The translations under genes were made by a program, and so were the position numbers. Below the pieces are notes generated by a model. The model did not search any database, was not told where the DNA came from, and saw nothing but the letters and a program-made list of their open reading frames with translations. A DNA stretch of 64,000 bases from Macrocystis pyrifera (lineage: Eukaryota > Sar > Phaeophyceae > Laminariales > Laminariaceae). Where the stretch lies: assembly GCA_031763025.1 (NCBI GenBank), contig JASSKH010000001.1, forward strand, positions 16,903,142-16,967,141, in the 5' to 3' direction. Shown piece after piece: positions 1 to 64,000 of the stretch; the stretch's first letter is position 1; each line of letters starts with the position of its first letter.

Positions 1-1440
1 AGACCGCTCGTGATTCGAGATCTGACATTGCTTGATCGGTGACGTGTCCTTTCGCGCGTGCGTGTTACGAGATCTACGATGGGAATCTCCGACCCCGTCT
101 TCCACATCGCCTCCCTCTTTATTTGCCTCAAGTCCATCTTAGCTAGGGTTAGTCTCATGGTGGTCATCGGGAGGATGACTGGTTTAGGAAGCAGGGTGTT
201 GATCTATCGGATCGAGGCACCTCACCCGTTATATGCTTGCATCTACTCTTTATGGCTGACGTGTTCAGCAAACACGGGTGTGGAGTATACGCCGGTCCAG
301 CAAAGATGCGTACATTTTCGAGCTTACACGCTTACAGCGTATGCTGGAGTTGTTTGTTAATTCCACATATTATCTTAACGCACTAGTTCCGTGTGGCCAA
401 ACGTACTGTTGGTGCGCTCCTCGTGGTTGCTGTTCTGAGAACCACGGGCAGATAAACCATGTTTTTTTTTCTGTGAGTTGGCTATCACGCGAAGTCGACT
501 TGGTTGATTTAAGTGTATCAACTTGTGACTTTGTTTAAAGCGGGGCGGAGTCGTGTGGCTCCCATTCCCTATGTGTGTTGCTGAGATGGTCAATTGTACG
601 ATAAAAGGTGCTCTGGTGCGACTCCTGTTTGTGTGTATCATGATCTACGTTGCAATACTTGAAGACACTACGTGACCATGCACGTTGTCCTTGGCCACAC
701 CAAGTAAGCATCGTCACACACCGCGCGTGTAGTGTGTGACGCTGCAATTCAGATATATTATCACAGCAATTCATAACGATATACTAGGCATACTTTCCAT
801 GATATGGCAATGGGCATGTTTGGATGTTCATACTGCTGCAGTCCATCGTTTTGTGCGTACAGCAGTATATACAAAACAGACGCAGCGTTCGAGGGCCCAC
901 CTGTTGTGCGCAGATGGGGCGGTGTCATATCACGGGTAACTTCATTTGTACATCAGACGTATGCAGCCAGTATGCTTGTGCTACATACGCACGTAAGTAT
1001 GGAATGTTCTTGAAGTGTTGCGACCAGCCAAGTGTACCGCAGATAACGAAGGGAATCGATGGTCCACCTGCCTGGTGGAGCAATGTAGTCCTCTGTTTCC
1101 CATACTTGCCTATAACGAAACCATGTCCTTGGGCTTGGCATTTGTTTACCTCAGGACTGCTGAATTCTTCAGGTGCTGGGGACGAGGTGTTCGCCCCGTA
1201 TGAACCAGACGCATCCGAGTACCCGCCAACAGGATCGGGCCAAATGGATTCAGGTGACAGACGCCGAGACATGAATCAGGAAGTAGATGCAGTATATTTT
1301 GGGTGCCACAGCAGTTACTGCTCTGTTATTTATTTATTTATTTTTTTGCGTTGTGGGCGTGTCCCTTCCCAATGTATTTGGTTTATTGAGTCGCTCCTCG
1401 TAAAATAAAACGCTACAAGTCCCACGACACTGAAACACTT
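1..1440. other. No recognisable gene; one open frame at 824-1408
   Basis: I recognise no gene, RNA or repeat here. A forward frame stays open from 824 to 1408 and is rich in Cys and Trp, with a CCDQP-type segment. It has no homology I can name, overlaps open frames on both strands, and ends in an AT-rich stretch of TTTA repeats. It could be an exon of the cysteine-rich region that follows at 1441, but no splice signal decides this. Confidence 0.3.
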
Positions 1441-2229
1441 GTGGTTTGCATCTTGAATATCCAGTATTATGTAAAGAGTTTGCACAGTGAACTTGCATCG
1501 CTCAGGAATGTCGGGCCACGTGCACGATTGGGTCGTTCTAACGCAGGTGGGGACGAACAGGGGGGGTTACGCAACAAGAGGACAATTACTCAGACAAACT
1601 CATCACCCCCGCCTGGCGCTTCTGGGTCCATCGTAGAGTCCGCGCCTCTACCGCAGTCGCAATCTGGCCACAGCAGTCGGCGATCGGTTCGTCGTCGTCG
1701 TGTTTCCAGCTTTACCAGCTCTAGGTTGAAGGAATATTTGGTGGACGATCCGCGTCGATATTCGACGAGGGCTTCCACACCCAGACAGTCGCAGTCCTGC
1801 CCTCCGGCTCCCGCTCTTGTGCAAGAGCCAATCTCAAAAGCAAGGCGGAGGGGGAAGCTACCAGCGTGTGGTCTAAACGTTTGCGGCGATACAAGTGGTT
1901 GGGTAGACCCTTGTGATGCGTGCGGCACGGGTCAGCGTCACATTGGGCTCTTCCTCTGCAGCGCATGCCACGTCCCTCCACTTCAGTCAACCGCACAGAA
2001 GCCATTATGGAGGCACATCACGAACGAGGCAGATATCGAAAGAGCTGCCAGTTTGTGGCAGGCGCAGTTGGCCGAGACGTCACATATGGAAACTATCGTG
2101 AAGCCTGGGTTTGTTCCGACTACCAAGTGCCTGTGTACCAGGCCCGGGTGCTTCTATGCCACGTTCAGGAGGTTAGAAGACGTCGATAAAAGAAAGTCGG
2201 CCGAGAGGTGTTGCCTGCGGCACGACTAA
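1441..2229 (+). CDS. Unrecognised cysteine-rich coding region, part 1
   Basis: The frame is open for 262 codons, but its first in-frame ATG lies only near codon 216. It is therefore an internal exon, a 5'-truncated gene or a decayed element rather than a complete gene. The first 140 residues are Ser/Arg/Pro-rich. The second half has spaced cysteines: CGLNVCGD, CDACG, CSACH and CLCTRPGC. These pairs suggest one or two zinc-binding modules. The frame stops at 2229, and coding-like sequence resumes in another frame from about 2177, so the two parts probably belonged to one protein now joined by a frameshift or an unseen intron. I do not recognise the family. A transposon-encoded DNA-binding protein is possible but unsupported. 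Confidence 0.4.
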   Translation: MVCILNIQYYVKSLHSELASLRNVGPRARLGRSNAGGDEQGGLRNKRTITQTNSSPPPGASGSIVESAPLPQSQSGHSSRRSVRRRRVSSFTSSRLKEYLVDDPRRYSTRASTPRQSQSCPPAPALVQEPISKARRRGKLPACGLNVCGDTSGWVDPCDACGTGQRHIGLFLCSACHVPPLQSTAQKPLWRHITNEADIERAASLWQAQLAETSHMETIVKPGFVPTTKCLCTRPGCFYATFRRLEDVDKRKSAERCCLRHD

Positions 2230-2914
2230 GTCAGCCCTTTGGCGGACCCCGTCTTCGGAGTTAGGCCTGTTCCAGCGGTGGCTTTCGTCGGGCGAGTCGA
2301 GGGGAAGCTTGGTCAAAGACGGAGGTATCGTCCTGGACTCCGGGAGTACCCTCTGCAACGCGTGTGCCATACAGTTTCGTGACAAGGGCAAGGAGTGGGT
2401 GAAAACCAAGGGGTCAGGGTTCACAACTTCGTCGTTTATGTTGTACCTACGTCAGACCACACCTTCCGTCAAATCGCACGAGTTGTCCGTGTCTCAGGCA
2501 CAGCAAGCGGTGTTGGAGGTTTTAAATCTTGGGGAGCCAGTGCCTTTGGAAGACGGAATAGGTGTGCTCGTAAAGGCGCGCGAGGCTCTAGGCATGAAGG
2601 CGATAGGGCGCCAGCAACTTGTGAGCTTGACGCGGACATTTTTCGACCATCTGTCGGATACCGTGTCGGACGCATACTACGTGGCTTTTGATGGAGTCAA
2701 GGTAGGAGACGACAACCGGTCGAGCGCTCAGTATATGATGCCGACCAAGCTGAGTTTCCTGTACGTGGGGAGGCTTGACCGAGGCCTGAAAAGGTGTGAA
2801 GGAGAAAGGAGGAGATTATTGGAGGTGATACTGTCTAGGGAAGAGAAAGAGGCTAAGCGAGCGCTTGGGCCGGATAAGACCGCTGTGTACAGCGTCTCGC
2901 CCCCTCCTCGCTGA
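2177..2914 (+). CDS. Unrecognised coding region, part 2 (probable continuation)
   Basis: This frame is open from just after a stop at 2174-2176 to the stop ending at 2914. It begins inside the end of the preceding frame. It contains a short cysteine pair (LCNAC near 2356), then a mixed alpha/beta-like sequence of normal composition (for example YYVAFDGVKVGDDNRSS) and a charged Arg/Glu-rich C-terminus. Normal composition over more than 200 codons argues for real or formerly real coding sequence. There is no ATG at its upstream end. I cannot assign a family, and it may be one gene with the 1441-2229 frame. Confidence 0.4.
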   Translation, partial: KTSIKESRPRGVACGTTKSALWRTPSSELGLFQRWLSSGESRGSLVKDGGIVLDSGSTLCNACAIQFRDKGKEWVKTKGSGFTTSSFMLYLRQTTPSVKSHELSVSQAQQAVLEVLNLGEPVPLEDGIGVLVKAREALGMKAIGRQQLVSLTRTFFDHLSDTVSDAYYVAFDGVKVGDDNRSSAQYMMPTKLSFLYVGRLDRGLKRCEGERRRLLEVILSREEKEAKRALGPDKTAVYSVSPPPR

Positions 2915-3298
2915 TCTCTCGCTCCCGTGCGGCCTTCTTGAGCATGCGGATTTCTTCAAGCATAGCGATATGCTCCTCGCTCACTCGGATCACCTCATCA
3001 ACAGCAACACCATCACCATCACCACCACCACCACCTTCATCACACATCTCAAGAACGTCCAACCCGCACTGGGCTGACCGATAACTACCCTAGCCAGAGA
3101 CTTCCATTACGCTACTCGTAGCATATTGGAAGGGCTTGTTCCTGCAATACTTCTTGGTGATAATGAGGCGCTAAGTCTGCGATGCATCATGCTGGGCGAA
3201 TACGCGTTGTTGTTCTGAACCAACACGAACGAACATCTACGTACACGGTTGTATGTATCCGTGACGATTGGGTTGATCCTTTTTCGTTAAAAAAATCG

Positions 3299-3341
3299 TC
3301 AGCAGCAGCAGATGTGGCGGCGGCAGCAACAACAGCAGCTT

Positions 3342-3375
<34 letters not shown>
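3299..3375 (+). repeat. CAG/AGC trinucleotide repeat
   Basis: An imperfect then uninterrupted AGC run, longest at about 3341-3374. It reads as poly-Ala/Ser, poly-Gln or poly-Leu depending on frame, so the open frames across it on both strands are repeat artefacts. Confidence 0.85.
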
Positions 3376-3377
<2 letters not shown>

Positions 3378-3649
3378 GGCACACGAGGCCAGGGTCAGGT
3401 TCGCCGTACGCTCGGCATGTCGGTCTAACCCTTGAACCCTTTGTACACGTACTCGATTTTGTTGTGTCTTTTCTGGCTCCAATTCGAAATTTGGTATGTT
3501 TTGAAGACCGTAAATCTGCACCTGGCATGTGTCCAACCAAGAGAGCTTCTCGTAGCAGTTTCCATCACTAATATTACGTTGTACGAAATTGCCGTTTTTT
3601 CCGGAATAATTCACTTTACTCGTTTGGCTGCGGGTCTTTTCTCGTGCTT

Positions 3650-3840
3650 CGTGCTGCGCGGCCCGCAGGGGGCGGCGTGGACAGTACGGTGCAAGTGTTG
3701 GCCCCGACGGGCATGCTCTAGGTGGTCAAAGTCGCGTGACTCAGTAAGCAACTCAGGGGATGGGCTCCCACTTCCGAAAAGCCATCCAGGGGCTTGGAAA
3801 TGTACCCGGATCTTCGTATGTTTTATTAGCTGCAAATAAA
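3650..3840 (+). repeat. Dispersed repeat, copy 1 (second copy at 5826-5995)
   Basis: About 170 bp beginning near GTACGGTGCAAG and ending near TTAGCTGCAAATA recurs at 5826-5995 with clear similarity, including the shared CGAAAAGCCATCCAGGGG block. It is non-coding and part of the satellite-rich tract that follows. Confidence 0.7.
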
Positions 3841-3924
3841 TACGGCTCGTCTATATTCCATTTTTAGGATTTAGGATTCAGGATCCGCGAAGATCCGCCG
3901 CACTTTCGAAACCGCTTCACACCC

Positions 3925-5005
3925 TGTACAACTACCGCTGGGCAAATACAAATGGTACTCGTAGTTGCGCACGGCTGCAACTACCCAATAGTTGTCCTGG
4001 ATAACTATTTGCGCAGCTTTCCTGAGGAGTAGTTGTCTCTAGGCAGCTATTTGCGCAGCTTTCCTGAGGAGTAGTTGCCTGCCAGGCAACTATTTGCGCA
4101 ACTTCTTGAACAAGTAGTTGTCTACAGGCAACTATTTGCGCAGCTTTCCTGAGGAGTAGTTGTCTGCCAGGCAACTATTTGCGTAACTTCTTGAACAAGT
4201 AGTTGTCTACAGGCAACTATTTGCGTAACTTCTTCAACAAGTAGTTGTCTGCCAGGCGACTATTTGCGCAACTTTCCTGAAAAGTAGTTGTCTCCTGACA
4301 ACTATTTTTGCCCAACTTCCTGTACAAGAAGTTATCCAGAACAACTAGTTGCGCAAGTTCTTAAACAAGTAGTTATCCAGACAAATGTAGTTTGAGTGAG
4401 ACGCGGAGATAGTTGACTGGGACCGTTGAATTTGACTTCTTGGACTCAGAACAGTATCAGTTGTCGGTCCAACAACAATCGCTGAAGATCCAGCTGTGCA
4501 CACCACGCACCACACACACGCGCAACACACGGGCAAGCACACACGCTGGGCTACATGTCAACAGGTCAGCTACCAATGAAAAGCAAATGACTGCACACCC
4601 TGTACAACTACCGCTGGGCAAATACAAATGGTAGTTGCGCACGGTTGCAACTACCCAATAGTTGTCCTGGATGACTAATTGCGCAGCTTTCCTGAAGAGT
4701 AGTTGTCTCTAGGCAGCTATTTGAGCAGCTTTCCTGAGTAGTTGTCTGCCAGGCAACTATTTGCGCAACTTCTTGAACAAATAGTTGTCTACAGGCAACT
4801 ATTTGCGCAGCTTTCCTGAGGAGTAGTTGTCTGCCGGGCAACTATTTGCGTAACTTCTTCGACTAGTTGTCTACAGGCAACTATTTGCGTAACTTCTTGA
4901 ACAAATAGTTGTCTGCCAGGCAACTATTTGCGCAACTTTCCTGAACAGTAGTTGTCTCCTGACAACTATTTGCGCAACTTCCTGAACAAGTAGTTGTCTG
5001 GTGTT
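3925..5005 (+). repeat. Minisatellite array with hairpin-forming units of about 43 bp
   Basis: The unit alternates AGTTGTCTGCCAGGCAACT, itself an inverted repeat, with TTTGCGCAACTTCTTGAAC-like spacers. There are two blocks (about 3925-4385 and 4600-5005), each opened by the same CACACCCTGTACAACTACC leader, separated by about 215 bp of different sequence. The whole block therefore seems to have been duplicated after the satellite formed. Reverse-strand open frames across it are translations of the repeat. Confidence 0.85.
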
Positions 5006-5059
5006 GCAAATGGAACGAAAAGTAGTTGTACAGGGTATATTTTTTTTGTTCTACTCGCT

Positions 5060-6340
5060 TCTCGCTGCAACTGCAGCAGTCGTGCTGCTCGAGCTCATGC
5101 TCGTGCGCTTGAGTGCTGCTCAAGCAGTACGCAGCAGTACAACAGCAGGCGTACGAGTGATGCCCGAGTCGAGTGTTGCTCGAGTGCTCGTGCGCTCGTG
5201 ACTGCTTGGCCACGTCGTGCTCGTCGAAATCGAGCAATCGAGTGATCGTGTCCTTGTTTTTCGGTGCAATAGGCTTGGAAATCTACTCATGCTCGTGCGC
5301 TCGAGTGCTGCTCGAGCAGTACGCAGCAGTACAACAACAACAACAGGCGTACGAGTGCTGACCGAGTCGAGCGTTGCTCGTGTTTGTCTCGTGCCCGTTG
5401 CGCTCGAGCAATCGTGGCCTCGTGTTCTTATTTTCAGTGCAATAGGCTTGGAAACCTACTCATCATGCTCGTGCGCTCGAGTGCTGCTCGAGCAGTACGT
5501 AGCAGTACAACAGCAACAACAGGCGTACGAGTGCTGCTGAGTGCCGCTGCTGCTGCCGAGTGCTCGTGTGCTCGTGATTGTTTGGCCACGTCGTGCTCGT
5601 CGCGCTCGAGCAATCGAGTGATTGTGGTCTCTTGATTTTTTTTCGGTGCAATAGGCATGGAAACCAACCGGATCTTCGTATTTTCGGCTGCAAAAAAAAT
5701 GTTATTCTCGCCTCTCGCTGCAACTACACAGGGTGCTGCTCGAGCTCGTGCTGCTCGAGCAGTACACAGCAGCGCAACATCAACAACAGGCGTACGAGTG
5801 CTGCTCGAGTCGAGTGCTCGTGTGCTGCGGCGTGGGCAGTACGGTGCAAGCGTTGGCCCCGTCCGGGCTCCGAGGCACAAGGTGGTCAAGGTCGCGTGAC
5901 CCAGCAAGCGAAGCAGGGGAAGGGTTCCCTTTTCCGAAAAGCCATCCAGGGGCATGAAACCTTCCCGAATCTTCGTATTTTTAGCTGCAAATAGTTTGTT
6001 CATCTCGCTTCTCGCTGAACTGCAGCAGTCATGCTGCTCGAGCAATACGCAGCAGTACAACAACAACAACAGGCGTACGAGTGCTGCTGAGTGCTGCTAC
6101 TGCTCCTGAGTGCTCGTGACTGGTCGAGCAATCGAGTGATCGTGGTCTCGCGTTCTTTTTTTCGGTGTAATAATAGGCTTGGAAACCTACTCATCATGCT
6201 CGTGCGCTCAAGTGCTGCTCGAGAAGTACGCACAGCAGTACAACAGCAACAACAGGCGTACGAGTGCTACTCGAGTCGAGTGTTCCTCGAGTGCTACTGA
6301 GTGCTGCTGCTGCTTAGTGCTCGTGTACTCGTGACTGTAG
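5060..6340 (+). repeat. Satellite of about 180-200 bp units rich in GCTCGAG and CAACAACAG
   Basis: The segment GTGCTGCTCGAGCAGTACGC followed by an (ACA)n/CAACAG stretch, GGCGTACGAGTGCTG and a TTTTCGGTGCAATAGGCTTGG block recurs near 5090, 5290, 5465, 5730, 6010 and 6195. Copies differ by indels. It is interrupted at 5826-5995 by the second copy of the repeat at 3650-3840. No coding potential independent of the repeat is seen. Confidence 0.8.
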
Positions 6341-6344
6341 TAGT

Positions 6345-6720
6345 TCTCAGTTTGTACAGCTGAGTCTATTTTGGTAACTGCAAATCCGTCTGTATGTCTG
6401 TCTGTCCGTCTGTCCGCATGTCTTCTATTTTCGAAGTTATATTTGTGCGTTCCAATATCGATATATCAGGTCGTTACAGATGATATTCGCACGACGTGTT
6501 CGACTCTTACGTGCCTTATATACTGAAACATACCATACCACCAGGCAATATTTAGGCATAAAATACATCCACCACACCGTACCATCATACCATAGCATAC
6601 CACATACCACATCACGTACCGTGATCTTTCCAGGTAGTAGTGTATCCACCAAACAAACCGTACCATCATACCATAAGAACATACGATATCACATACCGCC
6701 ACCTACTATGTCTAAAATAT
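6345..6720. other. Simple-sequence spacer (CTGTCTGTC and TACCATACCA tracts)
   Basis: Contains a short CTGTCTGTC run near 6390 and repeated CATACCATACCA/ACCATCATACC motifs at 6525-6690. No gene is seen. Confidence 0.6.
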
Positions 6721-7404
6721 AAAGGATAGACCACTGTGCTACTCAGTCAGCGCTGACTGAGTAGCTCAGTGGTCTATCTTTTATAAACAAACAAAAGAAG
6801 TACGTTTGGGCTCGATACGGCCTCCCGCCGATAACATCCTCCGGGGTTGATCAAGCCCCTAAGCAGCGCCTGGATTTCCCTTCATATTGTCCCCCTCTCT
6901 AGTCGTGCGTTCTTGTCGTACTCAAGTGGTTCACTCCACTTTCGACTCTGAGGTCGAGTGTTCTTTTATCGTGGTTCTCTCCACTTGATTTCCCTTTTTT
7001 TCTACCCACAGCAGAAAAAGTTAGTAGCTCAGTGGTCTATCCTTTGTATTTCGAACAACAGAAGTCTGGGGTTCGAATCCCGCCAGACGTCGTATTTCCG
7101 CTTTTTCTGCCGTGGGTAGAAAAAGGGAAATCAAATGGAGAGAACCACGATAAAAAAAACACTCGACTTGAGAGTCGAAAGTGGAGTGAACCACTTGAGT
7201 AAAAGAACGCACGACTAGGGAGAAGGACAATATGAAGGGAAAACCGGGCGCTGATTAGGGGCTTGATCAACCCCGGAGGATGATATCGGCGGGAGGCCGT
7301 ATCGAGCCCAAAGGTAACTTCTTTTGTTCGTTTATAAAGCTGAAAGGATAGACCACAGAGCTACTCAGTCAGCGCTGACTGAGTAGCTCAGTGGTTTATC
7401 CTTT
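6721..7404. mobile_element. Foldback element with 300 bp inverted arms and a tRNA-like loop
   Basis: Positions 6721-7020 and 7101-7404 are inverted copies of each other, sharing among other blocks the GATCAAGCCCC/GGGGCTTGATC segment and the CCACTTGA/TCAAGTGG region. The outer end of each arm is itself a palindrome centred on CTCAGTCAGCGCTGACTGAG. The 80 bp loop carries a tRNA-like pair of internal promoter boxes (A-box-like TAGCTCAGTGG, B-box GGTTCGAATCC). The A-box-like string GTAGCTCAGTGG also occurs in the terminal palindromes. There is no protein-coding capacity, so it is a non-autonomous element. Confidence 0.75.
7021..7100 (+). other. tRNA-like sequence in the foldback loop
   Basis: TAGCTCAGTGG and GGTTCGAATCC are spaced about as in a tRNA, with a short T-arm-like stem around the second. 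A matching acceptor stem cannot be drawn, so I treat it as a tRNA-derived promoter remnant of the SINE-head type, not a functional tRNA. Confidence 0.5.
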
Positions 7405-7869
7405 ATATTTCGAACATGACATCCGCTAGTTGGCATTGAGTTGGGTGGGGCGTTGGAGTTACGGTTTTTTATACAAGGCGCTTCGCTCCGCGGGCGGCCT
7501 ACGCCGCCCGCTACGCTCGCTCAGGAAGGAAAAGTACATCAAACTATGCGAAGCGGACAGGTCCATGATTGAACATTTTTTTTTTTCATGGCCCCTGTGG
7601 TTGCAAACTGGCGACTTGATAATGCCAAGAGTCCCGCCGCCATGCTTCAGGAGAAAACAGCTCGGACGCCACATATGCTTCGCGTCGTGGGCGGTTTTCC
7701 GCTACGCTCGCTCACATGTCGTACATATACGTACATACCCCAGATAGGGTACTTATTTTCTTCTTTCGATATATGCTCTGTGTCTGTACTCGTGTGTACG
7801 AAGATAAACAGCACAGCACCGCACAGCAACACAGCAAAAACAATGAAAATGAAACCGAAAAATTCTGGA
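7405..7869. other. No recognisable gene; short palindromes
   Basis: Contains the palindrome GGGCGGCCTACGCCGCCC near 7491 and the string CGCTACGCTCGCTCA twice. Nothing else was recognised. Confidence 0.5.
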
Positions 7870-8465
7870 AGAAAAGAAATCCCCGTCCCCTTTCGTATAA
7901 TAATTTACTACCACGTGATTGGAACACCTTACACCAGTCAAAAGAAAAAATGAAAAAAAGAAAAAAACATACAGCAGAGCTTCTCTCTCAGCCTCGTACG
8001 CCGCCCGCCCCTCTCGCGACCATCTCGCCACCGATTCAGTCCGGGTAATTTTTTCCTCCCTCTCTTCCACAGTGGGCCCCGTCGCCCGGCTCGCGTGAAG
8101 CCCGGTGCTCACCGTGGACCTCGACGCCAGCTCGATAATGTTGGTGCTCATTCGGGGTACCTCCCTCTTGTGACTTTCAGCCCGGTCGCAAAAATAATCA
8201 CCGCTTGAATATTATCTTACATACCGAACGACCCTTAAATACTCGTACGTACTCTATCAAAAATCACAGATGGAGGCCAGACAGAGCCTATTGATGCATC
8301 CGACGTGTCTCGAGGCACACGCGACACCTAGGCACGAAAGCGGCGACCGCGCTCCTTGCAACTCCCCCTCTACCCGCCAGCATCCGCTGACACCCGCGAT
8401 GGTGCCGGGTTCGCCCGCCCAACCGTGCTCGGAGTACAGGCACGCACACGAAACGAAAGAAAAAA
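7870..8465 (+). repeat. Dispersed repeat R1, copy C (partial)
   Basis: Matches 27,160-27,740 block by block: CCCCGTCCCC, GATTGGAACACCTT, GCAGAGCTTCTCTCT, CGTACGCCGCCCGCCC, CGTGTCTCGAGGCACACGCG and CACGCACACGAAACGAAA. It holds an uninterrupted version (near 8190-8215) of the site where copy B carries an LTR retrotransposon. It is non-coding. Confidence 0.8.
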
Positions 8466-9733
8466 AGAGGAAAGAAGGACTGAAAGTACGACGAGAAATG
8501 GAGAAAACAAAGACCCGCTGGAAGGGTCCGGCAAGTAATAAAAAGAGGCGATTCCCAAGTGGGAGCTCTGAGAGGCCAGGGATGTACCAACCGGGCACGC
8601 TCAGAGATCGAGATCTAAGTAGTTCTATGTGCTGGGTTGTGCTGTGTAGTGTGGTGTCTGTTGTGCTGCGTGTGCTCGTTGTAGTCGGGGAAATATCGTA
8701 GTCGATCATTTCCAGTTCCTACGAGAGGCTGTCGGTTGAGTCACGAGTGCCGGATGCCCCTCAACGCCGCCGACATCGTTGCTGTTGCAGGGTGATAGCT
8801 GCGAGTTCATGCTGCACCGGGAGGCGGGTTGTACTGGGGTTGGAGGTTCGGATTGTATGGCAGTGCTATATATGCGCTGTTGCTGCACAGCTGTGTGGCT
8901 GCTCCTGCTGCATGCTGCTGCAGAGCTGTGCGGTGTGCTGTGTGTTTTTGCTGGGCCAGGATGTGCCACAATATGAAAAAATACCCAGAAGCTTACTACC
9001 AATAATATTATAATGAGGCGCGCAAGCGCGAAGCGCGAGTTTTTTTTTCTTGGTTTCCCAAGGGAAAAAAACCTCTTCATAACGAGTCGTACAAGAGTAG
9101 TAAAATTTTTCTGTTTGTGCGTCACTGCTGTCTCACTGTGTTATCGTGTGTGATTCAACATTGTTTTCGCCCACGTTTGTCCACCACGCTCAACCCAAAC
9201 GGCACCAATACCAGTCCCGGTGGGCTCTGTGCACGCACGCACACAAACGAAACCTTCTCGTGCTGGTGCGGTTGGCGTTCGTCCAGAGTTGATCGAGCTA
9301 CAGTAGACGCGGCAACGTGTGTAGGCACATGACTGGACCAAACAGAACCGAAAACACCAAACGGTGTTTGTTTTTTTGGTTCTACCTATTAGGGGAACCC
9401 AATTCTATACGAGTACTCGTAGGCAAACTTTGCCTGTCCACAGCAGCAACGTGCGGGCCGTGTCCTAAGGCATGCTGCAGGGAGTGTTGTCAGGCCTATT
9501 CTCCTGCTGATGAGGGGACGGAGAAGCAGGAGAAGATATGCCGTAGATGTCGGGTACAGCACTAGTAGTAATAGTGGTGGCACCTATCATAACGGTTTTG
9601 TTGTTCGGAGTTCTCCCTCACGAAACCCAACTCTACGAGTACTCGTAGGCAGAACGTGTTATGATACTGCCGTCGGGGAGATTTCGTTGCTTGTGTATCT
9701 GCTTCCGTCGCTACCGTCGATCGCGATCCTGGC
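8466..9733. other. No recognisable gene
   Basis: Several short open frames exist, but none has a recognisable family or splice context. A purine-rich tract (8450-8570), a CTGCTG-rich tract (8870-8940) and two copies of the palindrome TACGAGTACTCGTA (9409-9422 and about 9632-9645) are the only structures seen. Part of this may be the 5' end of the retroelement at 9734. Confidence 0.4.
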
Positions 9734-10597
9734 TTGAGTTTTTTTTCACCCACCACCAACCTCGCTTTCGCTTCGGTTTTAATCGTACCCTCCGGGGGTG
9801 ACCAGGGCTCTGCAGAAGCCTCCGATGCAGCGACGATTGTCGCCCAGCACGCTCTTGTCCCGACGAACACTCTGCAGGGAGAAGATTCCGCCGTGGTCAC
9901 GGACTCGGCCACGTCTCCCCTTTTGCCGCCTGGCAACCCGGCGCCTATGAACATTTTGCCGCCTTCAGGCCGCATCTCCACTCGGAGGCGCCAACGGACA
10001 GCCGCTGCCGCTGGCACCGCGCCGCCTGCTGTTGATTATGGCTTCGGGTCCGGCGGGGCCCCTAGATCATCCGTCCGGCGTGCTATCACCCCGCCGCGAG
10101 CCCCACGGCCGCGACCGCCTCACCCGTCGTCGTGGCCCCAGCTCCTGCCGCCTCGTCGATCCCGACGGTACCCATCCAGTTCGACCGCGACCACGCCGAG
10201 CCCGTGGGAACTCCTCGTTTACGGCTTCCACCGCCAACTGACACACCGGCCGTCACCACGACCACCTTCGACGCCCTCGGCGCAGCTGCCGAATTTCTGT
10301 TCGATGATTCCGCAGTGCGCTTCGCACGCCGACTGGGCTCGAGAGCAACAGGCCGAGTCCGCGTGCAACGCCGCCATGCGCTACATGGCCCTTGGCCGGC
10401 CGGAATTTTTGCCCGCCGACTTTTTGTCGTGTTTCCCTTCCCACCAGCGCCCTCCCTTTTCGGAGGCTCAGGAGCTGGCTAACAAAGGCCGCTTGCACAC
10501 CACCGACGCGGGCATCGTTCTACTCGTCCGACAGCCGTTCCCCCCCCCCTTGCGTCGGACATGCAACGCCCAGTGGGTCGTGCGGCCTGTTTATTGA
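9734..10597 (+). pseudogene. Retroelement N-terminal and pre-integrase region
   Basis: The first 160 codons are Pro/Ser/Arg-rich, like a gag-type disordered region. After about codon 200 the sequence becomes ordered, with DWAREQQAESACNAAM and a LANKGRLHTTDAGIVLLVRQ block that resembles the linker before the integrase zinc finger in gypsy elements. The upstream end has no ATG. The frame leaves the integrase frame near 10,545 at a C-run, consistent with a frameshift. Continuity of this linker with the integrase argues that RT/RNase H is absent rather than merely shifted. Confidence 0.55.
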
Positions 10598-11296
10598 ACG
10601 ACGACCCTGTTCGCATTTGTTATGTGCCACTGCTCAGGCGCCCCTGGGTCATGCAGGCTTGCCATTCCACAGCTTCCTCCCACCTAGGAACCGCGCGCCC
10701 TACGTATTCTCGAACGTTTCTACTGGTGGATCGGTATGAGCATCTGCACCCGGTGGTGGTTACGCAACTGCTTGAAGTGCCAAGCACGGAAAACGTCGCG
10801 GCAGACGGTCCGGTGGCACACCATCACGTTGTCTTTGCCAGAAGGGCCCGGCATCGCCGTCAGCATAGACTATTTCGGCCCTCTCCAGGTGACACCTCGA
10901 GGAAATACCTATATTTTTCTTTTCACTGATCGTTTCAGCCGCCGAGCCGGTATGTACGCCGTCACGGTGGCAGAGTTTACCGCTGAGGGCACGGCTAACA
11001 TTCTCATCAACCGGTATATTACCCTCTGGGGGTGCCCGCGCAACGTCCTCTCTGACAACGGCCTCCAGTTCTGCTCCAAGCTTTCGCATGCTGTTTATCA
11101 GCTTCTCGGGGTTCGAAAAATTGCCACCAGCTCCTACCACCCAAACGGCAACGGTAGGGTGGCACGTGTAAACCACACGATGGCCCAGAACCTGGCAATG
11201 GTCGTCAACGAGCTCCAAAACAACTGGGATGAACAGCTCCCTCATGTCGAATTTGCGTACAACAATTCCGTCAGCGCCGCCCAACGAGGTTCATAA
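10561..11296 (+). pseudogene. Integrase: HHCC zinc region and DDE core, catalytic Glu replaced
   Basis: The zinc region reads ACHSTASSHLG, then after a frameshift near 10,695 YWW-type FYWWIGM and CLKCQARK. The core follows with the first catalytic Asp in SIDYFGPL (10,868-10,870) and the second in LSDNGLQF (11,054-11,056). At the correct 35-residue spacing the expected Glu is an Ala (GRVARVNHTM, codon 11,162-11,164). The frame then stops at 11,296, a few residues into a shifted PNEVH motif. Family assignment follows from the motif series; loss of activity is inferred. Confidence 0.85.
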
Positions 11297-12485
11297 GGAT
11301 CGGCTGCCACGCCTCCCTCTCACGATTTTCGAGCGTGCTGGAGTCGCCGGCCACCAGAGCTTGGCCCGCGACCACCTCGCCTGCTGCGACTTGGCGACGG
11401 ACCGCCAGCAGCGCGCGTACGATATCGTTCGCGAACACCACGCCCTCACTGTTGCTCGCGTGAACCGCCGCAACTCCGCCCTCTCCGACGCTCTGCGTCC
11501 GGGCTGGGCGTGGGTGTACAATACGGTGGCCCCCATCCTCCAGGGCGCGAAACCCGACACGGACGCCAAGGTCCTCAGGGCCAAACTCTCGCTCAACTGG
11601 ACGGGCCCCTACAAAGTCCTCGCAGCTGGCCCCTGCTCCTCAGCGGACACCCCAGACGGATCTCCTCTCGGGGCAAAGCTCCTGTTTGTGGATCTTCCTT
11701 CCGTTATGCCCGGAGCTGATGCTCGGCGGCGCGTATCAATTCAACGCTGCAATCTCTGTGCCAACCCCCACGACCGTGGTGACATGCCGAAGTATTTGCC
11801 GGCGGGGTTGACGCAATACGTACTCAACAACTTCTTCCAGGAATCCCCCCCGTACCACGTCACCCAGGACGACGTTTCGACCCCTCTTCAACGACTCGAA
11901 GTGGAAAAGATCACCGGACACCAATCGGTTAGAGGTTGAGGTGGCGTCATCGCGGTGATGTACGAGACGGACTGGACAGGACTCTTCCGTCCATCCTGCG
12001 AACGAGAAATGGACCTTCAGCTTTCTCGCCACGAATTTTTGCGCTACTGGGCCGGCACCGCGAACCAGCACCGCTAAACCAACCACCTGTACCGCCAAAT
12101 GAGAATCGGCGCAGCACAACGGAACTTTCTCGGAGAAACGGCGAGCGGTTTCTGGCACCCGGCTATGGCTGCGTATCGCACGCCGACGGGCTTCGCCGAT
12201 ACTGCAACACAGTGCTTCCCAACGGGGCCCACTTTTGGTACAAGGGCGACGACGGTCTGTGGTGGCTCGGGAAATTCAGCGCGACTACGCCAACGGATGG
12301 AATATATTTGGTTCGATTTTTGGACGACCCGGGACATCATACTTCCTCTTTCTCCGGCGCGCTACACGACTTCGACGAGAGCTGTACGAGGTTCTTGGTG
12401 TCTGCAAATTCACTTGGCTAGCGCGTTTGCACGGGGGGTCCAGCGTGTCGTAGATGAATATCGAGGCGCCGCCGTGGATAGTTGA
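11229..12485 (+). pseudogene. Integrase C-terminal, chromodomain-like and tail region
   Basis: The frame 11,229-11,939 continues the integrase from PNEVHKDRLPRLPLT and includes a GPYKVL segment typical of integrase C-terminal domains. A frame change near 11,935 leads to VMYETDWTGLFRPS and a following LRYWAGT segment, whose spacing and aromatic residues resemble a chromodomain. A further frame (to 12,421) contains FWYKGDDGLWWLGK and YLVRFLDDPG, and another (to 12,485) holds the last residues. I treat all of this as one broken C-terminus. Confidence 0.65.
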
Positions 12486-12776
12486 CTTTCGCTTGTCGAA
12501 TGCTCTCGATATTTGTTTTTCTTGTCGTTTTCCTGGACTGTGGGGGATGGTCTTTCTACTTCTTGACGTTTTCCGAGTTTTCGGGTCGGGGGGGTTTTCT
12601 GCTCTGTTTCTGGTTTGCTTTTTCTTGGGCTGGGTTGGGGATGGCTTTTGCGTATTTTGTCCTGCCTAACCCCCCGCTCAGTGTCGGGGCTGGTCTGGGT
12701 AATCGGGTCCCTCATTTGTGGCATAGGACGCGTTTCCAGAGTTGTGGGCTGGGTTTAGGTGGTTCTTCACGTATTC

Positions 12777-13356
12777 CGTGTTATTTTTCTTCTCGTTTTT
12801 GGTACTCACTGTTCGCTTTTCCATGAAACTTCCTCGCCCTCCCCCCCGTTGCCGGTGGCATGGCGATGGCTTTCGTTGACGATTTATCCCTGCCCCTTAG
12901 GGCTAGTCCTTCCTTTCTTTCTCTTTTTTGACGTACCTTGTCGGCTTCGTTGCCTCGCCATTCAGAGGTGTGGGAGTGGGTTTTGAGGAGCCGCATCTTC
13001 GACTCATGTTCTAGTTCGTGGAATCGGAGTTTCCACAAATTTCCCATAATTCTGCATATACGGCTCATCCGAGTGAGCTAGTGTTATGGTACTGCCTTGA
13101 ATGAGGCTGAAAGCCCGGTAATTAGCTGGGTTCAAGTATTGGAATCGTATTTGTAGTACTTGGGAGGCGTTTCGTACATAGAAAACGAGGGATTTTCCCA
13201 GCGAGGCACGAGCTCGGCTCTTAGTCTCCGCGTGCACGAAAGGAATAAAAGCTGCTCTTCTATCTCTAAGCAATCAACACACGTGAGTACCACGAGTACC
13301 AACTTAATGGACAAACTTGTCCAGGGATACAAAGTGTCCCGACCTTGATCTTAACA
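12777..13356 (+). repeat. LTR-like repeat, possible 3' LTR of the integrase element
   Basis: It ends in GATCTTAACA and contains an AATAAA (near 13,245) followed by a CAATCAACACA block. Inverted copies lie at about 20,270-20,817 and 20,833-21,008, the latter beginning TGTTAAGATC, as expected for a TG...CA LTR terminus. The left boundary is uncertain because similarity fades near 12,820. Its position downstream of the integrase element suggests a 3' LTR, but no matching 5' LTR lies upstream of 9734. Confidence 0.5.
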
Positions 13357-13551
13357 AATGTGCCTGTCCACAAAGTACGTGGGAAAAAAATTATGTTGTT
13401 GCGGAACTGCTTTTTGGGGATCACGACCCTAACCGACACCGCAGTCACAGTCTCCGTCTAACGCACCAGTCCCAGTATGGGGGGGGGGGGGGGTCCTAAA
13501 CAAATCGTCCTCAAAATCTCCGCTTCATGTTTTTTAGCGGTCTGAATTTAT

Positions 13552-14472
13552 CAGGGCTTTTCGGGGGTCATGACCCGACCCGCCGGTCGGGTCACGGGGT
13601 GTTCAAAATGTCGCCGGTCGGGTCGGGTTGGGTCGGGTCGGGTCAAGAGGTTTTCAAATCTCGCGGGTCGGGTCAGGTCGGGTCAAGAACTTTTCAAATC
13701 TCACGGGTCGGGTCGGGTCGGGTCAAGAGGTGATGAAAAGCTCACGGGTCGGGTCAGGTCATGACCCGCGAGAAACGGGTCACTCGCGAATCGGGCCAGC
13801 GTGTCCCCGAGTTGTTTTCTGCTGACCCGCGGGTCGGACCCGCGCATCCGGCTCGCGGATCCGACACTCAGAACACTTACCACTCGCTTACTCAAAGGCT
13901 TCTCTCCTACTAATACTCAGTAATACCAGGTACTCATTTGGTATATTATTCAAACATTACTACTATACCGCCAAATCCATAGACGCATGCCCGCATCTAT
14001 CCATACCCACAACAGTCAGGCCACATATCGCTGCTGGGCACAAAAATGAATATTTTCAAGTTGTGCTTCAAGTGTCGACCCACGACCGGATCCGCAGGTC
14101 GAACCTGCGGGTCAAGATAAATGGTCTCGCGGGTCAAGGTGACCCGACCCGCATGAAACCCGTGTCTCACGGGTCAATCCGAAGGTGGCGGGTCGGATCG
14201 GGTCAGGTCAGGAGGTTTTGAAATCTCGCGGGTCGGGTCTCGTCGGGTCAGCAGATGTTCGAATCTCACGGGTCGGGTCGGGTCGGGTCAACAACTTTTT
14301 AAATCTCGCAAGTCGGGTCGGGTCGGGTCAAGAGGCTTTCAAAATCTCGCGGGTCCGGTCGGGTCAAGTCAACACACCTCAAATTTTTCGCGGGTCGGGT
14401 CGGGTCAGCTGACCCGACCCGACCCGACCCGACCCGACCCGTGAGGTTTGACCTGACCCACGAAAAGCCCTG
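13552..14472. mobile_element. hAT-like non-autonomous element carrying a GGGTC satellite
   Basis: The ends are inverted: CAGGGCTTTTCG at the left and CGAAAAGCCCTG at the right, with the CAGGG/CCCTG termini typical of hAT elements. The flanking 8-mers GAATTTAT (13,544-13,551) and GGATTTAT (14,473-14,480) match at 7 of 8 positions, as expected for an hAT target duplication. The interior is mostly GGGTC pentamers on both flanks, inverted near the right end, around a unique core at 13,870-14,080. There is no transposase frame; open frames here are translations of the pentamer. Confidence 0.75.
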
Positions 14473-14570
14473 GGATTTATTGGAGACGGAAAACCCACGA
14501 GTGAACTCTAAGCAAAGGGGGGGGTTCTCAAGATCTCCAACTTAAAAATCACTCTCCAGATCTCCACTTT

Positions 14571-15305
14571 ACCTAGGGTTTCTAGAAGCAGAATTAAAAA
14601 GTTGTCCTAACGGACACAATGACAAAAAACTGGCACACCAGTGATTTTTTTTGGCAGTTTACGGTACAAAAAAAAACAAACCAGGAAATCAGGGTACACT
14701 AAACCCAAGTTAGATGACGTTTTCTTTCAAGTTATACCGTTTTACGGCAAAAAAAATCATGTCCGTCCGTCCAAGTCGCACAAAGGACAAACAACGGTGC
14801 ATCAATGTATTTTTGCCAGTTTACGGTACGAAAAATAAAATAAGGTGATCAGGGCACTCCAAACCCAAGTTAGACGACGTTTTCAGTGTACCGTTTTCTG
14901 GTAAAAAAGCAATATCGGGTGTAGCATATAATTATGAACGAAAACCGCGTTCATGAATACAAGCGCCTTCTTGTACTCGTATGCATACGAATGTCAGGTA
15001 CGAGTCAAGCGTAGCTTATATTTCTGAAGAAGTTTTGTTTCGTTTCGTGCGCGTGAGTGTACTCAGAGCACGGCACCGCGGGCGAGCACGGCGCCGTCGC
15101 GGGTGATAGCGGGTGAATGCTGGCGGGTAGAGGAGGGGTTGCAAGCAGCGCGGCCCTCGTTTTCGTGGCTAGGCGTGACGTGTGCCTCGAGACACGAGGG
15201 AAGCACGAATACGCTCTGTTTGGCCTCCTTGTGAGGCTCCGCTTATATCATGTACGAGTTTATAAGGGTCGTTTTGATACCTGATATGCAAAATAATAGT
15301 CAAGC
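14571..15305 (-). repeat. Dispersed repeat R1, copy B, first segment
   Basis: Reverse complement of about 27,475-28,208, sharing the end ACCTAGGG, AAAAGTTGTCCT, AAACCCAAGTTAGA (twice) and the GTGTGCCTCGAGACACG region. It is interrupted at 15,306 by an LTR retrotransposon; the R1 sequence resumes after 18,639. Confidence 0.85.
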
Positions 15306-15310
15306 GGTGC

Positions 15311-15580
15311 TGTTGACTGTACTCAGAAGCACGACATATAAGATCCATGGTAGATTGGGGAGTTCCATACTGGAAAGGGATTCTGGCAGTAGGGATTGGG
15401 ATATCAGGGTATTGTGTGCCCACCCATGCCACTCGTCAGGTGTCACTCTATACTGCATATATATGAGGCGGGTCAACTCGACAGCTCGGATATAATATAA
15501 GAGGAGTTCCGTGTTACTGTCTAGAGTCAACCACGTGTTCCCGTGCCAGCTGCGCCTATATCTTTAGAGATCAATCAACA
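15311..15580 (+). repeat. 5' LTR
   Basis: 270 bp, TGTTGA...TCAACA. By eye it differs from the 3' LTR at about 16 bases and two small indels (roughly 93% identity), so the insertion is not recent. A TATA-like GATATAATATAAG at about 15,489 is a plausible promoter. Confidence 0.9.
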
Positions 15581-16093
15581 CACTAGTGAAAGCCGGTGAT
15601 CTTCTATTGGCAAGCGTAGCCCAGGCCAGCCTAGAGAGGTGGGAATCTGTTTCCAGCATGTCTATTCTTTTTAGATGATGTGCTTAGTCAGGGAGCCAGC
15701 GTGTGTATTTTGAAGAAGAGATCGTGGTCCTGGAGGAGAGGACGTGTGCGCGAGAAGGAGAGGCAGGAGATGCCGCACCAGAAGCAGCAGCGCCAAGTTT
15801 GAGCCGGACCTGGTAGATTCGCTTGGCACTGGTGGCGAAGGCGCTGGAGAGTAGCAGTTGCAGGTGTAGCAGCAGCTCCAGCAGCACCGTCAGCAACGTC
15901 AGCAGTCAGAGGATTGCTGCACTTTTGTTGCGACGATGAAGCGCATGCAATAACCACCGCTACCGCCGCCGCCGTGACCACCGCCGCCGCAACCGCCGTC
16001 TTCGCTGCCGCCGCTGCCGCCGCCGTCGTCTTGACCGCCGTGTAACCGTCGCTGCTGCAACACCCCGGGATAGCCAGGCATCTGCCTGAATCT

Positions 16094-16429
16094 GTGGGTT
16101 CGCTGCGCGCTGGCGACGTAGATGTAGAACGTTTATTATTATATGAAAGAGGGAGTTTGGCCGGCAGGAGCCGAGAGGGAAGGTGGAGACCGCGGGAGCG
16201 ACGCTGGAAGTGTTCTGACAGAATCGTTTGCCTGAAGCACCACGCCCGCAGGTGGTTGATGGGGGGGACGTTGCCCCCGAGGAAGGAGACGAGGGAGAGA
16301 GTGAAGATGGGCGCAGGGGGAGGAGTCTGCATCGTCTGTTCGGGATCAGCGCACGGGCGCGACAGGATGCGCTGCCCCAAGAGAGAGGATGAAAGAGAAG
16401 GGACCGAGGCGCCACCAGCAAGGACTTAA
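16094..16429 (+). CDS. Small frame in the LTR element with a zinc-knuckle-like motif
   Basis: A basic 111-codon frame between the LTRs, on the element's coding strand, ends with CIVCSGSAHGRDRMRC. This resembles a gag zinc knuckle but has six rather than four residues before the last Cys. It may be a remnant of gag. The reverse-strand frames over the same region are rich in Arg/Ala from GCC repeats and are not supported. Confidence 0.25.
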   Translation: MGSLRAGDVDVERLLLYERGSLAGRSREGRWRPRERRWKCSDRIVCLKHHARRWLMGGTLPPRKETRERVKMGAGGGVCIVCSGSAHGRDRMRCPKREDEREGTEAPPART

Positions 16430-18367
16430 GTCCGCACCAGGCACATTTGACTTTCTTGATTGATTGCTGTGATGATTTCCGTTTTTAGATTGATTGTGTA
16501 TGGGTTTAAGAATGGAAGATAATCTCCAATCAATTGGAGATTAACATTTGGGAATGTTGGAAGTGGAACTCACAGCTGACCTATTTCACAAATTTATAAA
16601 ATGAAATGAGATGCACAGACGTATACGTATATAGCTTCCCTCACTGAAGTTATCCTGTAGACGCACTGTAGGACTATGACGTCTGTCTGTTTTATGGTTG
16701 ACTGTTCCAGGACTCTGGTTGGGCATCGATACGAGTACGAGTATGAAATGAAAAGGGTTAAGGTACTCTAGAATTTAGTTGGGATACGTGCGAATGATGT
16801 GAACTAAATCACTGCACAAAGAAGTGTTCGCCCATGTGCACCTTTTTGAAGTCATTACGAATTATATGCTGGCAGAACCGAGCAAGTACAGCAGAAAGAG
16901 GTGTATGTGTTGAACCCTTGTGCGCAACTACAGCAACACGTCTGTTTGCGGCGTTTCACATGTTTACATCTTTCCATGCGGGTAACTCGTTTTTGAGTTA
17001 TCAGGTTGATGTGTAGTAGATGCTGTGTAGCACGACCCGTGCTACTTGTTACGTGCCAAGAGCGAGATATTTGTGAACGGAGTAATATAAATTATACGAG
17101 TACAGCAGCAGAAGTAGTATGGTACTGAGAGCGAAACATCAGAGTATATATGACACAGGTTCGGGTGAAATACTGACTGAACTGCAGAGTAGAGGAAACC
17201 CCCTCGTCCAGCGTCTGTTGCCCCGGTACTACTGATGATGATGGTGAGTTATGGGTATGAGCTGAGACGAAAACGGTTTACTTGGCACTGCTGTATGTGT
17301 TCATCAAGTACGTACTGCAGTATATAGTGGTCGAGGAAAACACGGGTTTGATGTGGGACCAGATATTCTCGTTGACAAGTAGCTGTTTATTTGCAGTAGC
17401 ATTTGAGAAGTTGAACTAAAGAGGAGTTTGCAAGCAGTGAATGCGTGAAAAGAACAAAACACCCAACCCAATGCAGACCTAATCGCTCGAATGCACGTCC
17501 CATCCCTTATGTGTGCCGGGTCAATGCTGCGGAGGCGACGTTTGATTTCACCCAGGATGATAGCTGGATGACCCGAGCTGCGGTGACGCCATGAGACCGG
17601 GCGGAGAGGCAGCCGCGGCGGAGGCAACAGCAGTAGTGTTCGGGGCATCGGGGTGATTCTTATTGAATTGTGGTTGCCTGTGAATCTGGATGAATATTTT
17701 CATTGTTTGTGCTTTGGAATTGTTTTCTGGTCGACTTGGATTCCGCGAGAGTTATTGGAGTTTTCGAGTAGTTTCAACGTCGAATAAAATTTCAGTGAAA
17801 AGCGATGTATGCTATCTCGCATTACCGTCGCGATCTGTGTATCTATGTCGGGAGTAGGGGACAAGGGGAGACTCTTGTCCGGAGGAACGAGGTTCCGAGC
17901 GTGCGCGCTGGAGACAATACGAATGGTTATGATAGTGTGCCTGTAGACACCAGTAGCGTTTGGCGAGGGGAGGACCCCGGAGATCACTGTTACCAAGTCG
18001 ACGAGATTCCCCTGAATATCTTTGGACCAATTCCGCGGAAAATGCCGTTTTACCTGACTGAATCCGAGAAGAATGTCGTTTTACCTGGCATTGGATTTCG
18101 AGAGTTTTATGTGTTTGCAACAGAGAGGCTGGGGATTTGAGCATTTGAATACAGATTTGAGGATCTGAGTGTTGATTCAAGAATCTGATTTTTGAGTTAC
18201 AGATTGGATTTTTGACTTTCTGAGTTTGATTCGAGTTGATAATAATATTGAGATATATATCAACCCTGCGATGTCGTACATTTTCATGAACATAGTTGAG
18301 GGGAATGTTGATGATGCACAGGAGCAGGGGGGATATTAGTTTGATCGTGTATAATGAGTAGGGGGGA
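16430..18367. other. Interior of LTR element without recognisable coding sequence
   Basis: AT-rich with short open frames only. A polypurine tract ends the stretch at 18,357-18,367. Confidence 0.6.
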
Positions 18368-18634
18368 TGTTGATTGTACTCAGAAACACGACATATAAGA
18401 TCCATGGTAGATTGGGGAGTTCCATGCTGGAAAGGGATTCTAGCAGAAGGGTATTGGGATATCAGGGTAATGTGTGCCCACCAATGCCACTTGTCAGGTG
18501 TCACTCTATACTGCATATGAGGCGAGTCAACTCGATAGCTCGGATATAATATAAGAGGAGTTCCGTGTTACTGTCCGGAGTCAACCACTCGTTCCCGTGC
18601 CAGCTGCGCCTGTACCTTTAGAGATCAATCAACA
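18368..18634 (+). repeat. 3' LTR
   Basis: 267 bp, the same termini as the 5' LTR, preceded by the purine tract and followed by the GGTGC target duplication. Confidence 0.9.
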
Positions 18635-18639
18635 GGTGC

Positions 18640-19815
18640 TTATTTTGCGAGCAAACTAGGGTGTTTATTTTGCGACCAAACTAAGGTTCACAGAGAGAGC
18701 GGCGCAGTCTAAGCACCAACTTTGTCGAGCAGGCAAACGAGGGCCACGGTGAGCACCGACCTTCACGCGAGGCGGGTGACGGGGCTCACTGTGTGGCAGA
18801 GAGGGAGGAAAACTTTACCCGGACCGAATCGGTGGTGAGGTGGTTACGAGACGGGCGGGCGGCGTACGAGGTATTAGCGATGATACTTGTCAGTAGCCAT
18901 CATAGTCGTTACTCGATAACGCTTACGTCATCTGGTATACATTTGCGCATTTCTATTAATAGGTACAACAGACAGTTTCCCAGTCTGTGAGTTATTGTTT
19001 GATTATTACGGCAGTATACAGCAGCAGCAGTCTTACACTATCCTCTGCTGTGCACTCGTACACATTGCAGAATACGTCTGAATACGTCTGAATAACAAGT
19101 AGTATCGTGGATCTACTGTATTACGTACGTACGTACAGAATCTACAGCAACACATGTACAGTAGTATGTGCGCACTGGTAAATAATGGAAAGGGTATCTC
19201 CAGTATCCCTCCAGGACCAGTAGCATAGTTTTAGTTCTGGTTGAAGTAACAGCATAGGCTACACGAGGGTCGTGAGTACGTACCCCAAGAGATATTGTTT
19301 TTTGCAGTAGAATTGCGAGTCTCCGTGTTGTTTTGATTGAACTGAATACGAGGGTATTTCCCTTTTTTTTTTGTATGAACGAAGTGTAAGGGTCGTCCTT
19401 TGTTGGGAGCTGCGAGCGCAGACACGCACCCCCCCCTTTAGGCTCACTCCACTTTTGCTCACAATCAGCTCCAGCTGAGCAAATCAATCAACACATCGGC
19501 CTGGGGTCGCCACCATCTTCTTCGTCTTCTCTTCTATTGAAGCTTCTCCTACAAGTCACCTAACAGTGGCTATATATTTGCCTAGAACATTTTGACTGTG
19601 TACGGCCGGCCATCGGCAATCGAGTCTCGACGTACACACCAGCTACGCGCTGGTACACACGTCAATCGCCATACCTAATACGAGGCTGAGAGAGAAGCTC
19701 TGCTATTCGATTTTTTTCTTTTTGACCGGTGCAAGGTGTTCCAATCAGGCAGAAAACTATTAAATGAGAGGGGACGGAGATTTTTTTTTCTTCCCGCGCT
19801 TTTTCGTACGTTTTC
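18640..19815 (-). repeat. Dispersed repeat R1, copy B, second segment, split by an insertion
   Basis: R1 resumes at TTATTTTGCGA and runs in reverse orientation to CGTACGAG at 18,870. It continues from 19,681 with GGCTGAGAGAGAAGC to about 19,815, matching 27,141-27,480. The intervening 810 bp are absent from copies A and C. Confidence 0.8.
18871..19680. mobile_element. 810 bp insertion inside R1 with short target duplication
   Basis: Both R1 relatives read straight through this point. CGAG (possibly ACGAG) stands on both sides of the insert, and the insert ends are weakly inverted (GTATTAG...CTAATA). No coding capacity or LTR structure is seen. A CAAATCAATCAACACA block near 19,480 resembles the LTR ends elsewhere in the window, so a solo LTR is possible. 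Confidence 0.6.
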
Positions 19816-19829
19816 ATACGAATAGTCAA

Positions 19830-20265
19830 GTGTAGCTTATACCTCTGAACAAATCCCTCACGAATGAGAAAAGTACCACAAAAGAACGAAACCGAGTAAA
19901 AATGATAAGAATTGGCGAAAAAACGAAAACGAAAAAAAGGCCGAAAAAATCGAAAAAAAGGATCGACCAAAACTAAAAAAAAAAACAGAAAATAATCAGA
20001 ACTGAGCGAGATATTCGCGAAGCACGGATAAAAACGATGAAAAAGTCGCACAAACGGACGAAACCGAGGAAAAACGTCAAGAATGGGCAAAAAAAAAAAA
20101 ACGAAAACGAACAAAAAAGCATGAAAAATCGAAAAAATGGATCAACCAAAACCCAAAATAATAATAATAATAATAAAAACTGAGCGAGATATTCGCGAAA
20201 AAAAAAACGGACAAAAACGATGAAAAAATTGCATAACTGGAGTAAACATCGTTAATTCTTCGAAA
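19830..20265. repeat. A-rich degenerate repeat tract (related tract 21,060-21,640)
   Basis: Phrases such as ACTGAGCGAGATATTCGCG, AAAAACGATGAAAAA and CGAAACCGAGGAAAA recur several times here and in 21,060-21,640. Homopolymeric A runs dominate. No gene is seen. Confidence 0.7.
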
Positions 20266-20269
20266 AGTA

Positions 20270-21008
20270 TCAAGACCAAGGTCGGGACACATTGTACCCC
20301 TGGACAGGTCTGCCTATTAAATCGGTACTCGTTGGTACTCACGTGTGTTAATTGCTTAGAGATAGAAGAAGAGCAGCTTTATTCCTTTAATGCACGCGGA
20401 GACTGAGAGCCGAGCTCGGAAAACCCCTGGTTTTCTATCTACGATACGCCTCCCAAGTACTACAAATACGATCCTAATAATTGAACCCAGCTAATTAACG
20501 GGTTTTCAGCCTCATTCAAGGCAGTATCATAACACTAGCCCACTCGGATGAGCCGTATATGCAGAATTATGGGAAATTTGTGAAAACCCCGATTCCACGA
20601 ACTAAAACATGATGAGTCGAAGATGCGGCTCCTCAAAACCCACTCCCACACCTCTGGACGGCGAGGCAACGAAGCCGACAAGGTATACGTCAAAAAAAGA
20701 GAAAGAAAGGAAGGCCTAGCCCTAAGGGGCAGGAATAAATCGTCAACGAAAGCCGTCGCCATGCCACCCGCAACGGGGTGGAAGGGTGAGGAAGTTTCAG
20801 GGCGAAAAAAATCCTAAGCCGAAGACGCCACTTGTTAAGATCAAGGTCAGGACACTTTGTATCCCTGGACAGGTCTGCCTATTAAGTCGGTGGGAAAAAT
20901 CCTGGTTTTCCATCTACGATAGACGCCTCCCAGGTACTACAAATACGATCCTAATACTTGAACCCAGGTAATTACCGGGCTTTCAGCCTCATTCAAGGCT
21001 GGATCATG
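20270..21008 (-). repeat. Inverted copies of the LTR-like repeat at 12,777-13,356
   Basis: 20,270-20,817 is a near full-length reverse copy and 20,833-21,008 is a second, internally deleted reverse copy. Shared blocks include CCCATAATTCTGCATATACGG (read in reverse) and CCACTCCCACACCTCT. There is no coding sequence between them. Confidence 0.75.
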
Positions 21009-21059
21009 ACAAAACGAAGATGCAGGCGGTGCTTTACGTGCGTCCCCTTCTACAACTCA

Positions 21060-21640
21060 TACTGTACGAATAGTCAAGCTCATATTTCTGAACAAGTACC
21101 TCACGAATGACATAAATACCAAAAACGGACGAAACCGAGGAAAACGTTAAGAATCGGCAAAAACAACGACAAATCCAAAAAAATCCAAAAAAATCGAATG
21201 AATTGATCGACCAAGACTAAAAAAAAAATGGAATAATCAAAACTGAGCGAGATAATCGCGAAAAAAAAAAAAAAAAACGGATAAAAACGATGAAAAAAAA
21301 ACGCAAAAATGGGGTATTAACGTCGTTAACTCTTCGAAAACGAACATGCAAGCGGTGCTTTACATGCGTCCCCTTCTATGATTCCGGACCACACCTGCGT
21401 ACTGCGAGCTCGCATATGAACAATCACAAAAGCAGGATGAGACTCTACGGAATAACGTCAAGAATCAGCAAAAATGCAAAAAATATACGAAAACGAAAAA
21501 AACAGGCGAACCAATAAAAAAAATCGATCGATCAAAACTCCAAAAAAAGGGAAATAATTCAAACTGAGCGAGATAATCTCAAAAAAAAAACCAATAAAAA
21601 CGATGAAAAAAATCGCAAAATTGGGGGCAAACATCGTGAC
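21060..21640. repeat. A-rich degenerate repeat tract, second block
   Basis: Same phrases as 19,830-20,265. It also contains two copies of GCGGTGCTTTAC.TGCGTCCCC at 21,028 and 21,354. Confidence 0.65.
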
Positions 21641-21676
21641 TACGACTACTGCTGTACGTGTAAAATGGATGTTCTA

Positions 21677-21858
21677 CGTGCACACGCACGTGTACGTATG
21701 AAAGTTACGTGTAGGGTGTTGTACGTGTATTAGTGCTGTCTTGTGAAGACAACAGAACAGGTAGAAAAAGTGCACACGCACGTGTATGTATGTATGTAAG
21801 TTCCGTGTAGGGTGTTGTACGTGTAGTGCTGTCTTGTGCTGAGACAACAGGTAGAAAA
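21677..21858. repeat. Tandem duplication of about 90 bp
   Basis: Two adjacent copies starting at GTGCACACGCACGTGTA and ending at ACAGGTAGAAAAA. Confidence 0.8.
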
Positions 21859-21998
21859 ATACAGCAATTAAGTGTCCATAGTGTCCATTAATGAGGCCAG
21901 CAATTTTCCGTCCGACAATGTGCGGCATGAAGGAAGAGTTTCGTCGTCCATCTCTCATAAAAATCCCCAGGAAGAAAGACTGAAGGGAAACAAAAAAT

Positions 21999-23256
21999 AT
22001 TTCCAAGAAGAAAAAGCCCGACTGCGACAAAAAGAGTTAAACGGCCCACGACAACAACGGCCTACAACAACAAAGGACGACAGACAAACTACCGTTCTAC
22101 ACCAGGTCAAAACAAGACAACAGTGATACTACTGACTTCTCCATACCTACAACCCGCGGTACCTTTTTTGCATCCAAGATAAGTCACCCCATAGCGTTCG
22201 GGTTAAGGTTCGGGTCGGGTGGTCAGCGTCTACTGTATAAGCATGCCTGGTTCTCCTGCTGCTATCACTTCTTCTGCAAACCCAAGCAAGGAACAATTAA
22301 TTGCGGCAACAGTAGCATCTTCAAACAAGTAAAATTCTACCTAGTAAAAATGTATGTCGTGAGAGAATTTCCGTACCTCCGTCTAACCTTGTATTAAGTG
22401 GTAACACCTAGGGAACAGCAGGGCAACCCTTGCCCTGCTCTACAATAGCTATGATACGAATGTTAAGGTCTTATTAATAGTCGGTTGGGCTACTGTTCTA
22501 TTACCGGCAGGCCAACGGACTGAGCACATCAAGGGAAGCCCACCCTGACCCTCCGCTTCGACGCTCTCCCTTGATGATCAGGCAGCGCCTAGACACGAAA
22601 ACGGTGGTCAACCCTCTCCGTATGTCCCTCTCTCCCCACCGGCACCAAAAGAGAGGAACCATCTCACAGGCTGTTGTGCTGAGTATTTCTCACCACAAGA
22701 GGGAACCCAACCCAAGATGTTGTTCTCGTCCAAGAAATCTGGAGTTGTCCGCATTTATATGAACCGCTTGTATTTTCATCTCACTCAATAGAAAATTGTA
22801 GCGCAGGGCAAGGGTTGTCCTGCTGTTCCCTAGGTGTTACCATTTAATACAAGGTTGGGCGGAGGTATGGAAATTCTCTCGCGACATAGATATTTGCTAG
22901 GTAGAATTTAAAATTTTACTTGTTTGAAGATGCTGTTGTTGCCGCCATTTAAAGTTCCTTGCATGGGTTTTCAGAAGAAGTGATAGCAGCAGGAGATACC
23001 AGGCATGCTTACTGTATTATACAGTAGACGCTGACCACCCGACCCGAATCCTAACCTAAACCCGAACTCTATGGGGTGACCTGTGCTTGGATGCAAAAAG
23101 GTACCGCGGGTTGTAGGAATGGAGAAGTCAGTAGTATCACTGTTGTCTTGTTTCGACCTGGTGTAGAAGGGTAGGTTGTCTGTCGTCCTTTGTTGCTGTA
23201 GGCCGTTGTTGTCGTGGGTCTCTGTAGTCGCAGTCGGCCTTTTTTTTCTTGGAAAT
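21999..23256. mobile_element. Foldback element with arms of about 450 bp
   Basis: Left arm 21,999-22,446 and right arm 22,795-23,256 are inverted copies. Outer ends read ATTTCCAAGAA and TTCTTGGAAAT; inner ends read CCTTGCCCTGC and GCAGGGCAAGG. The 348 bp loop has no recognisable content. No long protein-coding frame is present, so it is non-autonomous. An RNA from it would form a long hairpin. Confidence 0.85.
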
Positions 23257-23486
23257 AATTATTCTGACTCTTTCAAGTCTGCCGATACAGTAGGTCAGCA
23301 TTATCTTCGAATTGTGAAGCACATTTCATACAACTTCAGTCGGCCTGTCCGAAGCTATCACTATCGTGCCAGTAGTAGGCACCAGGTAATCTCGGCCAGT
23401 TGTCTGTGATCGCGACGACAGCAGCTTCTTGTTGTGATGGTGCTGCTGTCTCTCTCTGTGTAGTCGCTCATGTATCTGCCGACGGC

Positions 23487-23882
23487 CAAAACCCTCGGTG
23501 GTCAAAGCTCAGCAGCAAAGCAGAAGCAGCAGCAGCAGCAGCAGCTAGCCGCGAAAAAAAATCTCCTCAGTCAGCGACAGGCGGCAGCTAAGCTGCTGCT
23601 CAGGAGGAGCTGCTGCTCAGGAGCAGGAGCTGCACAGCAGCTAGCTACTTGTTGTGGTGGTGGTGGTACTGTCCTTCTCTGTCGCTTAGGTATCAGATTT
23701 TGCCGTCGCGACAACCTCTACCTGAAGAAGTTTATGTCGATCGCGGCCAAAGCTGCCATATAGCTCAGCAGCAGCTTCTGAAGCAGCAGCAAGCAGCTAG
23801 CTGCATAAAAAGTTCTCCGCCGTCAGCGGCAGGCAGCAGCTAAGTCGCTGCTCAGGAGCTGCTGCTCAGGAGCAGCAGCCGC
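23487..23882 (+). repeat. CAG/CTG-rich duplicated tract
   Basis: Two copies (about 23,487-23,645 and 23,742-23,882) of a segment with GGTCAAAGCTCAGCAGCA, a CAG run, AGCAGCTAGC and repeated GCTGCTGCTCAGGAGC. The open frames are repeat translations. Confidence 0.8.
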
Positions 23883-24226
23883 AAAAGTTCAAAACTTTCG
23901 GCGGCCAAAGCTCTTAGCTGTCTCGTGACTCCTGGCTCGTGACATCACATTTTTTCGAGCGTTACAACAGCATCATATCAACAGACCACCATGGCATGCT
24001 GTCCGTCGCGGTGTATAATGATAAATACGGGTACTGTATCCTGGACGCGTTGATTTGTCTCAACTGCTGCTCCACTTTGTCGGGTTCATTGCTGTGTTGT
24101 GTACCGATGCGGGTGTCCGCGCTGTGGATCGCAGCGTGCTGCTCATCGCGTTGGTGTATTACCAATCAATATAATCAGCAGCAGCAGAGGAGTGGAAAGG
24201 ACGATAGATAGATAGATGTTACGTAC

Positions 24227-24493
24227 TATTACGGGGGACCATAGTAAATATAACCTACGGTACACGCACAAAAAAACTGTGTATTTTCCTATTTTTAACA
24301 AAAATATTTGGTCCCATTTACTATTCACGGGGGTCCATAGTTAACGGGACCAAATTTTGTTAGTAAAAACAGGTAAATATATAGGTTTTTATGTATACCA
24401 TAGGTACTATTAACTATGTACCCCCGTAATATGTTTTCCTATTTTTAGTAAAAATATTTGGTCCCATTTACTACGTATGGTCCCCCGTAGTAT
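24227..24493. mobile_element. Nested MITEs of the ATTACGGGGG family
   Basis: A complete element (about 24,327-24,430; ACGGGGGTCCATAGTTAA...CTATGTACCCCCGTAAT) sits inside another of the same family. The outer one's TATTACGGGGGACC end is at 24,227 and its GGTCCCCCGTAGTA end is at 24,493. The ATATTTGGTCCCATTTACTA block of the host element appears on both sides of the insert. Confidence 0.75.
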
Positions 24494-24499
24494 TATTAA

Positions 24500-27140
24500 T
24501 AGTACCTGGTACAACAATTGGTTGTATGATCGCGCTCACTACTACTACAGTACTACTGCACTACTGCCGTGCTTGGTACAACAACAGCTACCCACATCCC
24601 GCGCCCCACGGGTGGTGACGCAGGCATCAGCAGGCAAGCGCCAAGACCCGTTCGAGAGAATATGAGCACATCAGGACAAGCTGCGCGCTCCCGTGGATGG
24701 TGGAGGTCCTGCAGGCGCCACGCGTGGCAGAGTGAATCGACGACGACATTCAGTTTAAACAGAGAGTATGCAGAACATCAAGCTGTTCGAGATTAGGGGA
24801 CACCAGAGTATTGCTGTGCAGTCATCAATGACATCGGCGTTTTCGCACGTTTGCCCGCACGTCGTATCAACTGGGTATTATATGACAGTGGGGGCAAAAA
24901 AATAACACCAGAATCAGTTGTTTGGATAACAAGGTGGGAGGGCACATTCACTGCTGTGTACCAGACGAGCGTTGCCGCGACTTAAGACAGTCGACGGAGA
25001 AGAACGCCATTTGTAAATTCAGTCGGCGATGCAAGTTGGATGCGCCTGAGACGAAATACATCAGGCGGGCTTCATTTCTGGCCGGTCGCACAAGCAATAG
25101 TAGTGTGTGTCAAGTGCAGGCAATTTGGATAGTACTACTCAGATCAAACTATATGATATGATGTACGATGCGTGCAGCGTGTATATTGACTCCATATCTT
25201 TCAAGTAGATATCATAGGTTTCAGCCGACATTATTACCCCTTTGAGAAAAGATGATGATGGTGTTTTCTTGTGATGCGCATTCTGCCAATCAACGCTTTG
25301 ACGTGCCTTGATAGTTTCGCACGAATTGTAGGTATATTCTCTATGCAACTACACCCGACACTTTCGGTCGGTGCACAGCGTTGAAGAGCGGGGTGCGCTT
25401 GAGCTATGTGTGAACAGCGTTTTTTTTTTGCTTGTATGCTTTGGGGGGCTGTGGGAGCAATGGTCAACAAAGACTGCCTCTGCGCGGTTCAACCTAATAT
25501 ATAATTCACGTCTGCCACGACTGTCGAGGGGCAAACCTTTACCAATGTCGAAACATGATACCACATTATGGGGACAAAGAAATTATTCGATATTGTCGAT
25601 ATGTACCACGTACAAGAGAAGATGCGATTGACACATATTTGTGTTTCCATCTTACATGACATTCCACCTGCGCGTACTCGTTTATACTTCTTCATTTCAC
25701 TCGGTCGGCAAAGCTGCTCACTCACGGTGAGTGTGCTCGTGATGTTGTCGACCAATTCAGAATTCCAAGAAGAAAGGGAAGAAGACCTATCTATACAGGC
25801 AGAGCGAACTAAGAAAGAGAGAGAGTGCACTGCATCTCTGTTGTGTGCGAGTATGAATGGTCCCCAAAGCTTCATTGTACGCAAGTACTGCAGCACTAAT
25901 ATAGAGATACATGAGGCAAGGCTGCACATGCGGTATGTAGGCCTTGTGCGCTCGTAAGAAAAACGTAAGAAAAACTAAACGGAAGCAGAACTAAATCCTG
26001 CTGCAAAAACGGAAGCAAAACTAAATCCTGCTGCACTCAAAACACACCAGTACCACGGAAAATGCGAGCGCAACTCGAGATGGCTTGCAACGAGTCAAGT
26101 CCCACGCGTTAGCTGAAGATGGCCCGCTTCTGCAGATACCAGGGTTGTGGAAATCGGTAACGTATAGCTCTCGCAATCGGTAATGCAAAAACACGGCTAT
26201 TACAGGAAGATATTCGTAAAATATTGGGTACACATCGCGTTTTGTTTGGTCGCTTCGCTCCCAACTATTTTTTGGCGCTTCGCGCCAAATGAGTTTAATT
26301 GCCCATAGGAGGTAAGACCATGAAAGTGCGGCCCAGCTACTAGCAGAATATGATACACTGTCTGCAGCATGGGTATGTCTACTGAACCCTTTGTGGAGAC
26401 AACTGTTATGTTATGGTATCCCCTCTCCCTTGTTGCGGCGTTATTTCCCCTCTCCCCTGTTGTGGCGGTATAGTTTGTAGCAATCGTACCCTCATAATAC
26501 CTGGCAGGCGTTGTCGCCTGCTTTTCTGATGAGCGCCTCGCCCCTTCATTCAGAAGACATTTGGCGAGGCAAGCGGCAACTAATACAAGAGCATATAACA
26601 TCGTCAAGCACCTCGTGTGAGTGACCAGAACAGAGCCAAAAGCATCAACCTGCTAGCGGTAGTCCGTCCCCAAGTCCATATACTGCCTTACACATAACAC
26701 TGGCGTCGTCGGCAGGACGCTTAGGGTACCTGTTCGAGGTCTGTTTTTTTTTTTCCACCGACAATTTGGCTTACACAACGCTACCGCTAGTATAATACTT
26801 GACGATGAGTAGAATATGACGTAATAATGTGATGATACCAATCTACCGATAGTCGGACGCGTGTTCTGTTGAAATTTGGTTGTTTTACGACGGATGGATA
26901 TCGATCTCAGGCAGAGGCGGCGCGGACACAGGTGAGGCTGATCCGTAATTTATTTGTTCTGCGCAATGCCGTTGCCCATCTGCACCTTGGCTCGCTCATC
27001 GTTTAGAAAGCTTGAATAGACCGACATACTTCGAAAGGTTACAAGAGATCAACGTTGAAGCTCATTCTGCGGCGAAGCCCCGTTTTGCTATGTGCAGGAT
27101 CTCACTGGAATCCGCGTGCAGTGCAACTGCACGCTGCACC
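24500..27140. other. 2.6 kb without recognisable genes
   Basis: Open frames on both strands at 25,489-25,957 overlap each other and match nothing I know. A reverse-strand frame starting with ATG at 26,601 and ending at 26,200 begins with a hydrophobic MLYALVLVAACLAKCLL stretch like a signal peptide. It has no further family feature, so I list it as an unproven possibility. A short GGCGCTTCGCGCC palindrome lies near 26,274. Confidence 0.35.
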
Positions 27141-28208
27141 ACGTACGAAAAAGCGCGCAAATAAAAAATCCCCGTCCCCTCTCATGTAATAATTTTATGA
27201 CTGATTGGAACACCTTGCACGAGTCAAAAAGAAAAAACTCGAACAGCAGAGCTTCTCTCTTAGCCTCGTACGCCGCCCGCCCGTCTCGCGACCACCTCTC
27301 CACCGATTCGGTCCGGGTAACGCTTTCCTCCCTCTCTGCCACTGTGAGCCCCGTCGCCCGCCTCGCGTGAAGCCCAGTGCTCACCGTGGCCCTTGTTCGT
27401 CAGCTCGACAAAGATGGAGCTCAGGCTGCATCGCTCTCTCTTTGAAGTTTAGTTTGGTCGCGAAAATAAGCACCGCTTGAATATTATTTTGCATATCAAA
27501 ACGAACCTTATATCTCGTACATATGGTACAAGCGGAGCCTCACAAGGAAGCCAGACAGAGCCCATTCGTGCTTCCCACGTGTCTCGAGGCACACGCGACG
27601 CCTAGCCACGCAAACGGCGACCGCGCTCCTTGCAACACCCCCTCTACCTGCCAGCACCCGCTGACACCCGCGACGGCGCCGGACTCGCCCGCGGTGCCGT
27701 GTTCTGAGTGCAAGCACACGCACGAAACGAAATAAAATGTCTTCAGAAATATAACGCTTCACTCGTACCTGGTATGTTCATGTGAACACGAGTACAAGAA
27801 GGCGCTTGTATTCACGAACGCGGTTTTTGTTCGTAAGTATAAGCTATACCGGGACGTTGCTTTTTTGCCAGAAAACGGTATACCTTGTCTGAAAACGTCA
27901 TATAACTTGGGTTTGGTGTGGCCTGATCACCTCGTTTTACTTTTTCGTACCGTAAAATGGAAAAAATACAATGGTGTACTGTTTTTCGTCATGTTGGCAA
28001 GTGAGACGGACGGATATGGATGTTTCGCCATAGAACGATAGACCTTGACATAAAATCTCATCTAAGTTGGGTTTGGCGTACCCTCATTTCCTTGTTTGAA
28101 CTTTTTGTATCGTGAAATGGCAAAAAAAATCACTGGTGTACCGTTTATTGTCATTTCGTCAATTAGGACAACTTTTTAATTTTGCTTCTACAGTAGATAA
28201 CCCTAGGT
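27141..28208 (+). repeat. Dispersed repeat R1, copy A (most complete, uninterrupted)
   Basis: It begins near GTACGAAAAAGCGCG and ends at CCCTAGGT. It aligns with the two interrupted parts of copy B and with copy C, and preserves both empty insertion sites (near 27,260 and 27,468). The 3' half repeats AACTTGGGTTTGG/AGTTGGGTTTGG and a TACCGT...GTAC block twice. There are no coding motifs. Confidence 0.85.
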
Positions 28209-28913
28209 AAACCTAGGGAAATGACCTTGTATTCCTGGACGGGGTAGGCACTGACCCGGAAAATTGCCCGAAAATGTGCTTCATTTGACTGAGCTTCACG
28301 CAGGAAGTCGCTCGCTTATGCTCGAAAATATTATTCAAGGTGTCTCAGGTATGACTTAACAGGTAGAACGCACGAAACCCCCTCAAAGTCCTTTACTGTT
28401 ATGAATTAGCGGCGGCAGAAAGCCAACGAGTAAACTAAACTGTTAGGAATAGACCAACTGCAGTTACGTAGACAAAGGTCGGTTCGAATTTCGCGATGAG
28501 GGGGCAACTAGAATACCATGGTAGAAGTCCCAGCGCTTGCCTTCGCCAAGACAGCAAAACCATTGTTCTCCCCTGGAGCGTCATTTACATTTACTTCCAG
28601 ATACAGTGTAGTGGTACGAACCGCCCACGCCCGCCCCCGAAATAACATACGATATATCATTGAGTTTAAAACATAATCATGTGTTGGTTGGTACAGAGAA
28701 AAGGCACACAAATATGTCTCGACAGCGCGGTCGCACCCCCTGTTTGGCAGCGCTTATGAGCAAACACCGTGTGAAAGCGAGGGCGCACGCCGGAGTAGAG
28801 ATAACGGGCTGCACGAGCAACAAGGTACTAGGCTTTCGTACCTGTCAGGCAAGCAGCTACTGTAGCACTATTATTGGCCACCCCCGGAACGAAATGCTTC
28901 AGCTTATATTGTA
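28209..28913. other. Intergenic; nothing recognised
   Basis: No gene-like frame, RNA or repeat was identified. It contains the 3' flank of the reverse-strand gene that ends at 28,914. Confidence 0.5.
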
Positions 28914-29690
28914 TTATTTTCTATTCGCGTGTACGAGCAAAATTCCCCAGTTGCTGGAAACGATATCTTCCGCTCCCGCCACAGAGGGTACCGGATCTTC
29001 CGACTTCATCAGGCTTCCGAACGGGTTGTCCCTCAAAAATAGGTCACCCTCTCCGCCCTCGGCCCCGCCGAAGCCCCACCGCTCCCCGATCGCCCGCAGC
29101 TGTCGCTCGTCTCTGTCCAAGTCTTGGCGGCTATGGCACGATACGATGATCGGTTTTCCGGACGCAAGCAGGCGTTTCACGGCCCCTTCCCACCCCTCCC
29201 GAAGGTGCGGGTGGCCCAGGCCCGGGTTGAAGAGCACGAACGCGTCAGCTCCTGCTATTGCACTCTCCGCGGAAGCTACCGCCGCCGCCACCGCCGCCGT
29301 CGTCGCTGCGACCTCTGCCCCCGCCGCTGCTCTCGCGCCTAGTCCCTTCGCTTCAATATTTCCAACCACAGCACACTCGCCGGTCGACTTGTCGAGCACA
29401 GCGCGAATCCAACGGATCTCTGCGGTCTGGTCACCGATGTTTACGACGGCCGTTGGATGATCGGGGATGGGTGGCACACCCCCCCGCCCTTGCCCGCCCC
29501 TGACACCCTCAGGTGGCGAGGACCCGCGATGGCCACCACCCGTCGCCGACGACGCTACGCCGGGAGGAAGGCCGAGCTCCGGGCCCACGAGGTGCAAGCT
29601 GAGGTGGGATACGCCCGGCAGCGCGAACAAAGTCTCGCGCCAAAAGTCGGGGGGGGTAAGGTGCTTTCGGCCCGGGCTCCCACGCACACC
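28914..29690 (-). CDS. Last exon: MSS51_C-like domain
   Basis: Residues from DFWRETLFALPG (coded from about 29,648) to the stop at 28,914 give about 243 codons. An Ala-rich insertion (coded at about 29,350-29,260) and a Gly/Pro-rich loop separate the conserved blocks, which makes the domain longer than usual. The frame is open further upstream to 30,245, but that part is translated from Pro/His/Arg-rich repeat and is probably intron. Confidence 0.7.
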   Translation of the reverse strand, partial: GVRGSPGRKHLTPPDFWRETLFALPGVSHLSLHLVGPELGLPPGVASSATGGGHRGSSPPEGVRGGQGRGGVPPIPDHPTAVVNIGDQTAEIRWIRAVLDKSTGECAVVGNIEAKGLGARAAAGAEVAATTAAVAAAVASAESAIAGADAFVLFNPGLGHPHLREGWEGAVKRLLASGKPIIVSCHSRQDLDRDERQLRAIGERWGFGGAEGGEGDLFLRDNPFGSLMKSEDPVPSVAGAEDIVSSNWGILLVHANRK

Positions 29691-31236
29691 ACGGAGACTC
29701 GGTGGCCGCCGCCATCGCCGCCGGCCTCTGCTGCCGCTGTCTCCGTCACCGCCGACGTCTCTGCTGCCGGTATCCCCACCGACCCGTCTCCGGAAACGCC
29801 TACCAAGCGGCCACCGGCGGGGGTGGAAACTCCAATGTTCGGCGCGGAGGAGCTCAGTCCGACTTCGTGCAGACCCACCGCCAGAGTCAGCGGGTAGGTG
29901 AGGAGGTGGGACAGGAAGCGGCGAGCGGGCCCGTCGGGGTGGTGCCACCGTCGTGCCTGTGCGTGGGGTGTGGGTGCGGGTGTGGGTAGGGGTGTCGGGT
30001 TGGGATTGGATGTCGACATGAGGGTAGGGGTTGGGGGTGGGGGCGGAGTTGGGGGTTGGGGGTGGGGGTGAGCGGAAGGAATCGGGGTGGGGGTGGGGGT
30101 GGGGGTTGGAGGTGGGCAGGGGCGAGGAGCAGGCGTGATCAAAGTCGGTGAGTCCCTTGTGGAGTTCAACGCTAGGTCTTTGGGTTGCTTCCTGGCGCAT
30201 AAAGGCATGTGTCCTCTCATGCGGTGTGGGTATCTCTCTCAACATGATTTATACCTTGTTTGGGACGTTGCCGTAATAATTGCAACCTTACGCGGCGTAT
30301 TCTACAGAGTAGGTGTTGCCCGCTACCCCCGTCTCCTCCAAAATAAGACACCCGAGATTCGAAAGGGGATCCAGTGCTCCCCCCCCCCACCCTCCCCCAG
30401 TAATGCATAGAGCATTGCATGCTCCACCATTGTAGCACCGCAGATGCCCACAGACAAAAGGCAGATGAAGCAGCTCGTCGCACGGGCACAGACTACAAAC
30501 CTTCAAGTACTCCTCGAGGGAATGCCACATGTCCTTGGCATCATCCGATTTCCGATCCACGTCGAACGGCGGCTGGGCGAGAACCTCCCTGGCTCCCGGC
30601 TGCTTCGCCCAGTGCTCGTTCTCCGCCTTTTCCCCCCGCGCTCTGTCGGCCGCGATCGATGACATCCTCCGGGTTGACGCATGGAGAGACGCTAGCTGGC
30701 CTCGTGTTCGGTGTGGTCTGTACTGCTGCGAGAGCGATCGCCTCAACAACCGTACTCGTGAAAATATCATATTTTCCAAAAACTATTCGAAGCTTCACCA
30801 GGCCAATATCTCCTTGAATGCCTCCACCACTTGGTGATTCAGGGATATCGGTGGAATTGAGTTCTCCGTGACAATGATCTCGCGGGCCGTGAGCAAATCG
30901 ATGGACAGAAGATTCCAGGCGCAAGCTTCTTTCGCGTGCATGTTTTGCAGGTTGCGAGCCGTGAAGGCGGCGCGATCGAAGGAAAGAGTTTCGGTGTTTT
31001 CGGAGGCATTTTCTAAAAGGGGATATATGTTGTCGTTATAGTGGAAGACCCCCACATCGGCCTCGTAAGCTGGCTGAACTGGCGGAGCTGGGAACGAAAT
31101 GAGGGCTGGCGGAGGATATTCGTGGGTGCACGCCCTTCCATGCTGCGTGTTCTTGGTCGCGGGCTTCTTCGTCGGAGTAGTAACGTGCGACTGGAACTCT
31201 GACGGTCCTTCTCTCCGTGAAGGTATGAGAACACCA
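28914..31236 (-). CDS. MSS51 C-terminal-domain protein (multi-exon, reverse strand)
   Basis: At least three coding segments read right to left: about 31,236-30,797, about 30,690-30,390 and about 29,690-28,914. The last holds a domain like the C-terminus of MSS51/ZMYND17: HLVGPELGLPPG, FNPGLGHPHLREGWEGAV, KPIIVSCHS, NPFGSLMKSED and a final SSNWGILLVHAN. In that family the domain accompanies a MYND zinc finger and a role linked to mitochondria. The middle segment is cysteine-rich, though not a canonical MYND. The first segment ends ILAW before a GTGAAG donor. The start codon is not identified: the first segment's only in-frame ATG is internal. Function is inferred from one domain only. Confidence 0.65.
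29935..30125 (+). repeat. GGGTGTGGGT / GGGGTTGGGG low-complexity tract
   Basis: Runs of GGGGTT-, GGGGTG- and GTGTGGG-type motifs on the plus strand. Within the reverse-strand gene this reads as a Pro/His-rich stretch and most likely lies in an intron. It is strongly G-rich, so quadruplex formation is plausible. Confidence 0.75.
30390..30690 (-). CDS. Cysteine-rich exon of the MSS51-like gene
   Basis: The segment carries a charged stretch (WAKQPGAREVLAQPPFDVDR), then LEEYLKVCSLC and a series of Cys/His ending GGACNALC. The spacing C-x2-C-x-C-x9-C-x-H-x2-C-x5-C-x3-C could bind zinc but does not match MYND or RING exactly, and an intron inside it is possible. Boundaries are approximate. Confidence 0.5.
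30797..31236 (-). CDS. Upstream exon of the MSS51-like gene
   Basis: The frame is open between a stop at about 31,241 and a stop at 30,795. The downstream two-thirds look genuine (YEADVGVFHYNDNIYPLLEN, TARNLQNMHAKEACAWNLL, AREIIVTENSIPPI) and may be helical repeats. The right-hand portion is Thr/Pro/Lys-rich and may be non-coding. A GTGAAG donor overlaps the terminal Trp codon. Confidence 0.5.
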
Positions 31237-31572
31237 ACTCTCGATCAATTGAGCCGCATTTTCTGCTCGCTGGCGTTGTCACTACAGAGTAGTTGTGAGT
31301 CAACAAGCTGAGGTACTCATACCACGCCCGTTGGGGTTATGCTAAGGCTCCACCTCCGGTAGATTTGTGGTGACTCTGAAAATGCTCCACCTCGATGTTG
31401 CCGGCGCTTAATATTCCTCTCTTTTAATTTGGTACAACAAACCTCAACCTGTGACTGCGTTGTTCGGGCGACGTGCGAGTACTGGTACTGAATGCTTGTT
31501 ATTGATAGTCAGTACACCAATCATCAAGTACCTGTTGTACCGCCGTGTTATTAATAGGACATGGTATGATGC

Positions 31573-31685
31573 TATTACGGGGGTCCATAGTTAACGGGAC
31601 CAAAGTTTGTTAGTAAAAATAGGTAAATATATAGTTTTTTTTTAATCTATACCATAGGTCCTGTTAACTATGTACCCCCGTAATA
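31573..31685. mobile_element. MITE, ATTACGGGGG family
   Basis: TATTACGGGGGTCCATAGTT and its inverted counterpart CCCCCGTAATA bound about 113 bp with an AT-rich middle (GTAAAAATAGGTAAATATAT). A diverged partial relative follows at about 31,783-31,850 (ATCACGGGGGACTT...AAATAGGACC). Neither encodes protein. Confidence 0.8.
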
Positions 31686-31849
31686 GTAGACTGTGTTATT
31701 AATAGGTACGTACCATACCAGGCCCCTTTTACAGTAGGACTACAGTCCCGTTTTGGGGACCAGAAGCAGTCAAAAGCTTCGTATCACGGGGGACTTAAGT
31801 AAATAGGACCAAATATTGTTATTAATAGTAAAAATAGGTAAATACAAGA

Positions 31850-33280
31850 GCTCCGCATGGGTGCCTGCCGGCACCCATGCTCCGGATAGGGAAATATACC
31901 TCAGTGCCAAATCGTGATTACTTTTCTTGAGCAATATAAATACACCATTCGATCTTATTATTCAAACTATTGCGAACAGGATCAGGTCAATGCCACGTGG
32001 TGCAGGAAAAAAGGCAATCCTGAGTTTCAGTTGTCAGTTTTTGAATCTCTGTCTCACTCGAATTACTATTGACCAACTTTTTCTTGACTTTTATGATTTT
32101 TTTTACGACGACGTTGTTTCGTTTTTTTTTCGGCGATCTCTGAAGCCGAAAAATCAGAACAGTCTATTATTATGGGGCAGGAAATCATCGATATTTTTTA
32201 TCTTAGTTCCCTGTTCCTGGAGGGGGCAGAAGTCAGCTCAGTTCTGAGAGGTTTCTCACATTTCTCAGAACTGAGATAACTTGCATTTTGTGTACCATAG
32301 TGCTGCTGCCCTTTATCTGCCCAGTTGCCAAGTACCCCATACCCACGCCGAAGTATCATACATACGCGTACCTATCTACGGCGAGCTGTACCTACTGCCA
32401 ACGGTGCTTGTGCAGGAGGGATGGCCTCTCCTTTTCAGATGAAAGCGATAGCAGCAGTAGTAGCAGCAGCACAACAGCACCACTGGTGGTGCGGCTGCTG
32501 CTGCTGTGTGCAGACGCAGCCGCAACACCAGCAGCAGCAGCAGCACTACCGAAGCAGCAGCAGCAGCAGCAGACAACATGTTAGCGTGCAGTATCCGCCC
32601 AATTACTGCGAGTACAGGATGCGTTACGGGTGTTTATACCAACCGATATACGCGCATTATCTACACTGGTATGAAATACTCTCTCTTGACTACAGGCAGT
32701 AATCGCAGTATATATTCCGAGATGCTGCGAGTATGAGCAGTATCGAACACCTGATATCTGATACCTGGTACCTGAGATCGATCGGCAATACGGAACAACC
32801 TGACAACCGCAAAGTACACTGCTAACATGGGCGGAATTCTCGGTGTGAACCCCTCCGTTATTATTCAGGTCGGATATACGTGAAGCACACGCAGCACAAT
32901 ATCCACAGCACCACAGAACCCCGACATACGTGCTCGCAGTGGAAGCAAGCAGTCTCGAACTCTCGATTACCTCCAGTAGTGGTCGCGGAAAAAACTTGCC
33001 GTGTTTTCTTCAGAAGATGGTAAGGCTAACATATTATCTTATTACAGCAGTATACCGGTACCTGGTACCGAGGATCGTAACTTCAAGCGGGACTGCAGTA
33101 TCTTAAATTTCTTTTCGTAGATATAGTCGATGCCTGGCAGCTGGATTTGATTTTTTTCAAAGTGTATAAAAAGTGAAACCATCTGCTGTGAGTGTGACCG
33201 ATTGATGGTTGAAACTCAACTTTGGAGGCTGCGTGATTGCGTGATACGTCAGACACGCTCATCGGGCACGCTTGTTATGG
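31850..33280. other. Spacer with CAG repeats (32,450-32,580), no gene recognised
   Basis: Imperfect CAG/GCAGCA runs at 32,450-32,580 create Ser-, Gln- and Ala-rich frames. A T-rich segment lies at 32,080-32,130. Nothing else could be assigned. Confidence 0.5.
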
Positions 33281-33289
33281 ATATTTGAT

Positions 33290-33730
33290 TTAGCTTCGTA
33301 CATCTTCCAAGTAGAACACCTCTGAACCACTGTACTGCTGCTGCTGTAGTAGTACTTGTATCTCAATGCGCCTCCAGAGATCAGACCTTGCAGCAGCAGT
33401 AGACAGTCCGAGCTTGTACGACCACGTTTGATATCCTCCGATGCGATTGGTCGGTTTTTCTTATCGAACTCACAACCTCGGCCCTACTTTCCAAGACCCT
33501 TCGATCAAATTCGACCGGCGAAAACAAAGCTTTGTACGTACATGTTCGAAGTAGAACGCCTCTGGACTACTGAACTACTGTGCTGCTGCTGCTGTAGTAG
33601 AACTCGTATTTCAGTGAGCCTCCAGAGATCAGACCTTGCAGCAGCAGTAGATAGTCCGGGCATGTACAACCACCTGTATGATATCCTCCGATGTGATTGG
33701 TCGGTTTTTCTTATCGAACTCACAACACTC
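33290..33730. repeat. Tandem duplication of about 235 bp
   Basis: Copies at about 33,290-33,479 and 33,527-33,727 share GTAGAACNCCTCTG, CTGCTGCTGCTGTAGTAG, CCTCCAGAGATCAGACCTTG, GATATCCTCCGATG and GATTGGTCGGTTTTTCTTA. Confidence 0.85.
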
Positions 33731-33789
33731 GGTCGAATTAATACTCTTCAACAACCTCCATTCCATTCCTCCGGCGAGAACAAATGACG

Positions 33790-35140
33790 TTATAAAACAC
33801 CCAATATATCACCGGGATATACAACGATCTGGTACCAAGAACGGCTCGATACCTCGAGAAGGCGCGTGTAGTCGACTCGCGAAGAGAGAGGGGCAAGGGA
33901 AGGCAAGGGAAGGCAGCCACCGAGTAAGGCAAGACCGAGGGGGTCGAACAGGCCGATGGCGGCCGGCAAACCAAGGGAGTCGGGAGGATAAAGCGGTAGC
34001 ATCAGCAAGGCCGAGAATGGAACCTCGCAGAGAAAAGACCCAAGATCAAGTCTGTCTCTCTTTGCAGAGCAACAACAGCGAAACAAATAATCTCCAGGAC
34101 CACGAAGAATAGAACCTCCGTGTCTCCTTCCTGTAGCAAATATCCCTCGAGTTCGGGGTCGCGCGCTCGTCGGCGGCGCGAGACTCCGAGACGCGCGCAC
34201 GGGAGAACACCGGTCGGAGGCCGGCTCGCGCGACCGTCCAGGAAAGCGGTCGAAAAAGCAAGCACGAAGCCAGGAAAGCGAAGGCGTGTGGAATCCCAGC
34301 CTAAGTTCAAGACGAAATGGGAAGCGAATGCTGCGCTCTCAGGCGTCGGGAATCATTGTATATATATTTATACAGGTGTTTATCTATACCATAGGTCCTA
34401 TTAACTATGAACCCCCCTAAGAAGTGGTTTGTCCCCAAACGGGACAGCAGTACAGCAGTATTGGAAGGGTTAAGACCATACTCACGCACGTATTGTCTGC
34501 TTATGCACGTGGACGCGGCAGAACGCCGTCGTAGAGTGCTGTTGTCTCGTTGCCTACTTCGCCTGAGTCTGCCCGCAGACATACGAAAATTGGCGACCAC
34601 CAGGTACGTCGTACGTATTACAGCACGCACAATGTCGCACCACAGCAAATATGTCAGAAGACAGCGCTTTCACCCCTTGACAGACAACAACTGCTGTGCC
34701 TTGACATGCCTTGACTGACACCAAACTACAACCTGGAGGGTTTTAGTGTGGAACACTCGGCCCTACATCCTTGACAGCGCACGTTTTGCGTCGCTTGACA
34801 TGTCCCCTGACATCTTTGACCACAGCGGCACGGCAGCTGGTGAAGCTGCCCCACAGGTCCGAAAGCTTGGTTGGATGCGAACCAGGCACCGCATCATAAA
34901 ATATGTACAGCAGTACCGGTATCTTGTTTGGCCCGCGCCAGTTCAACTATCTGGCAATCTCTACCTCAAGCACGATGGTGCACTCACTGCTGTGCGTTTA
35001 TATGTGCCTGGTATGTACAACACAATAAAGGCCCCTTGCTTGCTTATTCCTGTGTGAGGAAGTAGTAACCGAACCGGAAACCAGCTTCCCTTAGAGCCCA
35101 TCTTAACGGGGAACACTAAATTCCGTTCAATCAGGTGTGA
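33790..35140. other. No recognised gene; MITE remnant at 34,360-34,420
   Basis: A GC-rich tract with charged open frames (33,840-34,320) matches nothing I know. At 34,380-34,420 the sequence ATACCATAGGTCCTATTAAC followed by CCCCCCTAA is the right half of an ATTACGGGGG MITE lacking its left half. 34,740-35,060 has an open forward frame without family features. Confidence 0.4.
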
Positions 35141-35149
35141 ATTGTATTA

Positions 35150-35278
35150 GAAAAAAAAAAATCTAGTTAAATTGAAAGACCCGAAAGTCCTCGATAAGAT
35201 GGGCCCTTGAATTAAAGTAGAAAAAAAAAATCAAGTCAAGTTGAAAGAGCCGAAAAGTCCTCGATAAGATGGGCCCTT
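35150..35278. repeat. Tandem duplication of about 65 bp
   Basis: Two copies of an A-run followed by AAGTTGAAAG/AAATTGAAAG, CCGAAA-GTCCTCGATAAGAT and GGGCCCTT. Confidence 0.8.
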
Positions 35279-35989
35279 ACTGCTATAACTCGTACGACAT
35301 GAAATGAGTTTATATACTACTTGTAATAACGCTGCATTCAAACACACAGCAGATTAGCCCTTTGGAGGCCCAGGTGCAGCGACCGAAAAGCGGCAAGTGC
35401 TGTCTTACAAGAACGATGGGAATGAGGAGCGTGACAGACACGCCGTGAGGTGGTTAAACTCCTCACTGCATCAAGCCATTGCGTTGGCCGTTCTTTTTTT
35501 TTCTGCTGTGTTCCAGCAATGGCCTTGGGATCGTGTTCACTATTAGGCGATGTGCGTCATCGAAGAACCTTGTATGGTGGCTGGGTGGCTTTGGGTGTAT
35601 GGGTGGGTGGGTGCGAGTTGGGCGTGTGCCGGTTGATCCTACTACCAACACAACCACACACACCAAAACCACGCGCCAAAAATAGTTCATTGGTAAGCGA
35701 TGCGCGTCCGCGCAAAAAACCTTACATTTTATATTTCGGTTGGTGGACTGCTGATATCAACATCTGAGGAAGACTCGGAAAGGAGGTTTTTGAGAACACA
35801 CACCAACTACCGTGCCGGTACCCATGCGGAGCCCTTGTATCGCATATTGCAGTTCGGCGTTCACCACGTACAGCAGCAGCACATGCCAGAAAAATATCGC
35901 GGCAACAAGACAGCAGTACGCCACCACATCACCAACCACAGCACGACGACCACCAGCCACCACGGGCAATAAGCTTCTGCTGCTCCTGA

Positions 35990-36375
35990 TACTTGGCTGG
36001 TGGGGTGGCGGCGGTGGCAGCGGTGGTGGTGGTGGTATCAGGTATTAATAGTGTGTGGGTGTGTCGTAAAATCGTGCCCTGCGTACGATAATCTTCTAGT
36101 GCGACCATCGAGCAAGCCCCACCACCATCACCATGACCAGCTGCTGCAACCACCACCACCACCACCACCACCACGACTGGGCATCTTCTATGTAGCTGCT
36201 GGTGGTATTACGGGGGTCCATAGTTAACAGGACCAAATATTGTTAGTAAAAATAGGTAAATATATAGGTTTTTATGTATACCATAGGCCCTATTAACTAT
36301 GGACCCCCGTAATAGTGGAAGCGCAAGTAGTGGTGGTGGTGGTGGTGGTGGGGGGTGGGGGGGGTGTTTATGTTC
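35990..36375. repeat. GGT/CCA microsatellites flanking a MITE (36,206-36,314)
   Basis: GGT repeats (36,000-36,045 and 36,325-36,350) and CCA repeats (36,118-36,175) alternate in opposite orientation. Between them a well-preserved MITE runs from TATTACGGGGGTCCATAG to CTATGGACCCCCGTAATA with a perfect terminal inverted repeat of at least 22 bp. Confidence 0.85.
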
Positions 36376-36399
36376 GCTGGTGGTGGTTGCTGGTTATGC

Positions 36400-36799
36400 T
36401 GGTAATCATCTGTCTTGCTGCTCGCCTATGAGAGGCGGCGGGATAAGCTTCAACCCTCCCAGGTCCCGGTGACTTTTGGCACTGGGAGCTTCAATTCGAC
36501 CACCTACCACGACCAAGTTCAACGAACTCAACACGGATTCTGACGCGAACAGAGGGGGGTGGTGCCCGCAAATATAGCGCCTTCACAACTGCCGTCGGTG
36601 TCGAAATCGGTGGAGCTTTGGGCGCGCAAAGCCAAACTCAATAATCCACACACGGACGAACAGGGGAAGAAAGAACAGTTCATTAAATGACCTCAGGCTC
36701 TGAGGCGACGCTCTCAGAAATTTATTTGCACCTGCGAACAGGTGCGACCGCTAGATACGGAGAGAGGGAAACCCTCCCTCTGGCCCCTCATTGTTAGTC
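36400..36799. other. No recognised gene
   Basis: Nothing assignable was found on either strand. Confidence 0.4.
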
Positions 36800-36969
36800 A
36801 CGGGTCGGGTCGAGTCGGGTCGGTTCGCGTGGTTTTCAAAGTCTCACGGGTCGGGCCGGGTCAAATGTCGACAAGTAAAACTAATCGCGAGTCGGGTCGG
36901 CCGGCTCGCCCAGTCCCGACCGGACCCGACCCGGCCGGCGAGGTTTGACCTGACCCGCATACAGCCCTG
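36800..36969. mobile_element. Fragment of the GGGTC/hAT-like element
   Basis: GGGTCGGGTC repeats followed by GAGGTTTGACCTGACCCG and a terminal AGCCCTG match the right end of the element at 13,552-14,472. The left terminus is missing, and no 8 bp duplication can be recognised. Confidence 0.6.
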
Positions 36970-37973
36970 TTAATTTATTAACCTTCTACGGTACCTGGTA
37001 CGTAGGAAAAGCGTGCAACGGAAGAAACTATCATCATGCTGCGCGCGCTTGTCGTACATCTGTATATATTTTTTCCGTTGCACTTCGGACGCACACCCTA
37101 TTCCCTACCCCAGAATCCCTCCTTATGTTATTTTATGTCCGTGTGGCCGATGCTGTAATCATCGCCGCTTTTTTTTTTTGTCCCGGCGTGTTTTCTCGCT
37201 CAAGTTGAGGTCGACCTATCGCGGCGCAGCGAGATCCCGCAGCAGTCGCCCCGCTACGGTAGACTACATAGGCACCCTAACCCAGCCCGCACTACTGTAC
37301 AATAGGCTAGCTGCTCGGGCCAGTCTGTCCAAAACGCAGCCACTAACCGCTGCTGCGGCTACTACTCGTACTCCGATGGCGGCAAGAGGGATTTTGTAGT
37401 ACGTTCAACTTAGGCTACGGTTGACGAAATGGTTGAATGGTGTTGATGTTTGTTTTGATTGATGAGCGCTAACTGCTGCTGCTGCGGTTGCTGCTTAATA
37501 CTCCGATGGCGACAAGATGGCTTCGTAGTAAAATCACCACTTGGGTTACGTTCGATGGGGTGGTTGACTGATGCTGATGTTTGTTTTTGATTGATGATGT
37601 GGCCGACCCGACCTAACCCCGTCGCCAACCTTATCCCCGACACAAAGTGCATGGAGTTCCCGGATCAGAAATCGGTGTGATCATGGCGCCGAGGTTAGGG
37701 ACAAACATTTATTTATTTTTTTCTAGGTTTCCTGTGGCTTGTGAGACCCGAGATTTTAGGAGAGTTGTCAGGATCCTCCAGGTGCCTTTTTGTGCGCCAT
37801 CAACCATGTTATCGAACACGCGCCAAGCTTGAGGTACGTGTTTAGACTACTCGTGCCGACATGTACAGCAGCAAGGTCCGCATCGGAGACATTTTTTATG
37901 GACGTTTGTTGCGGCCCTTGTGTCTTGCTTCCCGGTGAGGCGCCACGGTTGATACGATGCTACCGTTGGCACC

Positions 37974-38088
37974 ATGATTCCGTTGGTACCGTACCGCTCG
38001 AATCTCTCCGCACTGCCCTATTTCCTACCGCTACTTGCTTTTTGTGTATGCGCACAGAGACATCTTGCTAGAAGCTACCTGACGCGTC
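37974..38088 (+). CDS. Candidate first exon: signal peptide
   Basis: It starts at an ATG and encodes a short N-terminus followed by a hydrophobic stretch ([17 protein letters not shown]), as in a secretory signal. A GTAAAT donor at 38,089 leaves one base that fits the phase of the next exon. The evidence is only the hydrophobicity, phase and position, so another upstream start is possible. Confidence 0.4.
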
Positions 38089-39135
38089 GTAAATTATGCC
38101 GCTGTATCGGCAGGAATAGACTACCATGGTATTATTTTAGAGCAGTAGCAATAGTCTAGAGTATGATAGCATACCAGTAGTGGAAAGGTGATTCGGGGAT
38201 CCCTTGCGCTCGCTTTCGTTCTTGATCCCGAACGGTTTACCGGAGACTCAATTCTCAAAAAAACGTCGTCAAGCCATATGCCGCACATCGTATTCGGAGC
38301 CCAAAATATTTTCCCGAAAAACCGTTTATCGCAAAGCCTTTTTTTCCCGGAAAATAATTTCCCATCTGACCCACGGCAGCATGCCGAAGCTCACTTCCCT
38401 TCTCTGCTCTTCCCCCACTCCCCCGCCACCCCCCCGGGCATACCCTGCCACCCTTTCCCCCACCGCATACATGCCTCGTAGCTTGCACCAACGCTTATGA
38501 CTATGGGGACCCTACCTGCCTGGAGAACTCTACTCTCTACTGGGGAACGGGGAACGACTCGGATCTGAGCTGTGCCCATTGCATGTGTGACGAGGGGTGG
38601 GGGGGCGTCGACTGCGGCCGCTGCCTGGATGTGTCCGTTTGCCCGAGCACCACCGTTGGGGGGAAGGTGAGGGTAGAGGAGGAAAAGGAGGAAAAGGAGG
38701 AGGGGGGGGGGGGGGGGGGGAGGTGTACTCGATAGGAGAGATGTACTCGATCTCATGCATGGCCGTAGTCGTATGACCATAGACCCTCGCATCCCTACAA
38801 TGCCGGGACGGAGCATGTCGGGTTTTCACCGACCAGGCAGACATTGCTTGCACCAAGCGCGAAGCGCCGTGAGGTGTCCGGCGCGTCGCATGAGGGGTGA
38901 GCTGCATCCTACTAAGAACTGCTTTGGAGGCGGACTTGCATATGGATGACAGCTTCAATGAGTTAGTTTAATTTCCGGTGTGGCCACTTCCAGAGAAGCA
39001 ATGGGAGTACTACGTAACTGCCTCTTGGGTGCATTACCTTGAACACTACGTGATACGATCAATTCCCTTGTGCAGAGTAAAGGTTCTTTACTTCGCACAA
39101 ATGATCTCACTCGACAACCAGCTGTGGGCGACCGC

Positions 39136-39169
<34 letters not shown>

Positions 39170-39272
39170 GGTACCCTGGATGTCTAGCTCACGTAGTGAG
39201 CGGCATGTTTTACAGTGTCGTTGCCAACCGACGCCAACCCAACCCCCAGAGGGGGGGAGGGGGGGGGACCCT

Positions 39273-39313
<41 letters not shown>

Positions 39314-42300
39314 ATGCGTTAGAGCTGTTCGGCGTCGTTTTCGGTGAGGTGGGTGATGGTGGTGGTGGTGGTGGTGGTGGTATTAGTGGTGGAGTCGGTG
39401 TTGGTAGTGGTAGTGGCGGTGGCGGTGGCGACATTAAGAGTGTTGGTGCCACTTTTTGTAGTGGTGGTGATGTTGGTGGTGACGCTTTCTGCTGCTGCTA
39501 AATATATTGTTTCCTCTCTTTTTGTGAGTCGAGGGGTCGACCTGACGTCTCTCTCCCCGTCTGGAACCCCCCTTCCCCCTACCCCCTACCCACCTATCGC
39601 CTCCCCCCAACCCCTTCAGACCCTGGCGCCGACGAACTGCAGCGCCGATACCCTCCTGCTCACCGAGGAAGAGGCCCGGTCCGAGGAGGGCAAGATATTC
39701 TCTTGCTCCTGCGGGGGGGGAGAGGATGGGTGGACCGATTTCCTGTGCGCCCAGCAGCCGGACACATGGATACAGTGGGCTGTTACGGGAGGGGGAACGG
39801 CAGAAGATCCGGCGGCTGTGGCCCTGAAAGGTGCGTACCCGGTGGGTGCGGTGGTGGATCCGTGGATCTTGGGAAGGGATTTCGGACGGGTAATTATAAT
39901 CATACACGAGATGAAAGATATATATACGATGTATGTTATTTTCGCACTGGATGTGCTTGGTCACATTCGGTTTTATTTTGGCGGGAGGGGGGATTCCGAT
40001 CCTGCTAAAGGTTGTGAGATGACTCTGACGGGTTATACGGCAGGCGATCGCCGTTTAATATCGCGTTTTTTAGTTCGAGCGTGGCGCGTTGCTACTATAT
40101 ATATGCATGCATGATCCCCTACAATATTAACGCCTCTTTTGATTATGGTGCAGCCGGACTTTCGAGCCGTCCGATCGGCGCACACAGTTGACGATACAGT
40201 AGTTCCACACCTCGGACAGATCAGACAGATCATGATATATCTATCTATCTACAGATAGATGATCTAGTTCCTCGCCTGGAGTTGCGAGAGGTTGTACAGG
40301 ATCTGCCTTATATAGGGTAGATAGATCCAACCCAGGAAGCAGCATGTGCGTCCTACGCTCGTCTCCCAAACCTGAAAAAAAGCCTTTTTGTTTGCTTTTC
40401 GAGATCTGTTTTCTGCACACTGGCAACCATTTTTTTTTTTGTACGCCTGGCCAGCGCCCGCCACATATCACCGGCCGTTGTGTAAACACGGTAACCCTAG
40501 GGTGGGCCGGAGTCCCTGACGAGCGCACTCCGTTCAGACTTCATGACGCAGTCGTTGGTTCTATCGATCGATGTCTGTCGAGGACTCAAAAATCTCGTCG
40601 CTTCGAACTAAACATCCGCCTGGATTGTTCTGATGCCGATGTCGGCCCAACATCGGCCCCAGAATTTGCTTGTTTTCGGGCTCTTCCAAGAATTGGGAAC
40701 TTTTCCGTCTTAAGAACCGTGCTCGTGGCCAAGGTTGTCCCGAAGTTCCGGAAAAATTCAGCAGGCGGGTATCTTTTGAAATTCAAGCTTTTTTATGGAA
40801 ACATCACTTTCCCATTGGTACGAATAGGTCTATATATATAACCCAGAAAACATGTCCCACAGTAGATCATGCAGGTTACACGGCTCCCGCCGGGCAGCTA
40901 GGTCATGCCAGCGCAGATCAGGAGTAGCGTATCTGCCGTGAAAAAATCTTAGAAGTTGGGAGTAGGAATGGATTGTCCGTCCAAGCTGCGAAACTACTAC
41001 GAATCGTGCGGCACGGCGATGGTTGTGATTTTCTTCTCGAGAGGTGCCGATCCAACCATGGTTGGCATGGCCCTGACGTGCCACGGTCGGGAGAGAGACC
41101 GTTGACATCATTTTTTTTATGTTTTGTGTGAGTTCGCGATATGCGTTAAAACAAACCGGGGACGTCCAAGGGATGTCCCCCCCCCGTTTCACGCCAACGG
41201 TCTCACGCCAACGGTTTTGCGCCGACGGTTTCGCGTCCGGTGCGGACCGCAGTATCTTTGGGGTGAGACGCTCTCTTTAATCTGGAGGCGTACAGCAGCA
41301 GCAGCAGTAGCAGCAGCAGTACCGCTGGAAGAAATCCGCATCATGTTCCGTTCGGGTGGGGTATATTATCCGCAATTCGGCCGGCTCGTGGTAGGGCTGC
41401 CGTCGCCCAACTATTACGGGGGGCCATAGTAAATAGGACCAAATATTGTTAGCAAAAATAGGGAAATATATAGGTTTTTGTGTGTACCGTAGGTCCTATT
41501 AACTATGGTCCCCCGTACTACGAAGGCCCGGTCGCACCTCTGGTGTAACGCGCCGCGTAAATAATTTGAGATAGTTTTTTCGCTCAGAAACGCTTGAGTG
41601 AACACCAATGGAGTGCGTGGTTAGTTTGGGTAACTTGTTATGGAAAATCAGCATCGTCAAAACGGGGTGGCGTCTGACTCATCGTTGGTGAGAGGGGTCG
41701 TTGGGACCGTATATAGGCGCAAGTGGCGCAGGCATCTGCAAACTTTGTGTTTAGCTCGTAAGACCTACGCCAATGGCAATGCGAAGTTCAAAAGTTTTTT
41801 TTCAAAAATATTGCTTGAAAAAAACAGCCGAAAATATCCTCGTACCGCCGCTGTGGGAAAAAAGGGAAAAAATGTTTGATTTTTCCATTCTTTTTTTTTC
41901 TAACGGCTGCAGGCGGCGCAATTTGTATTCTCTCGTTGCAAATTGTCAACACGCTGATAAAAATCAGCTCGTGCAACGATAGATGCCCGATCTCGATATA
42001 GACTCAGCCCACGCCCAACCCGTTTGGTGTCGGGCAAGCCCAACGAGTATAGATGACGGCATCGAAGATAGAAAGATCGATAAATGCTCTATAGGGGGCG
42101 AGAGCTTGCCGGCGGCGTCCTGCGGTATCCTCCCAAACCTGAAAAAAAGCCTGTTTTTTGCCATTCGAGGCGGATCGAGAAATTTTGTCTTCCGTTTGGT
42201 ACACACCAGCGGCTAATTGTTTTTTTATCGTACGCCTGGCCAGTGCCCGCCACACGTCACTGGCCATTGTGTGAAGATGGTGACCCAAGGGTGGGTCGGA

Positions 42301-45300
42301 GCCCCTAACGAGCGCACTCCATTCAGAATTCATGACGCAATCGTTGGTTTTGTCGATCGATGTCTGTCGAGGACCCGGAATCTCGCCGCTTCGAACCAAA
42401 GATCGGCCTGAGTTTTTCTCAAGCCGATCTTGGCCCAACATCGGCCCCAGATTTGCTTTTTTCGGGCTTTTCCAAAAGTTGGGGAACTTTTTTTTTTCTA
42501 AACGTGCCCATAGGAAGCGTGTTCTAAAATATTTTGGCGGGTGTCTTTGGAATTCGAACTTTTTTTTGATACTTCGCGTTCCCATTGGCATAGGTCTAAG
42601 GTGACACATCTCGTATTTTCGTACGTGTGTGTTTGGTTTCATTGATTGCTTTTTTTTTTCTCTTTCTTTTTTCTTCTATGATTGTTTTTCGTTTGTATTT
42701 TTTTTTTTTTTTTAATTCTACGATTGTTTTTTTTAAGTGCTACAAAAAGTACTACTCGTACTGCTGTAGTTACTGTTGTGTAGCATCTCTTCAAGTTGAC
42801 CTCTAAGGCTGGTTCTCTATCGTACCCCCCTCCTGCGTTTTCGCTCGGGGCTCGTCTGTTTGCACCCCCCTTCCCTCGTTGGGACGCTCGCCCCGCCCTC
42901 TGCTGCATGTACTGCAGAGTACGCTGGCATCCATGCGCGCACGGAAGAGCAATGGCCGGACCAGTACCGATACCACTACCCCAAAATTTTCGACGGCTCG
43001 GCCGGCCCCTGCAAGGTAAGCTGTTACACCGTAGAAACCCCGATTCATCGGTCCCTGCAAGGTACTGCAGAATCCCTTGAAGGTACAGTAGAAACCGCGA
43101 CTCGTCACCCCCTGCAAGGTTCCGTAGAAACCCCGACTTTCCAACCTCTGCAGGGTACGCTAAAAACCCCGGCCCATAAACCCCTTCAAGGTACAGTACA
43201 AACCCCGACTCGTCAGCCCCTGCAAGGTACCATAGAAACCAAACGCGTGCGACCCTGCAAGCTACCGTAAAAAAACCCGACTTGTCAACAGCCCGTGCGG
43301 GGTGCTGTGGAAACCCCGACCCGTCCCGTCCCGCCCAGGACAATCGCGGTGCCGGTTTTGGTGCGTTTCAGATATTACGGGGGAATATGGTACCCAGAAC
43401 CAAATATGGTATGTAAACATACGCCCTAGTCGGGGATACCTAGTTTTTGAGCCCGTCGTGCGTTCGGATTACGAGGATGGCTCTAGGCAATGGCATCCTT
43501 GGTTTCGGCCGTGTTTACGCACGGCTTGGCTCGGCCCAGGTTTTTCCCAAAGAGATGGTGCAGTGAATAATCTTTCCTTCTAAACGCTGCAACCCTGAAT
43601 ATTCCCGGGAATCACACCAGGTACCGGGCAAGCCCGACTGCCTGAGAGAGTTATCGACAAGGTGGTTGAATAAGGATCGACTCGGAAAGCTTAACCCTAA
43701 CTCCGAGCCTAGTAGGGTGAAGCCGCACTGAGGAGGCTGTGTGCACTTGCACACTATTTCGACCATTGTAAAGTCGACCCTGGGGCAAGTCTTAACTATT
43801 GCTGGGTTTTTTTTGTAATCCCAAGGACCTGTCCCCTCGGTGGTTTACGTGGTACCCTCAATATCTTCTACAGCAGCGTTGATTTCGTGGGTTCGAATCC
43901 CACGGTGGTGAGATTGCGATTTTATTTGCAAAAATAGAAAGAAACGAACTGCTGAGAGCACGTGGCGTGGGAAGGCGCGATTAGACGCGAGTCGACGAGG
44001 GAAGAAAGAGCTAAAGTCTTCTCTCGCGACAAAAATGCAAACCACGAACCGTACGTAGTGGGGAAGGGGAGGGGGAGAGCCTATGATATGTGACCCCGGA
44101 TCTGACTTGCGACTAGGAGAGAGGGAGAGAGAAAAGAAGGGCGAAGAAGATACTAAATAGGACGGGGGGAAAAACCCTCTCACCCCGACGACTGCCCGAG
44201 AATATTCTTGGACTTTTAAGCTGAGCCGAAATGAGGAGTCTTTCGTGTGCACTTATCATTTCAGTCAGTTCTTGTTGAAGTTAGGCATCATCCATTTTGT
44301 TGGAAGCTGGGGCAAATAGTGTATACATACGACTGCTTGTTTTGCCGCCGTGATTGCGTCGCGGCGACGGGGATGCACGGTAAAAACTCCACGGAATAGC
44401 CGCCCGGTGCAGCTTTCTGGTGATGGAGAGGTCGCTGGCGTTGGGTTTCCTGAAGGAGAGGCGAGGGAGGGGGGGACGGGGTGCACGGGAGCGCGACAGG
44501 TTTTGCTTCCTCAGCCCCGGCGCCGGCGCCGCCGCCGTTGTTTAGGTGCCTGGTGGTGGAGTAGATGCCGCACTGCTCCCGCCAGTTCCCGCACACACAG
44601 GGGTTGCGTCGTTGTATACCGTTTTTTTATTCGGTACCGATGAGTTAGGGTTAGGATTCGGCTAATTGATCGGGCCGACAACGGTGCGCTCCCGCCCATT
44701 GGTCAGACCGACGGTGCGGCTCCCGCTTATTGGTCGGACCAACGATACGGCTTCCTGGCATCGGTCGGACCGATGTTGCGGCCCCCGCCCATTGGTCGAA
44801 CCGATGGTGTAGCTCCCGCTCATTGGTTTGGACCGACGCTTATTGGTCGGACCAACGATACGGCTTCCTGGCATCGGTCGGACCGATGTTGCGGCCCCCG
44901 TCCATTGGTCGAACCGATGGTGTAGCTCCCGCTCATTGGTTTGGACCGACGCTTATTGGTCGGACCAACGATACGGCTTCCTGGCATCGGTCGGACCGAT
45001 GTTGCGGCCCCCGTCCATTGGTCGAACCGATGGTGTACCTCCCGCTCATTGGTTTGGACCGGCGGTGCGGCTTCCGCTGACTGGTTCGACTGACGGTGCG
45101 GCATCCGCTCATTGGTTGGACCGGTAGTGCGGATCCTTCTCATTGGTTGGGCTTACCTACATAGGATGCGGCTCCCGCTCGTTGGTTGTACCTACGGTTT
45201 GGCTCCCGCGCATTGGTCGGACCGACGGTTTCGGAATCTATCATTTTGTAAACAGAGGGGGTTAAAAACCCTGCTGTCGGTGCAAGTCGTGGAACAACCC

Positions 45301-47796
45301 CCGTCCCGTCCCGTCCCGTCCCCCGCGATGCCACCGCTGTTCCCGCTTGTCTGCCTGTCGTTTTCCCCCCCCTTTGTCCGCATGTACGTGGGTGTGTTGT
45401 CAGGTGTACCGAGATAAATGCCTCCCCGTAGAGGGTACGGACGTGGGGGACAGGGCGTGCGTCATCTTTGAGTGCGGTGACACCGAAGGACGCTGCCCTC
45501 CCGAGGAGTATCCCATGTGTGACGGGTGAGATCCATGACGATCCCCAGCGGTCGTATTGTCATCACAACGGTCGTATCCGATCAAACCCTCCAAGAGCGC
45601 CAAATATCCCACGCTGTGGCATCGTATTCCGGTATACTTTATGTGTTGATTTGTCTTCCTCATATACGGACTTTGTATACCGGGCTTGAGGCCACATTAA
45701 ACCCGTAGTAAACGCGTGATCGAAGTATCAGTACCAGGCACTATTACGGAGGACCCATAGTAAATAACACCTGCGGTACACACAAAAACCTATATATTTA
45801 CCTATTTTTACTAACAAAATTTGGTCCCGTTAACTATAGTCCTCCGTAATAGTGTGACACACAGCTTGCAAAGATGAGGGTCGACGAAACCCTCGGATCT
45901 CAGAGCTCATGTTTTTGTTTGTTTCTTCTATATATGTTGCAGAGGTTCGAGATACAGTAGTATTTTTTCTGGTCGTGTTTAGACTCTGTGTGAGAGGATG
46001 TCAACGGTCCTATTTTGTTCTGGCAGTTTGTTTCAGCCTCTGTGTAAGGTGATGCCAACGGTCGTATGTTTGTCGTGTTCTTCTGGGCTTGTCATTCGTT
46101 TCAGCCTCTGTGTGTGAGACGATGCCAACGGTCTTATCCTTTCTTGCTGGTCGTTTTTTGCTGTTTTGGCTTCTGTTCGAGACAATGCCAGCGGTCTTGT
46201 CGATAGTTTGCGGTCGCTTTGTGTTATATTACGGCGGGCCATCGTAAATTGGACCTACGGTAACCGATATATTTACCTATTTTTACTGAAAATGTTTGGC
46301 CCTATTTGCTATGGTCCCCCGTAATAGCCTCTGTGTGAGACGATGCCAACGGTCTTATCCTTTCTTGCTGGTCGTTTTTGCTTTTTTATCTCCTGTTTTG
46401 AGATGATGCGAACGGTCTTTTGTCCTTTTTTTTTTTTTGCTGGTCATTTTTGTTTTTTCAAGCCTCTCGTGTGTGTTCGTGTTTTGCGTTTTGTGTGTAC
46501 CGGTACGTGCGCGTGTGCTGTGTTGTTGTATCGTGTCTGCGTCTGGCTTGTGTCGTCTTCGGGTCGGGGGCACGAGGTCGCCCTTTTTGGTTTTCTCAAG
46601 CAACCTACTGTACCTTCCCTTGCGAATCGTGTGTCCGCGGGCAACACAGGTTCCCCGACTGCAGGTCGCCCTCCGGACAGAAGTACGAGACCCACAAATG
46701 CACAGCCGTACCCCAGGGAGGCAAGTCCATCACCATCGCCTGCCAGGAGGAGAAGGTGACCCTTAGCGAGTGTCGTATTGTCCCTTTCCCGTGTTCAGCT
46801 GTCGGTAGAGCTGCGGGTCGGCACAACTCAACCCGTTTTTAGAGCCGCAGTGTACATACCAGGTACACCTGAACATGACTCTAGTTTCGAATGTTTTGTA
46901 CCTACTTCGATCGGGAGTGCAATCCTGAAGGGGTTAACTCACCAAGTAGTTGTGTGGTCGGACTGTACGTAGTAGCGTTTAGTCGTTTCCCGGAGGTGGC
47001 GACTATCCGACTTGTTGGGTTTCCATTTTTGTAGGAAGGATATAGCTAAATGCGGGATGTATTTCTGTTTTTTTTTTTTTCGGGGAGCGGCCCCCTCGGC
47101 CAGGGAGGGGGCTGATTCGGCTGGCTTTCGCTCGCCTGGATTACGTCGGAAATTCGACTGGCCGTTAACTGGCTTCGCTATTAATAGCCGATTTACCGAC
47201 TAAAAGTCAGTTGATGAGCTGACGGCATGCGCCAAATTACCGATGGTCACTAGTCGTGGAGTCCTGCCGACTCGTAGCTGTAGCTATCGGATAGCTTTCG
47301 CGCACGGTGTTGTTTATTTTGCCCTAGGGTGCGCCGGCGCGTGTGGGCGTTGCCACGCGGAGGCTTTTGTCTTCCGTCCGTCTCTGGCAGTAATAGTTTG
47401 CCGGTGGTGTGTGTGTGTGTGTGTTTCTTTTTTCCACGTAGCCGGTTTTCTCAAGAATGAGCGATTCGGCGGTAGATACATATTTTAGTATTTCTAGGCT
47501 CACCGTTGTGTGGCACGCGCGCAGCAGAGTCGAGAGACAGACGGCCCTCGGTACGTCATGCACGCTTGAGGAGCGAGCGGTGCTACACTGCGGTAACGCT
47601 CCCTTCCGCTCGGCTCGCTGGGGTGTAAAACTAAACCGCTCTTGCAGAAGGTGACTTGTTCTGCATACCGTGTTCGGTTCGTCTCCCGACTTGCCAACCA
47701 TTGTCACTTGGTCACGCCATTTCTGCGAACACCCCTGGCTCTCACAGTAGAGTAGACTTTTTTTGTTGCCTCTCTCCCAACCTCTATATGAGGCGC

Positions 47797-47835
<39 letters not shown>

Positions 47836-47847
47836 CTCGATCTGCCC

Positions 47848-47882
<35 letters not shown>

Positions 47883-49286
47883 CTGTTTTTCCGGGATTCC
47901 ATGGCCTCCTTGTTTCTTTCATTTCCTGGGCATGCGGTTTCATCGCTGCTCTCTAAACCCCAACACCGATATTGCATGTTTTTTTTGTCAACACTCTCGA
48001 CGGGAATCGGATTTAGGTGAACGGGTCTTACGTGTGCTACTACCAGCAGCCAGGGGCCTTCGCTCTGCTGTCCATGACTTGCTCGGTCGGGTCTTGCCTA
48101 TATGAGGTAGGAGGGGAAGGCCCACCGCCTACTGCTGCTTCGCCCGCCACCGTTACCGCCAGCGCCTTTGACACCGTCACTGTCTACGTAGGGAGATGAA
48201 ATATGCCAGTTGGGTGTTGCGTTCGAATAAAAGCATGGTACGTCGACCCGAGTGTTGGGCTCTGGGTGCCTCAGATTGACCTGCGGCCTGTGAGCGCTTC
48301 GGTTTTGAGTGAGCTGCGGGCCTCTCAATGCGTCAGACTAGGCTCTGGAGGTTTTTAAGTGAACCGGATTGACCTCTGGGGGCTGTCAGTGCATCGGAGT
48401 GGCATCTGGAGACTGCCAGTGCGTCAGGTTGATCTCCATGCTGTCCGGACATCGGGTTGACCTACGTAGGCAGACTGTTTTGTCCGTCCCTGAAGTTGAC
48501 GTGGTCGCTGTCAAAGGCAACGGGTAGACCCATGCGGCCTGTCGGTGATCTAACCAGGAGCGTGATGGACTATGCAGGCTGTCGGATCGACGGCAGTGGT
48601 GATGTTCTGTCTACCGTACATGACTAGTCGGTGGATGGATCCCTCTCGGCCACCCAGCTCTCCAGCCGAGCCGTCATGACAGGCGGAACGCGGATTTGGA
48701 TGCGCTTTGTTTTGGACTTTGTTCCGTCCCTTGATGGACTGTCCCTGACCCGCGCGCTCCGTCCCGTTTCCGGCTTGCCACCCACCCGCCTGCAATTGGC
48801 TTATATCCATCCATTCTTTTTTTTTGTTTTTTTCGTTTCTTATGCGACTTGCTGACACCATTATGTTCAGACAGTTTCTCAGTGTTCCCCCAGCTATGCC
48901 TACAATGCTCCAAGCAAGTACGCAGGTCCTTTTGTCCGATTGTGCTACCTTTTAAGACAAAAAAAAAAAGAGTCGAAATAGTGCTGCTTGAAGCTCTTCG
49001 GAGAGAGAGCGCACAATATGTCCTTAAATTTTATACGGGTAAATGCTATTTCATAAAAGTATAGTAGATGACTACGAGCAGCAAGTAGCAAGTGGCCTAG
49101 CGACCAGCGAAGGACAAAAAATATAGTTGTGTTTACAAACCTGCCTGCCTTGGTTGCTGCCCCGACCCTCTCCCCGTGCCAAAACAGGGTGGAGCTCCCG
49201 TCCAGCCGTCCGGGTCGAAGACCAAGATCGTATCGTGGTCCATCAGGACGCAGGTGGAGACTGAACCGAACTCACCTCCAGTCACG

Positions 49287-49320
<34 letters not shown>

Positions 49321-52300
49321 CCGCCGCCGCCGCAATTTCGTGGACGCGGGACTACGGTGAAAGAAGCCTGTTACGGGGGACCATATTAAATAGGACCTAC
49401 GGCACACAACAAAACCTATTTCACTATTTTTACTCACAGTATTTGGTCCTATTTGCTATGGTCCCCCGTAATATCATCAGCCGCAGACAAACGTAAACTA
49501 TGTAGATGTTTTTCAGCGAATCTCCCGCAAGTAGTAGGGTACATAACTCTCGCTGGGAAGTCGCGCTGGGCATATATATATAGATGTTTTGTAACTGTCA
49601 ACTGTGTGGGTTGGTGGAAGGGCATTAGTGGAAGGGGGGCAGTAAATGCGAAACGTTGTTGCGTACGGTACCTCCCAAAAAATACATTTCGGAGAATTTC
49701 GAGTCGGACGACGGGTATTTCCTCCTTCATATTTTGCTTTGCACCTCGGGCTCCTTTCCAGCTAAAAAAGGGCCCCTCTAAAAACTGCATTTCAAGGGTA
49801 CGTTTTGGAAGGATACGTAGTCTCTCGGGTACCCGATACCCAACCTGATTTATGTTGGGGGATACCCGGGTAAATACCCGGGAGTAATGAGATTTTTTAA
49901 TACCGATGTTCCTGGTACATACCCTACAATGTTTCGCTCTTGTCGCTGTAGCTAGCCGTGAGTTTGTGTTTTGTTGCTGCGCCTTTGTGGTGGGAGAGCA
50001 GCAGAAACTCCCCGGTACGGACGTATGAGCGTGGTTGCAGGAGGTGGGGGGAGTGTGTCGCCGACCCTGTCCCTTTTTATCGTGCGCGCGAACGGAGGCG
50101 TTCGCTTCCGGAGTTTTTTTTTTTCGCCCTAGGGGTGTTTTTACCCTGGTGGGGGGGGGGGGCGGGAGGTAGTAGAGAGGATGGTCGGATCGGGTAGTGT
50201 GTGCGGAGAAAAATTCCGCACGATCGGACTGGTCAAAACCTTCCCATGGTCGATGGGATTGGTGAACTTTTCACGATCGGATTGGTCAGCCTCCCAACAC
50301 GATCGGATTGGTAAACCTTCCGCGATCGGATTGGTCAAAACCTTCCACGATCGGATTGGTCAACTTTCTACGATCGGACTTGGCCAACCTTCCACAATCG
50401 GACAGGTCAGCCTTTTTTTTTTCCTCTGCTAATGACACTGGGTGCCGCTGGCACGAGACGTCTCACGCAAGCAAGCTAGCTCTGCACCCACTTACCTCCT
50501 ACACTTCCCTCCCCCCGGTATACCAATAGCCGGGAGGAAGAGGAGGAAGCAGATGCACAGATGTGCCCATGTGGCAAAGCAAGTAGAGAGTAGAACTCAC
50601 ACGGTGGGAGAACGTGAAATGTACGAGGAGGAACGGGATGTGTTAGAAGAGATGGGGGGGGAAATAGACGAATGTGACATGGAAGAGTTTGGTGCACTAG
50701 ATAGCAGCGAGAAAACGATCGCCATCCTAGGCGATAGATGGTGGCCACAGGCGGCGAAACAGGAAGAGGGGTTAAGATTGAAAACAACAAATTATGTAAT
50801 ACACGGAAACTACGTAATGTGCGCCCGCCCAAATGTTGGGAGGTGTCTCTATCAGGAGTAGACATCATGCCCCGTCTCGAAAGGGATGCGTGGCCGATGG
50901 TCAAATGAAACTAGGGCAAGCAACAAACGAGTACGCCTCCACCCCCACCCCCCCCTCCCCTTACCCCCGTTCGTTCATTCCCGGAACCTTCTCCAGATGG
51001 CGATACTCGTCTCTCTCGCTGGCCTCCTCCTGATGAGCTTTGTGGCGTTCTCCCTCATAACCGACCCGGGCACAGCGGCGGCGGCAGCAGCGGCGTTGGC
51101 GAAGAAAACGCCACCGCCCGTGTCGAACACCCACACCCTTCTCGGGAGACGCCTACTTGGGTCCCATAGCCGAGACGGTGACGACGAAGATGAGGAGGGG
51201 GCGTGGGAAGCCCAAGACCTCCGCACGCCTCTGTTGTCAGGGGAAGGAAACAGCGCAACCCCGGTGTTCGGAGGCCGGGGCGTTAGCCCCCACCGCGCTG
51301 CCTCAGAAGACGTCGATGTCGACAGGGGACAAGCGGAGGGGCTGGCGCGCGAGTCCAGCAACAGCAGCGTGTACACCATTAGCTTGGACGGGGGAGAAGG
51401 GGCGCGTGGGAACCACTCTACCGGGGCACACTCGACGGGGCAGGGTGCTCTGCTGGTGGGCGGGCAGCGAGTCCGGCCGCGGTGCTGCGCTGGAGCAAGC
51501 TAGGGTACTACGTGCGTGGCGGCGACGGGCGGGGAGTCGGCGGCCAAACGGAGTTGGCGGTGCTGAGAGGCGTGTCGGGGTTCGCGGGTCCCGACCCCGG
51601 ACGAGATGCCGCTGCCGCCCGCCGCGGCGTGGTAGGGCTCGCGCCGGAGGTGGAGGACCGCGCCACTATCGCCGCCAATGCCAACCCTTCGCGAGCAGAA
51701 AGTGTCACCGATCGCACTACCAGCAGCAACAGCAGCAGCAGCAGCAGCATCAGCGCCGCCGCACCAGTGCGACCAAAAGGCGCAGCCGATCGCACCACCA
51801 GCACCAGCACCAGCAGCAGAAGTGTCAGCGTGTCTGACGCTGAATCTGCTAGCCGCCGCCCCCCCGTCCGCGGGGAATCTGCGTCTAACGACTTCCCCCC
51901 TGATTACTGTGAAGGCGTTTCTCCTCCTCCTCCTCCCCCTCTGAGCACGATCACGGGTATCTTGGGACCGTCCGGAGCGGGTAAATCCTCGCTGCTGGAC
52001 TTGCTTGCCGGGCGCAAGCGTCGGGGGGAAGGGCGCGCTACAGGGTCGATAACCTTGGCGCCAGAGTCCGATCGCGGACGGGGACGAGGAAGAGAAGGAG
52101 GAGGAGGGTGGCGGGAGGGAGAGGGTGACGCTGAGAGGGGAGGAGCGCACGAGGTGCGGAGGGTGGGAGGCTACGTGCCCCAGGAGGACGTACTACCGGG
52201 CACCTTGACCTGCTACGAGCACCTCATGTTTCACGCTCGGCTGCGCATGCCCCCCGGCGCGAGCTTCGCGGAGAGGGCGGCGCGTGTGCTCTTGCTGATT

Positions 52301-54395
52301 GGGGAGCTGGGGTTGAGCCGTGTCGCGGACTCGCGCATCGGGGACGAGCTGGAGAGGGGACTTTCTGGCGGGGAGCGGAGAAGGCTTAGCATTGCGGCCG
52401 AGCTGGTGGCGCAGCCGCCGCTGCTGTTCTTGGACGAGCCGACCACGGGGCTAGGTGAGAAAGAGCTCCGATTGTTGCTGACCCTCCTTCCCCTCATGTC
52501 GTCTTATTTTGTCTCATTTGCATCCTTTCCCCTTCCCTGCACTTCATAAACCTTTTACGGTCACAACCCTTTTGGGACGTACGTAACCCCTTACGAACCT
52601 TGCACCCGGCCTTTTTTTTTCGGTGAAAAAATACCGGTACGCGGATTTCTAGGGTTGGGATGGTTTTTGCAGCTGTCGGTAGAAGGGTTGTTCCCACGCA
52701 TCAGACAAAATCATATAGATCATTCCTACGTCATTATCTTGGGTTTGTTTAGAGCAGATAGATAGATTCCCGATCTGCATGATCTATCTGTAGGTCATGT
52801 TGTCGGGCCGTGTGGGGGCCGAATGTGTCTGCAAGATCTAGGACGTGTTCCTTGGGTTGGATATGTTGTTGGATACGGATCCTGCACGACAATATCATAA
52901 CGGAAGGTAGAGATCTATTAATAGATAACTTACAGTATTACGGACGACCATAGTAAAGAGGACCAGATACTGTAAGTAAAAATAGGTAAATATATAGGTT
53001 TTGGTGGTGTACCGTAGGTCCTATTTACTATGGCCCCCCGTAATAGGTAGATAGATAGATCGTGATCTGTCCCGACGTTTGAAACGGTTGTATGGAGATG
53101 GGGAAAAATATGTATATATATATATATATATACGTAAATGTTTGTTACGGCATTTGTCGCACGAAGCAGCACGGTTTGCTATGTAAGTGATAATGGATAA
53201 TGCGGTCGGTGTTGAACTCCAATGGTTGGGGTTGAATCTACGACACACGCGGTTAGCATTGATTTCCTCCATGGCCTTGACACCGTAAGGACCGAGGACA
53301 GGATTCATACTACATATATACATTTGTGTATGCCGCCAAATTTTTCGCCGCTATGTAGGAGTACGACCAAACCCGAGGGAGGCCGCGTGCTTTGTTTCAC
53401 AAACTTGTTCACCGTTCCTCTGAGAGTTCTACGAGAACCCAGGAGCGGCGCTCCTCGCCACACTAATTCCAACTAGTTTGATTGGATCGGAGTTCCGCGT
53501 AGCTCGACTAAATCGGAATTCCAATGTGTCTGCTTGAATCGGCGCGAAAGTCGATTGAATCGAAATTCCAAATAGTTTGCTTCAAAAATTGACTGAATCG
53601 GAATTCCAATTGGTTTTCTCGAATCGCCGCGAAAGTTATACGTTTATTTCAGCGGAGCCGATTATTAATAGTCGAATTTCGAATCGATACGTTGACTCCC
53701 TTGAATTTCGATACCCCCCCCCCCCCCGCCCCGGCTGGCGAAGGGGGCAGACAGTAAAGCCGTAGCTGGTGGAAGGCGTTATGATGAATATGTCGTCAGA
53801 AACCGTCTTCTCCTTTTCGCGATTCCGATGTCGACTGAAATCACAGGATTGAGTATTACGATCAAAACCTTTTCATTGAATATTTGGATTGAACCTGTTG
53901 ATTAAATTCACGGTTTGAATCTCACGATTGAATCGAAAGTCGAACGACGTTTCGAAAAAGCACGACGATTGAACCGTGCGATTCAATCGGATGAGTCGGC
54001 CGCGATTTCACAGCCCTGCCTACTCCTCCTTCCCTCCGCCATGATCATACCCCCGCCCCCGCCGCGCCCGCAGACGCGGCCACGGCCCTCCGCGTGATGA
54101 TCCTCATCAAGGGAGTTGCCTCGCGCGGCACGACCGTGCTGTGCAGTCTCCACCAGCCCCGGCCCCGCGTCTTGAACCTCCTCGACAAGGTCATCCTCCT
54201 GTCCAAGGGAAGGGTCGCGTTCTTTGGAAGGCCGGGGGAAGCGGAGTCGTACTTTTCGTCCGTGGGACGGCCGTTCCCGCCGGGCCAGCCGCACGCCGCC
54301 GACGCGATGCTCGCACTCTGCTGCCGCGAGGACGGGGGAGACCTCCCCGCGCTCTTTCGGAGATCGTCCTTAGGCTCGGCGGCGAATGCTGCTGG

Positions 54396-54444
<49 letters not shown>

Positions 54445-55887
54445 ACTACTACTATTACTACTGGTGGCGGCGGTAGAGGTGGCGGAACTAGCGATGTGCC
54501 GGTCCGCGGAGGCGAGGAAGGGCCGTTACAGCCGCAGCGGGAGTCCGCCTTCTCCTCGTCCGGCTCGTTGAGCAGCAGCGGGGGTACGGCGGTCGAAGAG
54601 ACGGAGTTGGTAGGTGTGGGGAGGCGGCGGTGGGCGAGGGGGGGAGGGGGGGAGCGAGGAGAGGGAAATCTCGGAGCAGTGGCGGTGGGGAGGGTGGACT
54701 GTCTTCATCTTCGCAGAGGCAACGGCAGCGGTACCGAGGCGGTGCGAAGGGAGGGGACGGAGCGGGTTCAGCCCCGTTTTTCGTGCAGGTGGAGGCCTTA
54801 TCCAGGAGGCTGCTGCTGCGAGCGATGAGACACCCGCTTCTCCTGGTGCTGCACTTTGGCGGGTCCATCGCGATGGCGCTGTGCCTTTCCAGCGTGTTCG
54901 GGGGCAGGCTTGGCTTCAACTTGGAGGGCGCGCAAAATCGGTGAGAGATGCGAAGGCGTAGAGCACTTTCAGCAAAAAAGAGGGAGAAAAAAAAACAAAA
55001 AAACACGACCAAATAAGTGGGGGGGAAACGTGTGTCAAAAACGCATTTTTGACACCCGTTTTCCACCCGCAGGATATTTTAGCAGGGCGGGGGGGGGGGG
55101 GGGGGGGCGTTGTTCCCCTTACTAAAGGTGGTCTGTACGCCGCGACTGGGGTTTCGGAGAAGAGGGCTAAACTCGTCTTTGCTGCCGGGAGTCACACGGG
55201 TGATGGTACCGAACGAAGTGGTTTGTAGAGCGTGCACCGCTAAACCTGCTACTCGCTGCTTTGTCTCAACGGTATGCGGCCCGATAGGGGAATCCCGCTG
55301 ACCCGCGGCGTGTCTTCTTGAGCAATGCGGTCGACCCAAGCGTAGAGTACAGAGTACAGCCATTGTGGACACGAGGTGTTGCGGCGAGGCAAGCTTGTTC
55401 TGTGTATCGGCCTATCCGGCGTGCGGCGACGATGCGTCCGACGTGCGGCCTCAGGGTTGCGGCCAGGGTTATGGGGGGATCGAGTGCTTGGGTTTCTCCG
55501 GTCTCTCAATGCCGAAACCACGAGGTAATCACGGGATCAAACGGTTGTTTTGTCTCCCCTGCTCGACACTGCTGTGGACGCCTCGACGTTGATACAACCC
55601 CTTTTTTTTTAAGTCAGGTACTGCAATTTTTCCTGCACTAATTCCAAGTATTTTGTCCAATTAAAAAAGTGAGTCAGTTCTATATCGGTTAACCCCCCCC
55701 CCCCCCCCTCCACGACTACGGCAATGCATAACAGGAGTACGTACACACCCCTCCCCCCCCCCCCCCCCCCCCCCCCCCCCATTTGGTGAAAGCAATTTCT
55801 GTCTGGTCGGTGAAAACCCGACGTGCTCCGTCCCGGCATTGTAGAAATGCGACGGTCTATAGCCATACGACTACGCATGACATGAGT

Positions 55888-55921
<34 letters not shown>

Positions 55922-56304
55922 CCTGGGCCCGAAGCTTACGCGCACCCCCTCCCGACCCCAACCGAACATATCGTCCGCGACCCTCCGCACCCTTGTCTTC
56001 CAGATTCGGCGTCCTATTTTTCCTCCTCCTGTACCTCTCCCTGCTGTCCCTGACGTCGCTCCCTGTGTGGAGGGAAGACCGCCGCCTTTTTCTGACAGAG
56101 TCGATGGGGGGAGCGTACGGGCACCTCCCCTACTTTGCGTCGGTAGCCCTGGCGGATATCTTGCTCGTCAGGGTGTTACCTCCCCTGGCGTTCGCCGTTA
56201 TCGGGTATCCCCTGATAGGACTCAATTCGTCGCCGGACAACCAGAGCTGTCTCCTCTGGTTCGCGGGCATCCTGGTGAGAGCTCCAGGGAAGCATGTTTT
56301 TTGT

Positions 56305-56338
<34 letters not shown>

Positions 56339-59300
56339 CGGGGGCGGGGGCGTTTGTATTTGTTTCCACGGGTGTAATTTTGTGGAGTATCTACTCTGGG
56401 GAATACCCGGGTACACACTCGAGCGTGGTCATGTGTCAGGTCAAACCTCGTGGGTCGGGTCGGGTCGGGTCAGGGTGAACCTGGGCCGACCCATGAAAGT
56501 TTAAAAACCTCCGGACCCAAATCGACCCGACCCAACCCGACCCGACCCGTGTCATTTTGAAGACCGTCTGAACCCGACCAACGGGTCGCGTCATGGCCCG
56601 TGAAGAGCCCTGAAAAGTGTGCAGGTGTTGGCATGACTCAGATGCAAGCTAGCGCTACAGCGCAGGGCCATCGCGAGTTCTTCGACACCGGCAGAGTAGA
56701 ACACGCTATTGATGGCACCGTCGCAAGCTACGGTAGTGATCTAAGATTCAAGTCGAAACACACAAGAGTACCGACGCAAAAGCTACAGTGGTGATCACGG
56801 GGCGAGATAACCTGGAGGGTTCTTGTCATGTATAGCCGTCTCACACCCGGTGCTTGTGCGCCTCCCGCTCGCGCCCCAACCCCGACCCCCGGTTCCCCCT
56901 CCTCGCTGCGCCTGCCCAGGTTCTGGCGAACGTGACGGTGGCGCTGGCAGCGATGGGCGTCGGAGCACTAGGCCTTCCACTAGACCTGTCGAACCTGGTA
57001 GGGGGTCTGATGGTGCTCCTCCTCGCAGCATTCGGAAGGTTTCTACTCAATGGCACGCGCATTCCGTTCGGTGAGAGACGGAGAGGCAGACCTGCTGAGT
57101 CGAAACGAAGTGGTCGGAAGCAAAATCAACGATCAAGCAGCTAGTTCATTGAAGCGCGGCATTCGCTTCACGAGACAGCAGCGCGTTCCCCCCCCCTCTC
57201 TCTTTCTACATACAAGTATATATAAACGGAGTTGAAATGGAACGTTGAACATGATGACAGAAAACAAAAAAAAAAAAACAATGAAACGGGGTTTCCTTGC
57301 TTTTGTGGAGGCGCAGCGCGGTAGGAGTCCCGACCTCCCCGACACACGCGGCGTGGCGTGACTCTCTCCCTTCTCTTTTTCCCCTACCCCCTTTTTTTTT
57401 TCCCGTTCCTTTGGCTGTCTCGACCACACACGCATTTTGGTTTTATTTGTTTTCCAACGCCTGGCGTGGTGGTGGTGGTGGTGGTGGTGTGGTGGTGGTG
57501 CAGCCTGGCGTTGGTTGAGCTCCGTGACCCCTCTCGGACACGCTTTCGAGGCGCTTCTGGTCAACGAGTTCAGCGACGCCGACGGGACCAAGCCCTACCG
57601 GATCGAAGGAAGCGTGAGTCCCGTCGCCGTTTTTCCCCCCTGAAGTGCCACTATTACGGGGGACCTAGAGTAAAGAGGACCTACGCTACACACAAAAACC
57701 TATCTATTTACCTATTTTTACTGACAATATTTGGTCCTATTTACTACGGTTCCCCCGTAAATGTAGTTGTTGTAAATAGTTTCTCCGGTAGGGTAGTTTT
57801 TGTCTGACGCCGGTGTCTGTTTGTGGTGTTTGTTTTGCTCTGCGGAGAAGATGGGGAGGGCATTTCGCTTTTCCGACTTGATGTTTTTTACAACATGTTT
57901 GACGAAAGTTAGATGTAAAAAAAATCAGCTGTGAAATCGATAAACATCCTCGAAAATCATATTTGCACGCTGTGGGTGATACTACTGTAACAGCCATACT
58001 CCGATCACGCGTGCAACGGGATGTGTAATTGTGATTGCCGTCTACAAAATCTGACAGTTTTCGAACAACGTTATTTATGTAAGATGTATATGCATGCGAC
58101 TCTTGTTTTTGTTTTTTTGCTGTCATCGGCTTTTGCTGCACCTGGCTGTGCATCGCGTCAAGAACCAAGAGATCGCTCGGCAGCATGCGCAGGGCTCTCG
58201 CGTTTGGTTTCATGACGTTCTCGGCAAACGTCCACATAGCCCTCCCTGTCTATCATGTTTCTCTGTGTGGGTGAAAGTCGTCTTCATTGTCATCCAAAAG
58301 ACAGCAGCAGCACACCCAGCGCATAAAAATCCGCTTTTTAATTTTTTTTTTACTGTTTCCTCTTTCCTATTTTTTTGTCGTTCGTGCGTTGTCACAGCAC
58401 TGCTCGCCCGACTTGCCGGTGATAGAGCCGTTGGGACCGCAGATACTGGCGACCTTTTCCTTCTCCCCCGGGAGATCTACCATGCATATGGACGTGGTGG
58501 TGCTGGTGTGTCTCGCGTGCGGCCTGGCGGCGTCTAGCCTTCTCATCTTCTTCTTCGCCACGAGGTAAAAGCGAATTCGGGAACAAAAACAAAAAACTGG
58601 CTGGACCAGGCATCCGCAGTATAACCAATAACTGTTAAAAGAGCTGTTGAAGTCCAATAACTGTTAAAGAGCCGTTGGAGTCGACGAGGGAGGAAAGGGC
58701 CGAAGACTTTCCGCGAATAATCAGCAAGGCGCCAGCCGTGGTGGGGAGGAGCGAGAAGGGCCTATGATACTTCCTTACTATTTAAGGGGGACCATAGGAA
58801 ATAGGACCTACGGTACACACAAAAACGTGCAATTTTTCCCTATTTCCACTAAAAACATTTGATCCTATTTTACTGTGGCCCCCCTTAACAGGAGGGAGAG
58901 AGAAAAGAAAGCGAAGATAGTAAGTCGGATGGGAACTAAATCTGTGAATGAAAAGACGTAGCTCTCTTTGTTCTGCAATCGACCAAGTTAAAAAAAAAAG
59001 AATGACTCCAAGATGCAAAAAGTGTGGTTAGCATAAAAACTTTAGTTTTTTTTATTTGCCATGTTTTTTTTTTGCCACCAGCCGGAGGATAATGGCGATA
59101 AAAATGCCCCCAATTAACTTTGTTTTGTATAGTATTCTGCTGAAATTCGTGCACTCGGTTTTTACGTCTTGTAGCGCGCTGCGGTCGTAGATTCGAGTCA
59201 CGAGCGGGGTGAGACAAATGCAAAGAGTTTGGTTCAGGGTTTCATCCTTAGATGGTCATTTTGTGCTTTTCATGGGACATGCACGGGAGCAACCCTGCTG

Positions 59301-62300
59301 GCCGTTTTTATCATTCTGGTGAGAAAAGCGCTATGTTCCCACGATAGAGCGGTAAAGGTCGGATAGAACTTCAGCGCCTAGCCAGGTTTTACTGAAAACT
59401 GCATCCACGCTTCGGGAACAAATAATTTTACACCTCGGTGACAGATCATCTACAGGTCATCTACAGGTCATGGTCCAGATCTTTCAGGGCTGATACAGTA
59501 GATTCCTGATCTGTATGGTCTGTATGATCTAGCTCATGTTGCCGGGTAGGACCCGTATAATCTGCATGATCTAGCGCGTGTTTCCTGGGTTGGATGATCT
59601 GTACTACACAGATCCTGCACAACCTCTCACATAGGCAGGTGAAAAATTAGATTATCTACCTGTAGATAGATAGATCATGATCTGTCTGATCTGTCTGATC
59701 TGTCCGAGGTATGAAAAAGTTTCCTGGACGTAGAGTTGACTCCTTTAGAGCTGCACCCATGTTTCTGGGACAAAATATGTATACCTGGTACCTGGAATTA
59801 GACCTGATTTCCTTTAGAACTGTACTCGCGTTTGGTGGTAAAAACTACTTGAAGTTAAGAGTACGAACGGTTTTTTTTAGGGGAGTAAAAAGGTTACTTT
59901 TATGTAGGTCCAACAAACTTCCACGTCCAATTATTGCCGTGTGTCGATTTTGGCTCCGTTGGTTGTTGAACGCGAAAAAGGCCAAGACCCCGAGGTTGAC
60001 GCGACGAGACCCCCGAAACACCACCACCACCACCACTACCAGTAAACACCTAGATCGCCCTGTCTGCCCCCCCCCCCCTCCCTCCCCCCTCACCGGTCCC
60101 CGCTTGCTCCCGCGCTTCAGGACGAAACCGCTCGTGGTTAACGGCGAGCCCTCCGGAATGAGGGTGGCCCCCAGGAACATTCGCGGAAGATCGACGGCGA
60201 CGACACCCTTGAGGGCGAACCCGTCGGCGGTTGCCGAAGGACGGTCCGGCGAGCGATCGTCCAAGTACCCCGTCAGGCGAGCTGCGCCAGTCCCCAACGC
60301 TGTCCGGAACGACAGCAGCAACAACAACAACAACAACAACTCGGAACATTCTCCAGATGTTTCCGCGCAACGCCGAAGATCGGTCCGAAGAACGGATCGA
60401 AGAACGGTCCGGAATCAGAACGGTGGCGATGGAGCCGTCCGCCGAACCGTCCATTGGAACGACGTTGAACTCGAGGCGTCGGGGGATGGTGCCAACGGGG
60501 GAAGCAGCAGCGGTGGCGGTAGCGGTGGCCCGTCGCGTATCCTTGGTGCTACGAACGAGCCTGTTGTCAGAAGGGGACGTTTGTCTCGCGGCGGGGTTAG
60601 TCGCAGCCCGAGCATAGGGGACGAGGCCTCGCCGACACGACCCCCGCTCCTCCTATCGTGGGAAGCGCTGCGGTACTCGGTCGCCTTGCCACGAGCAGGT
60701 CGCTGGATCAACGGCAGCGGCGGTGGCGACGGCAGCGGCAGCAGCAGCAGCGGGGAGGCGACGAACGATGATACCGCGCGGAACAGCGCCACCGAAACCG
60801 GCTCGAAAGGTCAGCTCCTGATCTTGGATGACGTGTCTGGTTTCGCCGGGGCGAAACGAGGTAGAGGCCCTCGCGACTCCAACTCCGAGGAAGCCGGCCA
60901 CCCGTCCGTATCGACGGCAGGCGCGGTCGAGGGTAACACGGAGCTCGAGGAGGGTGGACAAGAAGGGTGGGCGGGGAGCGTGACGGCGATCATGGGCCCG
61001 TCTGGAGCTGGGAAGACCTCCTTGCTTAACGCCCTCGCTGGTCGGCTGCAAGTGGTTTCCGGTACCGGCGGCGGCGGGTTCGGGCTTACCGGGTCTGTGC
61101 GACTCGACGGAGAAACCGTGGGAGCCGAGCAGATCCGGCGAGTGTCCGCATACGTCACCCAGGAGGACGTCCTCCCTGAGACGTTGACGTGCTATGAGCA
61201 CTTGATGTTCCACGCGCACCTACGACTGCCAAAGGGGACGCCCCTGTCGCGGCGTCAATGCAGAGTTTATGGAGGTAGGCCGGGGTGGGGGCGGGGACCG
61301 GTGTGGTGTGTCTGTTTCCCAGAGAGACTACCTCTGGGGGAGCAGGGGGGACCGGGGGGCCCGTGGGGTCCGTGGGGGGGGGCACGCGCACCTTGCTGGT
61401 CTGAGCAGCAAACCGAACCCTCTATCCTGCTACGTACTGCTAGCCTAGCAGATCCCTACCAGTCTATGATCTAGCTACTATCGGTTCAGATAGATAGATC
61501 CCTGGTGTACATGTTCTTGACGATCTGCAGTAGATCAGGTTTTTCCGGGTAGGATCTGTGTGGCGCGTCTCTCGTGCACCTATTCCATGTTAGCTTACTT
61601 TCCGGGCGGGATCTGTGCTTGGTGGCCCTTGCGCAAACATGTCATGACGGAAAATGTAGGGTCTAGATGTTTTTGATGATCTAGGCCTTGATCTCTGCGT
61701 CCGGTGCGTGAAACCTTCGGCGCGGTGGTTTTGTGTTCCCATCGCGTTTTCTCGCAGGTTCTGCAACACCTCGGCCTCAGCGAGGTCTGGGACTCGCGCA
61801 TTGGCGGCGGCCTAACGCGGGGGGTGTCGGGCGGAGAGAAGCGGAGGCTGTCGATCGCCACGGAGATTCTCACGCGCCCCGCCCTTCTGTTCCTGGACGA
61901 ACCAACCACGGGATTGGGTAAGGCAATACAGTGGTACAGTGGTTTGCACCCATTTCTTGGGACCACTTGCCGCGTGGCAAGCCCAAAAACGTGGTCCTTT
62001 ATCTTTAATAATGTGGTACTAGTACTAGTTTTTCACTCCCAAAAAAATGATCCTATCCTGGTTGTAAGTGTGTTTTTTTTCTCTCGTGACAATAAGCCGA
62101 TTTACCTGGTCTCGTCTCTGCTACGCACGGCTTCAAACGGATGGTGTGAAAAACGGCTGTACCGTACAAGTACAGGAGGTTGTCTTGTGTCCGCGGAGTA
62201 GATCGTGGCGATCCGTTTTTGGTGATAACGATAATAACAACAACAACAACAACAACAACAAAAACAACTGAACCTCTTTGTGGTGGAAAACATTACGTCA

Positions 62301-64000
62301 GGCGCGGATGTAAAAGTCAACTACATACAGTGCAAGCGTGTTTTGTGCCGTCAAGGACTCGTCTTGTTGTTTTGAGTTTCACGCTTGTACCCCAGCCCCG
62401 CGCCCCTGCCTAGCTAGGATGCAGAGTGCAGCTCACTCTTCATGCGGCTCGCCCAACGCCTCACGGCGCGTCGCGCTTGGTGCAAGCAATGTCCGCCTGG
62501 TCGGTGAAAACCCGACGTGCTCCGTCCCGGCATTGTAGGGATGCGAGGGTCTATGGTCATACGACTGCGGCCATGCATGGTAATGAGTACACCTCCCCCT
62601 CCAGTCCAAGAACGGTGCCCCCGTCTCAAAAGGGATGCGTGGTCAATGGTGTGATGACTAAGGCAAGCAACAAATGTGTACACCCCCCCCCCTCCCCCCC
62701 CCCCCGCCCGCCCCCCCCACCCCACCCCACCCCCCGCTGTTTTGCGCTTACAAGCACATTCTCTCTTACACACGCACACACACACGCGAAACACTCATAC
62801 GCAACCCAAAACGATGCCGTGCCATGCTGCACGAAAACCCACGTCGCAGACTCGTCGACGGCTCTGCGCGTGATGAAACTGGTCTCCCGGGTAGCCTCCC
62901 GCGGCACGACGGTCCTGTGCAGCGTCCACCAGCCCCGCCCGGAGGTGGTCAGGCTGCTAGACAAGGTCATCCTCCTTTCCAGGGGGGGGGCGGTCGCGTT
63001 TTCCGGCCCTCCCGGCCACGCCGAGGCCTACTTCGCCTCGATCGGTCGCCCTTTCCTGCTTCTCCCGGGGGAAAGTTCCGGCGATGGCGCGGGCGGTGTC
63101 AACCCGACCGACTCGATGTTGGACGCCCTGGGAGAGACGGAAGCTTCGGCCGACCGAGGTGGGGGGGGGAGGCGTGTGCGGTGTGGAGGAGGGGAGGGGA
63201 GAGGGAAACGCCTCGAGCGGTGACTTGGTGGTGATGCCGCGGGAACTTCTCGTGGAGCAGGTGAGAAGGGCGAGGGGGGGTGGCGGTGAGAAGGTGTTCG
63301 ACGGGGGGAGAAGGTGGGAAGGGAGGGAGCGGGGGGGGGGGGGGGGGGGGGGGGAGGCTCGAGGCGTGTTTTCGCGTGTATATCGCGTTGACCAATTCGA
63401 GACTCGCTTGGTTTGTGTACCGCCGCGCGTCATTAAGTGAGGAGGGTAAGGACCGGTCGGGTATTACTATGGGTACCCAGGTCGCCCGTACATTTTTTCT
63501 CACAGAGTGGTCCGTACCTTGCAGCCGCCGGCCTCCTTTTCTGTGGAGGTAGCAAACGAGGGGTGCTACAAAGTAGGCGGTGACAGGGTTGGGGTTTCAT
63601 AGAGAGGGGCTTGCCATGGAGGTAGGGGACGGGTACTATGTACCAGGGTCGCTTTTTTGTTCCCGTGTTTTCTGTGGAACAGTGGGAAGAGAGCCCCGGA
63701 CGTGCCAAATGGGTGGCGTGTGGGGTAAGGAGTGCGGTGGAGCGCATCTGTCGGGTCGTTGCGCGAAGAAAGAGTGTCAGCTCGGCGGAGGTTGAACCCG
63801 AAAGAATATCGCGCCGGCAGGCTGGCTATTTTATACCCGGCAAAAAAGAGCTCTTGCAACTATTCCCGCCCGTTTGACGCCCCTTTCGTTCCCTCCTTCA
63901 AGCTGTTTTGAGCCCCCCGCCAAACCGCGGCGTTTAGCTCAGTGTTGAATATCGTATACCTGTAAAGTTTCGAAGGTATGGAAGTATCGCAGGCGTTCCC
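37974..64000 (+). CDS. Full-size ABCG transporter with extracellular EGF/Cys-rich head (partial at right edge)
   Basis: The exons that make up this gene code for about 1,870 residues within the window. Proposed exons are 37,974-38,088 (tentative), 38,482-38,666, 39,620-39,889, 42,920-43,015, 45,404-45,525, 46,650-46,755, 48,017-48,106, 49,188-49,253, 50,997-52,454, 54,074-54,609, 54,789-54,940, 56,004-56,274, 56,920-57,070, 57,504-57,613, 58,398-58,564, 60,121-61,274, 61,758-61,917 and 62,850 to about 63,260. All have GT/AG borders and their phases agree at 16 of 17 junctions. Order: signal peptide, Cys-rich head, one TM helix, NBD1, TMD1, linker, NBD2. The White/PDR-type ABCG family exports lipids or small molecules by ATP hydrolysis; the substrate is not deducible. 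The extracellular head recalls plant ABCG24/28-type half-transporters. Frame changes near 51,385-51,480, 61,240-61,274 and 63,160 need checking. Confidence 0.8.
38482..38666 (+). CDS. Extracellular exon with EGF-like motif
   Basis: The frame reads an acidic N-glycosylatable segment ([14 protein letters not shown]), then [18 protein letters not shown], which has the C-x-C-x4-W-x-G-x2-C core of an EGF-like domain. It ends VGGK at a GTGAGG donor. The acceptor is ...GCCTCGTAG, following a C-rich tract. The exon has no in-frame ATG start, so it is easily missed by simple frame searches. Confidence 0.7.
38698..38945. repeat. Dispersed repeat with poly-G at its left end, copy 1
   Basis: A G-run (38,701-38,720) is followed by GTGTACTCGAT, CATGCATGGCCGTAGTCGTA, CCTACAATGCCGGGACGGAG and GGTTTTCACCGACCAGGC. 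Relatives in reverse orientation lie at 55,684-55,920 and 62,415-62,713, where the equivalent end is poly-C. Located in an intron of the ABCG gene. Confidence 0.7.
39139..39330. repeat. Intronic poly-A (30 bp) and poly-G (about 40 bp) tracts
   Basis: An uninterrupted A-run at 39,138-39,168 and G-runs at 39,250-39,312, followed by GGT repeats to about 39,430. Lys- and Gly-rich frames here are artefacts. Lengths of such runs are unreliable in most sequencing methods. Confidence 0.85.
39620..39889 (+). CDS. Extracellular exon, cysteine-containing
   Basis: Preceded by an excellent pyrimidine tract ending CCCCTTCAG, it starts in phase 0 with [20 protein letters not shown]. It contains [17 protein letters not shown] and ends [11 protein letters not shown] at a GTAATT donor. 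No known domain is recognised. Acidic and Cys-bearing composition fits an extracellular region. Confidence 0.65.
39900..40359. other. Intron sequence, nothing recognised
   Basis: AT-rich with a few GATAGAT motifs near 40,235-40,260. No exon candidate. Confidence 0.4.
40360..40860 (+). repeat. Dispersed repeat of about 500 bp, copy 1 (copy 2 at 42,130-42,600)
   Basis: Shares with 42,130-42,600 the order TCCCAAACCTGAAAAAAAGC, TACGCCTGGCCAG, TGGGTCGGAG/TGGGCCGGAG, GAGCGCACTCC.TTCAGA, CGATCGATGTCTGTCGAGGA and CCCAACATCGGCCCCAGA. Both copies are in the same orientation and in the same intron. Confidence 0.85.
41412..41520. mobile_element. MITE, ATTACGGGGG family
   Basis: TATTACGGGGGGCCATAGTA at the left and TATGGTCCCCCGTACTA at the right bound about 109 bp, with the family's GGAAATATATAGGTTTTT middle. 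It lies between the two copies of the 500 bp intronic repeat. Confidence 0.85.
42130..42600 (+). repeat. Dispersed repeat of about 500 bp, copy 2
   Basis: Direct copy of 40,360-40,860 with small indels in homopolymer runs. Confidence 0.85.
42920..43015 (+). CDS. Extracellular exon
   Basis: Encodes [20 protein letters not shown] and [12 protein letters not shown], then a strong GTAAGC donor. An acceptor at ...TGCAGAG gives phase 0 continuity with the preceding exon; a start two bases earlier is possible if an exon is missing upstream. No known domain. Confidence 0.65.
43060..43275 (+). repeat. 36 bp minisatellite built on a splice-donor-like sequence
   Basis: CTGCAAGGTAC-type donors recur with GT at 43,083, 43,119, 43,155, 43,191 and 43,227, exactly 36 bp apart. 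A further one lies at 43,062, 21 bp before the series, and the true donor is at 43,016. The frame from the exon stays open through the array as a 12-residue repeat (PLQGTVETPT-like). Confidence 0.8.
43836..44200 (+). repeat. SINE-like repeat with tRNA-like head
   Basis: TGGTTTACGTGG and GGTTCGAATCC lie about 30 bp apart (43,850-43,900), with a five-base-pair T-arm-like hairpin. They are followed by a purine-rich body (GAGTCGACGAGGGAAGAAAG, GGGAGAGAGAAAAGAAG) that recurs at 58,665-58,950. No acceptor stem can be formed, so it is not a working tRNA. Confidence 0.5.
44660..45235 (+). repeat. Minisatellite with higher-order repeat (unit about 29 bp, block about 119 bp)
   Basis: A basic unit like CCCGCTCATTGGTCGGACCG repeats throughout. 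A larger block starting GCTTATTGGTCGGACCAACG recurs at about 44,727, 44,832 and 44,951. Long open frames on both strands are repeat translations. It sits in an intron. Confidence 0.85.
45404..45525 (+). CDS. Extracellular cysteine-rich exon
   Basis: Encodes [30 protein letters not shown] and [10 protein letters not shown]. Acceptor ...GTTGTCAG, donor GTGAGA; it starts in phase 0 and ends in phase 2, which fits the next exon exactly. Five cysteines in 40 residues suggest disulfides. Confidence 0.75.
45742..45851. mobile_element. MITE, ATTACGGGGG family
   Basis: TATTACGGAGGACCCATAGT at the left and ATAGTCCTCCGTAATA at the right. The shared substitution (GGAGG/CCTCC) in both ends shows the two inverted repeats still match each other. 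Confidence 0.85.
46010..46420 (+). repeat. Tandem repeat of about 60 bp units, split by a MITE (46,227-46,326)
   Basis: Units contain CCTCTGTGTGAGA, GATGCCAACGGTCTT and TTGCTGGTCGTTTTT. A MITE (TATTACGGCGGGCC...GGTCCCCCGTAATA) interrupts the array, which resumes at once with CCTCTGTGTGAGACG. Confidence 0.85.
46650..46755 (+). CDS. Extracellular cysteine-rich exon
   Basis: Encodes [26 protein letters not shown] and ITIACQEEK, ending at a GTGACC donor. Phase 2 start joins the preceding ...MCDG without a break. No family is recognised beyond Cys-rich character. Confidence 0.7.
47797..47882. repeat. Two intronic poly-C tracts
   Basis: C-runs of about 34 (47,800-47,834) and 32 (47,850-47,881) separated by GCTCGATCTGCCCCTG. 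The Pro- and Gly-rich open frames here are artefacts. Confidence 0.9.
48017..48106 (+). CDS. Extracellular cysteine-rich exon
   Basis: Encodes [18 protein letters not shown] and [12 protein letters not shown] in phase 0, flanked by acceptor ...GGATTTAG and donor GTAGGA. NGS is a possible N-glycosylation site. Confidence 0.75.
48280..48600 (+). repeat. Degenerate intronic tandem repeat
   Basis: Repeated phrases of the type CTCTGGAGGCTGTCAGTGCATCGG and GGTTGACCT with irregular spacing of about 36-45 bp. Confidence 0.55.
49188..49253 (+). CDS. Short exon before the first membrane helix
   Basis: Encodes [13 protein letters not shown] and IVSWSIRTQ in phase 0 with acceptor ...CCAAAACAG. The donor GTGGAG is weak, so the right boundary is less certain, but it gives a phase-0 junction into the helix exon. 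Confidence 0.5.
49289..49473. mobile_element. Poly-C tract followed by a MITE (49,370-49,473)
   Basis: A C-run of about 31 (49,289-49,319) is followed by CCG repeats and then the MITE from TTACGGGGGACCATA to TATGGTCCCCCGTAATA. Confidence 0.8.
50215..50415 (+). repeat. Intronic minisatellite, unit about 27 bp
   Basis: Repeats of CACGATCGGATTGGTCAA with AACCTTC spacers, about seven units. Confidence 0.8.
50865..50957 (+). repeat. Poly-C-associated repeat, short copy
   Basis: CATGCCCCGTCTCGAAAGGG, GATGCGTGG and GCAAGCAACAAACGAGTACG lead into a C-rich tract, as at 62,615-62,713. Confidence 0.6.
50997..52454 (+). CDS. ABCG exon: transmembrane helix, linker and NBD1
   Basis: It starts directly after CTTCTCCAG with a hydrophobic helix ([18 protein letters not shown]), then a Ser/acid-rich cytoplasmic linker. 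The NBD starts [11 protein letters not shown], with Walker A GPSGAGKS (51,965-51,988), Q-loop [20 protein letters not shown], signature LSGGERRR (52,361-52,384) and Walker [12 protein letters not shown]. The donor GTGAGA splits the D-loop Asp codon. The linker reads in frame 3 up to at least 51,380 and the NBD in frame 2 from at least 51,385, with no credible intron between. One base seems to be missing from a G-run, or there is a true frameshift. Confidence 0.8.
52740..53045. repeat. GATCTG-rich intronic repeat and MITE (52,936-53,045)
   Basis: CAGATAGATAGATTC, GATCTGCATGATCTA and TGGGTTGGAT recur at 59,440-59,705 and 61,480-61,690. The MITE (TATTACGGACGACCATAG...TATGGCCCCCCGTAATA) is inserted into this repeat, which continues as GGTAGATAGATAGATCGTGA. 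Confidence 0.7.
53480..53710. repeat. Degenerate repeat with GAATTCCAA/AATCGG motifs
   Basis: TCGGAATTCCAA-type phrases recur at about 30-50 bp spacing within the intron, followed by a C-run at 53,715. Confidence 0.55.
54074..54609 (+). CDS. ABCG exon: NBD1 C-terminal part and linker
   Basis: The first codon completes the D-loop ([11 protein letters not shown]). It contains the switch-His motif [29 protein letters not shown] and [12 protein letters not shown], all diagnostic of ABCG ATPases. A 15-residue polyalanine from (GCT)n at 54,400-54,444 lies in the linker and may vary in length. The exon ends VEETEL at a GTAGGT donor. Confidence 0.85.
54789..54940 (+). CDS. ABCG exon: start of TMD1
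   Basis: Encodes [18 protein letters not shown], the amphipathic connector, then the first helix ([17 protein letters not shown]). Acceptor TTTTTCGTGCAG, donor GTGAGA, phase 2. Confidence 0.85.
55084..55110. repeat. Intronic poly-G tract
   Basis: A G-run of about 22. Confidence 0.9.
55684..55920 (-). repeat. Poly-C-associated dispersed repeat, copy 2
   Basis: Three C-runs (55,690, 55,754 and 55,889) enclose GGTCGGTGAAAACCCGACGT, GCTCCGTCCCGGCATTGTAG and CATACGACTACGCATGACAT, the reverse complement of the 38,698-38,945 repeat. Confidence 0.75.
56004..56274 (+). CDS. ABCG exon: TMD1 middle helices
   Basis: Encodes [16 protein letters not shown], then the conserved re-entrant region [31 protein letters not shown] and further hydrophobic segments to LLWFAGIL. 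This is the canonical ABC2-membrane pattern of ABCG proteins. Phases 2 and 0 fit both neighbours. Confidence 0.9.
56306..56612. repeat. Poly-G tract and GGGTC/hAT-like fragment
   Basis: A G-run of about 33 (56,306-56,338). At 56,430-56,612, GGGTC/GACCC pentamers in opposite orientations end in GTGAAGAGCCCTG, the right terminus of the element at 13,552-14,472. Confidence 0.7.
56920..57070 (+). CDS. ABCG exon: TMD1 late helices
   Basis: Encodes [18 protein letters not shown] and [20 protein letters not shown], ending TRIPF at a GTGAGA donor. NGT is a possible glycosylation site in the last extracellular loop. Confidence 0.85.
57463..57503 (+). repeat. GGT repeat immediately before a splice acceptor
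   Basis: (GTG)n runs up to the AG of the acceptor at 57,502-57,503. The string CCTGGCGT occurs on both sides of the repeat (57,460 and 57,504), suggesting local duplication. Confidence 0.8.
57504..57613 (+). CDS. ABCG exon: last extracellular loop of TMD1
   Basis: Continues [23 protein letters not shown] and [17 protein letters not shown], the typical W-x4-P-x-x-x-x-x-E-A-L-x-x-N-E-F block of ABCG proteins. Strong GTGAGT donor. Phase 1 start is supported by the motif. Confidence 0.85.
57652..57761. mobile_element. MITE, ATTACGGGGG family
   Basis: TATTACGGGGGACCTAGAGT at the left; TACGGTTCCCCCGTAA at the right; the family's TACCTATTTTTACTGACAAT middle. Lies 38 bp after a splice donor. Confidence 0.85.
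58398..58564 (+). CDS. ABCG exon: final helix of TMD1
   Basis: Encodes [20 protein letters not shown] and, after a short segment, the helix [20 protein letters not shown] followed by FATR. It ends in phase 2 at a GTAAAA donor, with no stop in the exon. The first in-frame stop lies across the donor, which could be mistaken for the end of the gene. Confidence 0.8.
58665..58950. repeat. Second copy of SINE-like body, interrupted by a MITE (58,779-58,890)
   Basis: GAGTCGACGAGGGAGGAAAG...CCTATGATAC and GGAGGGAGAGAGAAAAGAAA match 43,990-44,150. Between the halves sits a MITE with altered ends (TTTAAGGGGGACCATAG...TGTGGCCCCCCTTAA). Confidence 0.75.
59440..59705. repeat. GATCTG-rich repeat
   Basis: Many ATGATCTG/GATCTGT/ATAGATAG motifs, related to 52,740-52,930 and 61,480-61,690. 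Intronic. Confidence 0.7.
60121..61274 (+). CDS. ABCG exon: inter-domain linker and first half of NBD2
   Basis: The acceptor follows a long C-rich tract (CCCGCGCTTCAG), and the phase matches the last TMD1 exon. The linker is Ser/Asn/Arg-rich and disordered. The NBD starts [14 protein letters not shown], then [10 protein letters not shown], Walker A GPSGAGKT (60,995-61,018) and Q-loop [20 protein letters not shown]. After [10 protein letters not shown] the frame appears to shift: another frame gives NAEFME before the GTAGGC donor and joins the next exon well, whereas the running frame does not fit it. Confidence 0.8.
61758..61917 (+). CDS. ABCG exon: NBD2 signature and Walker B
   Basis: Encodes [18 protein letters not shown], signature VSGGEKRR (61,824-61,847) and Walker [12 protein letters not shown], ending in phase 1 at GTAAGG. 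Both catalytic elements look intact. Confidence 0.9.
62415..62713 (-). repeat. Poly-C-associated dispersed repeat, copy 3
   Basis: Reverse complement of 38,740-38,945, including GGTCGGTGAAAACCCGACGT and CCGGCATTGTAGGGATGCGA, continuing with GCAAGCAACAAATGTGTACA into a C-rich run. Confidence 0.75.
62850..63260 (+). CDS. ABCG exon: NBD2 C-terminal part (last exon seen)
   Basis: Completes the D-loop ([11 protein letters not shown]). It contains [29 protein letters not shown] and YFASIGRPF. After about 63,160, at a run of nine Gs, the running frame becomes Gly/Arg-rich and stops. Another frame continues with [14 protein letters not shown] to a GTGAGA donor at 63,261. The right end is therefore uncertain. 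Confidence 0.75.
63261..64000. other. Presumed intron and window end, no exon recognised
   Basis: A G-run (63,330-63,353) is followed by ordinary sequence. A frame with several Cys at 63,640-63,795 has no membrane-helix character, so the expected TMD2 exons must lie beyond the window. Confidence 0.45.

Follow-up and report, generated by a model that had tools for sequence, protein, structure and literature searches.

A single gene for a full-size ABCG transporter, predicted from its sequence to bear an Adp1-like head and to encode some 2,000 residues, probably occupies the plus strand from 37,974 to 69,584 of a 64,000-nucleotide stretch of Macrocystis pyrifera DNA (the window; C189:16,903,142-16,967,141) and runs past its end; positions above 64,000 are window coordinates extended beyond that end. 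The predicted chain would start with a signal peptide and a Cys-rich extracellular head containing an EGF-like element; a single membrane segment would lead on to NBD1 and TMD1, and a cytosolic linker would connect these to NBD2 and TMD2. The summed exon lengths give a product of about 2,030 to 2,110 residues. The ABCG type is indicated by the placement of NBD before TMD, by matches to PF00005 and PF01061 and by ABCG-like sequence in both halves, this reverse topology being that described for ABCG proteins (PMC2848647). Both NBD-TMD units were found in order and the junction between them is conserved in a paralogue, in a sequence comparison of two loci from one genome.

The exon string from 37,974 to 63,260 lies on the plus strand in consistent phases, except for one frame change inside 50,997-52,454 that is resolved by an intron at either 51,178-51,467 (290 nt) or 51,406-51,467 (62 nt). 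The probable first exon (37,974-38,043), with a start codon and a signal-peptide-like stretch, ends in phase 1, which fits the next exon. Between it and the exon containing the membrane segment lie six head exons (38,482-48,106), all of which contain cysteines. Head exon 1 (38,482-38,666), with an EGF-like C-x-C-x2-G-x2-G-x2-C stretch, and head exon 2 (39,620-39,830) are placed by their phases and by counterparts in the paralogue, and head exons 3 (42,918-43,015), 4 (45,404-45,525; Cys-rich, with a poor acceptor), 5 (46,650-46,755) and 6 (48,017-48,106) solely by phase and splice sites. Because a signal-peptide-like stretch precedes the head and a membrane segment follows it, the head should be extracellular.

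The first-pass annotation had described an EGF/cysteine-rich head, of which the Cys-rich exons stand but the EGF label is weak: Pfam EGF models match head exon 1 below threshold in both copies (E 0.14-0.2 in the window copy and 0.029-0.92 in the paralogue), and a Pfam scan of the whole head gave no EGF match at E 1. The stretch C-x-C-x2-G-W-x-G-x2-C is kept in head exon 1 of both copies, and a comparison of the head with the PDB returned chance-level matches only (best E 0.054). The counterpart of head exon 1 lies upstream of the paralogue at C189:16,498,392-16,498,571 (52% identity, E 3e-22) and that of head exon 2 shares 58% identity (E 2.6e-25), while head exons 3 to 6 and the membrane exon found no counterpart in the fetched stretches of the paralogue (best E 0.022, against controls down to 0.02). 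That only two of the six head exons were found in the paralogue, and that the comparison covers two loci of one genome, count against the one-gene reading. About 200 nt past head exon 1 of the paralogue, this exon is matched a second time by a degraded-looking stretch (C189:16,498,769-16,498,936, L021:3,770-3,937; 35% identity, E 5e-6) with one internal stop. The first head intron contains a young repeat of about 420 nt (38,696-39,114), which has a 96% identical copy near the paralogue (L015:186-605) and further copies of lower identity.

The first NBD-TMD unit begins in the exon at 50,997-52,454, which encodes the membrane segment and, after a long linker of low complexity, the portion of NBD1 from Walker A to Walker B (PF00005). 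The end of NBD1 (D-loop and H-loop) and a linker with a poly-Ala tract are encoded at 54,074-54,609, with 78% identity to the paralogue over 93 codons; the tract is encoded by a GCT repeat at about 54,395-54,450, and close similarity to the paralogue stops before this repeat. Five TMD1 exons follow, of which the first four (54,789-54,940, 56,004-56,274, 56,920-57,070 and 57,504-57,613) are supported by PF01061 and the paralogue, and the fifth (58,398-58,564), containing the sixth membrane segment and ending in phase 2, by a homologous paralogue exon with a conserved ACGAG/GT end (the slash marks the cut). Spliced TMD1 has six hydrophobic regions, two of which the script split into overlapping windows. 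The NBD1-TMD1 half matches PF00005 and PF01061 in Pfam, and its best match among solved structures is human ABCG2 (E 8.1e-60; PDR proteins 6.6e-55). Read up to the stop discussed below, TMD1 would end 68 residues past the region aligned with the 'NEF' of ABCG2 (725/793), and ABCG2 itself ends 67 residues past it (588/655). One scan of viral contigs with TMD1 found no relative.

The second NBD lies downstream of TMD1 at 60,121-63,260. Its exons encode a linker and the first part of NBD2 (60,121-61,274; Walker A and Q-loop, with a Pfam domain match and a net single-base frame change near 61,236-61,250), the middle of the domain (61,758-61,917; signature and Walker B, supported by the domain match, splice sites and the paralogue) and its end with a further linker (62,850-63,260; D-loop and H-loop, with a weak acceptor of -3.79 bits and a frame break in the run of G at 63,160). 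A second NBD-TMD unit had been proposed for the window itself; NBD2 is indeed there, but TMD2 lies just past its end, at 65,729-69,584, in three exons (65,729-65,980, 67,960-68,441 and 69,389-69,584) the last of which ends at C189:16,972,725. TMD2 is an end-to-end PF01061 domain (E 5.3e-33) with six hydrophobic regions, one of which the script split into overlapping windows; NEF stands at the end of its middle exon, and a TGA stop follows ..FVFLKRSR, as one follows ..YGLLRRA in the paralogue. The sequences GPSGAGK, QED, SGGE, LLFLDEP and HQPR, which we take to be Walker A, Q-loop, signature, Walker B and H-loop, respectively, all read complete in both NBDs of the window copy; both ATP sites may thus work, as far as these motif sets can tell.

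The order NBD-TMD-NBD-TMD is identical to that of PDR-type full-size ABCG proteins (the yeast Pdr5 type and CDR1), and the kelp gene might on that ground be read as a PDR-type transporter with an added head. This is highly improbable: both halves are nearer to ABCG2 than to PDR proteins, TMD2 by 1.6e-16 against 1.3e-6 or weaker and NBD1-TMD1 by the values given above, and no PDR-specific Pfam domain appears among the matches. Fungal PDR proteins have degenerate ATP sites, whereas both kelp sites appear complete. Whole-genome searches covered 537,376,219 bases in 223 contigs, and only the best candidates were scored, so that counts are lower bounds; among those candidates, TMD2 matched at least four places, the TMD2 of the window copy, that of its paralogue and the TMD1 that precedes each, and PF01061 gave at least 17 exon matches, from which it follows that other ABC2-type genes exist in the genome.

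The union of the two units in one protein depends on a splice from 58,564 to 60,121, across a junction intron of 1,556 nt (58,565-60,120) that begins GTAA. The last TMD1 exon had been described as ending in phase 2 with no stop; its limits and its phase, if cut at 58,564, are as described, but the frame reads ..LLIFFFATR and then TAA, and unspliced RNA meets this stop at 58,566-58,568. The stop falls just past the cut because AG/GTAA is a donor and at the same time the end of a codon followed by TAA (AGG TAA). On the downstream side, the reported acceptor in matching phase is present before 60,121 (CGCTTGCTCCCGCGCTTCAG/G, 6.69 bits), while the accompanying claim that no new start intervenes does not hold for the NBD2 exon itself, in which 12 codons precede an in-frame ATG at 60,158. 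With a stop and an ATG both present, the original argument from their absence is weak.

The junction sites were scored with a matrix derived from the remaining donors and acceptors in the gene's first half. The junction donor scores 4.84 bits, with three of 12 left-out donors lower, and 237 of the 4,327 plus-strand GT dinucleotides reach that value; nine of 13 acceptors score below the junction acceptor, whose 6.69 bits are reached by 95 of 3,699 AG dinucleotides. Codon-usage scores are too flat to locate a coding start at 60,121. A MITE-like element (58,782-58,888) sits in the junction intron; such inverted repeats of about 110 nt (..GGGGGACCATAGTAAATAGGACC / GGTCCTATTTACTATGGTCCCCC..) also occur at 57,654-57,760 and 41,404-41,520, and many copies are present in both ABCG loci.

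Taken by itself, the window is more simply read as two half-transporter genes in tandem, given the TAA past the donor and the ABCG2-like end of TMD1; this reading was overturned by the paralogue. A genome search with the NBD2 exon led to a relative on the same contig (C189), 0.4 Mb upstream, in which head, NBD1, TMD1, NBD2 and TMD2 follow in the same order as in the window copy. Its NBD1 shares 77% identity over 75 codons; a gap of 100 N at C189:16,525,863-16,525,962 (L017:864-963) lies at the expected position of the Walker A part of NBD1, which is absent elsewhere in the fetched stretch. The TMD1 exon of the paralogue ends ..FYIFTR, at ACGAG/GTGGGG, with the donor at the homologous place after the same Thr-Arg and with no stop; left unspliced, its frame runs for about 15 codons into unrelated sequence before a stop is met. 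The NBD2 exon follows an acceptor (CACACGGCAG/GACGAGCCCC) homologous to that of the window copy (CGCGCTTCAG/GACGAAACCG) and in the same phase, across an intron of 1,031 nt between C189:16,531,779 and 16,532,811, so that the spliced junction reads ..FFFATR-TKPLVV.. in the window copy and ..FYIFTR-TSPLKV.. in the paralogue. The paralogue donor scores 6.06 bits, a value reached by 3.4% of 3,416 GT dinucleotides, and its acceptor is weak (-0.29 bits; 35% of 2,502 AG dinucleotides score equally well). Chance sharing of ACG-AGG-T is possible and counts against the reading: AGG stands in both copies at five of 48 aligned Arg pairs, and a following T would be expected about one time in four. The case for a junction beyond chance depends on the paralogue.

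The comparison also bears on where the second unit begins. No Met precedes the first conserved strand, 'LLSWE', of the paralogue NBD2 exon in the frames read before and after its C-run. Aligned from the acceptor onwards, the protein stretches of the two copies (44 and 38 residues) score 35, against a shuffle mean of 22, and 1.7% of 1,000 shuffles reach this score, whereas the 40 in-frame codons before the acceptor score 24, which 19% of 1,000 shuffles reach; similarity therefore begins at the acceptor, upstream of the ATG at 60,158, and five of the 12 residues encoded before that ATG are identical to those of the paralogue. A search for a conserved hidden first exon among ATG-to-phase-2-donor candidates (60 in the window and 20 in the paralogue) found no pair scoring above 50 shuffles.

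These results weigh against the alternative of two neighbouring genes whose products would pair as a heterodimer: an Adp1-like head-bearing half with its end at 58,568, and a second half, lacking a head, whose start would be the ATG at 60,158 or lie further 5' in an undetected exon. Such an arrangement would account for an in-frame TAA where an ABCG half normally ends, for the ATG and for the weak acceptor of the paralogue, and would agree with the single NBD and single TMD of the Adp1 clade (PMC9426558). It is nonetheless unlikely, since the paralogue has neither a stop at the end of TMD1 nor a Met ahead of NBD2, and since donor, acceptor and phase have been kept although synonymous divergence is near saturation; similarity also extends upstream of the ATG to the acceptor, and a conserved hidden first exon was not found. 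The preferred reading of one gene, in which a head-bearing half is fused to a second NBD-TMD unit as the first-pass annotation had proposed, is supported by the paralogue in its order, donor, acceptor and phase and in its lack of a stop and of an early Met; the TAA past the donor, the ABCG2-like end of TMD1, the weak paralogue acceptor and frame breaks in both copies count against it.

Compatible with a single gene is the possibility, which we regard as tentative, that it yields two products, a full-size transporter when the junction intron is spliced and a head-bearing half when it is retained. Since the stop lies within the donor GTAA, translation into the retained intron would end at the half-transporter, and the overlap of AGG-TAA with AG/GTAA in the window copy fits such a switch, as does the addition of about 15 residues before a stop upon retention in the paralogue. 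The overlap is, however, cheap, since any codon ending in G and followed by TAA gives GTAA, and it is not kept in the paralogue.

The two copies of the proposed full-size gene are old. By the Nei-Gojobori method, the first half differs from the paralogue with a dS of 1.44 and a dN/dS of 0.17 (426 codons) and the second half with a dS of 1.29 and a dN/dS of 0.24 (482 codons), the codon counts excluding the Walker A part of NBD1 that is missing in the paralogue. With synonymous sites near saturation, recent copying alone does not account for the preserved junction, and selection has acted on both halves over most of the period since the duplication. Among single exons, synonymous sites are saturated in TMD1 exon 4, which gives no separate ratio, the last TMD2 exon alone has a dN/dS of 0.66, and the identity of TMD1 exon 2 is understated, its alignment including codons from a broken paralogue frame. 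That one half was recently duplicated in tandem was considered and rejected: TMD1 and TMD2 share 37% identity over 167 positions, compared with 49-78% for the TMD1 exons and 71% for the main TMD2 exon against the paralogue.

Both copies contain frame breaks, two net single-base breaks in the NBD2 half of the window copy (near 61,236-61,250 and in a nine-G run at 63,160) and three in the paralogue (in TMD1 exon 2, in a 14-C run and in a seven-G run in the signature motif). All five were left as assembled in this analysis. For the giant kelp assembly, PacBio reads were assembled with Canu and the result was polished with Racon (PMC10498591), and a term search of the main text of that paper found no Pilon, Arrow or HiFi. 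The breaks are likely to be assembly errors, recent decay being possible. That both loci are decaying copies, all of whose breaks are real, is quite improbable: two breaks in one copy and three in the other would suit it, but dN/dS stays at 0.17-0.24 across both halves, three of the five breaks fall in homopolymer runs (G9, C14 and G7), and the sequencing and polishing just described speak against it.

Elsewhere in the window, a retroelement integrase remnant lies at 10,688-11,296 (rve core, E 3.6e-7, and Integrase_H2C2, E 2e-5, neither quite reaching the cut-off), a GATA zinc-finger match (E 2e-6) covers residues 55-72 of an open frame at 2,177-2,911, and a 444-codon open frame on the minus strand (28,917-30,248) matches the MSS51 C-terminal domain (E 1.4e-12) and is probably a separate gene.

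Plant ABCG24/28 are half-size ABCG proteins with a Cys-rich N-terminal head; by description, which is the basis of this comparison, they resemble the head-bearing half of the kelp protein, but they are half-size. They had been offered as the comparison at the outset, and while the likeness of the Cys-rich head remains, a closer one is found in the fungal Adp1 clade, half-size ABCG proteins usually with an EGF domain (PMC2848647, PMC9426558). Adp1 itself (YCR011C; ABC-G group VII) combines a single NBD with a soluble domain that contains EGF repeats (PMC2848647); the clade, in which an EGF domain is common, is classed with the proteins that have one NBD and one TMD (PMC2848647, PMC9426558), and the function of yeast Adp1 was called enigmatic in 2010 (PMC2848647). 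By description, Adp1 and the kelp protein are both ABCG proteins with a large extra domain; Adp1 has a single NBD, whereas the kelp model places a second NBD-TMD unit in the same inferred chain and thus has two NBDs, unless the two-gene alternative holds. The yeast YOL075C group (ABC-G group VI) includes half-size and full-size members (PMC2848647), and its published description there mentions no head, in contrast to the predicted head of the kelp protein. Among half-size ABCG proteins such as human ABCG2 and plant ABCG16/25, ABCG2 is the nearest solved structure to each kelp half, but these proteins are single, headless, dimerising units, whereas the kelp protein is predicted to have two units and a head. 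The treatment of full-size and head-bearing ABCG proteins as separate architectures, assumed from the start, agrees with the literature cited (PMC2848647, PMC9426558), and no described full-size ABCG protein with such a head was found among the matches listed from the open-licence PMC literature.

In the proposed mechanism, splicing from 58,564 to 60,121 would join the two units, so that a single chain would supply both halves of the ABCG unit that half-size proteins build from two. NBD1 and NBD2 would close on two ATP molecules and drive export through a path between TMD1 and TMD2. The lone head would stand on the outer face beside the exit, where it would most likely bind or hand over substrate, or anchor the pump to the cell wall.

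It is conceivable, though doubtful, that the gene represents a separate brown-algal class of full-size ABCG transporters, which arose when an Adp1-like, head-bearing half took over an adjacent ABCG half through splicing, the old stop in the window copy becoming a donor (AGG TAA to AG/GTAA) and splicing choosing between half and full size. For annotation, a stop that overlaps a donor can mislead gene models in either direction. If the one-gene reading is true, the presence of a head-bearing full-size form in two old kelp paralogues would mark a second route to full-size ABCG transporters outside PDR, and a protein with one head per transporter would provide a system in which the function of the head may be asked.
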